Positions 1 to 52,686 of a stretch of 52,686 nucleotides of DNA are shown in pieces. Each line of letters opens with the position of its first letter. The first letter of the stretch is position 1. The translations under genes and the position numbers were made by a program. Source of the DNA: an uncultured Prevotellaceae bacterium (lineage in GTDB: Bacteria; Bacteroidota; Bacteroidia; Bacteroidales; Bacteroidaceae); contig CAMVUB010000014.1 of the NCBI GenBank assembly GCA_947170495.1, positions 1 to 52,686 on the forward strand, read 5' to 3'. The notes beneath the pieces are model-generated. The model searched no databases and was not told where the DNA came from. It saw nothing but the letters and a program-made list of their open reading frames with translations.

Positions 1-481
1 CTATATCAAGCAGGCCGAGGTCCACGGCATGAGCCAGCGTGGCGGCGACGTGCAGTCCAACCTGCGCATCTCCAGCGCCCCCATCGCCAGCGATCTGATC
101 CCCAAGGGTGGGGCAGATGTCATCATCTCCATGGAGCCCATGGAAGCCCTGCGCTACCTTCCGTATCTCAACAAAGAAGGGTGGGTGATTACTTCAAGCG
201 CTCCTTTCGTCAACATTCCGAATTATCCTGGGATAGAGGCTGTTAATGCAGAGCTTGCAAAGCTGCCTCACGTCGTTAGTATCGACATCGAGCAGCTCGC
301 CAAGGACAACCAAGTGCCCCGTTCTGCCAACGTCATCCTGCTGGGTGCTGCCCAGCAAGCCCTCGGCATCGACTACGATAAACTCGAGGCCGCCATCCGT
401 CGTGTCTTCGCCCGCAAGGGTGACGCCATTGTGGATGCCAACATCAAAGCCCTGGCCATCGGTCGCTCTGCTTCGCGATAA
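1..481 (+). CDS. iorB: Indolepyruvate ferredoxin oxidoreductase, beta subunit (5' partial)
   Basis: The reading frame is open from base 2 and ends at TAA 479-481, so about 159 C-terminal residues are present and the start lies upstream of the window. The opening residues KQAEVHGMSQRGGDVQSNLR are the hallmark of the pyruvate/2-oxoacid:ferredoxin oxidoreductase gamma-type domain that forms the IorB subunit. IorAB oxidatively decarboxylates aryl pyruvates (indolepyruvate, phenylpyruvate, hydroxyphenylpyruvate) to aryl-acetyl-CoA, reducing ferredoxin in the cytoplasm. The alpha subunit is expected just upstream but is not visible. Phenylacetate-CoA ligases and an ADP-forming CoA synthetase about 33 kb downstream could act on its products (inference). 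A 12-bp tandem repeat begins at the stop codon. Confidence 0.92.
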   Translation, partial: YIKQAEVHGMSQRGGDVQSNLRISSAPIASDLIPKGGADVIISMEPMEALRYLPYLNKEGWVITSSAPFVNIPNYPGIEAVNAELAKLPHVVSIDIEQLAKDNQVPRSANVILLGAAQQALGIDYDKLEAAIRRVFARKGDAIVDANIKALAIGRSASR

Positions 482-528
482 CTCCCACTTTAACTTCCAC
501 TTTAACTCCCCATTTAACTCCCGAAACA
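481..528. repeat. 12-bp tandem repeat after iorB
   Basis: Three and a half degenerate units, AACTCCCACTTT, AACTTCCACTTT, AACTCCCCATTT and AACTCCCG, start at the last base of the iorB stop codon and fill most of the gap to the next gene. It has the same placement as the 7- and 8-bp arrays elsewhere in this window. Confidence 0.75.
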
Positions 529-547
529 TAAACTGCGCAAGACAACA

Positions 548-943
548 ATGAAGAAGATTCTGCTTATGATGGCTTTCGCCGTCATCTCACTCACCGCTTA
601 TTCACAGGACATCTTTGGCACATGGATCACCGAATCCGGCGACGGCAACGTGGAAATCTACGAGAACAACGGTAAGGTCTTCGGCAAGATTGTGTGGCTG
701 AAGAAAGGTCCCGACACCAAGGACACCCACAACCCCGACGCCAAGCTCAAGGAGCGCAAGCTCATCGGCGTCAACCTCCTCAGCGGCCTCACCAAGAAAG
801 GCGACAAGTACGAGGGCGGCAAGATCTACGACCCCAAGAGCGGCAAGACCTACAAATGCGCCATCTGGCTCGACGGTAAGGAGCTGAAGGTCCGCGGCAT
901 CCTCGGTATCTTCCACAGCACCCAGACCTGGAAGCGCAAGTAA
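548..943 (+). CDS. DUF2147-family exported protein
   Basis: This 131-residue protein has a clear signal peptide (MKKILLMMAFAVISLTAYSQ, cut after the first 20 residues or so). The mature part, with GTWITESGDGNVEIYENNGKVFGKIVWLK broken into short strands and a closing KSGKTYKC...LKVRGILGIF..TQTWKR pattern, fits the DUF2147 family of small periplasmic proteins found in many Bacteroidota and Proteobacteria. The family has no established activity. The gene is 15 bp upstream of a YqiA-like esterase on the same strand and they may be co-transcribed. Confidence 0.85.
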   Translation: MKKILLMMAFAVISLTAYSQDIFGTWITESGDGNVEIYENNGKVFGKIVWLKKGPDTKDTHNPDAKLKERKLIGVNLLSGLTKKGDKYEGGKIYDPKSGKTYKCAIWLDGKELKVRGILGIFHSTQTWKRK

Positions 944-958
944 CCCTATTCTTCACTT

Positions 959-1540
959 ATGAAAATCATCTATTTTCACGGCTTTGGTTCCTCCGGGGCC
1001 AGCGGCACGGTGGAACACCTGCGCAACCTCCTGCCCGAGGATGAGGTGATAGCGCCCGACATCCCCGTTGACCCGGTGGATGCCTTGCCCTATCTGAAGC
1101 AGCTCTGCGCCGATGAGCAGCCTGACATCGTCATCGGCACCAGCATGGGAGGCATGTATGCCCAGCAGATGCGCGGATTCGTGCGCATCTGCATCAATCC
1201 AGCCCTGAACATGTCCACCATGAGCGGCGCCCTGCGCACGGGTGAGCATAAGTTCTTCAACGGACGCAAGGACGGGCAGAAGACGTTTCGCATCACGCGT
1301 GACATCATCCAGCATCACAACCAGATGGAGCGCCAGCAGTGGAAGGACATCACCGACTGGGACCGCGAGCACTGCTACGGCCTCTTTGGCATTCATGACA
1401 CCGTCGTGAACACCTACGACCTCTTCCATAAGCACTATCCCCACGCCACCCGCTTCGATGGCGAGCACCGTCTCAATGAGAAAGTGCTACGCAAGGTCGT
1501 CATCCCATTGATAAAGGAGCTGCGCGGCAAAACCGAATAA
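959..1540 (+). CDS. YqiA/YcfP-family alpha/beta-hydrolase
   Basis: This 193-residue cytoplasmic protein starts directly with the first beta strand (MKIIYFHGFGSSGASGT, containing the HGFGSS oxyanion-loop type motif). It has a nucleophile elbow GTSMGG with Ser62, a likely acid Asp in GIHDTVV, and a catalytic His in the late GEHR motif, which is the layout of the YqiA/UPF0227 esterases. These enzymes hydrolyse short acyl esters in vitro and the physiological substrate is not settled. It lies in line with the DUF2147 gene (15-bp gap). Confidence 0.85.
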   Translation: MKIIYFHGFGSSGASGTVEHLRNLLPEDEVIAPDIPVDPVDALPYLKQLCADEQPDIVIGTSMGGMYAQQMRGFVRICINPALNMSTMSGALRTGEHKFFNGRKDGQKTFRITRDIIQHHNQMERQQWKDITDWDREHCYGLFGIHDTVVNTYDLFHKHYPHATRFDGEHRLNEKVLRKVVIPLIKELRGKTE

Positions 1541-1596
1541 CCGTTGTGCCCGCATAGCACATCCTCAAATATCCGTGAAACAGAAAACCTAAAACT

Positions 1597-2832
1597 ATGA
1601 ATTTCAAATCAAGAATTCTTCTCTTTCAGGCACTTTTTTTCGTTGGCCTGAATTTGTTTGCACAGACATCGGGGTTCAAGGAACTCGATGAGTGGACCGA
1701 AAAATGGAAAACGGGACAGCAGACCTATTTCGGCTATCCCGTCAACCAGCAGTCAGCGATGCGCGATTTCTATGAGTGGTATCTCTCGGCTGGCATGGAA
1801 GTGGTGAACCTGAACAATGCCGGTGACCCCATGACCAACAAGCCGTGGCCCATGTCTTCGCATGCCTTCGAGCGCGAGGTCATCGAATACTTCACACCCC
1901 TCTATGGCTTTGATAAGGATGACGTTTGGGGCATTGTGACCCATAGTGGCACCGACGGTAACAACCACGGCATCTACTTCGGTGCCAACTACCTGAAGAA
2001 CAAGACGAAGCTGCAACCGGTGGTCTATGTCAGCGATGAGGCTCACTACTCGAACATGCGTCTGGCCCACCTGCAGAACCTGGAGATGCGACTCATCAAG
2101 AGTGATGCCATGGGCCGCATGATTCCCGAGGAGCTGGAGAAGGCGCTCGATGTCACGCGCCCTGTGCTCATCGTCTATGCTATGGGTTCCACCTTCAAGG
2201 GCGCCATCGATGACATGGAGACCCTCAATGCCATCCTCGACCGCCACGCGGAGATTCCTGCCATCTATCGCCATGTCGATGCGGCCCTCTTCGGAGGCTA
2301 CCTGCCCTTCACCGAGCACCGACGTATGGTGAGCCGCAAGGCCATGCACTTCGAGTCCATTGCCATCAGCGGCCACAAGTTCTTCGGTATCGACTCTCCG
2401 TCCGGACTCTTCCTCTGCACCCGCGATGTGTACGATAACCAGGAAGACTTCAACGTGACCTATCTGAACGGCAACATGCGCATGATCAACTGCTCACGCG
2501 ATGCCGTGCAACCCCTGAAGTTCTGGTGGCTCATCCAAAAGGTTGGCATTGAAGGCTGGACCAAGCAGGCAGCGAACATCATGGAGTGCACCGCTTACCT
2601 CAAGCAGCGACTCGATGCCATCGGTTGGCCCGCCTGGAATAACAAGTACAGCAATACCGTGTTCTTCCGTCGGCCATCCGAAGACATTGTCAACACCTAC
2701 ATCCTCGCCCAGGGTAACGATGAGAACTTCGGCGGCAAGCTGGCTCACATCGTTGTGATGCAGCATGTCACGAAGGAGAAGATTGACCAATTCATCAGCG
2801 CACTCCAGGCTGAAGCCGGCCCCGCGAAATAG
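1597..2832 (+). CDS. Group II PLP-dependent decarboxylase (histidine decarboxylase-like) with signal peptide
   Basis: This 411-residue protein matches the group II pyridoxal-phosphate decarboxylases most like bacterial histidine decarboxylase. It has the early FGYPVN and N..DP segments, VTHSGTDGN, a ring-stacking His150 in SDEAHYS, Asp228 in HVDAAL and the Schiff-base Lys261 in SGHKFFG. Homology to cytoplasmic family members begins near residue 28. The first ~23 residues form a basic-hydrophobic-AQ signal peptide (MNFKSRILLFQ...NLFAQ). No later in-frame start precedes the conserved EL(D/E)EW segment, so export is likely. The substrate cannot be assigned from sequence; histidine or another amino acid is possible. 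No antiporter gene adjoins it. Confidence 0.85.
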   Translation: MNFKSRILLFQALFFVGLNLFAQTSGFKELDEWTEKWKTGQQTYFGYPVNQQSAMRDFYEWYLSAGMEVVNLNNAGDPMTNKPWPMSSHAFEREVIEYFTPLYGFDKDDVWGIVTHSGTDGNNHGIYFGANYLKNKTKLQPVVYVSDEAHYSNMRLAHLQNLEMRLIKSDAMGRMIPEELEKALDVTRPVLIVYAMGSTFKGAIDDMETLNAILDRHAEIPAIYRHVDAALFGGYLPFTEHRRMVSRKAMHFESIAISGHKFFGIDSPSGLFLCTRDVYDNQEDFNVTYLNGNMRMINCSRDAVQPLKFWWLIQKVGIEGWTKQAANIMECTAYLKQRLDAIGWPAWNNKYSNTVFFRRPSEDIVNTYILAQGNDENFGGKLAHIVVMQHVTKEKIDQFISALQAEAGPAK

Positions 2833-3129
2833 TCAGGTGCCTATCTTATAACGTTTTTATTCCGTTCTTATTTCCGTGTCTTCGTAGATTTGTGAGTCCG
2901 TAAATCCGTAATCCTTTCAGCCATCTTCAGCGGATCAAAGAACCGTCCCGTGATTCTCTAACCTGTTGAACTGCTAATTCGAAGATTGTCAAGAAAGCTG
3001 TCAATGCTCATTCTGGGCGCAAAGTTACTCCATTTCTTTGAATCGCCCAAAACTTTAACTATTATTTAAGGGCTCATTACTCTTTTCTTCGTTTGAGAAT
3101 TTAACAATCATCTGTTTCTAATTATTGAT
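2833..3129. other. Convergent intergenic gap with orphan promoter-like box
   Basis: No convincing gene is present. A minus-strand TAACTTTG box (plus-strand CAAAGTTA at 3020-3027) is followed immediately by a 17-codon ORF (2958-3011, minus, MSIDSFLDNLRISSSTG) that has no room for a ribosome-binding site. This looks like the promoter and first codons left from a lost gene. Confidence 0.4.
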
Positions 3130-3852
3130 TTACAACATCTTATATAGCGTAAATGGCAAGTTCTTGTTGATGAGAGCGAGGAAGTGCCAGCGCTTGGTGA
3201 CGTACGCCTTGGTCTTCTTCCTGCGAATGGCAGCGATGATTTGGCTGGCGACTATTTCGACGGGCATCACCCAAAAGAGTCCTTCGCCTTTCGCCATCGC
3301 TGTATCTACAAGACCGGGGCGGATGTCCGTGACGCAGATATGGTTGCCACTCTTGTATGCCTTCTTGCGCAGAGCTTCCATGTAGTTGATTTGGTAGGCT
3401 TTCGATGCGCTGTAGGCGGGAGCCATCGGCTCACCGCGCAGTCCGCCAGCCGAGGTGATGGCAACGAGGTGGCCGTGGCCTTGCTGCTCGAAGATATGGT
3501 AGAGCGTGTCGATGACAAATGTCCAGCCCATGACGTTGGTTTCGATGGTCGGACGCTCTACGGCGTAGTCCAGCGAGGCGTTGATGTCGCCCGTCCCCGA
3601 GCAGACGATGGCGAGGTCAATGTCTTTCAGTTCATCGCGGAGTGCATCGATGGCTCGCGCAATTTCGTCCAGCTTGGTAATGTCTGCTGTGGCGGTGAAG
3701 GTCGTGTCAGGATGCTCTTGCCGCAATTCGTCAAGTAGATGTGTCCGTCTGCCAACGATACCAATGCGGTTGCCGTCAGCAGCATATCTCTCGAAGAGTG
3801 ACTTGCCAATGCCTGAGGTCGCTCCAATGATAATGATGTTTTTCTTGTTCAT
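3130..3852 (-). CDS. Short-chain dehydrogenase/reductase
   Basis: This 240-residue SDR has the NAD(P)-binding GATSGIG motif at residues 10-16, an RR pair after the second strand that favours NADP(H), a CSGTGDIN segment in place of NNAG, and the catalytic set Ser134, Tyr147 and Lys151 (YSASK). The C-terminus ends in a basic hydrophobic helix (KRWHFLALINKNLPFTLYKML), as in SDRs that associate with membranes. It starts 22 bp after the exported protein gene upstream on the same strand, so the two probably form an operon. The substrate is unknown. Confidence 0.9.
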   Translation of the reverse strand: MNKKNIIIIGATSGIGKSLFERYAADGNRIGIVGRRTHLLDELRQEHPDTTFTATADITKLDEIARAIDALRDELKDIDLAIVCSGTGDINASLDYAVERPTIETNVMGWTFVIDTLYHIFEQQGHGHLVAITSAGGLRGEPMAPAYSASKAYQINYMEALRKKAYKSGNHICVTDIRPGLVDTAMAKGEGLFWVMPVEIVASQIIAAIRRKKTKAYVTKRWHFLALINKNLPFTLYKML

Positions 3853-3874
3853 GTCTTTTAACGAAGGTGTGAGT

Positions 3875-4885
3875 TTACAATTCTTCTTGAACCAACTGTT
3901 CCTTAATTCTTTCAGTTAAAGGAAACATGCCCGAATACTTCTTATAATCTTCTTGCAGCATTTCTGACGAAGATAATTCTTTCGTGTCTGTATATTCATA
4001 TTCGACGATGTAGAATATATCTTCAACATCAATGTCCCTTACAATATCTTCCTTTTTGTGGGTCAATGTCAGATGTCGATAACTATTGGAAGACTTTAAA
4101 TTAAAGACGGAAGGAGCTTCAAAATCATTATATCGATATAGCTCCGTCTTGTTGTATTTCGATAACACTTGCGTGTACCCGAAAAGATTTGTCACAAGAG
4201 TGCTTCTGGGAAACAAGGCATCCATAGACAAAAGCATCTCGTTTTTATCAAGACGAATCTCGCAACTACCTATTGAGATAGAATCCGCATAGACAAAACC
4301 TGATTCAATATTTCTCTTTTTATCACGCATTGTTTCCTCATATAAAGTGTTCTTGTTGAGAAACGGAAGAGCCATGTATCTGTCGCCAATCATCATGCTT
4401 CGTTTCTTCTGCGCAATGTCTTTTCTCTTTGACATAAAGTAATTCGTTTCGGTATTACCGCAGTGAACCTTTTTGCTTTTGGTGTCGATAAAGAATTCTC
4501 GTATTCCGTCCATATAATATTTCAGACGTGAATCTACATGTTCTATACTCCTAAAGTACACTTTGCAATGGTAATACTTCTTTTTCTTTGCTGTAATATT
4601 GACTTCCGATAGTTTATAAGAGGATGGAGAAAGGAAAATGATGCTGTCCTCATTATAAACGAGAGTCTTGGGCTCATAGTTTATATGAGAAATGTGGTAT
4701 TCGAAGCCTTTCTGAAGGTTAATATTCCCGGCCATGTTTGAGCGTCCAACTACAGTTCCATTAGCATCGTAGATAGTAGCATAGCTAATAGGATTCTTGG
4801 TTATGCTGTCTGTCAACATAACTTGCTGAGCAAATCCCACTAAACTAGTAAGGAAAAGAAGTTGAGCTAAGATAAGATATTTCAT
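3875..4885 (-). CDS. Exported protein with carboxypeptidase-regulatory-like N-terminal domain
   Basis: I place the start at 4885 (MKYLILAQLLFLTSLVGFAQQ, a clean signal peptide) and not at the longer frame from 4945, because a promoter box lies at 4925-4932. This gives 336 residues. After the signal peptide, residues ~20-85 (QVMLTDSITKNPISYATIYD...GRSNMAGNI) resemble the CarboxypepD_reg-like beta-sandwich common at the start of Bacteroidota surface proteins. The remainder has no domain I recognise. No TonB plug or barrel is present. It is probably periplasmic or outer-membrane associated. It shares its upstream 70-bp palindromic element with the small exported gene at 5298-5576. Confidence 0.65.
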   Translation of the reverse strand: MKYLILAQLLFLTSLVGFAQQVMLTDSITKNPISYATIYDANGTVVGRSNMAGNINLQKGFEYHISHINYEPKTLVYNEDSIIFLSPSSYKLSEVNITAKKKKYYHCKVYFRSIEHVDSRLKYYMDGIREFFIDTKSKKVHCGNTETNYFMSKRKDIAQKKRSMMIGDRYMALPFLNKNTLYEETMRDKKRNIESGFVYADSISIGSCEIRLDKNEMLLSMDALFPRSTLVTNLFGYTQVLSKYNKTELYRYNDFEAPSVFNLKSSNSYRHLTLTHKKEDIVRDIDVEDIFYIVEYEYTDTKELSSSEMLQEDYKKYSGMFPLTERIKEQLVQEEL

Positions 4886-4924
4886 GCTGCAATTTCGATT
4901 CGTGGAATTCATGTTATTTTGCCA

Positions 4925-4932
4925 CAAAATTA
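4925..4932 (-). promoter_or_regulatory. Bacteroidota -7 box (TAATTTTG)
   Basis: The minus-strand sequence TAATTTTG matches the TAnnTTTG sigma-ABfr consensus. It is 40 bp upstream of the chosen start of the 3875-4885 gene and so decides that start. Confidence 0.6.
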
Positions 4933-4945
4933 CATAAAGTCCCAC

Positions 4946-5014
4946 GAAAAAGCCCTCGGCAAAACCCGGAAATCGGATGCCGAGAGCGTAAATATGAAAC
5001 TAGTTTCAGAGTTT
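4946..5014 (-). repeat. Shared upstream element, copy A
   Basis: This 69-bp stretch aligns without gaps to 5627-5695, with about 8 differences by eye. It contains an interrupted stem (GCCCTCGGC...GCCGAGAGC) and the perfect 14-bp palindrome TGAAACTAGTTTCA at 4995-5008. It lies directly upstream of the -7 box of the 3875-4885 gene, just as copy B lies upstream of the 5298-5576 gene. Confidence 0.8.
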
Positions 5015-5133
5015 GTCTGACTTTTGCTGAGGCTGACAGCCTCAAGCAACAATAAAAGAGAAGATCGCCACCGGCATCACGCCGACAGCGACCTGAAATT
5101 AAGAGAGTTATTATAAATTAGCGTGGATGAATC

Positions 5134-5244
5134 CTATGCTGCTGCTCTTTTCTTCGTGAGCTTGTACACGACGATGAAGGAGGTGAGAAGGCCTATACCC
5201 ATGTATGCGGCGATGATAAGCCAGAAGTAGATGTTGTTTTTGGG
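5134..5244 (-). pseudogene. Remnant C-terminus of a membrane protein
   Basis: A minus-strand frame of 36 codons reads NNIYFWLIIAAYMGIGLL then TSFIVVYKLTKKRAAA and a stop. This is one good transmembrane helix with a basic cytoplasmic tail, as at the end of a transporter. A stop codon (5245-5247) closes the frame upstream and the only ATG is inside the helix, so the rest of the gene has been lost. It sits between the two copies of the 69-bp element. The remainder of the 4886-5297 gap holds copy A and no other gene. Confidence 0.45.
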
Positions 5245-5297
5245 CTATGACAGAAGGGATTAGAACAAATATGCTACCTAACAGAAAAACAGCTTTT

Positions 5298-5576
5298 TCA
5301 TCGGGACAAATGACTACCTATAATGTTTATCAATTGAAGATTCATGAATTTCTCTCTATAAATATCATTCTTCGGGATGGCTATCTTTGGCAGATTTCTC
5401 TTGCTTTCCTTTAAAAGAAACCGTTTGTCCAAAGGGCAGTTTACAGTATCGGACTTGGCTATTTTTTCTTGACAAAGTGAATCTTTTGGAATAGAGCAAC
5501 TATCTTTAGGCGTTTGTGCCTGCCCCGCCACTGCAACGATGGCAAACAGAATGGTGATGATTGTTTTCTTGTACAT
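5298..5576 (-). CDS. Small exported protein of unknown function
   Basis: The start at 5576 gives 92 residues with a signal peptide (MYKKTIITILFAIVAVAGQAQ). The short mature part contains two Cys-containing segments (KDSCSIPKDSLCQ and TVNCPL) and a basic middle. I recognise no domain. The C-terminus (NLQLINIIGSHLSR) has no family feature and the protein could be a truncated relic. A -7 box at 5607-5614 gives a leader of about 25 nt, supporting this start over the longer frame from 5609. Confidence 0.5.
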   Translation of the reverse strand: MYKKTIITILFAIVAVAGQAQTPKDSCSIPKDSLCQEKIAKSDTVNCPLDKRFLLKESKRNLPKIAIPKNDIYREKFMNLQLINIIGSHLSR

Positions 5577-5592
5577 AGTTCGTTTCTTTAAA

Positions 5593-5614
5593 TAACTTTG
5601 CGACCGCAAAGTTA
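5593..5614. promoter_or_regulatory. Inverted-repeat promoter box
   Basis: TAACTTTGC-GACC-GCAAAGTTA is a perfect 9-bp inverted repeat that puts a TAnnTTTG box on both strands. The minus-strand copy (5607-5614) is correctly spaced to drive the 5298-5576 gene. The plus-strand copy points at no plus-strand gene. The dyad may simply be symmetric by chance or serve as an operator. Confidence 0.55.
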
Positions 5615-5626
5615 CAAAAACTACAT

Positions 5627-5695
5627 GAAAAAGCCCTCAGCAAAATCCTGAAATCGGGTGTCGAGGGCGAAAATATGAAACTAGTTTCAGAATTT
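5627..5695 (-). repeat. Shared upstream element, copy B
   Basis: This is the second copy of the 69-bp element, with the palindrome TGAAACTAGTTTCA at 5676-5689 and a weaker GCCCTCAGC...GTCGAGGGC stem. It begins one base beyond the Crp/Fnr stop codon and lies upstream of the promoter of the 5298-5576 gene. The palindrome has the dyad size of a Crp/Fnr-family operator. Confidence 0.8.
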
Positions 5696-6274
5696 TTACT
5701 GCTGGGCGTCGAAAGTGATGCCTTTGCGGATTTTGGACAACATCTGAGGTGTGATGCTGAGGAAAGAGGAGATGGCGTTTAGCGATAAATGGTCAACGAT
5801 TCCGGGACAACGGCGCAACAACAGCTCGTAACGCTCGCGGGCCGTGGCACGGTGCAGCTCCAAATAGGTTCGGCGTGCTTGACTGAGCAGGTGCTCAGCG
5901 ATGATGCTGCGCAATTCCATCGTCTCCATGTCCTGGCTTAACAATTGTATCAACTGATTGCCCGTGACCCTGAGCACGCGGCTGGGTATCATTGCCTCGA
6001 TGGTGGTCTGCGCCGGGCGTCCATCGAGACAACTGGGATAGTCGCCTGCGTATTCGCCCTCGAATGAGAACCAGGTGATATGCTCCCTGTCGCTGCCAAT
6101 TTCATGCGTCACGTACTTGAAGCAACCCTCCGTAACGAAGCCGAACCATCGCGACGGGTCGCCCTCCCGCTCCATCTGGTCGCCCTTGCGGTAAAAGACA
6201 GCCTCGCCTTCCCGCTCGCAAAACTCCCGCAGCACCTTTAGGTCTATACTGTTATTGCTGAATTTCTGTTCCAT
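5696..6274 (-). CDS. Crp/Fnr-family transcriptional regulator
   Basis: This 192-residue protein has an N-terminal cyclic-nucleotide-binding fold. The beta-roll segment YRKGDQMEREGDPSRWFGFVTEG and the following ITWFSFEGEYAGDYPSCLDGRPA fit the Bacteroidota Crp/Fnr effector domain. A central dimer helix and a C-terminal helix-turn-helix (SLNAISSFLSITPQMLSKIRKG) follow. There is no Cys cluster at the N-terminus for an FeS cluster, so it is not a classical oxygen-sensing FNR. The ligand is unknown. Two copies of a 14-bp palindrome lie in front of the two exported-protein genes downstream, and those are its most likely local targets (inference). Confidence 0.88.
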   Translation of the reverse strand: MEQKFSNNSIDLKVLREFCEREGEAVFYRKGDQMEREGDPSRWFGFVTEGCFKYVTHEIGSDREHITWFSFEGEYAGDYPSCLDGRPAQTTIEAMIPSRVLRVTGNQLIQLLSQDMETMELRSIIAEHLLSQARRTYLELHRATARERYELLLRRCPGIVDHLSLNAISSFLSITPQMLSKIRKGITFDAQQ

Positions 6275-6366
6275 TCGTCGGTCTTTGATTGAGAAAGCGA
6301 ATAGTATACAGATTGCTAATGTGCAATCATCATAGCCCCTCTACGCCCCTCATGCGACATGATTGT

Positions 6367-6639
6367 TTAGAACAAATCAGAATGTGTGCCGGTTCCTGTG
6401 AACAAAAGTATTAGCTCTGTATCGTTCTGTTCCCATATCAAGAGCCAGTCGGGTTTGAGGTGACACTCCCAGCAACCGCCGTACTGTCCAGACAATTTGT
6501 GTGGAAGATAGCTCATGGGAAGCTGGCCATCTGCCTCCAGCAAACGGATGGCGGTCTTGAGCAGTTCCATGTCATAGCCGCGCTTACGACAACGTTCCGT
6601 GTCCTTGCGGAACGTCTTGGTCATTCTTACCTCGTACAT
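6367..6639 (-). CDS. YafQ-family mRNA interferase toxin
   Basis: This 90-residue protein has the full YafQ/RelE-fold signature: basic N-terminal helices, LPHKLSGQYGGCWECHLKPDWLLIW, and the terminal TGTGTHSDLF. His47, His60, Asp64, His86 and Phe90 correspond in order to the catalytic residues known from E. coli YafQ, so it should be active. YafQ cleaves mRNA on the ribosome. It starts 6 bp downstream of the antitoxin gene in the usual antitoxin-first order. Confidence 0.93.
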   Translation of the reverse strand: MYEVRMTKTFRKDTERCRKRGYDMELLKTAIRLLEADGQLPMSYLPHKLSGQYGGCWECHLKPDWLLIWEQNDTELILLFTGTGTHSDLF

Positions 6640-6645
6640 AACGGG

Positions 6646-6849
6646 TCAGATACCTAATGACTTGAACATTTCCTCGGATGAAGAGAAACTCTCAATACGT
6701 CCAGCCAGCTTGTCCTCCTGTGAGCGGACATAGCTGCTCTTTGCTTTGGGCGTGACCTTGGAAATGAGCACTCCCAGGGCTTGTAAGTACTCCACTAGGG
6801 CCTTTCCGCTGGAAGTGCGCTCGTTCAATGTGATAGTATAAGTAGCCAT
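6646..6849 (-). CDS. Antitoxin partner of the YafQ-type toxin
   Basis: This 67-residue protein (MATYTITLNERTSSGKALVEYLQALGVLI...) has a short N-terminal beta strand and helix able to form a DNA-binding dimer, and a charged C-terminal half (EDKLAGRIESFSSSEEMFKSLGI) suited to wrap a toxin. Its position before the YafQ gene supports the antitoxin role. It is not a clear DinJ/RelB homologue by eye and looks like the small Bacteroidota antitoxins often annotated DUF2683. A -7 box is at 6878-6885. Confidence 0.82.
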   Translation of the reverse strand: MATYTITLNERTSSGKALVEYLQALGVLISKVTPKAKSSYVRSQEDKLAGRIESFSSSEEMFKSLGI

Positions 6850-6877
6850 ATCTCTACATTATTTTTGTTTCCGAGTG

Positions 6878-6885
6878 CAAAGATA
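6878..6885 (-). promoter_or_regulatory. -7 box (TATCTTTG) of the toxin-antitoxin operon
   Basis: The minus-strand TATCTTTG lies 29 bp upstream of the antitoxin ATG. AGAGATA-type repeats on both sides could be the autoregulatory operator (inference). Confidence 0.6.
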
Positions 6886-7014
6886 GAGATAATAAGTAAA
6901 AAGTGAAGAAGAGAAAGGGAAAAAATGAAGGAAATGCACAAAAAATGTGCGAAACCGTGGAATTATTGAACAACGGAGCCGTCAATCAATGGGCACAATA
7001 ATACGAAATGACCC

Positions 7015-7022
7015 TATTTTTG
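7015..7022 (+). promoter_or_regulatory. -7 box (TATTTTTG) before a 22-bp repeat array
   Basis: TATTTTTG matches TAnnTTTG and ends 2 bp before the first repeat unit, so transcription would begin inside the array. No gene start follows before queF, which has its own box. No clear -33 TTTG is visible at the expected spacing. Confidence 0.4.
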
Positions 7023-7024
7023 TT

Positions 7025-7105
7025 ACGACGCATCGCAACGGCCTTCACGACGCATCGCAACGGCCTTCACGACGCGTCGTAATCGCCTTTGCGACGCGTC
7101 GTATA
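7025..7105. repeat. 22-bp tandem repeat array
   Basis: Two exact units (7025-7046 and 7047-7068, beginning ACGACGCATCGCAACG) are followed by a diverged unit (7069-7090) and a partial unit to 7105. Each unit carries CGACGCRTCG, itself nearly palindromic. The rest of the 6850-7247 gap holds two promoter boxes and a short leader hairpin, and no gene. Confidence 0.85.
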
Positions 7106-7176
7106 ATAATTGGGCTTATTTTTTGTGATAGATACTATTTTTCCGCTTTTATTTTTCCGTTTTTAATAAATAGCTG

Positions 7177-7184
7177 TATCTTTG
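7177..7184 (+). promoter_or_regulatory. -7 box (TATCTTTG) of queF
   Basis: TATCTTTG followed by GCGG is a textbook Bacteroidota box 63 bp before the queF ATG. The transcribed leader contains a GTCCCCC-AA-GGGGGAC hairpin at 7206-7221. I see no preQ1 aptamer consensus. Confidence 0.65.
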
Positions 7185-7205
7185 CGGCGAATAAAGCCCC
7201 CTGTG

Positions 7206-7221
7206 GTCCCCCAAGGGGGAC
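7206..7221. repeat. Leader hairpin in the queF 5' region
   Basis: A perfect 7-bp inverted repeat with a 2-nt loop lies between the queF promoter box and start. Its composition (CCCCCTGTGGTCCCCCAAGGG context) resembles the GC-rich dispersed hairpins found elsewhere in the window but without their typical tail. Confidence 0.5.
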
Positions 7222-7247
7222 GATGGGATTTGAATAAATAAATAGTT

Positions 7248-7724
7248 ATGATGAATACAAATGAAAAGGGTAGGGAGCAGGATGGTCTGTCGGCCCTGGG
7301 AAAGAAGACGGATTATGTGTTTGACTATGCGCCGGAGGTGCTGGAGACGTTTGTGAACAAGCATCCGGACAATGACTATTGGGTGCGCTTCAACTGCCCT
7401 GAGTTCACGAGCCTGTGCCCCATCACGGGCCAGCCGGACTTCGCGGAGATACGTATCAACTATATGCCGGACGAGCGGATGGTGGAGTCGAAATCGCTGA
7501 AGCTGTACTTGTTCAGCTTCCGTAACCACGGCGACTTCCACGAGGACTGCGTGAACAAGATCATGAAGGACCTGATCAAGTTGATGGACCCTAAGTACAT
7601 CGAGGTGACGGGTATCTTCACGCCGCGTGGGGGCATCAGCATCTATCCTTATGCGAACTACGGCCGTCCGGGTACGAAGTACGAGGAGATGGCGGAGTAC
7701 AGGCTGAGGAATCATGACCTATAA
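7248..7724 (+). CDS. queF: NADPH-dependent preQ0 reductase (7-cyano-7-deazaguanine reductase)
   Basis: This 158-residue protein is the short, unimodular type of QueF, which reduces the nitrile preQ0 to preQ1 in queuosine synthesis. [14 protein letters not shown] holds the thioimide-forming Cys57 and proton-donor Asp64. [22 protein letters not shown] is the substrate and NADPH pocket (given here only as a pattern). Two adjacent ATGs (7248 and 7251) are possible starts. queC and the queuosine-precursor transporter gene lie at 45.4-46.9 kb, so the pathway is split within this window. It ends 3 bp before the next gene. Confidence 0.95.
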
Positions 7725-7727
7725 TAA

Positions 7728-9086
7728 ATGAAGCACAACGAACACGACATGAATCGGCGACAGTTCCTGCGACGGCTGGGACTGAGCTCGGCCTCGGCCT
7801 TCTCGATGATGGCGCTGGGACCCCTGCAGGCCATGGCATCGCGGCCTGCACCACGTCCTGAGCCTCAGGGCGACAACAAAATGACTTACCGCGTGCAGAA
7901 CGGCAGCGGCGAGCACATCTCGCTGCTGGGTTTTGGTATGATGCGTTTGCCGCGTGAACAGGAGGAGGTGGACCGCCTCGTGGACTACGCCATCGCGCAC
8001 GGCGTGAACTACTTCGACACGGCGCCCATGTACGGCGGCGGCCGCAACGAGGGTGTCACGGGTGCCACGCTGAGCCGCTATCCGCGTGAGCGCTACTTCG
8101 TGGCTACGAAGATGTCCAACCAGAACCAGGCGCTGTGGTCGTTCGAGAAATCGAAGGAGATGTACGAGAACTCGTTCCGTCAGCTGCGCGTGGACTATAT
8201 CGACTACTACCTGCTGCACAGCATCGGCGGTGGCGGTATGGACACGCTGCGCGGACGCTTCATAGACAACGGCATCCTGGACTTCCTGGTGAAGGAGCGC
8301 GAGGCGGGTCGCATCCGTCATTTGGGCTTCAGCTACCACGGCGACGTGCGGGTGTTCGACTATCTGCTGGATTTGCACGACAAGTACCACTGGGACTTCG
8401 TGCAGATACAGATGAACTACGTGGACTGGCGCCATGCGGGGCGTGGGCGTCGCAGGGCTGACGCGGATGCGGAGTACCTCTACGGGCGGCTGGAGAAGCT
8501 GGGCATACAGGCGGTGGTGATGGAACCTATCCGCGGCGGTGCGCTGGCGAACGTGGCCGACGAGATCCGCGAGCAGCTGCAGGCTGTACGCCCGGACGAC
8601 AGCCCTGCCATGTGGGGCTTCCGCTGGGTGGGCTCGCACTCGAACATCCTCACGACGCTCAGCGGCATGAACCGCATGGAGCACCTGGAGGAGAATGTGC
8701 GCACGTTCTCACCCCTGCAGCCGTGCACGGAGGCCGAGAACGCGCTGCTGGCACGCATCGCCGACCAGATGGCGGGTTTCCCCACGATCGGCTGCACGAC
8801 GTGCTCCTACTGTATGCCGTGCCCCTACGGGGTGGATATACCGGGCAACTTCGCGTTCTACAACGAGGCTGTCACCAAGAAGATGCTGCCGCTGCCTGAG
8901 CCTACGGCCAAGGACTACGACGAGCGTCAGGAGGCGTTCCTCAAGGCTTATCGCGAGGCGATAGGAGCTGAGGAGCGTGCGACGACGTGTGTGGACTGTG
9001 GCGAATGCCTCAGCAAGTGTCCGCAGCAGATACGTATTCCGAACCAGATGAGCCGCATTGTGGAATTGATGCATAAAAGAAATTGA
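7728..9086 (+). CDS. Tat-signal aldo/keto reductase with C-terminal 4Fe-4S segment
   Basis: This 452-residue protein begins with a twin-arginine signal (NRRQFLRRLGLSSASAF then a hydrophobic stretch and an A-x-A type site), indicating folded export. An aldo/keto reductase barrel follows, with DTAPMYGGGRNE (catalytic Asp and Tyr), VATKM (Lys) and LLHSIGG (His). The C-terminal ~100 residues carry CTTCSYCMPCP and CVDCGECLSKCP, a ferredoxin-like arrangement able to bind FeS clusters. This fused form is common in Bacteroidota and clostridia and its substrate is not established. It starts 3 bp after queF. Confidence 0.9.
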   Translation: MKHNEHDMNRRQFLRRLGLSSASAFSMMALGPLQAMASRPAPRPEPQGDNKMTYRVQNGSGEHISLLGFGMMRLPREQEEVDRLVDYAIAHGVNYFDTAPMYGGGRNEGVTGATLSRYPRERYFVATKMSNQNQALWSFEKSKEMYENSFRQLRVDYIDYYLLHSIGGGGMDTLRGRFIDNGILDFLVKEREAGRIRHLGFSYHGDVRVFDYLLDLHDKYHWDFVQIQMNYVDWRHAGRGRRRADADAEYLYGRLEKLGIQAVVMEPIRGGALANVADEIREQLQAVRPDDSPAMWGFRWVGSHSNILTTLSGMNRMEHLEENVRTFSPLQPCTEAENALLARIADQMAGFPTIGCTTCSYCMPCPYGVDIPGNFAFYNEAVTKKMLPLPEPTAKDYDERQEAFLKAYREAIGAEERATTCVDCGECLSKCPQQIRIPNQMSRIVELMHKRN

Positions 9087-9088
9087 AT

Positions 9089-9850
9089 ATGAAATTTGTA
9101 TCATGGAATGTGAACGGGCTGCGGGCCTGTGACGGTAAGGGCTTTCGCGAGGTCTTCAAGGCGCTGGACGCCGACTTCTTCTGTCTGCAGGAGACGAAGA
9201 TGCAGGAGGGCCAGTTGGACATCGCCTTCGAGGGCTATGAGAGTTATTGGAACTACGCCGAGAAGAAGGGTTACAGCGGCACGGCGATCTTCACGAAGCA
9301 CCGGCCGCAGAGCGTGGCCTACGGGCTCGGCATCGAGGAGCACGACCACGAGGGGCGTGTGATCACGCTGGAGTACGAGCATTTCTTTGTGGTGACGGTC
9401 TATACGCCCAACGCGCAGGACGGGCTGAAGCGCCTGGACTACCGCATGGCGTGGGACGACGCGTTCCGCGCGTATGTCTGCCGCCTGGATGCGCAGAAGC
9501 CTGTGCTCATCTGCGGCGACATGAACGTGGCCCACGAGGAGATCGACCTGAAGAACCCGAAGAGCAACCGCATGAACGCGGGCTTCACGGACGAGGAGCG
9601 CGGTCAGTTCACGCAGCTGCTGGCGCAGGGCTTCACGGACACATGGCGTGCGCGCAACGCGGACGTGCGCGATGTATATTCATGGTGGAGCTACCGCTTC
9701 CAGGCGCGCCAGAAGAATGCGGGCTGGCGCATCGACTACTGGCTGGTCTCGAACCGTCTGTTCCCGCAGGTGACCGACGCGCGCATTCACACGGAGATCT
9801 TCGGCAGCGACCACTGCCCGGTGGAGGTTGTGGTGGAAATTGAAAATTGA
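9089..9850 (+). CDS. xth: Exodeoxyribonuclease III
   Basis: This 253-residue protein has every exonuclease III/AP endonuclease landmark: WNVNGLRA at the start, LQETKMQ with the metal-binding Glu, YTPNAQ, GDMNVAHEEID, and the terminal SDHCPV. It repairs abasic sites and trims 3' ends. The ATG at 9089 is preferred over an in-frame TTG at 9083 because homology begins MKFVSWNVNG. The ATG lies 2 bp after the preceding stop. The C-terminus (VVEIEN) and the stop codon are built from the first AATTGAA units of the repeat that follows. Confidence 0.95.
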   Translation: MKFVSWNVNGLRACDGKGFREVFKALDADFFCLQETKMQEGQLDIAFEGYESYWNYAEKKGYSGTAIFTKHRPQSVAYGLGIEEHDHEGRVITLEYEHFFVVTVYTPNAQDGLKRLDYRMAWDDAFRAYVCRLDAQKPVLICGDMNVAHEEIDLKNPKSNRMNAGFTDEERGQFTQLLAQGFTDTWRARNADVRDVYSWWSYRFQARQKNAGWRIDYWLVSNRLFPQVTDARIHTEIFGSDHCPVEVVVEIEN

Positions 9851-9886
9851 GAATTGATAATTGAAAATTGAGAATTGAGAATTGAC
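9838..9886. repeat. 7-bp tandem repeat (AATTGAN x7)
   Basis: Seven consecutive units, AATTGAA, AATTGAG, AATTGAT, AATTGAA, AATTGAG, AATTGAG and AATTGAC, run from the last two codons of xth to 4 bp before the TonB receptor ATG. The array supplies the xth stop codon and the whole intergenic spacer. Confidence 0.9.
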
Positions 9887-9889
9887 AAA

Positions 9890-11806
9890 ATGAAACACGA
9901 GATAATGTTAGCCATGGTGCTCGTGGTGGGGGCGATGGGTGTGAGGGCTGAGGGCGAGATGGCTGACAGCGTTATGCGCGATGTGATTGTCACGGGTACG
10001 CGCACGGCAACGCCGGAACGTGAGATACTGCCTGTGGTGACGGTGGTGACGCAGGACCAGCTGACGCAGCTGGAGCGCGTGAGTGTGCTGCCCACCATCA
10101 GCGAGCTGGTGCCGAATGTGTTCATCACGCAACGTGGTATGATGGGTTACGGCGTCAGCGGCGGCTCGGCAGGCGCCATCACGATGCGTGGCCTCAGCTC
10201 CGGTGTGGGGCGCGCGATGGTGCTCATCGACGGCCACCCGCAGTACCAGGGCATCTTCGGGCATTCGATTGCCGACGCCTACCAGACGATGACGGTGGAG
10301 CGCGTGGAGGTGCTGCGTGGCCCTGCCTCGCTGCTTTACGGCTCGAACGCGATGGGCGGCGTCATCAATATCATCACGCGTCAGGAGGCAGCCGATGGTG
10401 TGCGCACGGATTTCAACCTGGGCGGCGGCTCCTATGGCGCCGTGGAGGCTGAGCTGCACAACCGTGTGCGCGCAGGACGCTTCTTCAGCGATGTGGCTGC
10501 CAACTACCAGGGGGCCGAGAACCACCGCCCAAATATGGATTTCTACCAGTACGGCGGCTTCGTAAAGCTCGGCTACGATTTCTCCTCGCATTGGCGCGCG
10601 TGGGCTTCGGCCAACATCACGCATTTCGCGGCCTCGAACCCGGGGCCTGAGCACGCTCCGCTGCTGGACGCCCGTCAGTGGGTGAACCGCGGTGTTGTGG
10701 AGGCCTGCGTGGAGAACCACTATGCACGCACGAGCGGCGGCGTGAGCGTCTATCACAACTTCGGGCGCCATAAAATCAACGACGGCCACGTAGCAACGGC
10801 AGCGCCTCGCGACTTCCTCTTCCGTTCGCAGGATGCCCTCACGGGTGTCAGCGCCCACCAGGGCTTCGGACTGTGGAAGGGCGGCTGGGTGACCGTGGGC
10901 TTCGACTACCAGAACATACACGGCGAGGCGTGGAACCGCAAGCTCGACAGCGACGAGCGCCTCAACCGCAAGATGGAACAGAACATGCACTACCCGCTGG
11001 ACAAGAATCTCACGGAGCTGGCGGGCTATGTAGATGTGCGTCAAGATATTACGCGATGGTGGACGGTGGAGGCCGGCGTGCGCTACGACTACCACAGCGA
11101 GGCGGGCGGCGAATGGGTGCCGCAGGGCGGCTTCGTGTTCCGTCCCGCCAAGAACGGCGAGCTGAAGTTGATGGTTGGCAAGGGCTTCCGTGTGCCCAAC
11201 CTCAAGGAGATGTACCTCTACGGTATCGCGAACCCCGACCTGCAGTCGGAGCGACTGTGGAACTTCGAGGTGGCGTGGAAGCAGCGCCTGCTGCAGAACC
11301 GCCTCACCTACGGCGTCAACCTGTTCTACCTGACGGCTGACAACCTGATTGCTACGGCGATGGTGCCTGAGCTGGGTCGCATGGCGAATTACAACACGGG
11401 TGAGACGCAGCACTACGGCGGCGAGGTAGAGGTCACCTACCGGGTGAACCGCCACTGGAACCTCACCACCAACCACAGCTACCTGCACATGCCCGCCGAC
11501 AAGCGCATCCCCGCAGCCCCCACCTACAAAGGCTATCTGGGCGCCAAGTACAGCGTCTGCAAGCTGGAGCTGACGGCTGGCGTGCAGTGCGTCAGCGGGC
11601 TGTGGAAGGACACCGACGACAACGGCTTCGGCGATGTGGAGGAGGACACCTTCGTGCTACTCAGCGCAGGCATCGCCTACCACCTCTTCCCGCAGGTGAA
11701 GCTGTGGGCGAGGGGAGAGAACCTGCTGGCGCAGGCCTACGAAATCAACTACGGTTTCCCCATGCCCAAGGCTACGGTGATGGCCGGCATTCATGTGAAC
11801 TTCTGA
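9890..11806 (+). CDS. TonB-dependent outer membrane receptor
   Basis: The start at 9890 gives 638 residues with a signal peptide (MKHEIMLAMVLVVGAMGVRAEG). A TonB-box/plug region follows (RDVIVTGTRTATPE, then ITMRGLSSG, VLIDGHPQYQG and VERVEVLRGPASLLYGSNAMGGVINIIT) and a 22-strand-type barrel ends in HVNF, as outer membrane proteins do. It resembles the BtuB/siderophore-receptor branch (single chain, no SusC-like N-terminal domain). The ligand cannot be read from sequence. No adjacent ABC importer or TonB genes are seen. Confidence 0.9.
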   Translation: MKHEIMLAMVLVVGAMGVRAEGEMADSVMRDVIVTGTRTATPEREILPVVTVVTQDQLTQLERVSVLPTISELVPNVFITQRGMMGYGVSGGSAGAITMRGLSSGVGRAMVLIDGHPQYQGIFGHSIADAYQTMTVERVEVLRGPASLLYGSNAMGGVINIITRQEAADGVRTDFNLGGGSYGAVEAELHNRVRAGRFFSDVAANYQGAENHRPNMDFYQYGGFVKLGYDFSSHWRAWASANITHFAASNPGPEHAPLLDARQWVNRGVVEACVENHYARTSGGVSVYHNFGRHKINDGHVATAAPRDFLFRSQDALTGVSAHQGFGLWKGGWVTVGFDYQNIHGEAWNRKLDSDERLNRKMEQNMHYPLDKNLTELAGYVDVRQDITRWWTVEAGVRYDYHSEAGGEWVPQGGFVFRPAKNGELKLMVGKGFRVPNLKEMYLYGIANPDLQSERLWNFEVAWKQRLLQNRLTYGVNLFYLTADNLIATAMVPELGRMANYNTGETQHYGGEVEVTYRVNRHWNLTTNHSYLHMPADKRIPAAPTYKGYLGAKYSVCKLELTAGVQCVSGLWKDTDDNGFGDVEEDTFVLLSAGIAYHLFPQVKLWARGENLLAQAYEINYGFPMPKATVMAGIHVNF

Positions 11807-11870
11807 AAGTTTTTTCGGGCGTAAAATGGAAATATTCGGTGCAGAAGCATCGGATATGAGGAGTTTTTTG

Positions 11871-11878
11871 TACTTTTG
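11871..11878 (+). promoter_or_regulatory. -7 box (TACTTTTG) of the permease-nuclease-rsmE operon
   Basis: TACTTTTG followed by CGCC is 30 bp upstream of the MFS start codon and matches TAnnTTTG. Confidence 0.6.
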
Positions 11879-11908
11879 CGCCGAAAATAACCAATATAGA
11901 AGTCTATC

Positions 11909-13213
11909 ATGAACTTAAAGTTTCGTTTGACACTGCTCAATTTCATTGAGTTTGCCGTGTGGGGCGCCTACCTCACGTCGATGGGCAGCTATCTCGCTCA
12001 TCATGGTCTGGGTCACCACATCGGCTCGTTCTATTCCATTCAGGGCGTCGTGAGCATCTTCATGCCGGCGCTGATGGGTATGCTGGCCGACCGCAAGATG
12101 GAGGGTCAGCGAGTGCTGAGCATGTGCCACGCGCTGGCCGGTCTGTTTATGATTGCAGCCTCGGCGTATGCCTACAATGCAGAGGACGTGCATTTCGGCA
12201 CGCTCTTCACCCTTTACACGCTGTCGGTGGCATTCTTTATGCCGACCATCGCGCTGACCTATTCGGTGGCGTATGCGGCGTTGGAGAAGGCGGGCTACGA
12301 TACGGTGAAGGCCTTCCCCCCCATCCGTGTGTGGGGCACCGTGGGCTTCATCGTGACGATGTGGATCATCGACCTCACCGGCTTGCAGAAGACGCCCGGG
12401 CAGTGGATGGTCAGCGGCGCTTTGAGTCTCGTGATGGCTGCCTACTCGCTGACAATGCCGCGAATGCCTATCAAGAAAGGCGAGCATAAGTCGCTGGCCG
12501 AGGCGCTGGGACTGAACGCCTTCAAGCTGTTCCTGAATCCGCGTATGGCCACGTTCTTCGTGTTCGCGATGCTGCTGGGCTTCTGCCTGCAGATCTCCAA
12601 CGGCTATGCCAACCCCTTCATCACCAGCTTCGGCGCTATCGAGGAGTACCAGAACACCTTCGGCGTGCAGCACGCCAACATCCTCATCTCGCTGTCGCAG
12701 ATGAGCGAGACGCTGTGCATCCTGTTGATTCCCTTCTTCCTGTCGCGCTTCGGCATCAAGAAGGTGGTGCTGATTGCGCTGCTGGGATGGGTGCTGCGCT
12801 TTGCCTTCTTCGGTCTGGGTAACCCGGGCGGAGGGGTATGGCTCTTCATCCTCTCGATGATCGTCTATGGTGTGGCTTTTGACTTCTTCAACATCAGCGG
12901 CTCGCTGTTCGTGAATCAGGAGACCGACGAGAGCATGCGCAGCTCGGCACAGGGCTTGTTCATGATGATGACCAACGGTCTAGGCGCGTTCATCGGCACG
13001 CTGGTGGCACAGGCTGTCATCAACAACTACGTGTTCCATCCGCAGGCCAACGGCGCCATGGGGGACGAGGTGATTGCCGGCTGGCAGACCTCATGGTTCA
13101 TCTTCGCCGCCTACGCCCTCATCGTTGCTGTATGCTTTGCTATCCTTTTCAAGGATAAAAAAAGCCCCTCCTCCGACCCCTCCCCAAAGGGCGAGGGGAG
13201 TATAAACTCTTGA
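11909..13213 (+). CDS. MFS nucleoside:H+ symporter family permease (NupG-like)
   Basis: This 434-residue, 12-helix transporter opens with MNLKFRLTLLNFIEFAVWGAY, the conserved start of the nucleoside:H+ symporter branch of the major facilitator superfamily, and has GMLADRKM in the helix 2-3 loop. It sits in the inner membrane and probably imports nucleosides (family inference). The last residues (KKSPSSDPSPKGEGSINS) are encoded by a dispersed GC-rich hairpin followed by the first unit of an 8-bp array, which also supplies the stop codon, so the native C-terminus has been rewritten by repeats. Confidence 0.85.
   Translation: MNLKFRLTLLNFIEFAVWGAYLTSMGSYLAHHGLGHHIGSFYSIQGVVSIFMPALMGMLADRKMEGQRVLSMCHALAGLFMIAASAYAYNAEDVHFGTLFTLYTLSVAFFMPTIALTYSVAYAALEKAGYDTVKAFPPIRVWGTVGFIVTMWIIDLTGLQKTPGQWMVSGALSLVMAAYSLTMPRMPIKKGEHKSLAEALGLNAFKLFLNPRMATFFVFAMLLGFCLQISNGYANPFITSFGAIEEYQNTFGVQHANILISLSQMSETLCILLIPFFLSRFGIKKVVLIALLGWVLRFAFFGLGNPGGGVWLFILSMIVYGVAFDFFNISGSLFVNQETDESMRSSAQGLFMMMTNGLGAFIGTLVAQAVINNYVFHPQANGAMGDEVIAGWQTSWFIFAAYALIVAVCFAILFKDKKSPSSDPSPKGEGSINS
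13164..13201. repeat. GC-rich hairpin repeat in the permease C-terminus
   Basis: This copy of the dispersed hairpin (CCGACCCCTCCCC-AAA-GGGCGAGGGGAG) is read in frame as part of the permease tail and abuts the 8-bp array. Confidence 0.7.
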
Positions 13214-13297
13214 ACTATTGAACTCTTGAACTCTTGAACTCTTGAACTCTTGAACTTTTGAACTCTTGAACTTTTGAACTTTTGAACTCTTGAACTT
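13210..13297. repeat. 8-bp tandem repeat (TTGAACTN x11)
   Basis: Eleven perfect-length units vary only at the last base (A, C or T). The array begins within the permease stop codon and its last base is the first base of the TTG start of the next gene, so it forms the whole spacer. Confidence 0.92.
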
Positions 13298-13887
13298 TGA
13301 AAGTAGAACTTGTAATTCATGCCGTTGCAGGCAGCGCAGCAGATAGCGATCGCTCGATGCTGCTGCTGAAGGAGAAGAATGGTGAGCGCATCCTGCCCAT
13401 CATGATGTCCACGCGCAGGGCGCTGACGCTGATGATGCGTTCGCGCGTGCCACTGCCCATGCCTGTAGCCACTTCCGTGCCCGATGCTTCGCTGCTGTTG
13501 TTGCGTAAGTTCGGGATTGAGCTCAAGCGCATGGAGCTGACCGCCATCAAGGACGGCGTCTTCTTCAGCAAGCTGGTGGCCGAACGCGATGGCGAGGAGA
13601 AGGCCTTGGACTTCTGTCCGGCCAACGATGGCCTCGTGCTGGCCACGATGGCCTTGTGTCCGATCATGATTGAGGATGAGCTCCTGGAGGCTCAGTATCT
13701 GCATAAGACGGGGGCTAACACCTTCGCCATCAATATCAACACACTCACGCGCAAGATGCTGGAGGACGCTCTCAAGCACGCGGTGGAGAGTGAGAACTAC
13801 GAGGCCGCCTCGCAGCTGCGCGATGAGCTGGCCAAGCGCACCCCGCAGGACGACCAAAAGCCTGAAGCTCAGGAGCCCATGCAATGA
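13297..13887 (+). CDS. Bifunctional nuclease domain (DUF151) protein with UVR motif
   Basis: This 196-residue protein has an N-terminal DUF151/BFN domain (KVELVIHAV...ERILPIMMSTRRALTLMM, then KDGVFFSKLVAERDGEEKALDFCPANDGLVLA) and a C-terminal UvrB/UvrC-type helical hairpin (LEDALKHAVESENYEAASQLRDEL). Plant BFN proteins cleave RNA and DNA and the bacterial role is unclear. No ATG is usable. The only start consistent with family length is TTG at 13297, and that codon is formed at the end of the 8-bp array. It overlaps rsmE by 4 bp (ATGA). Confidence 0.85.
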   Translation: MKVELVIHAVAGSAADSDRSMLLLKEKNGERILPIMMSTRRALTLMMRSRVPLPMPVATSVPDASLLLLRKFGIELKRMELTAIKDGVFFSKLVAERDGEEKALDFCPANDGLVLATMALCPIMIEDELLEAQYLHKTGANTFAININTLTRKMLEDALKHAVESENYEAASQLRDELAKRTPQDDQKPEAQEPMQ

Positions 13888-14630
13888 AAGAGGTCCGTTT
13901 CTTCTATACGCCCGACCCGCAGACAGGGGCCTTACCTACAGAGGAGGCCCAGCACGCTGTGCGTGTGCTGCGCCTGCAGATGGGCGATGAAATCAACCTC
14001 ATGGACGGCTGCGGCACCTTCTATCGCGCCATCATCACGGAGGCCACGAACCACCACTGCCGCTACCGCATCGAGGAGCGCGAGGCGCAGCAGCCCGAGT
14101 GGGCCGCCACCATACACCTGGCCGTAGCACCCACGAAGAACATGGACCGCATGGAGTGGCTGGCGGAGAAGGCTACGGAGATCGGCATGGACCGGCTGTC
14201 GCTGCTCGACTGCCGCTTCTCGGAACGCCGTGTGGTGAAGACCGACCGCCTGGACAAGATCCTCGTGGCGGCGATGAAGCAGAGCCATAAGGCGTGGAAA
14301 CCGCAGCTCGAGGAGATGCAGCCCTTCCAGCGCTTCATCACGCGCAACGACCTCCCCTCCCAGCGCTTCATTGCGCATTGTTACCAGCCTGAGGACATTG
14401 CCGTTACGGTTCCTTCGGGTTCTCCCGAAGGTCCTAAACCCTTCCTCCTCGATGTCCTCCAGCCGCGGACACCGGCGTTGGTGCTTGTGGGGCCGGAGGG
14501 CGATTTCAGCATCGACGAGGTGCGCGCCGCCGAGGCCGCAGGCTTCCAGTCCGTGTCCCTCGGCACCAGCCGCCTGCGCACCGAGACCGCAGCCCTCGTG
14601 GCCGTGCATTTGATGAGATTGAAGAATTAA
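13884..14630 (+). CDS. rsmE: 16S rRNA (uracil(1498)-N(3))-methyltransferase
   Basis: This 248-residue protein is a SPOUT methyltransferase of the RsmE type. It has an N-terminal PUA-like domain (HAVRVLRLQMGDEINLMDG), then MDRMEWLAEKATEIG and the knot motifs LVGPEGDFS and LGTSRLRTETAAL that bind S-adenosylmethionine. It methylates U1498 of 16S rRNA. Translation is coupled to the nuclease gene through an ATGA overlap. A small palindrome at 14412-14431 encodes a PSGSPEGP loop just before the knot that I do not expect in typical members. Confidence 0.95.
   Translation: MKEVRFFYTPDPQTGALPTEEAQHAVRVLRLQMGDEINLMDGCGTFYRAIITEATNHHCRYRIEEREAQQPEWAATIHLAVAPTKNMDRMEWLAEKATEIGMDRLSLLDCRFSERRVVKTDRLDKILVAAMKQSHKAWKPQLEEMQPFQRFITRNDLPSQRFIAHCYQPEDIAVTVPSGSPEGPKPFLLDVLQPRTPALVLVGPEGDFSIDEVRAAEAAGFQSVSLGTSRLRTETAALVAVHLMRLKN
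14412..14431. repeat. Palindrome inside rsmE
   Basis: CCTTCGGG-TTCT-CCCGAAGG is a perfect 8-bp hairpin in the coding sequence, translated as part of VTVPSGSPEGPKP. It may be a second small class of in-frame palindromic insertion. Confidence 0.6.
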
Positions 14631-14658
14631 GTTTAAGGTTTAAAGTTTAAAGTTTAAG
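14631..14658. repeat. 7-bp tandem repeat (GTTTAAR x4)
   Basis: Units GTTTAAG, GTTTAAA, GTTTAAA and GTTTAAG begin on the base after the rsmE stop codon. Further on, AGGGCGGCC (near 14660) and GGCCGCCT (near 14716) could pair around an AT-rich loop before the next gene. Confidence 0.85.
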
Positions 14659-14740
14659 GAGGGCGGCCAATCATTTGTCGTAATAACGTAATAATGATAT
14701 AACGATATATCGAGGCCGCCTGCAAATAAATAATAAAAAG

Positions 14741-16204
14741 ATGAATAAAAAATACATCCTTTATTCCATTCCCGTAATCATCGCAGCCATCGTGGCGGGC
14801 TATTTTATTTTTGGCCGCAGCAACGACGCCTACGTCAGTATGCTGCCCAAGAACGCCACCGCCCTGGCGCATTTTGATGTCAAGGAACTTGTTGACGATG
14901 CCGACCTCACCGCCACGGAGCTCTACCAGCTCGTGACGAACACCAACGACAACCCCCAGACGGCTCCCTTGGGCATCGATTTTCAGCGTCCCATCTACGG
15001 CTTCGTCAGCGAGACGGGGAATCTGGGTCTGGCCGCTGCCGTCAGCGATATCGACGACCTGCAGGACCGTCTCGATGAGATGCACGCTCGCGGCAAAGCC
15101 TCGGAGCGCACCGTGCAGCGCGGCTATGAATGGGTAGTCCTCGACGGACAGTGGCTCATGGCTTTCAACAACCAGAAGGCCTTAGCGATGGGCCCGGCCG
15201 TGGGCGCTGCACAGGATGCCCTGCGCACGGAGATGGCCACGCTCCTGGAGCAGCACCGCAGTGAGAGCGCTGCAGAGACGCCGCTCTTCAAAATGCTACA
15301 GGAGTGCGATGATCCCCTGGCCGCCGTTGTGGCACCCGAGGTGCTGCCCTCTCAGGGGCGTAAGCTGCTGTACCAGCTGGGTGTACACTCGCAGAAAGAT
15401 GCGCTGCTGAAGCTCACGCTGGGCTCCGATGACAACGAGCTGGAACTCAACGCCCATGTCGTGGCCCTGACGTCCGAGGTGAAAGAGCACCTGAAGAAGC
15501 TGGACAACGCGATGCGTCCGCTGAAGGGAACCAACCTCGACCTCACACACGCGAATAACACAGCGCTGCTGGCGGTGAACATCAACGGCAACAGCCTCGT
15601 GGAACTGCTGCGCAGTCACACCTCTACGCGCACGGCGCTCGTGGCTCTCAACCTGATTCTCGACCTTGACCAGATGCTGAAGGCCATCGATGGCGACGTG
15701 GCGCTGGAGCTGCTGTCGCCAGCAAGCATCCTCTCGGGCTTCAAACTCTCCGACATCAGTGACTTCTGTCTCACGGCGGAGTTGAGCAACACGGATTTCA
15801 TGGAGCGCGCATCCACCTGGGGCAATGACTTCATTCAGGTCAACGCCCTCACGGACAACGAATACAGTCTCCAGCTCGGACGCGAGCAGCTGTTCTTCGG
15901 CACCTCCGGCAAGCGCCTGTATTTCAGCTCCTCACAGGGCCTGACGGGCGAGGGTAACGAGTATATCCATTCCAAGCGCGACGCGTTGACCGAATGTCGT
16001 TTCTACGCCACCTTCTTCGCTCCGGCGCTCTTCTCGGCGCTCCTCTCGCAGGCCGCAGAAAACGGCATCGCCATCCCGCTGCCACCCGTGCTGCAGCAGT
16101 TCCAGCGCTTCAACATCACGATGGAGGACGCAGGCGACATCAAATTCTCCCTCATCGCCCCCGAAGGGGTGAATATTGCGAAGGAGCTGGTGAAGAGGAA
16201 TTGA
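14741..16204 (+). CDS. DUF4836-like / DUF3352-like protein
   Basis: This 487-residue protein has an N-terminal membrane anchor (MNKKYILYSIPVIIAAIVAGYFIF) without a lipobox Cys. The large extracytoplasmic part (DAYVSMLPKNATALAHFDVKEL... repeated beta-rich blocks such as AVNINGNSLVELL and FCLTAELSNTDFM) resembles Bacteroidota DUF4836 proteins, which lack a known function. It precedes the ABC transporter pair but is separated from it by repeats. The final codons and stop merge into an AATTGAA array. Confidence 0.65.
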   Translation: MNKKYILYSIPVIIAAIVAGYFIFGRSNDAYVSMLPKNATALAHFDVKELVDDADLTATELYQLVTNTNDNPQTAPLGIDFQRPIYGFVSETGNLGLAAAVSDIDDLQDRLDEMHARGKASERTVQRGYEWVVLDGQWLMAFNNQKALAMGPAVGAAQDALRTEMATLLEQHRSESAAETPLFKMLQECDDPLAAVVAPEVLPSQGRKLLYQLGVHSQKDALLKLTLGSDDNELELNAHVVALTSEVKEHLKKLDNAMRPLKGTNLDLTHANNTALLAVNINGNSLVELLRSHTSTRTALVALNLILDLDQMLKAIDGDVALELLSPASILSGFKLSDISDFCLTAELSNTDFMERASTWGNDFIQVNALTDNEYSLQLGREQLFFGTSGKRLYFSSSQGLTGEGNEYIHSKRDALTECRFYATFFAPALFSALLSQAAENGIAIPLPPVLQQFQRFNITMEDAGDIKFSLIAPEGVNIAKELVKRN

Positions 16205-16233
16205 AAATTGAAAATTGAAAATTGAGAATTGAA
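16199..16233. repeat. 7-bp tandem repeat (AATTGAR x5)
   Basis: Five AATTGAA/AATTGAG units contain the last Asn codon and TGA stop of the preceding gene. It is the same family as the array at 9838-9886. Confidence 0.88.
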
Positions 16234-16245
16234 AATTAATAATCT

Positions 16246-16347
16246 GGTCGTCACTTCGTTCCTCAAAATTTGAAACAAAAATTTGAAACAAAAATTTTTA
16301 CTTTAATTTTACATATAATTTTTGCTTTAATTTTGAGCGTAGCGACC
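16246..16347. mobile_element. MITE-like element 1
   Basis: This 102-bp AT-rich segment is bounded by GGTCGTCACTTCGTT...CTCAAAATTT on the left and AAATTTTGAG-type...GCGTAGCGACC on the right, forming imperfect terminal inverted repeats with GGTCG/CGACC tips. It has no coding capacity. In reverse orientation it matches the ends of the element at 33433-33612 but lacks about 70 bp present there between two CGTT/GGTT-like points. Confidence 0.65.
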
Positions 16348-16349
16348 CC

Positions 16350-16377
16350 TGAAACTTGAAACCTGAAACTCTTAAAC
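16350..16377. repeat. 7-bp tandem repeat (GAAACYT-type)
   Basis: TGAAACTTGAAACCTGAAAC continues as a degenerate 7-bp series between MITE-like element 1 and the ABC ATPase start codon. Confidence 0.6.
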
Positions 16378-16389
16378 GAGAATAGAGAA

Positions 16390-17034
16390 ATGAATTCTAT
16401 TTCGCTTCACCATACCCTGCCGCGGGTGTTCCGCGATCGCACAGATATCCATTCGGACATCTGGCAGCAGGACGTCACGTTTGAACGCGGACACCTCTAT
16501 CTCATCGAGGCCGCTTCGGGCACGGGTAAGTCCTCGCTCTGCAGCTATCTCATCGGCTATCGCGATGACTATCTCGGCACGATGACTTTCGACGGCCACG
16601 ATATTCGCGAGTTCTGCACCTATGACTGGACACAGCTGCGCCAGCGCTCGCTGAGCATCGTCTTCCAGGAGCTGCGCGTCTTCCCCGAGCTGACGGCCTG
16701 GGAGAATGTGCAGGTCAAGAACCAGCTCACGCAGTTCAAGAGCGATGCAGAGATTGCGCAATGGTTTGAGGTGCTGGGCATCGCCGACAAACGCACTACG
16801 AAGCTCGGACACCTCAGCTACGGCCAGCAGCAGCGCGTGGCACTCATGCGCGCCCTGTGCCAACCCTTCGACTTCCTGCTGGCCGACGAACCCGTCAGCC
16901 ACCTCGACAGCGACAACAGCCGCGTAATGGCTGAGGTCATGATGGCCGAGGCGCAGCGTCAGGGGGCTGGCGTTATCATCACCAGCATCGGTCACCACAT
17001 GGATTTACCCTACGAAAAGATCTTAAAATTATAA
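16390..17034 (+). CDS. ABC transporter ATP-binding protein (LolD/FtsE-like)
   Basis: This 214-residue ATPase has a Walker A variant EAASGTGKSS (Ala where the first Gly is usual), a Q-loop FQELRVFPELTAWENV, an unusual signature LSYGQQQR, Walker B FLLADEP followed by VSHLD, and the switch His region ITSIGHHMDL. The size and the FtsX-like permease 9 bp downstream indicate an export or mechanotransmission type of transporter acting on envelope components. The substrate is unknown. Confidence 0.88.
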   Translation: MNSISLHHTLPRVFRDRTDIHSDIWQQDVTFERGHLYLIEAASGTGKSSLCSYLIGYRDDYLGTMTFDGHDIREFCTYDWTQLRQRSLSIVFQELRVFPELTAWENVQVKNQLTQFKSDAEIAQWFEVLGIADKRTTKLGHLSYGQQQRVALMRALCQPFDFLLADEPVSHLDSDNSRVMAEVMMAEAQRQGAGVIITSIGHHMDLPYEKILKL

Positions 17035-17043
17035 AGCCCCGTT

Positions 17044-18354
17044 ATGAGTATCAACATATCTTCGCGCCAGCCTCACCCCTCCATCACGGGAGGGGTCGGG
17101 GGTGGGTCTTCCTCTTTGGTATGGCGCCTCTTACGCCGACATATCAGCATCGGACAGCTCGTGGGCTTCTTCTTCGCCAACCTGCTGGGAATGCTCATCG
17201 TGCTGCTGTCGATGCAGTTCTATGAAGATGTGGTGCCTGCCTTCTCGGGCGATGATGGCATCATTAAAAATACCTATCTCATCGTCTCCAAGCGTATCTC
17301 GGCCGTCACCACGTTACGTGGTGAAGCACAGCCGTTTACGCAGGAGGACATCGCTGACTTCGAGGCCCAGCGCTTCACACGGCAGGTGGGAACCTTCACG
17401 GCCTCGCAGTTCAAGGTCTATGCCTCGCTGTCGATGGGCGGCATTGGCGTGGGCACGGACATGTTCTTCGAGAGTGTCCCTGATGCCTTCGTCGATGGCC
17501 AGTGGCCCGAGGGCCAGCGCTTCGACGGCGACGCCTTCCCCACGGAGGTGCCCATTATCTTGCCCCGTTCCTACTTGACCATCTACAACTTCGGCTTTGC
17601 GCAGAGTCAGTCGCTGCCCAAGGTGTCCGAGGGTGTTGTGTCGATGGTGCAGATGGATATCCGTCTGCGTGGCGAGGGTGGGGCAGAGCGCTTGCTGAAA
17701 GGGCGTGTCGTGGGTTTCAGCAACCGCCTGAACACCGTCCTCGTACCTGCCGCCTTTATGCAGCGTGCCAATGCCGAGCTGGCACCCAACGCCTCGGCGG
17801 CTCCCACGCGACTGATCGTCGAGGTGAAGAACCCCACTGACGATGCCATCGCGGCGTACATCCAGAGCAAAGGCTATGAGCTGGAGAATGACACGCTGGA
17901 AGCCGGTCGCGTCACGTATTTCCTGAAGGTCGTCGCTGCCATCATCATGGCAGTGGGACTGCTCATCAGCGCGCTGTCCTTCTACATCTTGATGCTGAGC
18001 ATCTTCCTCCTCGTGCAGAAGAATGCCGAAAAGCTGCAGAACCTGTTGCTCATCGGCTACTCGCCCTCACGTGTGTCGCGACCCTATCAGCTGCTTACCG
18101 TCGGCATGAACGCCCTCGTGCTGCTGTTGGCCTTCGCCCTGCTGTCCTGGATTCGCGGCCTCTACCTCGACCGCCTGTGGCAAATGTTCCCTGCACTCAG
18201 CGAGGGCTCGATCTCGATGACCATCCTCTTGGGCGTGGCCCTCTTCGTGGTCGTCTCGTTCTTTAATATCGTGGCCATCCGCAGGAAGATCAATAGCCTC
18301 ACGCCCCGTCGCAAGAGTCTGAAAGGAGGACTTTATCACCGCATCAATGGATAA
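17044..18354 (+). CDS. ABC transporter permease, FtsX/MacB-like
   Basis: This 436-residue protein has one N-terminal helix (GQLVGFFFANLLGMLIVLLSM), a large extracytoplasmic domain (~residues 60-290) and three C-terminal helices, the FtsX/LolC/MacB layout. Residues ~8-24 (RQPHPSITGGVGGGSSS) are encoded by a dispersed GC-rich hairpin inserted just after the start. They do not resemble a permease N-terminus. It overlaps the kinase-RapZ gene by 8 bp, indicating translational coupling. Confidence 0.87.
   Translation: MSINISSRQPHPSITGGVGGGSSSLVWRLLRRHISIGQLVGFFFANLLGMLIVLLSMQFYEDVVPAFSGDDGIIKNTYLIVSKRISAVTTLRGEAQPFTQEDIADFEAQRFTRQVGTFTASQFKVYASLSMGGIGVGTDMFFESVPDAFVDGQWPEGQRFDGDAFPTEVPIILPRSYLTIYNFGFAQSQSLPKVSEGVVSMVQMDIRLRGEGGAERLLKGRVVGFSNRLNTVLVPAAFMQRANAELAPNASAAPTRLIVEVKNPTDDAIAAYIQSKGYELENDTLEAGRVTYFLKVVAAIIMAVGLLISALSFYILMLSIFLLVQKNAEKLQNLLLIGYSPSRVSRPYQLLTVGMNALVLLLAFALLSWIRGLYLDRLWQMFPALSEGSISMTILLGVALFVVVSFFNIVAIRRKINSLTPRRKSLKGGLYHRING
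17070..17108. repeat. GC-rich hairpin repeat in the permease N-terminus
   Basis: The hairpin CCCCTCC-ATCAC-GGGAGGGG is followed by the tail TCGGGGGTGGGTCT. The same tail, or its complement AGACCCACCCC, occurs on the other copies. It is read through in frame. Confidence 0.85.
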
Positions 18355-19936
18355 CAGCATCATCGAACTCTATCACCACTTCACAGGCGCAGAGCCCTGT
18401 GAGGTGAAGACGTTGACAGGCTCAGGCAGCAATCGTCAGTACTATCGCCTGACCTCGACGGAGGGGCGCAGCCTCATAGGTGTCGTGGGAACCTCGTTGG
18501 AGGAGAACCACGCTTTCATCACCCTCGCGCGCCATTTTGCGGCGAAGGGTTTGCCCGTGCCGCAGGTGCTGGCCGTCTCGGCAGACGAGCGTTGCTATCT
18601 GCAGGAGGACTTGGGCTCACGTGCCCTCTTCGACGCCTTGAAAAGCGGACGTGAGGCTGGCGGTCAGTACAGCGAAGAGGAGAAAGAGCTCCTGCGTCGC
18701 ACCATCGCCCAGCTGCCGCGACTTCAGATCCTCGGCGGTCAGGGCCTTGATTTCTCTGTCTGCTATCCCCAGCCTGAGATGGACGAGACGAACGTCATGT
18801 TCGACCTCAACTACTTCAAATACTGCTTCCTCAAAGCCACTGGCATCGATTTCCACGAGCTCCGCCTTGAAAAGGATTTCCGCCAGTTGGCGAAAGACCT
18901 TCTCTCAACCCTCGACCCTCAACTTTCCACCTTCCTCTACCGCGATTTCCAAGCACGTAATGTCATGCTGGTAAACACAAAAGCCTCCCCTCGGGGAGGT
19001 TTGGAGGGGGCCCCCTATTTTATCGATTTCCAAGGCGGTCGCCGTGGTCCTATCTACTATGACCTCGCCAGCTTCCTCTGGCAGGCTTCAGCCCGCTACC
19101 CGCAAGCGCTGCGCGAGGAGTTGATAGAGGTCTATCGCAAGAGCTTGGAAGAAGTCTTGAAGGAGGTTTCAGGTTCAAGGGTTCAAGAGTTCAAGGGTTC
19201 AAAAGTTCAAGGGTTCAATCCTTCAATTTTTCAATTTTTCAATCTTTCAATCTTACGCAAGTTTGTCCTCTTCCGCCTCCTGCAAGTCCTCGGCGCATAC
19301 GGCTTCCGCGGCTATTTCGAGCGTAAGAAACACTTCCTCGACAGTATTCCCCCCGCCCTCGACAACCTTCGCGAGCTGTTGAAGGAAGAAGGCTCCTGCC
19401 CATATCCCGAATTGAGAAGAGTTTTGGAGGCCTTAGACTCACCCCCCAACCCCCTCTCTTGTAAAGAGGGGGAGCACACAAGTGACCAAATTCCCCTCTC
19501 TACAAGAGAGGGGTGCCCGAAGGGCGGGGTGAGTCTTGTCGTCCGAATCTTCTCTTTCTCCTTCAAGCGCGGCATTCCCGAGGACACCTCGGGCAATGGT
19601 GGCGGTTATGTCTTCGACTGCCGTTCGACGCACAACCCCGGTCGCTACGAGCCGTACAAGCAGCTGACAGGCTTGGACGCTCCCGTCATCAAGTTCTTGG
19701 AGGACGACGGCGAGATTCTCACTTTCTTGGACAGCGTCTATCGCCTGGCCGACGCCCATGTGGAGCGCTACCTGCAGCGTGGCTTCACAGACCTGATGTT
19801 CTCGTTTGGCTGCACCGGCGGTCAGCATCGCTCCGTCTATTGCGCCCAGCATCTGGCCGAGCACCTGCACGGGAAATACGGCATCCGCGTCGTGTTGAAC
19901 CATCGCGAACAGGGCATCCACAAAGTGTTGGAATAG
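18347..19936 (+). CDS. AmgK-like sugar/aminoglycoside-type kinase fused to a RapZ C-terminal domain
   Basis: This 529-residue protein begins with an APH-fold kinase domain (~1-350): GSGSNRQYYRL nucleotide loop, LYRDFQARNVM catalytic loop and YFIDFQGGRRGP metal-binding Asp. It is closest to the AmgK type that phosphorylates the anomeric position of N-acetylmuramate/N-acetylglucosamine (family inference). Residues ~395-529 form a RapZ C-terminal domain (VVRIFSFSFKRGIPED, then FDCRSTHNPGRYEPYK and FSFGCTGGQHRSV), which in E. coli RapZ senses glucosamine-6-phosphate. Four repeats interrupt the coding sequence: a 7-bp array before the catalytic loop, a hairpin just after it, an 8-bp array, and a paired hairpin forming the interdomain linker. 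Confidence 0.88.
   Translation: MDNSIIELYHHFTGAEPCEVKTLTGSGSNRQYYRLTSTEGRSLIGVVGTSLEENHAFITLARHFAAKGLPVPQVLAVSADERCYLQEDLGSRALFDALKSGREAGGQYSEEEKELLRRTIAQLPRLQILGGQGLDFSVCYPQPEMDETNVMFDLNYFKYCFLKATGIDFHELRLEKDFRQLAKDLLSTLDPQLSTFLYRDFQARNVMLVNTKASPRGGLEGAPYFIDFQGGRRGPIYYDLASFLWQASARYPQALREELIEVYRKSLEEVLKEVSGSRVQEFKGSKVQGFNPSIFQFFNLSILRKFVLFRLLQVLGAYGFRGYFERKKHFLDSIPPALDNLRELLKEEGSCPYPELRRVLEALDSPPNPLSCKEGEHTSDQIPLSTREGCPKGGVSLVVRIFSFSFKRGIPEDTSGNGGGYVFDCRSTHNPGRYEPYKQLTGLDAPVIKFLEDDGEILTFLDSVYRLADAHVERYLQRGFTDLMFSFGCTGGQHRSVYCAQHLAEHLHGKYGIRVVLNHREQGIHKVLE
18904..18931. repeat. 7-bp tandem repeat inside the kinase domain
   Basis: CTCAACC, CTCGACC, CTCAACT and TTCCACC are read as STLDPQLSTF immediately before the catalytic LYRDFQ motif. 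Confidence 0.7.
18980..19016. repeat. GC-rich hairpin repeat inside the kinase domain
   Basis: GCCTCCCC-TCG-GGGAGGT followed by TTGGAGGGGGCCCCC encodes TKASPRGGLEGAP between the RNVMLV and YFIDFQGG motifs, a place where related kinases have only a short turn. Confidence 0.78.
19172..19251. repeat. 8-bp tandem repeat inside the kinase-RapZ gene (x10)
   Basis: Ten units of the form NNTTCAAN (GGTTCAAG, AGTTCAAG, GGTTCAAT, then CCTTCAAT, TTTTCAAT, CTTTCAAT) give a protein period of eight residues: GSRVQEFK, GSKVQGFN, PSIFQFFN. Because 8 is not a multiple of 3, gain or loss of one unit would shift the frame before the RapZ domain. Confidence 0.92.
19436..19535. repeat. Inverted pair of GC-rich hairpins forming the interdomain linker
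   Basis: The left copy (19436-19475) begins GACTCACCCCCCAACCCCC and the right copy (19491-19535) ends GGGCGGGGTGAGTC. Each contains its own hairpin and the outer tails are inverted, like a REP pair (BIME). The whole pair is translated (SPPNPLSCKEGEHTS...PLSTREGCPKGGVS) and joins the kinase to the RapZ domain. Confidence 0.88.
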
Positions 19937-19971
19937 CACAATATCTGGCGCCCTTTTGCGTTATTGTATTA

Positions 19972-22398
19972 GTGAAACGCATCTTTTTGCATACAATCCT
20001 CCTGCTCTTCCTGTGCTCCACAATGGTGATGGCGCAGGAAGAGGGTGGTGTTGCTGATTCCACACAGCAGGCTCCTAAGGCCTGCCACCTCAGCGGCCGC
20101 GTCATTGATGAGGACCAGAAGCCGTTGCCCTTCGTGACGGTGAAGGTCGAGGGTCAGATGGCGGGCAGCGTGACGGGTTTCGACGGCAAATACTCCTTCG
20201 ACTTTGACACCGCCGACTCCGTCGTCATCAACTACACGCTCATCGGCTACGAGAAGAAGACCAAGGTGCTCATGCGCCCGCAGGGCAAGCTCACCTGGAA
20301 TGTCACCATGCGCAACAGCGGCACGGAGATGGGTGAGGTCGTCGTCAGCGAGGTGCGTCGTCAGATGGGTTTCACGCAGGAGGTCACCACCAAGGACCTG
20401 AAGCGTATGCCCTCCACCACTGGCAATGCCGTTGAGGAGCTGATCGCCACGCAGGCCGGTGTCTCCACGCACAACGAGCTCTCCTCGCAGTACAACGTCC
20501 GCGGTGGCTCCTTCGATGAGAACTGCGTCTATATCAACGGCGTGGAGATCTACCGTCCGATGCTCATCAGCAGCGGCCAGCAGGAAGGCCTCTCCGTCAT
20601 CAACTCCGATATGGTGGAGCGCGTGCAGTTCTCCGCCGGCGGCTTCGAGGCCAAGTATGGCGACCGCATGGCCTCCGTCCTCGATATCACCTACAAACGT
20701 CCGGAGCGCCACGAGGGCAGCGTCGCCGCCAGTCTGCTGGGCGCCAGCGTCTATGACGGCTTCCGCGTGGGTAAGGTGGCCTTCTCTCAGGGTTTCCGCT
20801 ACAAGACGAACCGCTATCTGCTGGGCTCGCTGCAGACCAACGGCGAGTACGATCCCAACTTCATTGACTACCAGGCCTACCTCTCCTGGCAGCCTACGGA
20901 CAAGTGGACATTAGATGTCATCGGCTATATCTCGAACAACAAATACCGTTTCAAGCCCAAGGACCGCGAGACCAACTTCGGCACGATGGAGGATGTGAAG
21001 AGCTTCCGCGTTTATTTCGACGGCGAGGAGCAGGACCTCTTCCGAACCATGTTCGGTGCCCTCTCGCTCACGCGTAAGCTGGGCAGCCGCAGCACCCTGA
21101 CCTTCGGCGCCTCCGCCTTCACGACCAAGGAGCGCGAGACTTATGATATACAGGGTCAGTACTGGCTCGACGACACCAACACCAGCGAGCAGTTGGGTGT
21201 AGGCACCTACATGGAACACGCTCGCAACCTGCTCAAGTCGAACACCATCGCCGCCCGTGCCGTCTATGAGTTCAAGCCTCGCGGACATGACATTCGGGCT
21301 GGTCTGCTCTTCAAGCACGAGTCCATCAGCGAGAACACCCGCGAGTGGGAATTTCGTGATTCAGCCGGCTATTCCATGCCTCACTACGGAGACCGCCTGG
21401 AGCTCATCTACAACCTCAAGAGCGTGCAGGATATCAAGTCCAATCGCCTTGAAGTATATCTGCAAGATACATGGCGTAAAGAGTTGGGAATAGGTATAAT
21501 ATCGCTTAACTACGGCGCGCGCCTCAGCTACTGGTCTTGGAACAAGGAGACGCTCGTTTCGCCTCGCGTCAGCATCGGTTTCGTACCCAAGAAGAACGAG
21601 AACCTGACGTTCCGCTTGGCCACCGGTCTCTACTACCAGGCACCCTTCTACAAGGAGTTGCGCGACACCACCACCGTCGATGGCGCCACCATCGTCACCC
21701 TCAACAAAAACATCCAGAGCCAGCGCTCCTTCCAGATTGTAGCAGGCGGCGAGTATAAGTTCCGTGTCGCGAACCGACCCTTCAAGTTCACCACCGAGCT
21801 CTATTGGAAGCTGCAGGACCGCTTGAACCCCTACAATGTCGATAACCTGAAGGTCGTCTATTACGGTCGCAACGAGGCCTCGGGCTATGTCGTCGGTGCC
21901 GACTTCAAGGTCTATGGCGAGTTCGTGCCCGGCACCGATTCGTGGGTGTCGTTCTCGCTGATGAAGGCGTCGATGACCTTGAACGGCAAGGCCATCCCGC
22001 AGCCTACGGACCACCGCTGGAGCGTCAACTTCTTCTTCTCCGACTACTTCCCCCGTACCGACCGTTGGAAGATGACCCTCAAGATGGCCTTTGCCGGCGG
22101 TCTGCCCTTCGGCCCTCCGCACTCCGGTCTGGAGCGTATGGTGTTCCGTGCGCCTGCTTACCGTCGTGCGGACATTGGCATGAGCTACCGTCTGTTGAAG
22201 AACGAGGACAAGCACAACCGCAAGCCCTTCCTGCGCAGTCTGCGCAATGTGTGGCTCGGCGTGGATTGCTTCAACGTCCTCGGCCTGAACAATGTCGCCT
22301 CCTATCTCTGGATCACCGACATCACCAACCAGCAGTACGCTATCCCCAACTACCTCACCGGCCGCCAGATCAATGGCCGCATCCTCGTTGAGTTCTAA
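19972..22398 (+). CDS. TonB-dependent receptor with carboxypeptidase-like N-terminal domain
   Basis: I place the start at GTG 19972 (VKRIFLHTILLLFLCSTMVMAQ, a signal peptide), giving 808 residues, since the longer open frame upstream is the shadow of the RapZ domain. Residues ~35-120 are a CarboxypepD_reg-like domain (GRVIDEDQKPLPFVTVKVEG). A plug follows (VEELIATQAGVSTHNELSSQ, then YNVRGGSFDENCVYINGVEIYRP) and a barrel ends in RILVEF. It is a single-gene receptor with no SusD partner nearby. The substrate is unknown. Confidence 0.9.
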   Translation: MKRIFLHTILLLFLCSTMVMAQEEGGVADSTQQAPKACHLSGRVIDEDQKPLPFVTVKVEGQMAGSVTGFDGKYSFDFDTADSVVINYTLIGYEKKTKVLMRPQGKLTWNVTMRNSGTEMGEVVVSEVRRQMGFTQEVTTKDLKRMPSTTGNAVEELIATQAGVSTHNELSSQYNVRGGSFDENCVYINGVEIYRPMLISSGQQEGLSVINSDMVERVQFSAGGFEAKYGDRMASVLDITYKRPERHEGSVAASLLGASVYDGFRVGKVAFSQGFRYKTNRYLLGSLQTNGEYDPNFIDYQAYLSWQPTDKWTLDVIGYISNNKYRFKPKDRETNFGTMEDVKSFRVYFDGEEQDLFRTMFGALSLTRKLGSRSTLTFGASAFTTKERETYDIQGQYWLDDTNTSEQLGVGTYMEHARNLLKSNTIAARAVYEFKPRGHDIRAGLLFKHESISENTREWEFRDSAGYSMPHYGDRLELIYNLKSVQDIKSNRLEVYLQDTWRKELGIGIISLNYGARLSYWSWNKETLVSPRVSIGFVPKKNENLTFRLATGLYYQAPFYKELRDTTTVDGATIVTLNKNIQSQRSFQIVAGGEYKFRVANRPFKFTTELYWKLQDRLNPYNVDNLKVVYYGRNEASGYVVGADFKVYGEFVPGTDSWVSFSLMKASMTLNGKAIPQPTDHRWSVNFFFSDYFPRTDRWKMTLKMAFAGGLPFGPPHSGLERMVFRAPAYRRADIGMSYRLLKNEDKHNRKPFLRSLRNVWLGVDCFNVLGLNNVASYLWITDITNQQYAIPNYLTGRQINGRILVEF

Positions 22399-22485
22399 GC
22401 GACCTTCCTGCGACAAAAATCAACAAAATACGCGCATTGGCTTATAATTGTTAAGCGAATGCGCTTCTTTTTGCATAAAATGATC

Positions 22486-22493
22486 TATCTTTG
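22486..22493 (+). promoter_or_regulatory. -7 box (TATCTTTG) of the aminotransferase
   Basis: TATCTTTG followed by GCGG lies 35 bp before the start codon and matches the Bacteroidota consensus. Confidence 0.62.
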
Positions 22494-22528
22494 CGGCTGA
22501 ATTTATCATTCATGACATCAAGAACTAT

Positions 22529-23863
22529 ATGCAAACAAACGAAATGACAAAGGATATCGCCCCCACGCCCATCCCCAAGGCGTTGGTCGATGGGCTCATT
22601 GCCAAGCTGGGCATTCAGGATTTCGCCAAGGCTACCATCCGCGAGGTGAAGCAGGTGGCCGCCATGGCTGAGAAGGAGAGTGGGGTAGAGTTCATCAAGA
22701 TGGAGATGGGCATCCCCGGGCTCCCTGCTGCACAGGTGGGTGTCGATGCCCAGATCAAAGCCTTGCAGGACGGCATCGCCCACAGCTATCCCGACATTCA
22801 GGGCTATCCCGAACTCAAGAAGCAGGCCTCGCGTTTCGTGAAGGCTTTCATCGGCGTGGATATCGCCGCTGAGGGCTGTGTGCCCGTGACGGGTTCCATG
22901 CAGGGCACCTTCGCCTCGTTCCTCACCTGCTCGCAGGCTTCGAAGCAGAAGGACACCGTGCTGTTCATCGACCCGGGCTTCCCCGTGCAGAAGATGCAGC
23001 TGCAGGTGCAGGGCGTGAAGTATGAGACCTTCGATGTCTATGACTTCCGCGGCCCCAAGCTGCGCGGCAAGCTGGAGAGCTACCTCCAGAAGGGCAATAT
23101 CTGCGCCATCGTCTATTCCAACCCCAACAACCCCTCGTGGGTATGCCTCACGGAGAGCGAGCTGCAGACCATCGGCGAGTTGGCGACGCAGTACGACACC
23201 ATCGTGATGGAAGACCTCGCCTACTTCGCCATGGACTTCCGCGAGGATCTCAGTGTGCCGTTCCAGCCGCCCTACCAGCCCACGGTGGCGCGCTATACCG
23301 ATAACTATATGCTGCTCATCAGCGGCTCCAAGGCCTTCTCGTATGCTGGCGAGCGCATCGGTGTTGTCTGCATCAGCGACGCGCTGTTTCATCGTCACTT
23401 CCCCGACCTCAGCGCACGCTATGAGGGTCTGCCCTTCGGTCTCGTCTTCTCCACACGTATGCTCTATGCCCTCAGCAGCGGCACCAGCCATTCAGCGCAG
23501 TATGCGTTGGCGGCCATGTTCCGTGCGGCCTGCGACGGCGAGTATCGCTTCCGCGATGAGGTGAAGGTCTATGGCGACCGCGCCCGCAAGCTGAAGGAGA
23601 TCTTCCTGCGCCACGGCTTCCATGTGGTCTATGACCGCGACCTGGATCAGCCCGTGGCCGACGGCTTCTACTTCACCATCGGCTACAAGCAGATGACCAG
23701 TGGCCAGCTGGCGCGCGAGTTGATGTATTATGGCGTCTCCGCCATCTGCCTCATCACCACGGGTTCGCACCAGGAAGGCCTGCGCGTCTGCACCTCGTTC
23801 ATCGAGGACCACCAGTATGATGTTCTCGAAAATCGCATGGCGATTTTCGAGCAAAATAATTGA
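22529..23863 (+). CDS. Fold-type I PLP aminotransferase
   Basis: This 444-residue enzyme belongs to the aspartate-aminotransferase fold family. It has YPDIQGYPELKK near the substrate entrance, GSMQGTF in place of the phosphate-binding turn, SNPNNPSWV, MEDLAYFAMDFR and the PLP lysine in SGSKAFSYAGERIG. It is probably a cytoplasmic amino acid aminotransferase. The amino acid is not assigned, though an aromatic one would feed the IOR pathway (speculation). The terminal codons contain a perfect 12-bp hairpin. Confidence 0.88.
   Translation: MQTNEMTKDIAPTPIPKALVDGLIAKLGIQDFAKATIREVKQVAAMAEKESGVEFIKMEMGIPGLPAAQVGVDAQIKALQDGIAHSYPDIQGYPELKKQASRFVKAFIGVDIAAEGCVPVTGSMQGTFASFLTCSQASKQKDTVLFIDPGFPVQKMQLQVQGVKYETFDVYDFRGPKLRGKLESYLQKGNICAIVYSNPNNPSWVCLTESELQTIGELATQYDTIVMEDLAYFAMDFREDLSVPFQPPYQPTVARYTDNYMLLISGSKAFSYAGERIGVVCISDALFHRHFPDLSARYEGLPFGLVFSTRMLYALSSGTSHSAQYALAAMFRAACDGEYRFRDEVKVYGDRARKLKEIFLRHGFHVVYDRDLDQPVADGFYFTIGYKQMTSGQLARELMYYGVSAICLITTGSHQEGLRVCTSFIEDHQYDVLENRMAIFEQNN
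23825..23851. terminator. Hairpin at the end of the aminotransferase gene
   Basis: CTCGAAAATCGC-ATG-GCGATTTTCGAG is a perfect 12-bp stem with a 3-nt loop inside the last coding codons. Only a short AT-rich stretch follows, so it is more likely a processing or stability hairpin between this gene and the porin gene than a full terminator. Confidence 0.5.
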
Positions 23864-23867
23864 CAAA

Positions 23868-24995
23868 ATGAAACACAAGACAATGAAGACCCTTTTGGCC
23901 GCGCTGTTCCTCTCGGGCAGTACGGCTGTCATGGCTGAGCAGGACACGGTCGCCGTCGTGGCTCCTGATGCTCCCCAGGCGGAGCACACGCTGCTGCGTA
24001 AGGCTGTGGGCGAGAAGGCGCCCGACTGGCTCAAGGATGTCAGCGACCGCATTCAGCTGCACGGCTACGCCCAAGGTGGCTATGCCTACAACCACAAGGA
24101 CGGCACCAACACCAACACTTTCGAAATCAAGCGCGTCCTCTTCTGGGCCAACGCCCGCATCACCGACCGCTGGTCGTTCCTCTTCATGCACGACTTCTCC
24201 AGCGTCGTACAGGAGTACTACACCGAATACCGCATCACGCGCAACAAGGCGCTGACCGTTCGCCTGGGTCAGTTCAAGAACGGCTTCTCTTATGAGAACC
24301 CCCTGTCCCCCACGGCGATGGAGGCGATCGACGTCTATAGCGAGGGCGTCACCTTCCTCTCCGGTTGCGGCAGCGACCCGCTTTTCGGCGTGCAGTACGG
24401 TCGTGACCTGGGTCTCTCCCTCTACGGCGAGACCAACAACGGCAAGCTGCGCTATGAGCTAGATGTCATGAATGGCCAGGGTATCAACAAGAAGGACGGC
24501 AACAACTTCAAGGACTTCATCGGGCGCATCGAATACCGTCCCGTGGAGGGTCTGACCCTCGTGGCCACCGGACAGATAGGCCGTGGCCATGCCGTAGCCA
24601 CCTCGCTCTACAACCCCGACATCAAGGCAGGCGACGATTACAAGCGCAACCGCTGGTCGGCAGGCTTCGATTATAAATCCAAGTGGGTCAAGGCCCATGG
24701 TGAATACCTGGAAGGCTATGACGCTAGCGCCGTCAGTTGCGGCGGCTACATCACCTGCGCCGTGCCCCTCGGCACGCCCAAGGTGGAGTTCGTGGGCTCC
24801 TATGACTTCTTCAATTTCAATACGAGTCTCGACATGGACCAGCACAAGGCCATCGCCGGCTTCCAGTATTGGTTTTTCAAGAAATGCCGTGTGCAGGTGC
24901 AGTATGTCTATATGAGCGCCTACCGCCTCGGCAACGAGTTCATCAAGTCCCCCAGCCACAGCGTCCTCTGCCAACTGCAAGTAAGGTTTAATTAA
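23868..24995 (+). CDS. OprO/OprP-type outer membrane porin
   Basis: The start at 23868 (MKHKTMKTLLAALFLSGSTAVMAEQ, signal peptide) gives 375 residues. Segments such as DRIQLHGYAQGGYAY, FEIKRVLFWANARITDRWSF, TVRLGQFKNGFSYENPLSP and a terminal beta strand ending VRFN match the phosphate-selective porin O/P family of Bacteroidota. It is predicted to be a 16-strand outer membrane channel. It ends 1 bp before the sodium symporter start, so the two are presumably co-expressed for uptake of one solute. The solute is unknown. Confidence 0.82.
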   Translation: MKHKTMKTLLAALFLSGSTAVMAEQDTVAVVAPDAPQAEHTLLRKAVGEKAPDWLKDVSDRIQLHGYAQGGYAYNHKDGTNTNTFEIKRVLFWANARITDRWSFLFMHDFSSVVQEYYTEYRITRNKALTVRLGQFKNGFSYENPLSPTAMEAIDVYSEGVTFLSGCGSDPLFGVQYGRDLGLSLYGETNNGKLRYELDVMNGQGINKKDGNNFKDFIGRIEYRPVEGLTLVATGQIGRGHAVATSLYNPDIKAGDDYKRNRWSAGFDYKSKWVKAHGEYLEGYDASAVSCGGYITCAVPLGTPKVEFVGSYDFFNFNTSLDMDQHKAIAGFQYWFFKKCRVQVQYVYMSAYRLGNEFIKSPSHSVLCQLQVRFN

Positions 24996-24996
24996 T

Positions 24997-26520
24997 ATGT
25001 TCATCAAAGTTCTTCTGACCATTATCTTCTTGGCCGTGATGGTCGGCGTGGGTGTCTATTCCCACAAGCAGGCCAAGTCCGTCGATGGCTTCGTCCTCGG
25101 CGGCCGTTCCGTAGGTCCCTGGCTCACCGCCTTCGCCTATGGCACCTCGTATTTCTCCGCTGTCGTCTTCGTCGGCTATGCCGGTCAGTTCGGCTGGAAG
25201 TACGGCCTTAGCTCCACTTGGATCGGTGTCGGCAATGCCGTCATCGGTTCGCTGTTGGCGTGGCTTCTTCTGGGCCGTCGTACCAAGCTGATGACGCAGC
25301 ATATCGAGAGCCGCACGATGCCCGATTTCTTCGGTACCCGTTATGGGAGCCAGAGCCTGCGTGTCGTGGCCTCCGTCATCGCCTTCGTCTTCCTCATCCC
25401 TTACACCGCAGGTGTCTATAAAGGTATCTCCACGCTCTTCGAGATGGGCTTTGGCATCCCCTATGAATACTGTGTGATAGCGATGGCCGCCTTCACCGCC
25501 GTCTATGTCATCTTCGGCGGCTACAAAGCCACCGCTATGAATGACTTCATTCAGGGTATCATCATGTTGTTCGGCATCATCGCCGTCATCGTGGCGGTGC
25601 TGAATGTGCAGGGCGGACTTACCGCCGCTGTCGAGAAGCTGGCGACGCTGCCCTCCGATGCCGACCCCACTGTCAACGGCGGCTTTGCCTCGTGGTTCGG
25701 TCCCGATCCGTGGGGCCTGCTGGGTGTCGTCATCCTCACCTCCCTCGGCACGATGGGCCTCCCGCAGATGGTCGGTAAGTTCTACAGCATCACCGATGAG
25801 AGCGCCATCCGTCGTGGCACCATCATCTCCACCATCTTCGCCTTCATCGTGGCCGGTGGCTGCTACTTCCTCGGCGGCTTCGGACGTCTCTATGACCCCG
25901 TCATCGCTGAGAACGGCAAGATTGCCTTCGACTCCATCATCCCCGCCATGCTCGTGACGCTCCCCGATGCCCTCATCGCCCTCGTCGTGCTGTTGGTGCT
26001 GAGCGCCTCCATGAGCACGCTGGCCTCGCTGGTGCTGACCTCGTCGAGCACCATGACCCTCGACCTCATCTATCGCGACAAGAAGTCATTGCCCGGTGAG
26101 GTGGAGGAGGGTAGTATCGACGATGTCGTGGCCGAGAAAGTCGAGCGCCGCAAGGTCGTCGTCATGCGTGTCCTCATCGTCTTCTTCATCGTCATCTCCC
26201 TGATGATAGCCTTGAACCCGCCCACCTTCATCGCGCAGCTCATGGGCATCTCGTGGGGCGCATTGGCCGGTGCTTTCCTCGCACCCTTCATGCTTGGCCT
26301 CTACTGGCGTGGCGTCACCCCCTCCGGTGTCTGGGCGTGCTTCACATGGGGCGTGGGGCTCACCGTGGTGAACATGCTCCTGGGCAATCCCATCAACCCC
26401 ATCAACTGCGGCGCCATCGCCATGCTCGGCGGCTTCCCCGTCGTCTGGCTCGTCAGCCTCTTCACCCCCAAACTCCCCCAGTCCGACGTCGATAAGATGT
26501 TCGCCTGCTACAAGAAATAG
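24997..26520 (+). CDS. Sodium:solute symporter family transporter
   Basis: This 507-residue, 13-helix inner membrane protein has the SSS signatures VDGFVLGGRSVGPWLTAFAYGTSYFSAV at the first discontinuous helix, SRTMPDFFGTRYGS, and FGGYKATAMNDFIQG. It resembles the proline/pantothenate branch, but the substrate is not clear. The start is ATG 24997, one base after the porin stop. A strong terminator follows. Confidence 0.9.
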   Translation: MFIKVLLTIIFLAVMVGVGVYSHKQAKSVDGFVLGGRSVGPWLTAFAYGTSYFSAVVFVGYAGQFGWKYGLSSTWIGVGNAVIGSLLAWLLLGRRTKLMTQHIESRTMPDFFGTRYGSQSLRVVASVIAFVFLIPYTAGVYKGISTLFEMGFGIPYEYCVIAMAAFTAVYVIFGGYKATAMNDFIQGIIMLFGIIAVIVAVLNVQGGLTAAVEKLATLPSDADPTVNGGFASWFGPDPWGLLGVVILTSLGTMGLPQMVGKFYSITDESAIRRGTIISTIFAFIVAGGCYFLGGFGRLYDPVIAENGKIAFDSIIPAMLVTLPDALIALVVLLVLSASMSTLASLVLTSSSTMTLDLIYRDKKSLPGEVEEGSIDDVVAEKVERRKVVVMRVLIVFFIVISLMIALNPPTFIAQLMGISWGALAGAFLAPFMLGLYWRGVTPSGVWACFTWGVGLTVVNMLLGNPINPINCGAIAMLGGFPVVWLVSLFTPKLPQSDVDKMFACYKK

Positions 26521-26557
26521 GGGGCGTTTTTACACCCTTTCTTCACCTTATTTATAG

Positions 26558-26594
26558 TGATATGCGGAAAAATATCATTTTTCTCCGCATATCA
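26558..26594 (+). terminator. Rho-independent terminator after the symporter
   Basis: TGATATGCGGA pairs with TCCGCATATCA (11 bp, extended by A/T pairs inside), followed by TTATATTTTTTT. It isolates the following secreted-protein genes. Confidence 0.85.
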
Positions 26595-26607
26595 TTATAT
26601 TTTTTTG

Positions 26608-26615
26608 TATTTTTG
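26608..26615 (+). promoter_or_regulatory. -7 box (TATTTTTG) of the secreted-protein locus
   Basis: TATTTTTG followed by CGCC sits just after the terminator T-run and 42 bp before the start codon of the 1101-residue protein. Confidence 0.65.
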
Positions 26616-26657
26616 CGCCGCATGATTGAGCTACAACTAACTCAACTTATATAAACA

Positions 26658-29600
26658 ATGAAAAAACTTTTACTTTTATTTTGTGCCTTACTATGCCTTG
26701 GCGGCAGTGAGGGATGGGCCGGAAGTATTGTTGTTAATAGTTCAAATGGTACCTTCAAGAAAAAACATGGTGATGCAGCAGCTGATACTTGGAACAACTA
26801 TTGGGCTTCCACGTCAACTACACCACAGATTAGAATGATCACAAATTATGGGGGGGACAGTGGATTGGGTAACATCTTTGGTCCAGCAAATCAGACCAAT
26901 AATGCGATAACTTATACTGCGGATATCCGCAATGGATATGGATACTCATTTTTTATTTCATCCACTCATATTATAACGAAGGTCACAATACAGGCCTGGG
27001 CACAAGGCGGTGCGAATAAGATTACTGATAATACTTCAGGAAAACAGTATTCGTTTACCTCAGGCGAGGCAAAAACTGTGGAAATAGCCTGCAATGCTCA
27101 AGAAATAATCGATGCTTTCAATATACAGAATAATACTGCTTTCTATGCAAATGTCACTGTATACTATGAGGAGATAAGTCCTGTATCTACGCCCTTCTGT
27201 ACCTATGGACCTACAACAGGAACTTTCTACAGTGGTTCTGCAGACAAAACAAAGCAAGATAGTTATGCAGATAAATGGGTGTCTACCCAGACAAGTCCAC
27301 AGGTCACCATTTCCGTCATTGGCAATAACCTCACATGTCCTGGACGTACCACCTCGGAAGGTGCTTCGTGTTTCTTTGCAAATGGAGGAAAGATTTACAC
27401 TATCTCAGTTCCCAATAGCGCCAAGATAACGGGTTATACCATTGTTGGACGTTCATACACTAGTGCTGGAGCCGCTGGTAACGACATTTCAGCTACGACA
27501 TCTGAGAGTGTAAACCAGACTTTCAAAGGCTCAGAAGATAAAAAATTAGAAGTTAGCGGTAAGGATCTTCGTAGTACTACCTTTACGCTTACAGGCACCA
27601 ATGCTTTTCTCCGTCCAACATGGTTCTTGATTTATGCTGAGAACGATCCGACTTTTGCGGCTGATAAAGCAAGCCTAAGCAATGCTAAAAGCTATATGGT
27701 TCATGGTGCACGCGGCGATTGGCAATATACATCTTCTGATGCGACATCACTGACTTCCACTACGACTTTCAACCGCACAGATAATACTCGTCAGATTGCT
27801 TTTATCAAATCTGCAACCACAGGAAACTATTATGCTTATAGTGTAATAACAGGCAAGTTTATTACCAGCAGTAATACGCTTAGTGACACACCAGAGCCTA
27901 TCTTCATTTTTGAAACGGGAAATGCTGATTATCCGTTCTTCTTCTCCTTCACGTCTGACAAATCAGACAAAAACATCAATTTAACATCAGATCCTGCTTT
28001 CGCATTTAATACAACCAGTACTTATGACGCAGGTAACCAATGGTGCTTATACGCTGCAAAAGACTTTGCAATCCCATCAACTGCATCTGATGCTATTACT
28101 GCATTCGAGACCGCAAATGTCACAGCGACATACAAACTGGTCTTTAACGAGGAGGTGCTAGCAGAGCGTGTTGTCACTGAGGCGGTAGGTTCCGCACCGA
28201 CCATCCAGTGGGATGTGCCAGCCTATTGTACCTATGACTCAGATGTGGCCACCCTTACAGGAGAAACAACAGAGGTTAATTTCACACTCAATTGGGCTGG
28301 TGATTTTGCCTTCTCTTCTGACTATGCCAATGCATCATGGTATTACTTGACTCTTGACGGTAAATACCTTGTTTATTCTGAAACGGGCCCATATGCATTA
28401 GTTGAAAAGGCGGAGATATCATCTTTACAGAGCGCGTTGTGGGCCTTTGAAGGGAACCCATATGATGGTGTGTTAGTAATGAATAAGGCTGCTGGAAAAA
28501 ATCTGTATTTAAAATTCTATCTACCTCCTACAATAGGAAGTGATACCTATTATCCATGGGCTATTGGAGAAAACACAAATGGGTTCACATTGAATATCAG
28601 CGGCTATTATCTCCAGAATACAGAGGACAAATTACAATTAGCAAACGAGTGTTCTTCAACAGACACTGACTCGAAATATGCATTTGATGCAGAAGAAGTA
28701 GATTATTATGACTTGGTTGAAGAGGATGTTCTGCCATATATGTTCGCAGATCCCGGCACAAACACTGTTCTTTCTACAACAATTAACCAACCATTTGGAC
28801 TGGATTATGAAACGGGTGTAATGGGAATTTATACAAAGTATAGTACCAACATTACAAACAAATCATTTACAAAGGCTCAGTACCTTGATTCCAAGTCTAT
28901 TTTAACGTCGAACATCGTATTCCCGCAAAGTGGAAAGTATTATCTCATAAAGAATACCTACAATGGGAAGTATATGCGTGTAACAGCAAGCGCTACGCGC
29001 GGTAGTGTTATATGTGACTTGACTGCAGAGCAAGCAGCAAAAGATGCCTCGGCTCATTTCTACATTACAGAGATTGATTCCAAGCCATATATAATGACTC
29101 AAGGAGAGTATCTTAACTGGGTGAATGGTACTGGGACAACAGGATGGACAAGTAAAAATAAAGATAAATATGCCCATTTTGTTTCGACAGGTTCAGGTGA
29201 AGGTGCCTTCTCTTTGGCATATGGCAATGGCGAGGGTGGCTATGCAGGTTATTTAGGAGTTGGCTATTATGCTTTGACAGGCACTGAAAGCACAACAGTT
29301 GGAGGTAGCACAATTGATGAAAGAAGTAAATTGGCACATTGGACATTTGAGACGGTGAATAATATGACGATAGCTCTTAATACAGTCAGAAGTAAGTCCT
29401 ATGCTACTTTCTCAGCACCGTTTGATGTTACGATAGGTGCTGAAGCAACAGCTTATCAGGTTGATTTGGATGAAGAGCGGAATAGGGCCGTTTACACCGA
29501 AATAGCTGATAATAAGGTTCCTGCAGGTGCAGGTGTATTACTGATAAGTGAAACTGCTGCGACGTCAGTAACAGCAGCTATTCGGACAGCAGGTGATGCA

Positions 29601-29963
29601 TATGACGCATTAGTAGGCAATGAGCTTGTTGGATATTATTTTGCAAGAACTTTTAGCTATCCCGATGAGACAACAAATTGGAACCTTGTTCTTGGCAATG
29701 GCACTTCGGGCATTGGCTTCTACCAGATGAACGGAACGGCTTCTGCCAACAAGGCTTATCTACCTTATCCTCATGTGGCAAGTACCCCTGTTAAGGGCCT
29801 TTTTCTTGTGCCGGGCGACGAGCTGATGGATGGCGTCAACGACCTTTCCCCCAACCCCTCTCCTGTTAGCGAGGGGAGCATTTACAACTTGGCAGGTCAG
29901 CGTCTGAGCAAGCTGCAGAAGGGCGTGAACATCGTGAATGGTAAGAAAGTATTAGTAAAATAA
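26658..29963 (+). CDS. Large secreted protein A with C-terminal GQRLSKLQKGVNIVNGKKVLVK-type tail
   Basis: This 1101-residue protein has a signal peptide (MKKLLLLFCALLCLGGSEGWAG). Two related jelly-roll-like domains follow (~25-170 and ~175-330, each with a GTF....AD.W...WAST/VSTQ..PQ pattern). Then come beta-rich repeats that look like beta-trefoil or lectin modules (SGKYYLIKNTYNGKYMRV and others) and a Prevotella-type C-terminus (IYNLAGQRLSKLQKGVNIVN). This tail resembles type IX secretion C-terminal domains but is shorter. No catalytic motif is recognised. The DNA is clearly AT-richer than the neighbours. A GC-rich hairpin encodes LSPNPSPVSEGS before the tail. Confidence 0.7.
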   Translation: MKKLLLLFCALLCLGGSEGWAGSIVVNSSNGTFKKKHGDAAADTWNNYWASTSTTPQIRMITNYGGDSGLGNIFGPANQTNNAITYTADIRNGYGYSFFISSTHIITKVTIQAWAQGGANKITDNTSGKQYSFTSGEAKTVEIACNAQEIIDAFNIQNNTAFYANVTVYYEEISPVSTPFCTYGPTTGTFYSGSADKTKQDSYADKWVSTQTSPQVTISVIGNNLTCPGRTTSEGASCFFANGGKIYTISVPNSAKITGYTIVGRSYTSAGAAGNDISATTSESVNQTFKGSEDKKLEVSGKDLRSTTFTLTGTNAFLRPTWFLIYAENDPTFAADKASLSNAKSYMVHGARGDWQYTSSDATSLTSTTTFNRTDNTRQIAFIKSATTGNYYAYSVITGKFITSSNTLSDTPEPIFIFETGNADYPFFFSFTSDKSDKNINLTSDPAFAFNTTSTYDAGNQWCLYAAKDFAIPSTASDAITAFETANVTATYKLVFNEEVLAERVVTEAVGSAPTIQWDVPAYCTYDSDVATLTGETTEVNFTLNWAGDFAFSSDYANASWYYLTLDGKYLVYSETGPYALVEKAEISSLQSALWAFEGNPYDGVLVMNKAAGKNLYLKFYLPPTIGSDTYYPWAIGENTNGFTLNISGYYLQNTEDKLQLANECSSTDTDSKYAFDAEEVDYYDLVEEDVLPYMFADPGTNTVLSTTINQPFGLDYETGVMGIYTKYSTNITNKSFTKAQYLDSKSILTSNIVFPQSGKYYLIKNTYNGKYMRVTASATRGSVICDLTAEQAAKDASAHFYITEIDSKPYIMTQGEYLNWVNGTGTTGWTSKNKDKYAHFVSTGSGEGAFSLAYGNGEGGYAGYLGVGYYALTGTESTTVGGSTIDERSKLAHWTFETVNNMTIALNTVRSKSYATFSAPFDVTIGAEATAYQVDLDEERNRAVYTEIADNKVPAGAGVLLISETAATSVTAAIRTAGDAYDALVGNELVGYYFARTFSYPDETTNWNLVLGNGTSGIGFYQMNGTASANKAYLPYPHVASTPVKGLFLVPGDELMDGVNDLSPNPSPVSEGSIYNLAGQRLSKLQKGVNIVNGKKVLVK
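29845..29880. repeat. GC-rich hairpin repeat in secreted protein A
   Basis: CCCCCAACCCCTCTCCTGTT is followed by AGCGAGGGGAG and read in frame as LSPNPSPVSEGS. It marks the junction of the last beta domain and the C-terminal tail, the same place as in secreted protein B. Confidence 0.75.
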
Positions 29964-29964
29964 A

Positions 29965-30000
29965 AGACCCATCCCTCACCCTCCCGTGGGGAGGGGGATG
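29965..30000. repeat. GC-rich hairpin repeat after secreted protein A
   Basis: AGACCCATCCCTCACCCTCC...GGGGAGGGGG begins two bases after the stop codon, in the same orientation as the copy inside the gene. Confidence 0.75.
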
Positions 30001-30028
30001 TTAGTAATATAAATAGAAACATACGACT

Positions 30029-30184
30029 ATGAATAAGAAAACATATATCATTCCTACGCTTCTCATTGTGAACGTTAATGCGTCTCAGATGATTGCGGAA
30101 TCTCTAGGTGTAAATCCTGAGGAACAAGTCAACTCCAACTTCACCAAAGACGAAGGCGACTGGGATGAAGTTTGGGACGATTGA
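30029..30184 (+). CDS. Small acidic peptide 1 (51 aa), C-terminus TKDEGDWDEVWDD
   Basis: The gene begins with ATG 30029 and ends with TGA 30182-30184. The protein has a short basic N-terminus (MNKKTYIIPTLLIVNVNASQ), the segment MIAESLG, then a very acidic, tryptophan-containing C-terminus. It aligns with the peptide at 32502-32654 (K.Y..P...V....AS.MIAES...TKDEGDWDEVWDD) although the rest has diverged, so selection on the tail and the MIAES core is likely. I know similar unnamed short ORFs in Bacteroidales but no function. It follows secreted protein A by 65 bp. Confidence 0.75.
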   Translation: MNKKTYIIPTLLIVNVNASQMIAESLGVNPEEQVNSNFTKDEGDWDEVWDD

Positions 30185-30195
30185 CCCTCAAAATA

Positions 30196-30238
30196 CCCTT
30201 CTTGAAGGCCGGGCATAGCTCGGCCTTCGCTAGAAGGG
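30196..30238. terminator. Strong hairpin between the two secreted-protein units
   Basis: CCCTTCT and AGAAGGG enclose GAAGGCCG-GGCATAGCT-CGGCCTTC, giving a two-part stem of 15 bp. No T-run follows, so it may be a processing, attenuation or partial termination structure between unit 1 and unit 2. Confidence 0.55.
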
Positions 30239-30279
30239 GACCAACGAAAAAACAAACTAACTTTAACTCTTACATAACA

Positions 30280-32472
30280 ATGAAAAAACTTTTACTCTTT
30301 TTTATTCTGCTCCTCACCGGAGTCAGTGGGGCGTGGGGAACGGAGACTGTCACGATTAAGATAGGCCCTGATTATGGTACATATCATAAAGGTTGGAGTT
30401 CAGCTGCTTTGGGTACAGGTGACTGGGGCGCTTATTGGCGTTCAACTCGTAAGCATATTGACGGATCCGACCTATTAAGATTCAATGGCGTATCAGGAAT
30501 GAATACTACAAATGGTAATATATATGGTGGTCAGGACTATACCTTGACAGCTGCGGACGGATGTACGATTAAAAGCTATTCATTTAATGGAACTGCCACA
30601 GACGGAGATATAACAATAACGCCCGCTGGAGGAAGTGGCACCGTAATAACAACAGGAAATAGATTGCTAACGAATCTGTCAGTAAACGTAAATGCCAATA
30701 CCACTACGTTTAACTTATCTCCCAAGGACACTCACTTTGAGAATTTGGACTTGACTGTAACCATTGAAGTCAATGCAGTGATTGCCCAATTTGATGCTAC
30801 TCCTAAATATCGAATTTTCACAAAAAATGATGGCACATCGGAAGGTGAAACGAAGTATTATCTCAAGACAGATGGAACATTGACGGCCACTAAAGGAGAG
30901 GCCGGATCGTTTAGTTTTATCGCAACAACGAATAATTATTTCGCTTCTGCGGGATATGCTTTTAAGATAACCGCGGGTAACAATTCATATTTCACCAATC
31001 CCAATAAAACAGATCGTAATGCAAAGATTAGGACCACAACATCTCAGTCGCGTGAAGATTGGGAAGGTCAAGTATTCATTTTCAATGGCTCTAAATATGC
31101 TATTCGCTCGACCAATGCGACAGGGAGTGGCGAATGGCAGCAAGATGCTTACTGGACGGTGAATCCTGATGGTACGAATGTGGACGGCAGTGCGACCGAT
31201 GACGTGCCAGAGGCGGATTATACTGATTCTCCACATTCCGCTCAATATGTTTGGGGCGTTGAGACGGATTATTATGGAGATAAAATAGGAAAAGAATTTA
31301 GCAGTTCTTTATTTGACGATGAGGCTACAGTGGGTAATGATTATTTTATGTTGAAGGAGGGTAGCGATAAGAGTATGCTAAGAGGAATTTATGGTATGCG
31401 CTATGATGTTTTACTTGAGTCGGACTATAACTTAATAAGAACTGCTATTGTTGGTTCTATTAACTATCCCGCAAGCGGCTGCTATCGCATAAAAAGTAGT
31501 GGACAACGCAATATCGGTTATAGTTACATTTGTTATGGTAGTTCTATGTATGGTACAGGTTTGCGTACTGTTGCTGTTGATAACGCTGGTTCAGATATTT
31601 CATCAATCATTAGACTTACGGGAAGTAAAGGCGTTTATAAACTGAGTACTCAAGGCCTGAATGTACAACGTCAGACGGCTAGCAATAAAGCTTTTACCGT
31701 AACGGATGCAGACGGAGTTGATTTTCATTTTAATATTTCATCTCCGGGGGTTGTCACAATATGTAATGAAGATTCAGAAAGTGGAGATCGTAAAGGATGT
31801 CTTCATGAAGGACAGGATGGAACGCCTTACAAAGGCGTCATAAACTGGAATCCAGGTTCCATTCAATCTCGGTGGACTGTAGAAGATGCTAGCACGGTTA
31901 CCATTCCGTTGACCTATGTCTCTTCCGTGCGTGCAAGTTTCTCAACCCTCTATCTCCCCTTCGGCGCTACTGTCACCGGTGCCAAAGCATACATCCTTAC
32001 AGTAAGCGGTGAGTGGGCTATTCCGAGTGAGATTACAGAAATTCCTGCAAATACTGGTGTACTGCTACGCGCTGATGGAGAGGTCGCTTCTGCGACAGTT
32101 ACCATCAACGACGCAGCCTCTGAAGAAACAACAGGCAATATGTTGACCGGAACCAACGTTGACATCACAGCAGATCGCTCACCTGGTGAATATATCCTTG
32201 GTAATGGCGAAGACGGCCTCGGCTTCTACCAGCGCAAGTCCGGTAGAAAGATTGGTGCCAACAAGGCTTATCTACAGCTTGACGCAGATCTTGCTGCCAG
32301 CGTGAAGGGCCTTCTCCTGAACTTCGATATTGCAACGGGTATAGACGGACTCACCCCCGACCCCTCTCTTTCAAAGAAGGGAGAAGAGATCTTTAATCTC
32401 GCAGGTCAGAAGATGAGCAAGCTGCAGAAAGGCGTGAACATCGTAAACGGCAAAAAAGTGTTAGTTAAGTAA
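30280..32472 (+). CDS. Large secreted protein B with C-terminal GQKMSKLQKGVNIVNGKKVLVK-type tail
   Basis: The start at 30280 (MKKLLLFFILLLTGVSGAWG, signal peptide) gives 730 residues. The longer frame from 30172 crosses the hairpin and has no signal. The first domain (GPDYGTYHKGWSSAALGTGD...) is related to the GTF/ADxW domains of protein A. Beta-rich modules follow, then a conserved block (RASFSTLYLPFGATV, ANTGVLLRAD, GFYQRKSGRKIGANKAYL) shared with protein A, and the tail IFNLAGQKMSKLQKGVNIVN. The 5' leaders and C-termini of A and B are nearly the same, so the unit was duplicated. No catalytic motif is recognised. Confidence 0.7.
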   Translation: MKKLLLFFILLLTGVSGAWGTETVTIKIGPDYGTYHKGWSSAALGTGDWGAYWRSTRKHIDGSDLLRFNGVSGMNTTNGNIYGGQDYTLTAADGCTIKSYSFNGTATDGDITITPAGGSGTVITTGNRLLTNLSVNVNANTTTFNLSPKDTHFENLDLTVTIEVNAVIAQFDATPKYRIFTKNDGTSEGETKYYLKTDGTLTATKGEAGSFSFIATTNNYFASAGYAFKITAGNNSYFTNPNKTDRNAKIRTTTSQSREDWEGQVFIFNGSKYAIRSTNATGSGEWQQDAYWTVNPDGTNVDGSATDDVPEADYTDSPHSAQYVWGVETDYYGDKIGKEFSSSLFDDEATVGNDYFMLKEGSDKSMLRGIYGMRYDVLLESDYNLIRTAIVGSINYPASGCYRIKSSGQRNIGYSYICYGSSMYGTGLRTVAVDNAGSDISSIIRLTGSKGVYKLSTQGLNVQRQTASNKAFTVTDADGVDFHFNISSPGVVTICNEDSESGDRKGCLHEGQDGTPYKGVINWNPGSIQSRWTVEDASTVTIPLTYVSSVRASFSTLYLPFGATVTGAKAYILTVSGEWAIPSEITEIPANTGVLLRADGEVASATVTINDAASEETTGNMLTGTNVDITADRSPGEYILGNGEDGLGFYQRKSGRKIGANKAYLQLDADLAASVKGLLLNFDIATGIDGLTPDPSLSKKGEEIFNLAGQKMSKLQKGVNIVNGKKVLVK
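32349..32388. repeat. GC-rich hairpin repeat in secreted protein B
   Basis: CTCACCCCCGACCCCTCTC-TTTCAAAG-AAGGGAGAAG is translated as LTPDPSLSKKGEE at the same domain junction as in protein A. The right arm is degraded. Confidence 0.7.
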
Positions 32473-32501
32473 AGTCTCTAATTCTCAAATTCTTGATTAT
32501 T

Positions 32502-32654
32502 ATGAAAAAGATATATTTGACACCTCATGCAACAGTGATTCATATTCAAGCATCACACATGATAGCTGAGTCCTACAAGATTTATAATAGTGAAATCGAT
32601 GCCGATGCGATGACCAAGGACGAAGGTGACTGGGATGAAGTCTGGGATGATTAA
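32502..32654 (+). CDS. Small acidic peptide 2 (50 aa), C-terminus TKDEGDWDEVWDD
   Basis: ATG 32502 to TAA 32652-32654, 29 bp after secreted protein B. MKKIYLTPHATVIHIQASH is followed by MIAESYK and the same 13-residue acidic tail as peptide 1. The two peptides keep start, length, MIAES core and tail while differing elsewhere. There is no transmembrane helix and no Cys. The N-terminus is not a convincing signal peptide. Roles as chaperone-like partner, regulator or modified peptide are all open. Confidence 0.75.
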   Translation: MKKIYLTPHATVIHIQASHMIAESYKIYNSEIDADAMTKDEGDWDEVWDD

Positions 32655-32704
32655 TTTGTTTGGCTCTATAGCACACAATATAGAGTAGTAATAGTTTTTT
32701 TCGC

Positions 32705-32734
32705 GAGAGGCTGGACTGGGAAGTCCGGCCTCTC
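32705..32734 (+). terminator. Terminator after peptide 2
   Basis: GAGAGGC-T-GGACT-GGGA-AGTCC-G-GCCTCTC forms a 12-bp stem with one mismatch, followed by TCTTTGTCTTT. It closes the duplicated locus. Confidence 0.8.
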
Positions 32735-32745
32735 TCTTTGTCTTT

Positions 32746-32877
32746 GGTCGCTCCGCTCAAAATCTCCAAATAATCTTACTTGAAAATCTTAAGAAAATCT
32801 TTATTAATATCTATCTATAGCTTGTTTGATGATTTTTTAGATTGATTTTTTGGAGATTTTGAGGCCGTAGGCCGACC
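32746..32877. mobile_element. MITE-like element 2
   Basis: This 132-bp AT-rich segment starts GGTCGCTCCGCTCAAAAT followed by CTCCAAA, and ends TTTGGAGATTTTGAGGCCG followed by TAGGCCGACC, giving terminal inverted repeats of about 27 bp with a few mismatches. There is no ORF. Confidence 0.7.
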
Positions 32878-33432
32878 CAAAAGAAGGTTTGCCAGAGGAC
32901 AAGTTCTTTGCGACCTTTGCCTAGAACAAAGGCTTGTGCGAAGCACTTTTTGTTCGGCTCTGCGGGCTCGCGAAGCGCAATAGCCCAAGCGACCTGAGGA
33001 CTGGCAACCTTAAAAACTTTGCGCCTTTGCGGTGAAAATGGAACGTAATGGGGAACAGAAATGTGCATATAATAGGGAACATAAATCTTACAGAAATCTG
33101 GACATAAATCTGTGGATGGGAAATAAATGTGCATAATACTCATAATTGGGTTCATTAATCCAAATAATAATTTTGCTTATTTGTGGCTTAAATTATGCTC
33201 ATTATGGTCATTTGTTTCCGATACAGAACAGCTGGAACTTAAATCAGCCTTAAATCTGGACATAAATCTTCTCTCTTTCACTCAGGAAACACAGGATTTA
33301 TATCGAACATGAATCGCTCGAATTTACACGAATAACCATTATCGCCCTAGTAGATTTAAGTTCCGATTGAAGCTTGATTTAAGTTCACTTCGTTATTCGT
33401 CGGATTCGTGTGATTCGTGTTGAGTCATCTTT
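32878..33432. other. Gene-free AT-rich region
   Basis: I find no credible gene. The region contains fragments of repeats, including AAATCTGGACATAAATCT twice (near 33094 and 33252) and GATTCGTGTGATTCGTGT near 33404-33421. Together with the flanking MITE-like elements it looks like a graveyard of repeat insertions. Confidence 0.6.
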
Positions 33433-33612
33433 GGTCGCTCCGCTCAAAATCTCTAAAAAATCTACCAAAAATCATTAAACATTTCCCTTGAGAGATTATC
33501 AATGAAATTTTTGTTTCAATTTTGAGGAACCGAGTAAGCAGTGAGAGCCATAATGCTCGCATCAATGGCCGAGTCGCGTTCGAGGTCGACGATAGTCAAC
33601 GAAGTGACGACC
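33433..33612. mobile_element. MITE-like element 3
   Basis: This 180-bp segment starts GGTCGCTCCGCTCAAAAT, as in element 2, and ends CGAAGTGACGACC, the complement of the left end of element 1. It includes a ~70-bp internal stretch (around 33530-33598) that is missing from element 1. No ORF is present. Confidence 0.68.
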
Positions 33613-33630
33613 AGATAATTTACGTTCATG

Positions 33631-33651
33631 GGTTAAAGGTTAATGGTTAAG
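33631..33651. repeat. 7-bp tandem repeat (GGTTAAN x3)
   Basis: GGTTAAA, GGTTAAT and GGTTAAG lie 11 bp beyond the stop codon of the ADP-forming synthetase. Confidence 0.65.
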
Positions 33652-33662
33652 TACAAGATATT

Positions 33663-35765
33663 TTAGCTTTTCTCGATGCGGATGCGGGCATCGACGGCGG
33701 TGATGTCGTCGGCATCGGCGAGGAGGGGGTTGATGTCTATCTCCTTGATCTCGGTGGCGAAGCGGAGGAGGGTGGAGAGGCGCACGATGATGTCGGCGAA
33801 CTTACGCTGGTTGATGCCTTGCTGGCCGCGCGTGCCCTTGAGCATCTTGTAGGCGCGCAGGCTGTGGATCATGGAATCGGCTTCGGCGTAGGAGAGGGGC
33901 GCGAGGCCGCTGGAAACGTCGCGCAGGACTTCCACGAAGATGCCTCCGAGGCCGCAGAGGACGACATGGCCGAAGTGGAGCTCGTACTTGGCCCCGATGA
34001 AGAGCTCGGTGCCCTTGAGCATCTTCTGCACCATCACGGCGGTGGCGCCCTCGATGGTCATCAGACGGTCGAACTCAGCTGCCAGCACTTCCTTGCTGCG
34101 AATGTTGAGGGTCACGCCGCCCACGTCGCTCTTGTGCACGGGGCCTACGACCTTGGCGACCACGGGGTAGCCGCAGCGGTCGGCGAAGGCGATGAGCTCT
34201 TCCTTGTCGGCTGACACGCTCTCGGGTACCATGGGAATGCCGGCGCAGGAGAGGATAGCGCGTACGGTTTGCGGCGAGACGTAGCCGTCGTGCTCGATGC
34301 CGCTGATGATCTTGTGGAGGCGGGGTATGTCGATGCCGTAGAGCTGCACCTCGGGAGGTGCGGGCTGGGGCGTGTGCATGATCTGTGAGAGGGCTGTGGC
34401 CAGCGTCACCTCGTCGGAGAAGTTGACATGTCCTTTCTGCAGGAACTCAGCCACCTCGGGGCCTGCGGTGTGGAGGCTGGGGAGGATGGGGAAGATGGGT
34501 TTGCGGCAGGTGAGGATCTTCTGGTGCAGTGTCTCGTAGGCCTCGTAGAGGGTAGTGAGGCCGGGGGTGCCGTAGATGACAGCGATGGCGTCGATATTGT
34601 CGAACTGGTGTTCGCAGAAGTCGATGGCGGTGCCGAGCTGCTCGGCGGTGCCTGTGGCGAGGATGTCGATGGGGTTGGCGACGGAGGAGCCGGGGAAGAG
34701 GCGCTTCTTCAGTTCCTCGGCCATGGGACCCTCGATCTTCGGCACGTTGAGGCCGCCCTTGGAGAGAGCATCGGTGAGCATCACGCCCGGGCCACCGGCG
34801 TGGGTGACAATGGCGATGTTGAGTAAAGGGTTTATGGTTGAGGGTTTATGGTTGAGGGAAGGCGCAAGAGCTGTCTGAACCATAAAGATACAGCCGGCGG
34901 TGGTGAGTTCTTCGCGGCTGAAGCAGCGGACGATGCCGGCTTTGCGGAAGAGGGCTTCGACGGCGGCGTCGCTGCTGGCGATGGCACCGGTGTGGCTGCT
35001 GGCGGCACGGCTGCCGCTCTCGCTGGAGCCCGCCTTGATGGCTGCGATGCGGCAGCCTTTCTTGATGAGCGAGCTGGCATGGTAGAGCAGTTTGTCGGGG
35101 TTGGAGATGTTCTCGATGTAGAGGAGCTTCACGAGTGGGTCGCGCTCGGCATCGAAGTGCTCGTCCATATATTGCAACACGTCCTCGATGCCGATCTGCT
35201 TGCCGTTGCCGATGCTCCACACGCTGTTGAACTGGAGGCCTTTGATGACAGCGCTCTCGAGGATGAAGACGGCCGTGGCGCCCGAGCCGCTGATGAAATC
35301 GACACCCTTGGGGGTGAGGCGTGGTATGGGCTTGGTGAAGACGCTGTGGTGCCAGCGTGTGAGCAGTCCGATGCAGTTGGGGCCAATGAGTGCGCAGCCG
35401 TAGTGCTTGCAGGTGTCGAGGATGCGCTGCTCCAGCTGTGCGCCCTCTGGGGTCTCCTCGCTGAAGCCTGCGGAGATGATGACGAAGGCGCGGACGTGCT
35501 TCTCGCGTGCGAGGGTCTCTACGTAGTCGGGGCAGAAGCGTGCGGCGACGACGAGGATGGCCATGTCCGTGGGCGGCAGCTCGCTGACATCGTGGAAGGC
35601 CTTGAGGCCCTGCACCTCGTCCTCCTTGGGGTTGACGATGCGGAGGGTGCCCTGGTAGTGTCCTTCAAGGAGGTTGCGGACGATCGCGCCGCCGGGTTTG
35701 TGGGTGTTGTTGGAGCCGCCGATGACGACGATGCTCTCGGGGGTTAAAAGTTGCGGGTTGATCAT
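33663..35765 (-). CDS. ADP-forming acyl-CoA synthetase (acetate/aryl-acetate--CoA ligase), fused alpha-beta
   Basis: The start at 35765 (MINPQLLTPESIVVIGGSNN) gives 700 residues. The longer frame overlaps the promoter box at 35798-35805. The N-terminal CoA-binding Rossmann domain, a second domain with the phospho-His in SSHTGAIASSD, and a C-terminal ATP-grasp domain (GIPMVPESVSADKEELIAFADRCGYPVVAKVVGP then KSDVGGV) are present. It converts an acyl-CoA plus ADP and phosphate to acid, CoA and ATP, or the reverse. With IOR it could harvest ATP from aryl-acetyl-CoA (inference). A 7-bp array encodes SLNHKPSTINPL in a loop before NIAIVTHAGGPG. Confidence 0.9.
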   Translation of the reverse strand: MINPQLLTPESIVVIGGSNNTHKPGGAIVRNLLEGHYQGTLRIVNPKEDEVQGLKAFHDVSELPPTDMAILVVAARFCPDYVETLAREKHVRAFVIISAGFSEETPEGAQLEQRILDTCKHYGCALIGPNCIGLLTRWHHSVFTKPIPRLTPKGVDFISGSGATAVFILESAVIKGLQFNSVWSIGNGKQIGIEDVLQYMDEHFDAERDPLVKLLYIENISNPDKLLYHASSLIKKGCRIAAIKAGSSESGSRAASSHTGAIASSDAAVEALFRKAGIVRCFSREELTTAGCIFMVQTALAPSLNHKPSTINPLLNIAIVTHAGGPGVMLTDALSKGGLNVPKIEGPMAEELKKRLFPGSSVANPIDILATGTAEQLGTAIDFCEHQFDNIDAIAVIYGTPGLTTLYEAYETLHQKILTCRKPIFPILPSLHTAGPEVAEFLQKGHVNFSDEVTLATALSQIMHTPQPAPPEVQLYGIDIPRLHKIISGIEHDGYVSPQTVRAILSCAGIPMVPESVSADKEELIAFADRCGYPVVAKVVGPVHKSDVGGVTLNIRSKEVLAAEFDRLMTIEGATAVMVQKMLKGTELFIGAKYELHFGHVVLCGLGGIFVEVLRDVSSGLAPLSYAEADSMIHSLRAYKMLKGTRGQQGINQRKFADIIVRLSTLLRFATEIKEIDINPLLADADDITAVDARIRIEKS
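34829..34856. repeat. 7-bp tandem repeat inside the CoA synthetase gene
   Basis: GGTTTAT, GGTTGAG, GGTTTAT and GGTTGAG are read on the minus strand as a loop between two domains. The 28-bp array plus junction bases keeps the frame, but one unit more or less would break it. Confidence 0.88.
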
Positions 35766-35797
35766 GGCTGTGAAGCGTGTTTGATGGTTTCCGATGG

Positions 35798-35805
35798 CAA
35801 AAGTA
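35798..35805 (-). promoter_or_regulatory. -7 box (TACTTTTG) of the CoA synthetase
   Basis: Minus-strand TACTTTTG followed by CC is 33 bp upstream of the chosen ATG at 35765. It diverges from the phenylacetate-CoA ligase promoter 65 bp away. Confidence 0.65.
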
Positions 35806-35869
35806 GTATATTTTTGCTGCATTTCGTGATTCTTTGCCAACTTTTTGTCGCTAAATGCGGAAAATGTCG

Positions 35870-35877
35870 TACTTTTG
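35870..35877 (+). promoter_or_regulatory. -7 box (TACTTTTG) of the phenylacetate-CoA ligase operon
   Basis: TACTTTTG followed by TGCG is 35 bp before ATG 35912, ruling out the longer reading frame that begins at 35855. Confidence 0.65.
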
Positions 35878-35911
35878 TGCGGGATTCAACCTATCTCAAC
35901 ACAAAACAGAC

Positions 35912-37219
35912 ATGATTTGGAACCCTAACAAAGAATGTATGAGCCGCGACGAGAGAAGCGCGCTCCAAGGAAAGAGACTCCACAAGATTGTGGAGTACGT
36001 GTATCACAACGTCCCCTTCTACCGCAATAAGTTGCAGGAGATGGACATTCGTCCCGATGACATTCAGACCATCGAGGACATCACCAAGTTGCCCTTTACG
36101 ACGAAGAAGGACCTGCGCGACAACTACCCCTTTGGCCTGCAGGCGGCACCGCAGAGCGAGATCATCCGCGTGCACGCCAGCAGCGGCACGACGGGAAATC
36201 CCACCATCGTGGGCTATACGCGTAAAGATATAGGTGTTTGGAGCGAGTGCATGGCGCGCTGTCTGACAGCCTACGGCGTCACACGCGACGACATCTTCTC
36301 CGTGGCCTACGGCTACGGTCTGTTCACGGGCGGTCTGGGCGCACATTATGGTGTGGAGCACCTGGGCGCTTCGGTCATCCCCGCAGGCACGGGTAACACG
36401 GAGAAGCACCTGAAGCTCATCCGCGACTTGGGCATCACGGGTCTGGCCTGCACGCCGTCGTACGCGCTGTACCTCGCCGAGACGATGGACAAGCTGGGTA
36501 TCCGCAAGGAGGATATCAAGCTGCGCGTCGGAGCCTTCGGCGCTGAGCCCTGGACGGAGAATATGCGCAAGGAGATTGAGGAGCGTCTTGGACTGAAAGG
36601 CTATAACATCTACGGTCTGTCGGAGGTGATGGGGCCGAGCGTCAGCTACGAATGTCAGATGCAGCACGGCTCGCACATCTGCGAGGACCATTTCTATCCC
36701 GAGATCATCAATCCCACGACGCTGGAGCCGCTGCCCGCCGGACAGACTGGTGAGCTGGTATTTACGACGCTGACGAAGGAGGGTATGCCCGTGCTGCGCT
36801 ATCGCACCCGTGACCTTTGCTCGCTGATGCCCGGCACCTGTGACTGCGGCCGCACGGAGGTGCGCATGGGCCGCATCGAAGGCCGCTCGGACGATATGCT
36901 CATCATCCGAGGCATCAACGTGTTCCCCTCGCAGGTGGAGAGCGTCGTGCTGTCGATGCCGGAGTTCGCACCGCGTTATATGCTCGTGGTCGATCGCGTC
37001 AACAACCTCGACACGCTGCAGGTGCAGGTGGAGATCCGTCAGGAGTATTTCACCGGCGTCTTCGATACGCCCGCCGCTGTGGATCAGCTCGAGAAGAAGC
37101 TGGCCACCAAGCTGAAGAGCGTGCTCAGCATCGCCGCCAAAGTACAGCTGAAGGCGCCCAACACCATCGAGCGCAGCCAGGGCAAGAGCGCACATGTGAT
37201 AGATAGGCGCAAGCTATAG
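35912..37219 (+). CDS. paaK: Phenylacetate--CoA ligase 1
   Basis: The start at 35912 (MIWNPNKECMSRDERSALQG) gives 435 residues, the usual length. The AMP-binding motif SSGTTGNPTIVGYT, the GLSEVMGPSV adenine-binding segment, YRTRDLC and GRSDDMLIIRGINVFPSQVE (hinge and C-terminal domain) are all present. It activates phenylacetate or related aryl acetates to CoA thioesters with ATP, or in fermenters may run alongside IOR. It is the first gene of an operon with a paralogue and an ACT protein. Confidence 0.92.
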   Translation: MIWNPNKECMSRDERSALQGKRLHKIVEYVYHNVPFYRNKLQEMDIRPDDIQTIEDITKLPFTTKKDLRDNYPFGLQAAPQSEIIRVHASSGTTGNPTIVGYTRKDIGVWSECMARCLTAYGVTRDDIFSVAYGYGLFTGGLGAHYGVEHLGASVIPAGTGNTEKHLKLIRDLGITGLACTPSYALYLAETMDKLGIRKEDIKLRVGAFGAEPWTENMRKEIEERLGLKGYNIYGLSEVMGPSVSYECQMQHGSHICEDHFYPEIINPTTLEPLPAGQTGELVFTTLTKEGMPVLRYRTRDLCSLMPGTCDCGRTEVRMGRIEGRSDDMLIIRGINVFPSQVESVVLSMPEFAPRYMLVVDRVNNLDTLQVQVEIRQEYFTGVFDTPAAVDQLEKKLATKLKSVLSIAAKVQLKAPNTIERSQGKSAHVIDRRKL

Positions 37220-37253
37220 ACCCACCCCTCACCCTCCCTTGTAGGGAGGGAGT
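37219..37253. repeat. GC-rich hairpin repeat, left half of a pair
   Basis: AGACCCACCCCTCACCCTCC continues CTTGTAGGGAGGG, starting at the last base region of the paaK1 stop codon (TAG). It pairs in inverted orientation with the copy at 37317-37358. Confidence 0.88.
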
Positions 37254-37284
37254 GGTCACTTTCAAGAATTTAATTTTTTCATAT

Positions 37285-38655
37285 ATGGATACGAATTCAA
37301 ATCGTCAAGAACATCTTACTCCCCGCCCTACAAGGGAGGGGCAGGGGGGAGGGTCTGCTTTCTTCAACCCCGAATTTGAGACTCTCTCCCGCACAGAGAT
37401 AGAGGCATTGCAGCTGGAACGTCTGAAGGAGACGGTGGCCCACTGCTACACGAATGATTTCTACCGCAAGAAATTCGACGAGGCAGGCATCACACCCGAC
37501 GATATCAAGACGCTGGCCGATGTGCGCAAGCTGCCTTTCACCACGAAGCAGGATTTGCGCGAGACCTATCCCTTCGGTATGGCTTGCGTGCCTATTCGCG
37601 ATTGTGTGCGCCTGCACTCCAGCAGCGGCACGACGGGTAACCCCACGGTCATCCTTCACACGAAGAAGGACCTGGACGAGTGGGCCAACCAGGTGGCGCG
37701 TAACCTGTGGATGGTAGGCTTGCGCCCCGACGACGTGTTCCAGAACTCCAGCGGCTATGGTATGTTCACGGGCGGCCTGGGCTTCCAGTATGGTGCTGAG
37801 AAGCTGGGTATGCTGACGGTGCCTGCGGCGGCCGGTAACTCGTTGCGCCAGATCAAGTTCATCAAGGACTTCGGCACGACGGCCATCCACGCCATCCCGA
37901 GCTATGTCACCCGTCTCTATGAGGTGATGCAGCAGGAGGGCGTTGACCCGCGTCGTGACACGAAGCTGAAGGTGCTGGCCATCGGTGCCGAGCCTCACAG
38001 CGAGGAGCAGCGCAAGCGCATCGAGGAGATGATGGGCGTGAAGGCCTATAACTCCTTCGGCATGAGCGAGATGTGCGGCCCAGGCGTGGGCTTCGAATGC
38101 CCCGAGCAGAACGGTATGCACTTCTGGGAAGACTACTATATCGTGGAGATCGTGAACCCCGAGACGCTGGAGCCTGTGCCCGACGGCGAGATTGGCGAGC
38201 TGGTGCTGACGACGCTCTGCCGCGAGGCGATGCCGCTGCTGCGCTATCGTACGCGCGACCTGACGCGTGTCCTGGGACGCACATGCCCCTGCGGCCGCAA
38301 CCATGTCCGCATCGACCGTATGCGTGGTCGCAGCGATGATATGATTGTGCTGCGTGGCGTGAACATCTTCCCGATACAGATTGAGAAGATCCTCATGAAG
38401 TTCCCCGAAGTGGGCACCAACTACCTCATCACGCTGATCACCGAGGACAACAACGACCAGATGATTGTCGAGGTGGAGGTCAACGAGGCTACCGACGACT
38501 TCGCCAAGCTGCAGGCACTCGAGAAGGAGATTCGTCACCAGCTGGGCGACGAGATCCTGCTGAAGCCCATCGTGAAGCTCGTGGCCAAAGGCTCGCTGCC
38601 CGTCAGCGAAGGCAAGGCCGTTCGCGTGGTCGATAAGCGCAAAGTGTTTGAATAA
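37285..38655 (+). CDS. paaK: Phenylacetate--CoA ligase 2
   Basis: I favour ATG 37285 (MDTNSNRQEH), giving 456 residues. The in-frame ATG at 37252 lies in the repeat region. Catalytic motifs match paralogue 1 (SSGTTGNPTVILHT, FGMSEMCGPGV, YRTRDLTRV, GRSDDMIVLRGVNIFP). The residues LTPRPTREGQGGGSAF near the N-terminus come from a hairpin repeat and family homology resumes at FFNPEFETLSRTE. The new start codon and ribosome-binding region thus lie between two repeat copies. Confidence 0.9.
   Translation: MDTNSNRQEHLTPRPTREGQGGGSAFFNPEFETLSRTEIEALQLERLKETVAHCYTNDFYRKKFDEAGITPDDIKTLADVRKLPFTTKQDLRETYPFGMACVPIRDCVRLHSSSGTTGNPTVILHTKKDLDEWANQVARNLWMVGLRPDDVFQNSSGYGMFTGGLGFQYGAEKLGMLTVPAAAGNSLRQIKFIKDFGTTAIHAIPSYVTRLYEVMQQEGVDPRRDTKLKVLAIGAEPHSEEQRKRIEEMMGVKAYNSFGMSEMCGPGVGFECPEQNGMHFWEDYYIVEIVNPETLEPVPDGEIGELVLTTLCREAMPLLRYRTRDLTRVLGRTCPCGRNHVRIDRMRGRSDDMIVLRGVNIFPIQIEKILMKFPEVGTNYLITLITEDNNDQMIVEVEVNEATDDFAKLQALEKEIRHQLGDEILLKPIVKLVAKGSLPVSEGKAVRVVDKRKVFE
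37317..37358. repeat. GC-rich hairpin repeat, right half of a pair (in paaK2)
   Basis: CTCCCCGCCCTACAAGGGAG continues GGGCAGGGGGGAGGGTCTGC and is translated. The outward tail GGGAGGGTCT mirrors AGACCCACCC of the left copy. Confidence 0.88.
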
Positions 38656-38688
38656 ACTTTAAACCTTAAACTTTAAACTTTAAACTAA
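38654..38688. repeat. 7-bp tandem repeat (AAACTTT x5)
   Basis: AAACTTT, AAACCTT, AAACTTT, AAACTTT and AAACTAA begin within the paaK2 stop codon (TAA) and end 6 bp before the ACT gene start. Confidence 0.88.
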
Positions 38689-38694
38689 ACCCAT

Positions 38695-39123
38695 ATGACA
38701 GTCCATCAACTTTCCATCTTCATTGAGAACCGCAGCGGCACACTCATCAAGGTTCTCGAAGCGCTGAAGGCAGCGAACATCCAAATCATCGCCTCGACGA
38801 TTGCCGACACCGCCGAGTACGGCATCTACCGCCTCATCTGCAGCGAGCCCATGCGCGCTTGCGAGGAGCTGAAGAAGGCCAATGTGGCCGTTGCCCTCAG
38901 CGATGTCTTCGCGCTGGCCATCGACGACAAACCCGGACGTGCTGCCGATGCTGTGAAGACCTTTAGCGAGGCTGGCATCAGCATTGCCTATATGTACTCG
39001 TTCCTGCTACGCGGAAAGGGCATCCTCATCTTCCGCACCGATGACAACGAGAAGGCTGTCAAGGTGATTGCTGACAACCAACTCCAGAGCATCAACGAAG
39101 CAGACCTCTCTGAGCTGGCATAA
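38695..39123 (+). CDS. Tandem ACT-domain protein
   Basis: This 142-residue protein consists of two ACT domains (VHQLSIFIENRSGTLIKVLEAL and VFALAIDDKPGRAADAVKTF). These small proteins bind amino acids and often sit with phenylacetate-CoA ligase and IOR genes in Bacteroidota and anaerobes, so a role in sensing aromatic amino acids is plausible (inference). It ends 27 bp before an unrelated exported nuclease-like gene. Confidence 0.88.
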   Translation: MTVHQLSIFIENRSGTLIKVLEALKAANIQIIASTIADTAEYGIYRLICSEPMRACEELKKANVAVALSDVFALAIDDKPGRAADAVKTFSEAGISIAYMYSFLLRGKGILIFRTDDNEKAVKVIADNQLQSINEADLSELA

Positions 39124-39150
39124 AACAATGTAGCCTCCTTTTCTGCTGAG

Positions 39151-40152
39151 ATGCGCAGGCTCTTATTCTTTACCGTTATCGCATCGCTACTGCTGGGCAT
39201 GACAAGTGCCCAGGTCAGTGGCGATGCTTCGTATCATCTGCGTGCGATGGAGTGGAACGTCGAGAACCTCTTCGACACCGTTCACGACGAGGGCTTCCTT
39301 GATGAGGCGTTCCTGCCGCAGGGGCAATACCAATGGACATCGTCGCGCTATTGGCGCAAGCTGGACGAGTTGGCCAAGGTCATTGCAGCGGTGGCCGATG
39401 AGGGCGGAGTCCCAGACTTCATCGGGCTGTGCGAGGTCGAAAATGACAGCGTCCTCACCACCTTGTCGCGCCGTAGCGCCTTGCGTGGGTTGGGCTATGA
39501 CTATGTGATGACACAGTGCGAGGATGCCCGTGGTATCGACGTTGCGCTGCTTTATCAGCCCATGCGCTTCCGGCTGCTCGCCTCGCAGAGCTTCCGCGTG
39601 CCCAGCCGCGAGCAAGGACTACGCCCTACACGCGATATTCTTTATGCCAAGGGCCTGACCATTGTCGGCGACAGCGCGACGGGCGAGATGTATCTGGACA
39701 CGCTGTATGTGTTGGTGGCACATCTCCCCAGCCGCGTGGGCGGACATGCCAGCGACCAGAACCGCAAGCTGGCAGCAGCGACACTCTGGAGCGTGGTAGA
39801 TTCCCTGATGACCCACACGACCACAGTGCGAGGCACGCAGCCGCGCGTGATGGTGATGGGCGACTTCAATGCCGATGCCAGCGACCGCATCTTCCGGGAG
39901 ACGCCCTTGCAGCTCACCGATGAGCGGTCGGCGCTGGGGACGTATTGCTTTCGCGGTATCTGGCAGTGGTTGGATCACATCCTCGTCTCGTCCTCCATCG
40001 GTATCGTAGCGCCGGCGCGCCCTGTGCGGCTGCCGTGGCTGCTGGAGGCTGACAAATCGTATGATGGTGAGATGCCGCGCCGCACGTTCCGCGGCCCGAC
40101 CTATCACGGCGGCATCAGCGACCACCTTCCTATTATCCTTGATTTCCGTTGA
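39151..40152 (+). CDS. Exported endonuclease/exonuclease/phosphatase-family protein
   Basis: This 333-residue protein has a signal peptide (MRRLLFFTVIASLLLGMTSAQ) and EEP-fold motifs: MEWNVENLFD, CEVEND with the metal-binding Glu, VLVAHLPSRVGG, MGDFNADASD and the terminal GGISDHLPIIL with Asp-His. It probably acts in the periplasm or outside the cell on nucleic acids or phosphoesters. The 3' end overlaps the convergent radical SAM gene by 20 bp. Confidence 0.88.
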   Translation: MRRLLFFTVIASLLLGMTSAQVSGDASYHLRAMEWNVENLFDTVHDEGFLDEAFLPQGQYQWTSSRYWRKLDELAKVIAAVADEGGVPDFIGLCEVENDSVLTTLSRRSALRGLGYDYVMTQCEDARGIDVALLYQPMRFRLLASQSFRVPSREQGLRPTRDILYAKGLTIVGDSATGEMYLDTLYVLVAHLPSRVGGHASDQNRKLAAATLWSVVDSLMTHTTTVRGTQPRVMVMGDFNADASDRIFRETPLQLTDERSALGTYCFRGIWQWLDHILVSSSIGIVAPARPVRLPWLLEADKSYDGEMPRRTFRGPTYHGGISDHLPIILDFR

Positions 40153-41434
40153 CGAGCGGCGACTGCATAATGTTGGCAGGCGGACGTTCGTTGAGGAGCT
40201 CTTCGCGCATGAAATCCATGTAGGGCGCGAGGTGCTCGAAGATGGCTTGGTAAGCCGTGCAGAGGTAGTTGAGTCCCGTTTCTCCATCGGTTGTGGTTGC
40301 AAAGCGGTCCTTGGGGCAGCCGCCGTTGCAGGCGAAGAGCCACTGACACTGGCGGCACTGTTGCGGCAAGCCCTTGCGCTTCGCCTGTCCGAAGGCGCGC
40401 TGGCGGGGGCTGTACATCATGGCCGTGATGCTGTCCTCGTGGATATTCCCAAGGCGATATTCAGGGAATACGAAATGGTCGCAGCTATAGACATCGCCGT
40501 TGTGTTCGATGACGCCAGCGTGGCCGCAGGTCTCGGCCATCGAGCAGACGCCCGGGGGCTGGCCCATCCAACGTGCCAGCGTGGAGTCGAAGAGCTGCAC
40601 GAAGACCTCGCCCACATCCTGGCGCACCCATTCGTCGAAGAGGGTGCACACGAAATGGGCGTACTGCTCCGGTGATACGGTGAAGTCGGCGAGCTCGCCC
40701 TGCTGGCCATCGGCGATGGAGGCGAGGTGGCGGCCGTCGGTGTGGGGGGCGATGCGTTCGATGATGGGGGTGAACTGAATGTACTGGGCGCCGATGTCCT
40801 TGTAGAAATGATAGACATCGAGCGGGTAGTCGGCATTGAAGTCGTTGACGACACCCATCACGTTCCACTCCACGCCGTGCTTCTTCAGCAGCTCTATGCC
40901 ACGCATCACCTTGTGGAAGGAGGGCTGTCCGCCACGCGCACGGCGGTATTCATCGTGGAACTCCTGGGGGCCGTCGATGGAGAGGCCGATGAGCCAGTTG
41001 TTCTCGTGGAAGAACTGACACCACTCGTCGGTGAGCAGGGTGCCGTTGGTCTGGAGGCAGTTGTCAATCTGTCGTCCGCCGGCGTAGCGGCGTTGCAGTT
41101 CCAGCACTTTCTTGTAGAAGCTGAGCGGGCGCATTAGCGGCTCGCCACCGTGCCAGGTGAAAAGCACCTGCGGCTGTGTCTGCGATTCGATATACTGCTG
41201 GATCAACGCTTCCAGCGTGGCGTCGCTCATCAGCGGCTTAGGAGTCCCTTGAACCCCTTGAACCTCTTGAACCCCTTGAACCTCTTGAACTTTTTGAACT
41301 TTTTGAACCTCTTGAACCCTCTGTGAATACAGGAACCCTTTCTCCAAATAATAGCAGTACTTGCAGGCGAGGTTGCAGATGCTGCCTACAGGCTTTGCCA
41401 TGACATACAAGGGGGAGGCGAAAGGGGAAAGCAT
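40133..41434 (-). CDS. Radical SAM/SPASM protein, anaerobic sulfatase maturase-like
   Basis: This 433-residue protein has the radical SAM motif CNLACKYCYY, the WHGGEP motif, and SPASM-domain Cys clusters (CSMAETCGHAGVIEHNGDVYSCD and CRQCQWLFACNGGCPKDRF) characteristic of anSME enzymes that convert Cys or Ser of sulfatases to formylglycine without oxygen. No sulfatase lies in the window. Eight Val-Gln-Xaa tripeptides (VQE/VQK/VQG) encoded by a 9-bp array sit at residues ~40-63, between the Cys cluster and the first barrel helix. Confidence 0.88.
   Translation of the reverse strand: MLSPFASPLYVMAKPVGSICNLACKYCYYLEKGFLYSQRVQEVQKVQKVQEVQGVQEVQGVQGTPKPLMSDATLEALIQQYIESQTQPQVLFTWHGGEPLMRPLSFYKKVLELQRRYAGGRQIDNCLQTNGTLLTDEWCQFFHENNWLIGLSIDGPQEFHDEYRRARGGQPSFHKVMRGIELLKKHGVEWNVMGVVNDFNADYPLDVYHFYKDIGAQYIQFTPIIERIAPHTDGRHLASIADGQQGELADFTVSPEQYAHFVCTLFDEWVRQDVGEVFVQLFDSTLARWMGQPPGVCSMAETCGHAGVIEHNGDVYSCDHFVFPEYRLGNIHEDSITAMMYSPRQRAFGQAKRKGLPQQCRQCQWLFACNGGCPKDRFATTTDGETGLNYLCTAYQAIFEHLAPYMDFMREELLNERPPANIMQSPLVNGNQG
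41246..41317. repeat. 9-bp tandem repeat inside the radical SAM gene (x8)
   Basis: Eight YYYTTGAAC units (CCCTTGAAC, CTCTTGAAC, TTTTTGAAC) give exactly eight V-Q-(E/K/G) tripeptides on the minus strand. Unit-number changes would not shift the frame. Confidence 0.95.
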
Positions 41435-41438
41435 TTGC

Positions 41439-41473
41439 GGTTTATGGTTAAGGGTTTATGGTTGAGGGTTGAT
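41439..41473. repeat. 7-bp tandem repeat (GGTTTAT/GGTTRAG x5)
   Basis: GGTTTAT, GGTTAAG, GGTTTAT, GGTTGAG and GGTTGAT fill the gap between the radical SAM start and the DUF486 stop. The units are the same as those inside the CoA synthetase gene. Confidence 0.88.
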
Positions 41474-41480
41474 CTGAAAC

Positions 41481-41846
41481 CTACTTGAAGACAAAGTACA
41501 CGGCGAGGACGAGGCAGACGAAGGCGGCGATATGGTTCCAGTGGAGGCTCTGGCCTTGGAAGAGGAAGCCGATGATGACGGTGAAGATGGTCAGCGAGAT
41601 GACTTCCTGGATGACCTTCAGCTGCACAAGCGTGAAGGGGCCTCCGTTACCGATGAAGCCAATGCGGTTGGCAGGCACGGCGAAGCAGTATTCGATGAAG
41701 GCGATGCCCCATGAGAAGGCGATGACAGCGATGAGCGGCCAATGGCTGCTGACGCCTGCTTCCTGCAGGCGCAGGTGACCATACCACGCAAAGGTCATGA
41801 AGACATTGCTGGCCAGAAGGAGAAGGATGGTTTGAAGTGCGGGCAT
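41481..41846 (-). CDS. DUF486 (DMT-superfamily) membrane protein
   Basis: This 121-residue, four-helix protein has MPALQTILLLLASNVFMTFAWYGHL and the conserved FAVPANRIGF and LVQLKVIQE segments of DUF486. It belongs to the drug/metabolite transporter-like small membrane proteins and its function is unknown. Upstream is a mixed tandem repeat and a -7 box at 41947-41954. Confidence 0.88.
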   Translation of the reverse strand: MPALQTILLLLASNVFMTFAWYGHLRLQEAGVSSHWPLIAVIAFSWGIAFIEYCFAVPANRIGFIGNGGPFTLVQLKVIQEVISLTIFTVIIGFLFQGQSLHWNHIAAFVCLVLAVYFVFK

Positions 41847-41853
41847 TGACTTT

Positions 41854-41926
41854 AGTTTAAGAGTTTAAGAAGTTTAAGAGTTCAAGAGCTAATCTTTAAT
41901 CCCTAATCTTTAATCTTTAATCTCCT
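41854..41926. repeat. Mixed 7- to 9-bp tandem repeat
   Basis: AGTTTAAG-type units (plus one AGTTCAAG) pass into CTAATCTTTAAT-type units between the DUF486 start and its promoter. Unit length varies from 7 to 9 bp within one array. Confidence 0.7.
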
Positions 41927-41946
41927 TTTAGGATTAATTTCGGGCG

Positions 41947-41954
41947 CAAAGTTA
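41947..41954 (-). promoter_or_regulatory. -7 box (TAACTTTG) of DUF486
   Basis: Minus-strand TAACTTTG followed by CGCCC. The leader to the start at 41846 is about 95 nt and contains the mixed tandem array. Confidence 0.55.
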
Positions 41955-41976
41955 CGGCTTTTTCGGGAAAAGGTAG

Positions 41977-41984
41977 TATCTTTG
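41977..41984 (+). promoter_or_regulatory. -7 box (TATCTTTG) of the ECF sigma operon
   Basis: TATCTTTG followed by CACCG is 64 bp upstream of the sigma factor ATG and diverges from the DUF486 box. Confidence 0.62.
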
Positions 41985-42047
41985 CACCGATAAAAGCAAC
42001 GGGACCCCTAAATTATATATAGGAACGCGCGCGAAAGCATCGTTATC

Positions 42048-42602
42048 ATGGCTAACGTCAAGTGGAATGAACAGCTGATTGTAGAGCAGTTGCGCGACAG
42101 CGCACTGCGGCAACAGGCGTTTACGCTGCTGGTGGAGCATTTCAAGGAACAGCTCTACTGGCAGATCCGCAGGATGGTGATGTCCCACGACGATGCCGAC
42201 GATGTGCTGCAGAACACGTTCATCAAGGCCTGGATGGGCTTGGATGGCTTCCGTGGCGATGCGAAACTCTCGACATGGCTGTTCCGCATTGCCAACAACG
42301 AGACGCTGAACTTCCTGGAGCGGCAGCGCCAGCAGTACAGCCTTGATGATGCGGCGGCTGTGGGCGTGGCAGCACGTCTGGAGAGCGATCCCTACTTCGA
42401 TGGCGACGAGACGGAGCACCAGCTGCAGGAAGCTGTGGCCAGCCTGCCCGACAAACAGCGCCAGGTGTTCAATCTGAAATACTTCGAGGAGATGAAGTAC
42501 GAGGACATGAGCGAGCTCCTGGGGACGAGTGTCGGCGCGCTGAAAGCGTCCTATCACCACGCAGTGAAAAAAATATCTGACTTTTTTGCCGCTGCGGATT
42601 AA
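42048..42602 (+). CDS. ECF-type RNA polymerase sigma factor
   Basis: This 184-residue protein has sigma region 2 (FKEQLYWQIRRMVMSHDDADDVLQNTFIKAW) and region 4 (LPDKQRQVFNLKYFEEMKYEDMSELLGTSVGALKASYHHAVKKI). It directs polymerase to envelope or stress promoters (family knowledge). It is followed by a single-pass membrane protein and a Spy-like periplasmic protein, the usual Bacteroidota arrangement for a self-contained envelope-stress operon. Confidence 0.93.
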   Translation: MANVKWNEQLIVEQLRDSALRQQAFTLLVEHFKEQLYWQIRRMVMSHDDADDVLQNTFIKAWMGLDGFRGDAKLSTWLFRIANNETLNFLERQRQQYSLDDAAAVGVAARLESDPYFDGDETEHQLQEAVASLPDKQRQVFNLKYFEEMKYEDMSELLGTSVGALKASYHHAVKKISDFFAAAD

Positions 42603-42648
42603 ACCTTCTCGGCGTGCAACAGTCTTACTATCAGAAAAAATAAATCCC

Positions 42649-43044
42649 ATGAACGAAGAGGAACTCATAAGAAAGCATGACAGCGGACGTAGGCCGTTCA
42701 AGACGCCCGACGGCTATTTCGACAACTTCACCAGCCAGCTGATGGAGCGCATGGAGCGTGAGGGACTGTTGAAGAAGGAGGAGCAGCCGGCGGAGGTGAA
42801 GGCCAAGGTGGTGGCGATGAGCCCCGTGCGCCGCGCCCTGCGCTATGCCGCTGCTGCGGTGGTCGTGGGCATCTGCGTGGCTACAGGAACGTATTTCATT
42901 CAACAGCAGGATGGCGCTGAGGAACAGGCGCTGACAGCCGACGCCTCGGATTTCCTGTATTCCGACGAGGCGCTGGACTATGAGCTGGACTACGAGATGG
43001 TGAACAACCAACAGATTGCTTACTACCTGACGGAAGCGTATTGA
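42649..43044 (+). CDS. Probable anti-sigma factor (single-pass membrane protein)
   Basis: The start at 42649 (MNEEELIRKHDSGRRPFKTPDGYFDNF) gives 131 residues. The PFKTPDGYFDNFTSQLM segment is typical of small membrane proteins after ECF sigma genes in Bacteroidales. One transmembrane helix (YAAAAVVVGICVATGTYFI) separates a cytoplasmic half from an acidic outside half. The anti-sigma role is inferred from position, as there is no ZAS zinc motif. Confidence 0.75.
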   Translation: MNEEELIRKHDSGRRPFKTPDGYFDNFTSQLMERMEREGLLKKEEQPAEVKAKVVAMSPVRRALRYAAAAVVVGICVATGTYFIQQQDGAEEQALTADASDFLYSDEALDYELDYEMVNNQQIAYYLTEAY

Positions 43045-43060
43045 TAAATATAATATAAAG

Positions 43061-43531
43061 ATGAAGAAGATCGTTTTTTGTTGCTTGTTTGCTTTGAGCA
43101 CGATAGGCGCTTGGGCACAGCCCGAGCCCCCCAAGGGACAGCCGCGTTTTGACCCGGCTAAGTTCCAGCAGATGGTGGAAGAGTCGCTGACAAAGGCTGC
43201 CGAGCTGACGGCTGATGAGGCCAAGGCGTTCTTTCCTCTTTACACGGAGATGCGCAAGAAGCAGCGTGAGATGGGGCGCCAGATTCACGATCTGAAGAAG
43301 AACGCTCCGCAAGGCGACTGCAAGGCATGTGCCGAGACCATCACGAAGATCAAACGTCTGCAGGTGGAGATGGCTGAGTTGGAGGAGAGCTACTACCAAC
43401 GCTTCCTCAAGACCTTACCGGCCGCCAAGGTGTTCAAGGTGATGAAAGCTGAGGATGATTTCCACCGTCGCATGGTACAAGGCCAGCGACAGGGCAAGCG
43501 CCCCGAAGGGCAACCGCGCGGACAGCGCTAA
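43061..43531 (+). CDS. Spy/CpxP-like periplasmic helical protein
   Basis: This 156-residue protein has a signal peptide (MKKIVFCCLFALSTIGAWAQ) and an all-helical charged body (LTKAAELTADEAKAFFPLYTEMRKKQREMGRQ...) ending in a basic Gln/Gly/Arg tail. The pattern resembles Spy/CpxP-type chaperones or sensors found in sigma-E operons. A CKAC pair is unusual for Spy. It overlaps the convergent downstream gene by 4 bp. Confidence 0.72.
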   Translation: MKKIVFCCLFALSTIGAWAQPEPPKGQPRFDPAKFQQMVEESLTKAAELTADEAKAFFPLYTEMRKKQREMGRQIHDLKKNAPQGDCKACAETITKIKRLQVEMAELEESYYQRFLKTLPAAKVFKVMKAEDDFHRRMVQGQRQGKRPEGQPRGQR

Positions 43532-43965
43532 TCTTTTAACAACTCCTCAAGGAATTCGTCGAGCTCCTCGTCAAGACCTTTGAGGAGTTCGCTGTCTAAA
43601 ATGAGATGGTCGTCATCCACAATATAGATGTCGGACATCGTCTCGCCGTCTTCGCCCATCATCACAAAGGAGAAGGGATGCAGAATGCTCATCTGCTCAA
43701 TCTCCGCATGCAGGCCGTTGATGCTCTGCTTGATGGCGATGGCGGCAGCTTCGTAGAGGTCTTCCTCGGTGGGCTCCAGCCACTGGTCCACGACAATGCG
43801 CATGAGCTCCTCCATGTCATCGTTGAAGATGCGTAGCTCGCCGCTTTCGGGCTTCACTTGCATGTGCAAATCCGTGAGCACGGGGTCAGCCGTAGAGGGA
43901 TATTTGTCGATGACCTTACGGATGGCACGCTGGATTTGCTGGAGGGTTTGCTGTGTAGGCTTCAT
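43528..43965 (-). CDS. Conserved hypothetical acidic protein
   Basis: This 145-residue cytoplasmic protein begins with a helical segment (TQQTLQQIQRAIRKVIDKYP), has a beta-rich middle (ELRIFNDDMEELMRIVVDQW and FSFVMMGEDGETMSDIYIVDDDHLILD) and ends in a very acidic helix (LDEELDEFLEELLKD). I recognise no named domain. It could be a small adaptor protein. Confidence 0.7.
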   Translation of the reverse strand: MKPTQQTLQQIQRAIRKVIDKYPSTADPVLTDLHMQVKPESGELRIFNDDMEELMRIVVDQWLEPTEEDLYEAAAIAIKQSINGLHAEIEQMSILHPFSFVMMGEDGETMSDIYIVDDDHLILDSELLKGLDEELDEFLEELLKD

Positions 43966-43987
43966 GTTGGAGAGTGGCTTTTCAAAT

Positions 43988-44017
43988 AAGGGTCGGAACC
44001 TCAGGAGCCCGACCCTT
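43988..44017. terminator. Hairpin between two minus-strand genes
   Basis: AAGGGTCGG...CCGACCCTT is a 9-bp perfect stem with a 12-nt loop. It can end transcription of the exported CTD-like gene at 44072-44434. There is little T-run on the minus strand. Confidence 0.6.
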
Positions 44018-44071
44018 AATGATTCCTGCGTAATGCTAAGGAATATGTGAGTTAGTTAGTTTATATATTCT

Positions 44072-44434
44072 TTATTTAATAGATACCTTGCGAACTACTT
44101 TATCAACTTTGATGATGTAGCAGCCTTTGTTGAGGTTCATGTTGACGGTCTTGTCGTCGCTGTCAATCTTATAGGATGCTACGCGCACGCCGGCGAGGTT
44201 GTAGATTTCGAGGACTTTGCCGGCAGCGTTGGTGACGTGCACCTGTGCGCCGTTCACGGAGATGGTGATGGGGTTGACTTCCTCGTCGATGTCGGGAGCC
44301 TCGATCTCGGAGATCATCTCCTCCATGGGAGCCTCGCTCATCTCAGGAGCCTTCGCATCCATGTCTGCTTCTGCGCCCATAACGCTGAGGCTAAGACCTG
44401 CGAAAAGTGCAAAAAAGAGGTAATATTTCTTCAT
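44072..44434 (-). CDS. Small exported protein with a T9SS-type C-terminal domain and no cargo domain
   Basis: This 120-residue protein has a signal peptide (MKKYYLFFALFAGLSLSVMGAEA) and an acidic Met/Glu/Pro linker (APEMSEAPMEEMISEIEAPDID). The final ~70 residues (ITISVNGAQVHVTNAAGKVLEIYNLAG...KGCYIIKVDKVVRKVSIK) resemble the type A sorting domain of the type IX secretion system. There is no room for a functional cargo domain. It has its own -7 box. Confidence 0.72.
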   Translation of the reverse strand: MKKYYLFFALFAGLSLSVMGAEADMDAKAPEMSEAPMEEMISEIEAPDIDEEVNPITISVNGAQVHVTNAAGKVLEIYNLAGVRVASYKIDSDDKTVNMNLNKGCYIIKVDKVVRKVSIK

Positions 44435-44465
44435 GCAAAATGAGGTTTCGTGAATATTTCGAGGA

Positions 44466-44473
44466 CAAAAGTA
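44466..44473 (-). promoter_or_regulatory. -7 box (TACTTTTG) of the small CTD protein
   Basis: Minus-strand TACTTTTG followed by TCC is 32 bp before the start at 44434. Confidence 0.6.
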
Positions 44474-44529
44474 AGGGTTTTCGCAATACGATGCAAATTT
44501 TTTTGCCTAAAAACACAATATTTCTGCAA

Positions 44530-45444
44530 TTATATGGTTGTTTTGAGCCCCTCGCAGGCTAAAAACGTGTTTTCGAAGACCTCTTTGGCCTCGTTGAGCA
44601 GCACTTGCTCGTCCTCGTAGCGTGCAGAGAAATGTCCGAGCATCAAACGCCCCACATTGGCGGCCTTGGCGACGGCGGCTGCTTGGCGTGCGGTGCTGTG
44701 GCAATATTTAAGCGCATGGTCGGCTTCGGCCTCGGCATAGGTGGCTTCGTGGTACATGAGATCCACGCCCTGACACCACTCTGCCATCTCGGCCACGGGC
44801 ATGGTATCGGAGCAGTAGGCATAGGAGCGCACGCGGTCGGGTGGGGTGGTGAGTCGGCTGTGGGGGATGGTCTCGCCCTCGGGCGTTGTCCAGTCCTTCC
44901 CCGCTTTGATGTTATTGATGGCCCAGGTGGGAATGCCGTAGAAGTCTATCATCTCCCTGCGGATGTGCGGTAGCCCGGGCTTCTCCCTGATGAGATAGCC
45001 GCAGCAGGGCAGGCGGTGCTTCAGCGGCAGCGACCATACCTCCATCGAGCGGTCTTCGAAGATGCACTGGTGCTGGCTGGCATCGACGGCTTCGAAATGC
45101 ACTTCGTAGTCCATGTTGGCGCAGAAATGTGCCATCGTGAACTCCACAAAAGTCTGCAGCGTCGAGGGACCGTGCACGAACAGCGGCGCCGTGCGTCCCA
45201 GCAGACCCATCGTGGAGATGAGGCCGGGGAGTCCGAAGACGTGGTCGCCGTGGGCATGCGTGAGGAAGATATGCGTGATTTTCTGCCAGCTCAGTCCCGT
45301 CTTGCGCCACGCCAGCTGCGCGCCTTCGCCGCAGTCCAGCAGCAGCAGCTTGTCACGCAGATCTACCACCTGACACGAGGGCAGATGCCTGTTCGTGGGC
45401 AGTGCCGACCCGCAGCCAATGATGTGAACGTCAAACTTTTGCAT
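44530..45444 (-). CDS. rnz: Ribonuclease Z
   Basis: The start at 45444 ([17 protein letters not shown]) gives 304 residues. The zinc-binding [16 protein letters not shown] motif, MYHEATYAE (Asp/Glu exosite region) and MLGHFSARY identify the tRNA 3'-processing endonuclease of the metallo-beta-lactamase fold. It overlaps the upstream queC by 14 bp, making a three-gene operon with queC and yhhQ. Confidence 0.93.
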
Positions 45445-46192
45445 AACCGTGTAGATATTGAATCTCTCTTGCCGCGTTCGATGGCTTCTGGGGATGGCGG
45501 AGGTACTCTTCGAGTCCGGCACGGCGCAGCTTGCAAGCCGGACATTCGCCGCAGCCGTCGCCGGGGATGCCGTTGTAGCAGGTCAGCGTCTCGTAGCGCA
45601 CGAGGTCTAAGACCTTCAGTCTGTCGGCTTTGGCCCACGTCTGCGCCTTGTCAATCCACATCAGCGGGGTGTGGATCACGAACTGCTCGTCCATGCCCAG
45701 GTTCAGGCTCACATTTAGTGACTTCACGAAGGCATCGCGGCAGTCGGGGTAGCCGCTGTAGTCGGTCTGCGAGACGCCCGTCACGAGGTGGTTGATGCCC
45801 CTCTCGCGGGCAAAGACGGCAGCCACGGCGATGAAGAACAGGTTGCGGCCAGGCACAAACGTGTTGGGAGGGCCTTCGGCGGGCTTGTCCTGATCCATGA
45901 CCATACTGCTGTCGGTCAGCGAATTGTGGGACAGCTGGCTGATGAACGACACGTCCATCTTGTGCCATTCCACATCGCCGCCGCCTTCGTTGAGGCCATT
46001 CTGGCGCGCGATCTCGCCTGCCTTGGCAGCAATCTGCTCGGCGACTTCCACCTCGCGGACATGTTTCTGCCCGTAGGTGAATGTCAGCGCCATCACTTTC
46101 TTGAAATGTTTCAGTGCCCAGAACAGGCACGTGGTTGAATCCTGACCGCCGCTGAATACCACCAGCGCCGTCTCTTTATTCATCGGTTTCAT
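45431..46192 (-). CDS. queC: 7-cyano-7-deazaguanine synthase
   Basis: This 253-residue protein has the PP-loop SGGQDSTT for ATP and the zinc-binding [18 protein letters not shown] near the C-terminus. It converts 7-carboxy-7-deazaguanine to preQ0, which QueF (7248-7724) reduces. It overlaps the transporter gene upstream by 4 bp (ATGA). An alternative start is the Met at 46183. Confidence 0.95.
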
Positions 46193-46860
46193 AGGATGCT
46201 GTAGCTTTCGTTGTTGTCATAGACATCCACGCCTTCCGTGCGCTTGAGCCAAGCCACAACGCGGATGGTGACGGGGAGTATGACGATTTCACATAAAATT
46301 TTCATAACCACTTGACTGACCATCATCAGTGCAAGGTTCTCTTTAGGTACGATTCCACCCAAAGCAATGGGGAAGAAGATGATGGAATCGCTCACCTCAC
46401 CCACGATGGTGGAGGCGATGGCGCGCAGCGAAAAACGACTCCCCTTGTGGCGGATTTTCATGCGACTCATCACGTAGGCGTTCAGGAACGACCCCACGAG
46501 GAAGGCGGCAAAAGAGGCCAGCGCCACGCGTGGTGCAAGTCCGAACAGCGCATGGAACCCTTCCTGGTTGGTCCAGTAGGGCGCGCCGGGAATCAGGTCG
46601 GCCAACCATGCCAGCAGCACGAAGGCGAAGTCCATGACGAAGCCCGTCCAGATGATCAGCTTCGCACGGCGGTAGCCATAGACCTCGGTGATGCAGTCGT
46701 TGACGACATACGAGATGGGAAAGATAAACACACCGGCCGTCAGGTTCAGCAGGCCGAATTGCACTTGTTTCGTTGCTAACAGGTTCGCCAGGATGAGGCA
46801 AACGCAGAAGGTGACGCTGAGCAACATAAACGTCACGCTCACGGGTTCTTGTTTTTTCAT
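46189..46860 (-). CDS. yhhQ: Queuosine precursor transporter
   Basis: This 223-residue, six-helix membrane protein has the [20 protein letters not shown] and RAKLIIW segments of the YhhQ/DUF165 family, which imports preQ0/preQ1 in E. coli. It is the first gene of the yhhQ-queC-rnz operon, with a promoter box at 46917-46924. Confidence 0.92.
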
Positions 46861-46916
46861 TCTTCCTTGTTTTGTTAAAGGGGGTGGGCTAGGGTACCCC
46901 TGGGCATTTGCGGCTG

Positions 46917-46924
46917 CAAAGGTA
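46917..46924 (-). promoter_or_regulatory. -7 box (TACCTTTG) of the yhhQ-queC-rnz operon
   Basis: Minus-strand TACCTTTG followed by CAGCC is 57 bp before the yhhQ start. I see no preQ1 riboswitch consensus in the short leader. Confidence 0.58.
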
Positions 46925-47019
46925 CGCTTTTATTGCGATAGAACCAAAATGTTTGTCCCTTTTTACATCTTTTAATGAATCCCAAGGCCCTGAAATTTGG
47001 TGCGAACGAAAAAACTGCC

Positions 47020-47027
47020 TATCTTTG
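47020..47027 (+). promoter_or_regulatory. -7 box (TATCTTTG) of the sialic acid operon
   Basis: TATCTTTG followed by CCCC is 31 bp before the lyase ATG. Confidence 0.64.
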
Positions 47028-47057
47028 CCCCGTCAAACCCTAAACTAACTCTACACA

Positions 47058-47978
47058 ATGGAAAAAATCAAAGGTCTTATTGACGCCCCGTTCACCCCGA
47101 TGAACGCAGATGGCAGCATCAACCTCAGTATCATCCCCGAATATGCCGCATTGCTCTATCGCAACGGTCTGAAAGGTGTGTTTATCAACGGCTCCAGTGG
47201 CGAGGGCTATATGCTCACCGAGGACGAGCGCAAGCAGATTGCCGAGGCGTGGATGGCTGCCGTGAAGGATTTCACGGATTTCAAGGTCATCGTGCATGTA
47301 GGCAGCACCTGCGTCCGCAGCTCCAAGAATCTTGCCGAACACGCCCAAGCCATCGGTGCCTTCGGCATCGGCGCTATGGCGCCTCCCTTCCCCAAGGTGG
47401 GACGCATCGAGGAACTGGTCAAGTACTGCGAGGAGATTGCCTGCGGTGCGCCGAAGCTCCCCTTCTACTTCTATCACATTCCCGCCTTCAACGGCGCCTT
47501 CCTCTCGATGCTCGACTTCCTGCAGGCTGTCGATGGGCGCATTCCCAACTTCGCCGGCATCAAGTACACCTTCGAGAGTCTCTACGAGTACAACCGCTGC
47601 CGTCGCTACAAGGACGGAAAGTTCGATATGCTCCACGGTCAGGATGAGACCATCCTCCCGTGCCTCGCCATGGGTGGTGCTCAGGGTGGCATCGGCGGCA
47701 CCACGAACTACAACGGCCGCTGCCTCGTAGGCATCATCGAAGCTTGGAAGGCTGGCGATCTGGAGAAAGCCCGCGAACTGCAGAACTACGCGCAGGATGT
47801 CATCGATGTCATCTGCCACTTCCGTGGTAATATCGTGGGTGGCAAGCGCATTATGAAGCTTATCGGCCTCGACCTTGGTCCCAACCGCACGCCCTTCCAG
47901 AACATCACCCCCGAAGAGGAAGTCCGCCTGAAAGCCGAACTCGACGCCATCGATTTCTTCAATCATTGCAATAAGTAA
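47058..47978 (+). CDS. nanA: N-acetylneuraminate lyase (DapA superfamily)
   Basis: This 306-residue TIM-barrel aldolase has GSSGEGYMLT (substrate carboxylate loop), YFYHIPAF with the catalytic Tyr, and the Schiff-base Lys in FAGIKYTF. The Tyr-His-Ile-Pro pattern and the context favour sialic acid lyase, which splits Neu5Ac to ManNAc and pyruvate, over dihydrodipicolinate synthase. It leads an operon with a mutarotase-symporter fusion and an epimerase. Confidence 0.88.
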   Translation: MEKIKGLIDAPFTPMNADGSINLSIIPEYAALLYRNGLKGVFINGSSGEGYMLTEDERKQIAEAWMAAVKDFTDFKVIVHVGSTCVRSSKNLAEHAQAIGAFGIGAMAPPFPKVGRIEELVKYCEEIACGAPKLPFYFYHIPAFNGAFLSMLDFLQAVDGRIPNFAGIKYTFESLYEYNRCRRYKDGKFDMLHGQDETILPCLAMGGAQGGIGGTTNYNGRCLVGIIEAWKAGDLEKARELQNYAQDVIDVICHFRGNIVGGKRIMKLIGLDLGPNRTPFQNITPEEEVRLKAELDAIDFFNHCNK

Positions 47979-47979
47979 A

Positions 47980-48018
47980 GACTCACCCCCAACCCCTCCC
48001 TAGGCAGGGAGGGGAGTA
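47980..48018. repeat. GC-rich hairpin repeat, left half of a pair
   Basis: AGACTCACCCCCAACCCCTC continues CCTAGGCAGGGAGGGGAG and begins two bases after the lyase stop codon. Its inverted partner is at 48110-48152, inside the next gene. Confidence 0.88.
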
Positions 48019-48042
48019 GTAACCTTATAAACAGAATTCCTT

Positions 48043-50787
48043 ATGAAGAGATTGTTGTTTTTTCTCTTGGCTTTTATTTCTACCCTAAGCCTCTCTTTCG
48101 CACAAGATACTACTCCCCTCCCTACAAGGGAGGGGCAGGGGGGAGGGTCTGCCCATCGCTTCAACAACGCCTCCTTCTTGCCCCTTCCTGCTCTCTCCGC
48201 TTTTGGCGGGCAGGGCGTGAGTGGCGCTTTTGCGGGCGTGGCCAATGATGAGGTCTTGGTGGCCGGTGGCTGCAACTTCCCCGACACACCGGCGGCTGAA
48301 GGCGGTCAGAAGGTGTTCTATACGGACATCTATGCGCTTTCGCTTGCAAAGCTTAACGGCGGCTACGTCACCAGCTTCGGCTGGGAGCGCATCGGTTCGC
48401 TGCCTTGCGCGTTGGCCTACGGCGCCAGTGTCACCACCCCTGAAGGTGTGGTCTGCCTGGGCGGTACGGCCGACGGGCAGAAGAGCGAGAACTTCGCCGC
48501 CCTCCTGACCCTCGATAAGGGCAATGCTGTGGTCAGCCGCGACCTGCCGCCGCTGCCTACGAGCCTCGACAACTTCGCCGCCGCTTATGGCGATGGTTTT
48601 ATCTATGTCGCTGGAGGTCTGCATAATGGTCTCCCTAACCGCAAGGCCTACCGCCTGAAATGGCCGTTGCCAGCCTCGTGGTTTGAATCCCAGACAGGTG
48701 CTGCTTGGGAGGAACTTCCCGATGTGCCCGGCCCTGCCCGCGTGCAACCGGCTGCAGCTGTGCAGAAGGGAGCCCTCGCCAGCAACTTCTACCTCCTTGG
48801 CGGCTTCGATCCCCGCTATCGTAAGGCCGTCGCCAATGGCGTCTATTACGACCCCCGCAAGGGTGAGTGGTTTGCCACGAGTTTGATGGAGGGTGCTTTG
48901 GTAGGTGCTTCCGCCCTGCCTTCCGGCGCTGCCCACGTCCTCTGCTTCGGCGGTGTTAACAAGGACATCTTCGAGGCAGCTCTTGAGCGCAACGCCCTCC
49001 TCGCCGACACCACGACCACTGCAGACCAGCTCGCGCAGCTACGCGACGAGGCCTATGCCTATATGACCCAGGAGCCTTCATGGTACAAGTTCCGCAGCAG
49101 CATTCTCGTCTATCACACCATCACCGACTCCTGGGCTGAAGTCTTCGATTCACCCCTTATCGCACGTGCCGGTGCTGCTGTTGTGCCCTTGGCCTCACCC
49201 TCCGGTTCCCTCAGCGCCCTTGTCATCGGCGGCGAGGAGAAGCCCGGTGTGCGCTCGGCGGATGCAACGCGCGTCGATATCGGCTACACCGCCCATTTCG
49301 GTTGGCTCAACTGGACCGTCCTCATCCTGTATCTCCTGGGAATGGTCTATCTCGGCTACTACTTCATGAAGCGTGCCGGCAACTCCGGCGATGACTTCTT
49401 CAAGGGCGGAGGCCGCATCCCTTGGTGGGCTGCAGGCATCAGCATCTTCGCCACCATGCTCAGCGCCATCACCTACATGAGCATCCCCGCCAAGGCCTAT
49501 GCCACAGACTGGACCTACTACCCGATGCAGATCTGCATCCTCTTGGTGTCGTTCCCCGTCATCAGGTACTACCTGCCTTTCTTCCGTCGTCTGAACGTCA
49601 CCACGGCTTATGAGTATCTCGAGCGCCGCTTCAACAGCGCCACCCGTCTGATGGCCAGCATCCTGTTCATCGTCTTCATGGTAGCGCGCACGGCTCTCGT
49701 GCTCTTCCTGCCGTCGTTGGCGATGACCGCTGTCACGGGCATTAATATATATATATGTATAGCGCTGATGGCCCTCATCACCATCCTCTACTGCACGATG
49801 GGCGGTGTCGAGGCTGTCGTCTGGGGCGATGTCATCCAGGGCATCATCCTCGTGGGCGGTGCCATCCTGGCGGCCGTCTATCTCATTGTCAACACGGGCG
49901 ACAACGGCGCCTCTGACTTCTGGCAGATTGCCACCGACCACGACAAGTTCCGCCTCTTCCTCTTCGATGCCGAGAATCCGTTCGACTTCGTCAACGCCAC
50001 GTGGTGGGTTGTCATCCTCGGCGGTCTCGCTAACAACCTCATCAGCTACACCAGCGACCAGACCGTCATCCAGCGCTACCTGACCACCTCCGACGAGAAG
50101 AGTGCCGCACGCGGCATCCTCACCAACGGCCTCATGTCCGTTGTCGTGACCATCGCCTTCTTCACCATCGGCACAGGTCTCTACACCTTCTTCAAGACGC
50201 ATCCCGCAGAGCTCGACATCACCATGGCCAAGGGCGATGCCATCTTCCCCTTCTTCATGATGAGCCAGCTGCCTGCCGGTCTCGCCGGTCTCCTCATAGC
50301 CGCCGTCTTCGCCGCTACGATGTCCACTATCGCCTCCAACATCAACTCCATCTCCACGGCCTTCACGGTGGATTTGTGGGGAAAGATGAAGCCCCGCTCC
50401 AGCTCGCAGCCCGGCGGTGAAGTGAAGGTGGCCCGCATCGCCGGCATCTGCGCCGGTATGATCGGCATGGCGATCGCCTGGCTGATGGCTACCGTTGACA
50501 TCCAGTCGCTGCTCGACTACTTCAACACCATCCTCGGCCTCCTTAGCGGTGCCATCGGCGGACTGTTCATGATGGGTATCTTCTTCCCCCGTATCGGCTC
50601 GAAGGCTGCCATGATCGGCTTCCTCTGCGGCACGGCAACGGTCCTGTACATGAACTTCTTCACGCAGGCCAACTTCCTGCTCTTCGGCTTCGTCTCGATG
50701 CTCGTCAGCGTCCTCGTCGCCCTCCTCCTCAGCATCTTTATGCCGCAGACAGAGGAACAGAAAGGACTTACGTGGAAAACCCTATAG
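48043..50787 (+). CDS. Fusion of NanM-like kelch mutarotase and sodium:solute symporter
   Basis: This 914-residue protein has a signal peptide (MKRLLFFLLAFISTLSLSFAQ) and a hairpin-encoded stretch (TTPLPTREGQGGGSAHR). A six-bladed kelch-type domain (~45-410: LVAGGCNFPD, CLGGTADGQK, YVAGGLHNG, LLGGFDPRY, CFGGVNKD, VIGGEEKPG) follows, like N-acetylneuraminate epimerase. A 13-helix SSS transporter starts near residue 425 (NWTVLILYLLGMVYLGYYFM). The periplasmic domain would convert alpha- to beta-Neu5Ac or hold substrate next to the channel (inference). This fusion is known in Bacteroidota. Confidence 0.88.
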   Translation: MKRLLFFLLAFISTLSLSFAQDTTPLPTREGQGGGSAHRFNNASFLPLPALSAFGGQGVSGAFAGVANDEVLVAGGCNFPDTPAAEGGQKVFYTDIYALSLAKLNGGYVTSFGWERIGSLPCALAYGASVTTPEGVVCLGGTADGQKSENFAALLTLDKGNAVVSRDLPPLPTSLDNFAAAYGDGFIYVAGGLHNGLPNRKAYRLKWPLPASWFESQTGAAWEELPDVPGPARVQPAAAVQKGALASNFYLLGGFDPRYRKAVANGVYYDPRKGEWFATSLMEGALVGASALPSGAAHVLCFGGVNKDIFEAALERNALLADTTTTADQLAQLRDEAYAYMTQEPSWYKFRSSILVYHTITDSWAEVFDSPLIARAGAAVVPLASPSGSLSALVIGGEEKPGVRSADATRVDIGYTAHFGWLNWTVLILYLLGMVYLGYYFMKRAGNSGDDFFKGGGRIPWWAAGISIFATMLSAITYMSIPAKAYATDWTYYPMQICILLVSFPVIRYYLPFFRRLNVTTAYEYLERRFNSATRLMASILFIVFMVARTALVLFLPSLAMTAVTGINIYICIALMALITILYCTMGGVEAVVWGDVIQGIILVGGAILAAVYLIVNTGDNGASDFWQIATDHDKFRLFLFDAENPFDFVNATWWVVILGGLANNLISYTSDQTVIQRYLTTSDEKSAARGILTNGLMSVVVTIAFFTIGTGLYTFFKTHPAELDITMAKGDAIFPFFMMSQLPAGLAGLLIAAVFAATMSTIASNINSISTAFTVDLWGKMKPRSSSQPGGEVKVARIAGICAGMIGMAIAWLMATVDIQSLLDYFNTILGLLSGAIGGLFMMGIFFPRIGSKAAMIGFLCGTATVLYMNFFTQANFLLFGFVSMLVSVLVALLLSIFMPQTEEQKGLTWKTL
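48110..48152. repeat. GC-rich hairpin repeat, right half of a pair (in the mutarotase-symporter gene)
   Basis: CTCCCCTCCCTACAAGGGAG continues GGGCAGGGGGGAGGGTCTGC directly after the signal peptide. It is almost identical to the copy in paaK2 (37317-37358). Confidence 0.9.
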
Positions 50788-50831
50788 ACCCACCCCCGAC
50801 CCCTCCCGTGATGGAGGGGAGAGCCTGCGGG
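50787..50831. repeat. GC-rich hairpin repeat, left half of a pair
   Basis: GACCCACCCCCGACCCCTCC continues CGTGATGGAGGGGAG, starting at the symporter stop codon. Its inverted partner is at 50897-50933 inside the epimerase gene. Confidence 0.88.
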
Positions 50832-50867
50832 TAGTCTCTTGATAAATCTTTAAAACCTTTATATATT

Positions 50868-52160
50868 ATGTCAAATAACAAATCAAAGCGCCAGCCGCTC
50901 CCCTCCCTCACGGGAGGGGTTGGGGGTGGGTCTTTCAAGCAACTGGCCGACCTTTACAAGTCTGAACTTCTTGACCGCACGATTCCCTTCTGGCTCAACA
51001 AGAGTCAGGATGCGGAGTTCGGCGGCTATTTCACCTGCCTCGACCGCGTAGGCAACGTCTATGACACCGACAAGTTCGTGTGGATGCAAGGCCGCGAGGT
51101 GTGGATGTTCTCCAAACTCTACAACACCGTGGAGCCCCGCCAGGAGTGGCTCGATGCCGCCATCCAGGGTGCCGAGTTCCTGAAGAAGCACGGCCACGAC
51201 GGCAACCTCAACTGGTACTTCGCCCTCGACCGCGAAGGCCACGCCCTCGTGGAACCCTACAACATCTTCTCCTACACCTTCGCCGTCATCGCCTTCGGGC
51301 AGCTCTCCATCGCCCTGCAGACAGCCGCCAAGAGTGGCCTCTCTGCGGTGAATGCGTGCGGCGATTCCATCGCCGCAGATTCCCTTTCTGCCGAATATGC
51401 CGACATCGCCAAGCGCACCTTCGACATCGTCCTCTCCAAGACCGACAACCCCAAGGGCCGCTGGTCGAAGGCCGCTCCCGGTGCCCGTGCCCTGAAGACC
51501 TTCGACCTGCCGATGATCCTCTGCAACGTAGCCCTTGAGATTGAGTCCCTGCTGGAGCCCGCTTTCCTGCAGAAAGCCATCGACGACTGCTTGCACGAGG
51601 TCATGGACGTCTTCTACCGCCCCGAGCTCGGTCTCATCGTGGAAGCCCTGGGCAAGGACGGCAACCTCGTCGATTGCTTCGACGGCCGCAAGATGAACCC
51701 CGGTCACGCCATCGAGGCCATGTGGTTCGTCATGGACCTCGGCAAGCGCCTGAACCGCCCCGAGCTTATCCAGAAAGCCGTTGAGATCTGTCTCAACGAG
51801 ATCGAGTACGGCTGGGACAAGGAGTACGGCGGCATCTTCTACTTCATGGATCGCCTCGGCCATCCGCGCCACGAGCTCGAATGGGACCAGAAGCTCTGGT
51901 GGGTACACTTCGAGACCCTCATCTCCCTCATCAAGGGCTACCAGCTCACGGGCGACCAGCGTTGCCTCAACTGGTTCCAGCGCGTCCACGACTACGCTTG
52001 GAAACACTTCCGCGACAATGACTACCCCGAGTGGTACGGCTATCTCAACCGCCAGGGCGAAGTCCTGCTGCCCCTCAAGGGCGGTAAGTGGAAAGGCTGC
52101 TTCCACGTGCCCCGTGGCCTCCTCAACGTCTGGAAGATCCTCGAGGACCTCGCCGGCTAA
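50868..52160 (+). CDS. N-acylglucosamine 2-epimerase
   Basis: This 430-residue protein has an (alpha/alpha)6-barrel of the AGE/renin-binding-protein family. Landmarks are WMQGREVWMFSKLYN, GHAIEAMWFVMDLG with a catalytic His, WDQKLWWVHFE and GCFHVPRGLLN with the second His. In the nan pathway it converts ManNAc to GlcNAc. Residues ~8-23 (RQPLPSLTGGVGGGSF) are hairpin-encoded and homology starts at KQLADLYKSELL. A terminator follows. Confidence 0.9.
   Translation: MSNNKSKRQPLPSLTGGVGGGSFKQLADLYKSELLDRTIPFWLNKSQDAEFGGYFTCLDRVGNVYDTDKFVWMQGREVWMFSKLYNTVEPRQEWLDAAIQGAEFLKKHGHDGNLNWYFALDREGHALVEPYNIFSYTFAVIAFGQLSIALQTAAKSGLSAVNACGDSIAADSLSAEYADIAKRTFDIVLSKTDNPKGRWSKAAPGARALKTFDLPMILCNVALEIESLLEPAFLQKAIDDCLHEVMDVFYRPELGLIVEALGKDGNLVDCFDGRKMNPGHAIEAMWFVMDLGKRLNRPELIQKAVEICLNEIEYGWDKEYGGIFYFMDRLGHPRHELEWDQKLWWVHFETLISLIKGYQLTGDQRCLNWFQRVHDYAWKHFRDNDYPEWYGYLNRQGEVLLPLKGGKWKGCFHVPRGLLNVWKILEDLAG
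50897..50933. repeat. GC-rich hairpin repeat, right half of a pair (in the epimerase gene)
   Basis: CTCCCCTCCCTCACGGGAGG continues GGTTGGGGGTGGGTCT and is translated near the N-terminus. It resembles the copy in the ABC permease (17070-17108). Confidence 0.88.
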
Positions 52161-52171
52161 ACCCCGAAAAC

Positions 52172-52198
52172 AAACAGGGCAGGACTCCTGCCCTGTTT
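52172..52198 (+). terminator. Rho-independent terminator of the sialic acid operon
   Basis: AAACAGGGCAGG-ACT-CCTGCCCTGTTT is a perfect 12-bp stem followed by CTTGTC, 12 bp after the epimerase stop codon. Confidence 0.85.
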
Positions 52199-52223
52199 CT
52201 TGTCGAGGATGGAATAACCCTTG

Positions 52224-52320
52224 AGGGTTTGGGGCAAAAGTGTGAAGGGTTTTGGAGAAAACCTTATAGGGTTTTGAAGGAAACCTTTAAGGGTTTTGGC
52301 GATAACCATTGGGGCTTTTG
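52224..52320. repeat. 22-bp tandem repeat array
   Basis: Four diverged 22-bp units (starting 52224, 52246, 52268, 52290) plus a partial unit share AGGGTTTTG...AACC. The unit sequence differs from the array at 7025-7105 but the period is the same. Confidence 0.85.
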
Positions 52321-52330
52321 TTTGGCGATG

Positions 52331-52338
52331 CAAAGGTA
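52331..52338 (-). promoter_or_regulatory. -7 box (TACCTTTG) pointing into the 22-bp array
   Basis: Minus-strand TACCTTTG followed by CATCGCC would start transcription right at the array and read toward the operon terminator. No minus-strand gene lies there. Confidence 0.45.
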
Positions 52339-52686
52339 CGATATGAAAAGACCGCAGGTGACAGATATGGTCACTTACGGTCATTTACGGTCATTTATGG
52401 TTCCCTGGTTGAAAAAAGGTTCGACGGCGGCCTATTCGATTTCTTTTGCTTTTTCTACGTCTACGTCTTTTTCTTTTTCTACGTCTACGTCTTTTTCTTT
52501 TTCTATGACGACAGCTGCTGCAGCAGCAGCTTCTCTTTCTTCTTCTTTGCTTCTTTCTTCTTCTTTCTCTTTGGCGGGGCGGGGTGTTTTCTATCGTCAA
52601 AAAAATGATAAATGAAAGAATGAATAGTAAAAAATTTCGGTCTATGGGTCAAATTGCAGGATAAAATCTCTCGGGATGCCAATATA
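52339..52686. other. Gene-free low-complexity end of the window
   Basis: I see no gene. GGTCAtTtACGGTCATTTa-type repeats lie near 52370-52400. A 24-bp unit (CTTTTTCTACGTCTACG and so on) is repeated from 52449 to 52496 with a partial third copy. A pyrimidine-rich TTCTTCTTTC tract follows to ~52572. The open frames here encode only Phe/Ser or Arg/Lys runs. Confidence 0.6.

Follow-up and report, generated by a model that had tools for sequence, protein, structure and literature searches.

Repeat copies in the analyzed window

The stretch of DNA analyzed as a whole (the window, 52,686 nt) is part of a gut Bacteroidales MAG. Its genes for two permeases (MFS and ABC), a kinase-RapZ protein, two secreted proteins (A and B), paaK1, paaK2, a NanL-like protein, a NanM-SSF protein and an N-acylglucosamine 2-epimerase are interspersed with, or contain, short palindromic repeats (Table 1). 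A previous sequence-only reading had described about 15 copies sharing a hairpin core and a one-sided tail, at least nine of them translated. Both shared parts were indeed found above the level of shuffled sequence: the core GGGAGGGG matched 12 times (mean of 1.6 over 100 shuffles), and the tail AGACCCACCCC, allowing up to one mismatch, 10 times (mean of 0.85). The copy number held approximately, as 14 copies could be aligned, and a core match at 14354, with no tail and no hairpin recognizable by eye, was excluded from the count. Ten of the 14 are inside reading frames (13163, 17066, 18979, 19435/19536, 29842, 32347, 37318, 48112 and 50896), in line with the translation proposed. MAFFT misplaced the hairpin in alignments of the copies.

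The genome contains further copies that the earlier reading did not report, with 150 strict matches to the repeat pattern genome-wide and none to the reversed pattern. A looser scanner detected 225 elements in the 1.08 Mb examined; since it also reported 30 on reversed sequence, about 13% of this set is possibly false, and densities are biased upward because much of the examined DNA was picked around pattern hits. The aligned copies end in AGAC...GTCT, and neither terminal tag of the REP superfamilies (GTAG or CGTC) was observed at these ends. A search of the window against Rfam at gathering thresholds returned zero matches. Overall, the analysis confirmed that an interspersed palindromic repeat family is real in the host genome.

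Table 1. Repeat copies, two-ended units and in-unit starts located in the window
Feature	Positions	Strand	Details
Single degenerate copy read as MFS permease C-terminus (SPSSDPSPKGEGSINS)	13163..13203	+	alignment, frame
Lone right-end copy, ABC permease N-terminus (MSINISSRQPHPSITGGVGGGS)	17066..17109	-	in frame; gene start 17044
Degenerate copy in kinase domain of kinase-RapZ, around ASPRGGLEGA	18979..19015	-	alignment
Two-ended 102-bp unit in kinase-RapZ gene, variable inter-domain linker	19435..19536	+	open frame of 538 codons spans unit
Single in-frame copy near C-terminus of secreted protein A (LSPNPSPVSEGS)	29842..29881	+	alignment, frame
Lone left-type copy, one base past stop of secreted protein A	29965..30000	+	alignment
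Single in-frame copy near C-terminus of secreted protein B (LTPDPSLSKKGE)	32347..32386	+	alignment, frame
Two-ended junction unit (T-type), paaK1/paaK2	37218..37356	+	left 37218-37256, right 37318-37356, opposite orientation
Putative in-unit start and leader MDTNSNRQEHLTPRPTREGQGGGS of paaK2	37285..37356	+	ATG 37285, 72 nt upstream of right outer edge
Junction unit, NanL-like gene/NanM-SSF gene	47979..48150	+	left 47979-48018, right 48112-48150
Junction unit (G-type), NanM-SSF/N-acylglucosamine 2-epimerase gene	50786..50933	+	left 50786-50823, right 50896-50933
Putative in-unit start and leader MSNNKSKRQPLPSLTGGVGGGS of epimerase	50868..50933	+	ATG 50868

Four oriented pairs, an arrangement that the earlier reading had not described, are present in the window (37218/37356, 47979/48150, 50786/50933 and 19435/19536), and left copies make or adjoin the upstream stop at 37219, 47978 and 50787. 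The TAG stop of paaK1 (37217-37219) is composed of a T and the AG of the left repeat; the leader of paaK2 comprises 24 residues, and the next in-frame start codon (TTG) is located 17 codons past the unit. A GTG at 37252, within the left repeat, is likewise in frame with paaK2. The stop preceding the epimerase gene (TAG, 50785-50787) is also made together with the repeat, and the next in-frame start codon of this gene is 48 codons past the unit. At the NanL-like/NanM-SSF junction the left tail comes after the upstream gene's TAA. Here the ATG (48043) precedes a signal peptide, as judged by eye, so the right repeat is located downstream of a probable native start; the relative G019 has only the right end at this junction.

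The inter-domain linker of kinase-RapZ is variable in length across nine aligned sequences. The copy in the kinase domain of the same protein corresponds to a net insertion of nine residues relative to each of the eight aligned orthologues. A left end was looked for upstream of the ABC permease copy, and none was found.

Architecture and placement of two-ended units

Among the 67 close neighbor pairs of repeats in the 1.08 Mb examined, 59 are in +- arrangement (5 are -+ and 3 ++), forming units with their tails pointing outward around a spacer. Most of these units (44/59) occupy stop/start junctions, with a median length of 151 bp (10th to 90th percentile 132-177) and a median spacer GC content of 34%, compared to 50% in the remaining units and 56% overall. 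The outer tail of one end mostly adjoins or makes the upstream stop, as TAA or TAG beside AGACC or as TAG/TGA within the hairpin. Of the non-junction units, 14 out of 15 are in frame inside one open frame of >300 codons. The earlier picture of single hairpins dropped into proteins is incomplete in that the main form is a two-ended pair at operon junctions, carrying the downstream start codon. Single right ends (17066, and in genomes G019 and G064) and single left ends also occur. In the minimum-energy RNA structures of the folded units (leader units only) the tails pair with each other in 36 out of 37, and in aligned G-type units the left and right ends have different inner flanks, mostly in preserved order.

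The size and the inverted ends agree with a MITE, whose terminal inverted repeats would be moved by a conventional DDE-type transposase. We nevertheless regard such an origin as very unlikely: target duplications of at least 5 bases were found in none of the 59 units (mean of 1.6 for re-paired flanks), and inspection by eye of 11 wider tail-out pairs (350-5000 bp) recognized no transposase-like ORF. An autonomous element was likewise not recognized between such pairs.

Putative start codons and leaders inside units

The downstream gene has its in-frame ATG inside the unit at 38 of the 44 junctions, and in the other six units the native ATG is 0-24 nt past the unit. A frame control (43 units tested) placed the in-unit ATG in the gene frame 38 times, compared to 4 and 0 in the other frames. 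For 32 of 41 starts the distance from the ATG to the right edge downstream is 65-81 nt. In total, in-unit starts were assigned to 41 among the 794 called genes in 46% of the genome examined, a share that is biased upward as this DNA was partly chosen around hits. We infer that translation starts at the in-unit ATG.

On the other hand, the units could be ordinary extragenic REP doublets, with the leaders being annotation artifacts and translation starting within the native gene. Such a non-coding status, with the start inside the native gene, was proposed for many N-terminal REPs of other bacteria in the available sections of Di Nocera et al. (2013, PMC3733652), which also describe placement between co-directional genes and beside stops; moreover, in 9 of the 41 genes a potential start codon (ATG, GTG or TTG in frame) is located within 5 codons past the unit. 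However, the other 32 have none in this range, and four of the 41 have none for at least 40 codons. In 18 out of 20 leader-bearing proteins (hand-picked from the 41) one or more full-length family profiles start at position 1-9, within ∼13 residues of the leader end. The frame bias of the ATG (38∶4∶0) and the missing native start of relatives at unit-bearing loci (see below) likewise argue against this alternative, which we consider unlikely.

Inverted repeats around an AT-rich segment upstream of genes would also fit invertible promoter cassettes like those of phase variation in Bacteroidales. In 38 of the 44 junction units, though, the start and leader are inside the segment, so that inversion would take the start away, and the two ends are unlike in their inner flanks. 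We regard this possibility as extremely remote.

Comparison with relatives and shared spacers

At the epimerase junction (12 loci viewed) the unit is present in four, and six rows are without it. The unit-free epimerases start with MDFKKL (G019), MIDFKKL (G029) and MPMTDFKQL (G002). For this gene, as well as for hisC, hisB and ilvN, the native start in unit-free relatives is located at the point where the unit now ends. A hisC tree, which did not separate the ten relevant genomes, and a decayed-looking leader at hisC in G064 gave no support for independent insertions in G000 and G015.

Spacers were compared after orienting the units by a crude score, wrong for some of them (e.g. C4:74245), and both the spacer list and the “unrelated” gene labels are rough for this reason. 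At E≤1e-3 this yielded 42 similar spacer pairs (3 of which depend on a nested repeat), compared to 0 in 5 shuffles, and 41 of them precede genes without detected similarity. For example, a spacer with the leader MIKDINQ is common to the aroA/unknown and map/tsaD junctions, and in G015 a pair of neighboring his units shows 86% identity across an 81-nt stretch, encoding MNNNEDITRQP and MNNNEDTSRQP. The recurrence of spacers with a start codon and leader before unrelated genes suggests that units copy or convert whole. Most spacers have no detectable relation to any other, and direct evidence of whole-unit copying therefore comes from a minority only.

The predominance of mutually unrelated spacers and the occurrence of single right and left ends would be compatible with ends that insert independently, the spacer being the leader region that belongs to the gene, with occasional gene conversion accounting for spacers that are shared. 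In addition, what precedes the right end resembles a signal or lipoprotein peptide of the native gene in at least 4 of 38 units, whose ends may thus be separate arrivals. This explanation, conceivable but rather doubtful in our judgment, is at odds with the tight spacing of junction units (median 151 bp, 132-177), with inner flanks that differ and mostly keep their order in aligned G-type units, with leaders foreign to the native starts of relatives, and with spacers that are similar between unrelated genes and between species. The architecture of the units, their positions and frames, their absence in relatives and some sharing of spacers across unrelated loci are apparent from the DNA itself.

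RAYT-like genes as candidate mobilizers

Two proteins of the own genome match Pfam Y1_Tnp below its cut-off, with MPDHxH and YxxDNP motifs, and both also match NCBIfam REP_Tyr_transpos, again below the cut-off. A profile built from ten RAYT-like sequences (two of them from the own genome) recovered further members. A PDB search retrieved three entries named transposase (E ∼0.001), which we take to be ISDra2 TnpA. Over 61 genomes the count of RAYT-like matches correlates with the repeat count (rho 0.50, for incomplete MAGs and uncorrected for relatedness); 9 pattern-free genomes have RAYT-like genes and 2 genomes with at least 20 copies are without them, these being incomplete MAGs as well.

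Of the RAYT-like genes inspected in these incomplete MAGs, 5 out of 20 have any REP-like match in the gene or up to 600 bp from it, and several of these matches are weak; a full unit starts 242 bp away from the RAYT-like gene C77. At 30 loci covered by another scan for such genes, flanking repeats were not the rule either (one diverged copy is ∼1.1 kb from the L001 gene). The suggestion of a RAYT-like gene in this genome thus holds insofar as HUH proteins related to REP_Tyr_transpos are encoded there; a RAYT system is not established, with 5 of 20 genes near repeats and ends of AGAC/GTCT type.

Proposed model

The best explanation, to which we attach fair though not high confidence, is a non-autonomous REPIN-like mobile family with two inverted ends and a variable spacer, which would supply starts at gene junctions. 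A full unit consists of two inverted ends (AGACCCACCCC-type tail and GC-rich hairpin) around the spacer, and units persist almost only where translation survives, i.e. in frame in ORFs or at co-directional stop/start junctions. At a junction, the left end with its outer tail adjoins or makes the stop of the first gene, the AT-rich spacer mostly has an ATG, and the right end would be read from there as a leader. The predicted leader has M, a short mostly polar stretch and then PLPSLTGGVGGGS or TPLPTREGQGGGS, joined near native residue 2-7 of the second gene. The left and right ends may pair in mRNA around the start codon. Spread could proceed via a single-strand mechanism with a RAYT-like HUH protein acting in trans, and spacers may be swapped by recombination between the conserved ends.

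We are evenly divided on a broader proposition, namely that the units form a mobile element class with a complete termination-and-restart module that replaces the operon junction, ends the upstream protein and gives a start and a ∼20-residue leader, with leaders exchangeable among genes that have no relationship to each other, essential ones included (hisB, hisC, tsaD, ispG, ispH, folA, holB and others). Intergenic DNA is where repeats are usually taken to be tolerated; in the present case they seem to alter where translation starts, and which N-terminus results, for dozens of housekeeping genes of a single genome. The units would account for unusual peptides at the N-termini of proteins from these rumen Bacteroidales, calling for caution in the annotation of such N-termini, and may represent a natural experiment on the swappability of translation initiation regions and N-termini. 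The family also offers material on which the RAYT-like HUH proteins found in this genus could be tested.

Comparison with known systems

In the open-licence PMC literature we found no prior description of a mobile repeat donating a start and an N-terminal leader. A search there for REPIN or RAYT combined with “start codon” (whole words, plurals missed) gave no match, and this term is absent from the texts of PMC3116915, PMC3733652 and PMC10969869. The sequence-only reading, partly supported overall, knew of no description for Bacteroidales. The repeat family itself is indeed absent from the accessible portions of Quentin et al. (2018, PMC6006769) and PMC3733652, but the former mentions tnpAREP subclasses of Bacteroidetes with atypical structures and the latter lists Bacteroidetes among the phyla with CGTC repeats.

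REPINs, as far as the consulted part of Bertels and Rainey (2011, PMC3116915) describes them, are REP doublets forming hairpins. Like our units, they are inverted pairs of high-copy short palindromes with a less conserved spacer, ends that can pair and a copy number varying between relatives. Here the palindrome is present in high copy (150 matches vs 0 for the reversed pattern), inverted doublets are over-represented (59/67 +-) around mostly dissimilar spacers, and the ends pair in 36 of 37 folded leader units. In the same source, however, the repeats are nearly all extragenic (14 of 1,067 16-mers overlap genes) and every RAYT gene examined had a flanking REP, whereas our units are in frame or start-carrying and the RAYT-like genes mostly unflanked. 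A predominantly extragenic location does not apply to them: 41 of 59 right ends are downstream of an in-frame in-unit ATG, and 14 of 15 non-junction units are within ORFs.

The GTAG/CGTC REPs, in the sections of PMC3733652 referred to above, are similarly found near ORFs, mostly between unidirectional or convergent ones; their termini may give TAG stops and some are in frame. They differ in the terminal tag, and many of their N-terminal cases were judged possibly non-coding. With the tnpAREP/RAYT subclasses 2.4 and 2.6 of Bacteroidetes, as outlined in part of PMC6006769, the similarity extends to the HUH and Y-x-x-[DN]-N-P motifs in related genes, of which the same genomes have several copies, but the repeats here are mostly away from the flanks of RAYT-like genes.

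The initially noted likeness to REPs and to Rickettsia palindromic elements, i.e. interspersed palindromes read in frame, was substantiated. The latter elements (compared by description only, from excerpts of the review PMC10969869) are ∼150 bp long and add a peptide in frame to unrelated genes, as do the in-frame peptide-encoding insertions in unrelated ORFs reported here. They are insertions within ORFs, while most of our full units are at junctions, replacing the native start. Overall, the family resembles REPINs in architecture and Rickettsia palindromic elements in its in-frame habit, both of these being kinds already known.

Repeat family and architecture of the unit

The sequence-only reading described an interspersed family with a hairpin core and a one-sided tail. 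Both are indeed far above chance in the window; 14 copies can be aligned rather than the approximately 15 claimed, and 10 of these fall in reading frames, against the at least nine translated copies of that reading. Further copies were found by scanning the source genome (G000, a MAG of 2.33 Mb in 84 contigs, with an estimated completeness of 79%; the window is bases 1-52686 of its contig C14), where a strict pattern of the repeat occurs 150 times and the reversed pattern is absent. The closest named relatives of the window epimerase (N-acylglucosamine 2-epimerase) are rumen and foregut MAGs labelled Bacteroidaceae or Bacteroidales. A looser scanner, applied to 1.08 Mb (46% of the genome), detected 225 elements, and 30 in the reversed sequence as a false-positive yardstick; since part of this 1.08 Mb was selected around known pattern matches, element densities are not genome averages.

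Among 67 neighbouring pairs less than 350 bp apart in the scanned 1.08 Mb, the tails point outward in 59 (hereafter units), inward in 5 and in tandem in 3. The median unit at a gene junction measures 151 bp, and the spacer GC content there is 34%, versus 50% in other units and 56% overall. Alignment of 13 units of one class (G-type) revealed GCCTGCGG beside the hairpin on the stop side (often) and CGCCAGCC on the start side (nearly always). One sub-class, with a similar spacer across G000 and three relatives (G003, G015 and G019), is placed just 5' of a native ATG and carries a four-codon mini-ORF. This and other accessory features, including further repeats of the window, are collected in the Table.

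Table. Coordinates of units and associated features
Feature	Location	Remark
Tandem short repeats	window 13205-13304, 9838-9882, 16199-16243, 19165-19244, 41237-41317	types AACTCTTG, AATTGAA..., GTTCAAGG, CCCTTGAAC; 19165-19244 lies within kinase-RapZ (~20 residues, missing from 8 aligned orthologues)
72-nt direct repeat	window 4943-5014 and 5624-5695	88% identical
Mini-ORF ATG ACC CTR TAR	G000_C2:77631, G000_C37:3417, G003_C5a:9440, others	upstream of native start
Nested ~86-nt repeat	C6:52098, C10:28762, C10:37696 regions	GGGTAGCGAAGG...GAGGACGGG, in hairpins of three G000 units
Spacers with common sequence	C2:108591, C4:74245	aroA/unknown; map/tsaD
NanM-SSF	window 48043-50787	orthologue match split at ~residue 283 by roughly 75-200 bp, open frame, in G003, G010, G016, G018, G033; REP-like sequence apparently at the split in G033
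RAYT-like gene	L002:706-1992 (-)	in-frame copies of a different palindrome (TGGCGGACGAACCGCCA) near N-terminus
Repeats upstream of second RAYT-like gene	L001:780-850	GGACGCGTCC-type

Stop and start codons at junctions

The position of units was assessed against simple gene calls (794 genes in the scanned 1.08 Mb; 579 of 755 adjacent pairs co-directional). A unit was classed as a junction unit if a long upstream ORF ends at -15 to +60 nt from its left tail, which holds for 44 of the 59 units. The stop falls at offset 0 in 12 of these, at +2 in 9 (a TAG made jointly with the AG of the repeat), at -1 in 4 and at +29 in 4 (a TAG within the hairpin), the remainder being scattered. All 44 stand between co-directional genes (versus 77% expected), a comparison partly presupposed by the junction definition. 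The open downstream frame reaches an ATG inside the unit in 38 of the 44 cases, while in the other 6 a native ATG lies 0-24 nt past the unit. A frame control used the 43 units that are followed by a frame of 90 codons or more: an open in-unit ATG exists in the frame of the gene in 38, in +1 in 4 and in +2 in none. With three read-through cases added, 41 of the 59 units carry an in-frame ATG, located 65-81 nt upstream of the right edge in 32 of them. Of the 15 units away from junctions, 14 are inserted in frame.

In predicted folds of 37 leader units, the two tails are base-paired with each other in 36, and the start-codon region has a mean unpaired probability of 0.59. A stem of this kind could enclose the start codon.

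Leader peptides and protein N-termini

In 40 of the 41 genes the encoded leader (from the in-unit ATG to the right edge) comprises 17-37 residues; the exception, a read-through case, has 71. We scanned 20 of the 41 leader-bearing proteins, picked for recognised functions, against NCBIfam. In 18 of them (XerD, RadC, SufE, HisB, HisC, TsaD, HolB, ProC, RecQ, ApgM, SufS, IspH, FolA, IlvN, PyrD, EtfA, CdsA and IspG) at least one full-length family profile matches from its position 1-9, approximately 13 residues or less from the leader end, several of these matches being below the curated cut-off; in FolA the match and the leader overlap by about two residues. For RnhA a longer model was matched from position 82, and for PurM the match was confined to the C-terminal part. 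An alternative in-frame ATG, GTG or TTG within five codons past the unit is absent in 32 of the 41 genes and present in 9. The names aroA, map, nanL and others given without a family search were assigned by reading the sequence.

Relatives with and without units

At the nanM-SSF/epimerase junction (12 of 30 retrieved loci viewed) the epimerase N-terminus is visible in ten rows. A unit is present in four (G000, G003, G010 and G016), whose leaders differ although the right edge falls at almost the same codon in each. It is absent in six (G019, G029 and G002 as labelled, and three unlabelled rows that can only be the loci of G015, G033 and G018). For hisC, matched in 37 genomes, the 30 loci viewed include a unit in G000 and G015 and a leader of decayed appearance in G064; most others have a native start (M and a few residues, then LVR), G010 also being read as native and G006 as ambiguous. 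Inspection of the 150 nt after hisC revealed units or remnants before hisB in G000, G015, G016, G018 and G019. Of the ilvN loci, 18 of 30 retrieved were viewed: G000 and G064 each show a clear leader and G001 a similar peptide, and the following gene has leaders in G000, G064 and G015. Since the genes at junctions without a unit often overlap or are closely spaced, the unit takes the place of the native stop and start. At the cut-offs used, HisC and IlvN each gave a single match in G000, so that a second, leader-free copy was not seen.

Spread and candidate mobiliser

The two spacers listed in the Table have 50 nt in common at 98%, ATG and MIKDINQ included. A comparison of up to 89 units from five genomes (E<=1e-3) produced 42 matching spacer pairs versus none in five shuffles; 41 of them stand before genes without detected similarity, and 3 depend on the nested ~86-nt repeat. 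In G015, the two his units share 86% identity across 81 nt. These matches show that a minority of units were copied or converted as wholes, either process being compatible. The strict pattern occurs in 38 of 61 genomes drawn from the genus (1 to 150 copies) and, in an order-level draw of 247 genomes, in G000 and in 4 others that have 1-2 copies each. The exact right-end pattern was also observed in 12 IMG/VR viral-contig stretches (L365-L376).

The suggested search for HUH (RAYT-like) genes detected HUH proteins in the genus; they carry MPDHxH-like and YxxDNP-like motifs as well as an additional C-terminal region and are related to REP_Tyr_transpos, with a score below its cut-off. Each genome has 0-9 profile matches (fragments counted), and match numbers rise with the number of repeats (Spearman 0.50, p 3e-5, kinship ignored); 9 genomes without the strict pattern nonetheless have such matches, and 2 genomes with at least 20 copies have none. 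REP-like hits lie inside or within 600 bp of 5 of the 20 RAYT-like genes inspected. No target duplications were found at units, which fits an HUH mechanism, albeit does not prove it.

Comparison with known systems

The initial likening to REPs and to Rickettsia palindromic elements holds in part. The architecture of the unit is REPIN-like and its in-frame habit resembles the Rickettsia elements, whereas the extragenic location typical of REPINs fails for these units and their REPIN-type flanking of a RAYT gene is not established. A search of the open-licence literature found no prior description of repeats supplying stop and start codons at operon junctions. This supply of both a stop and a start is the new part of the system.
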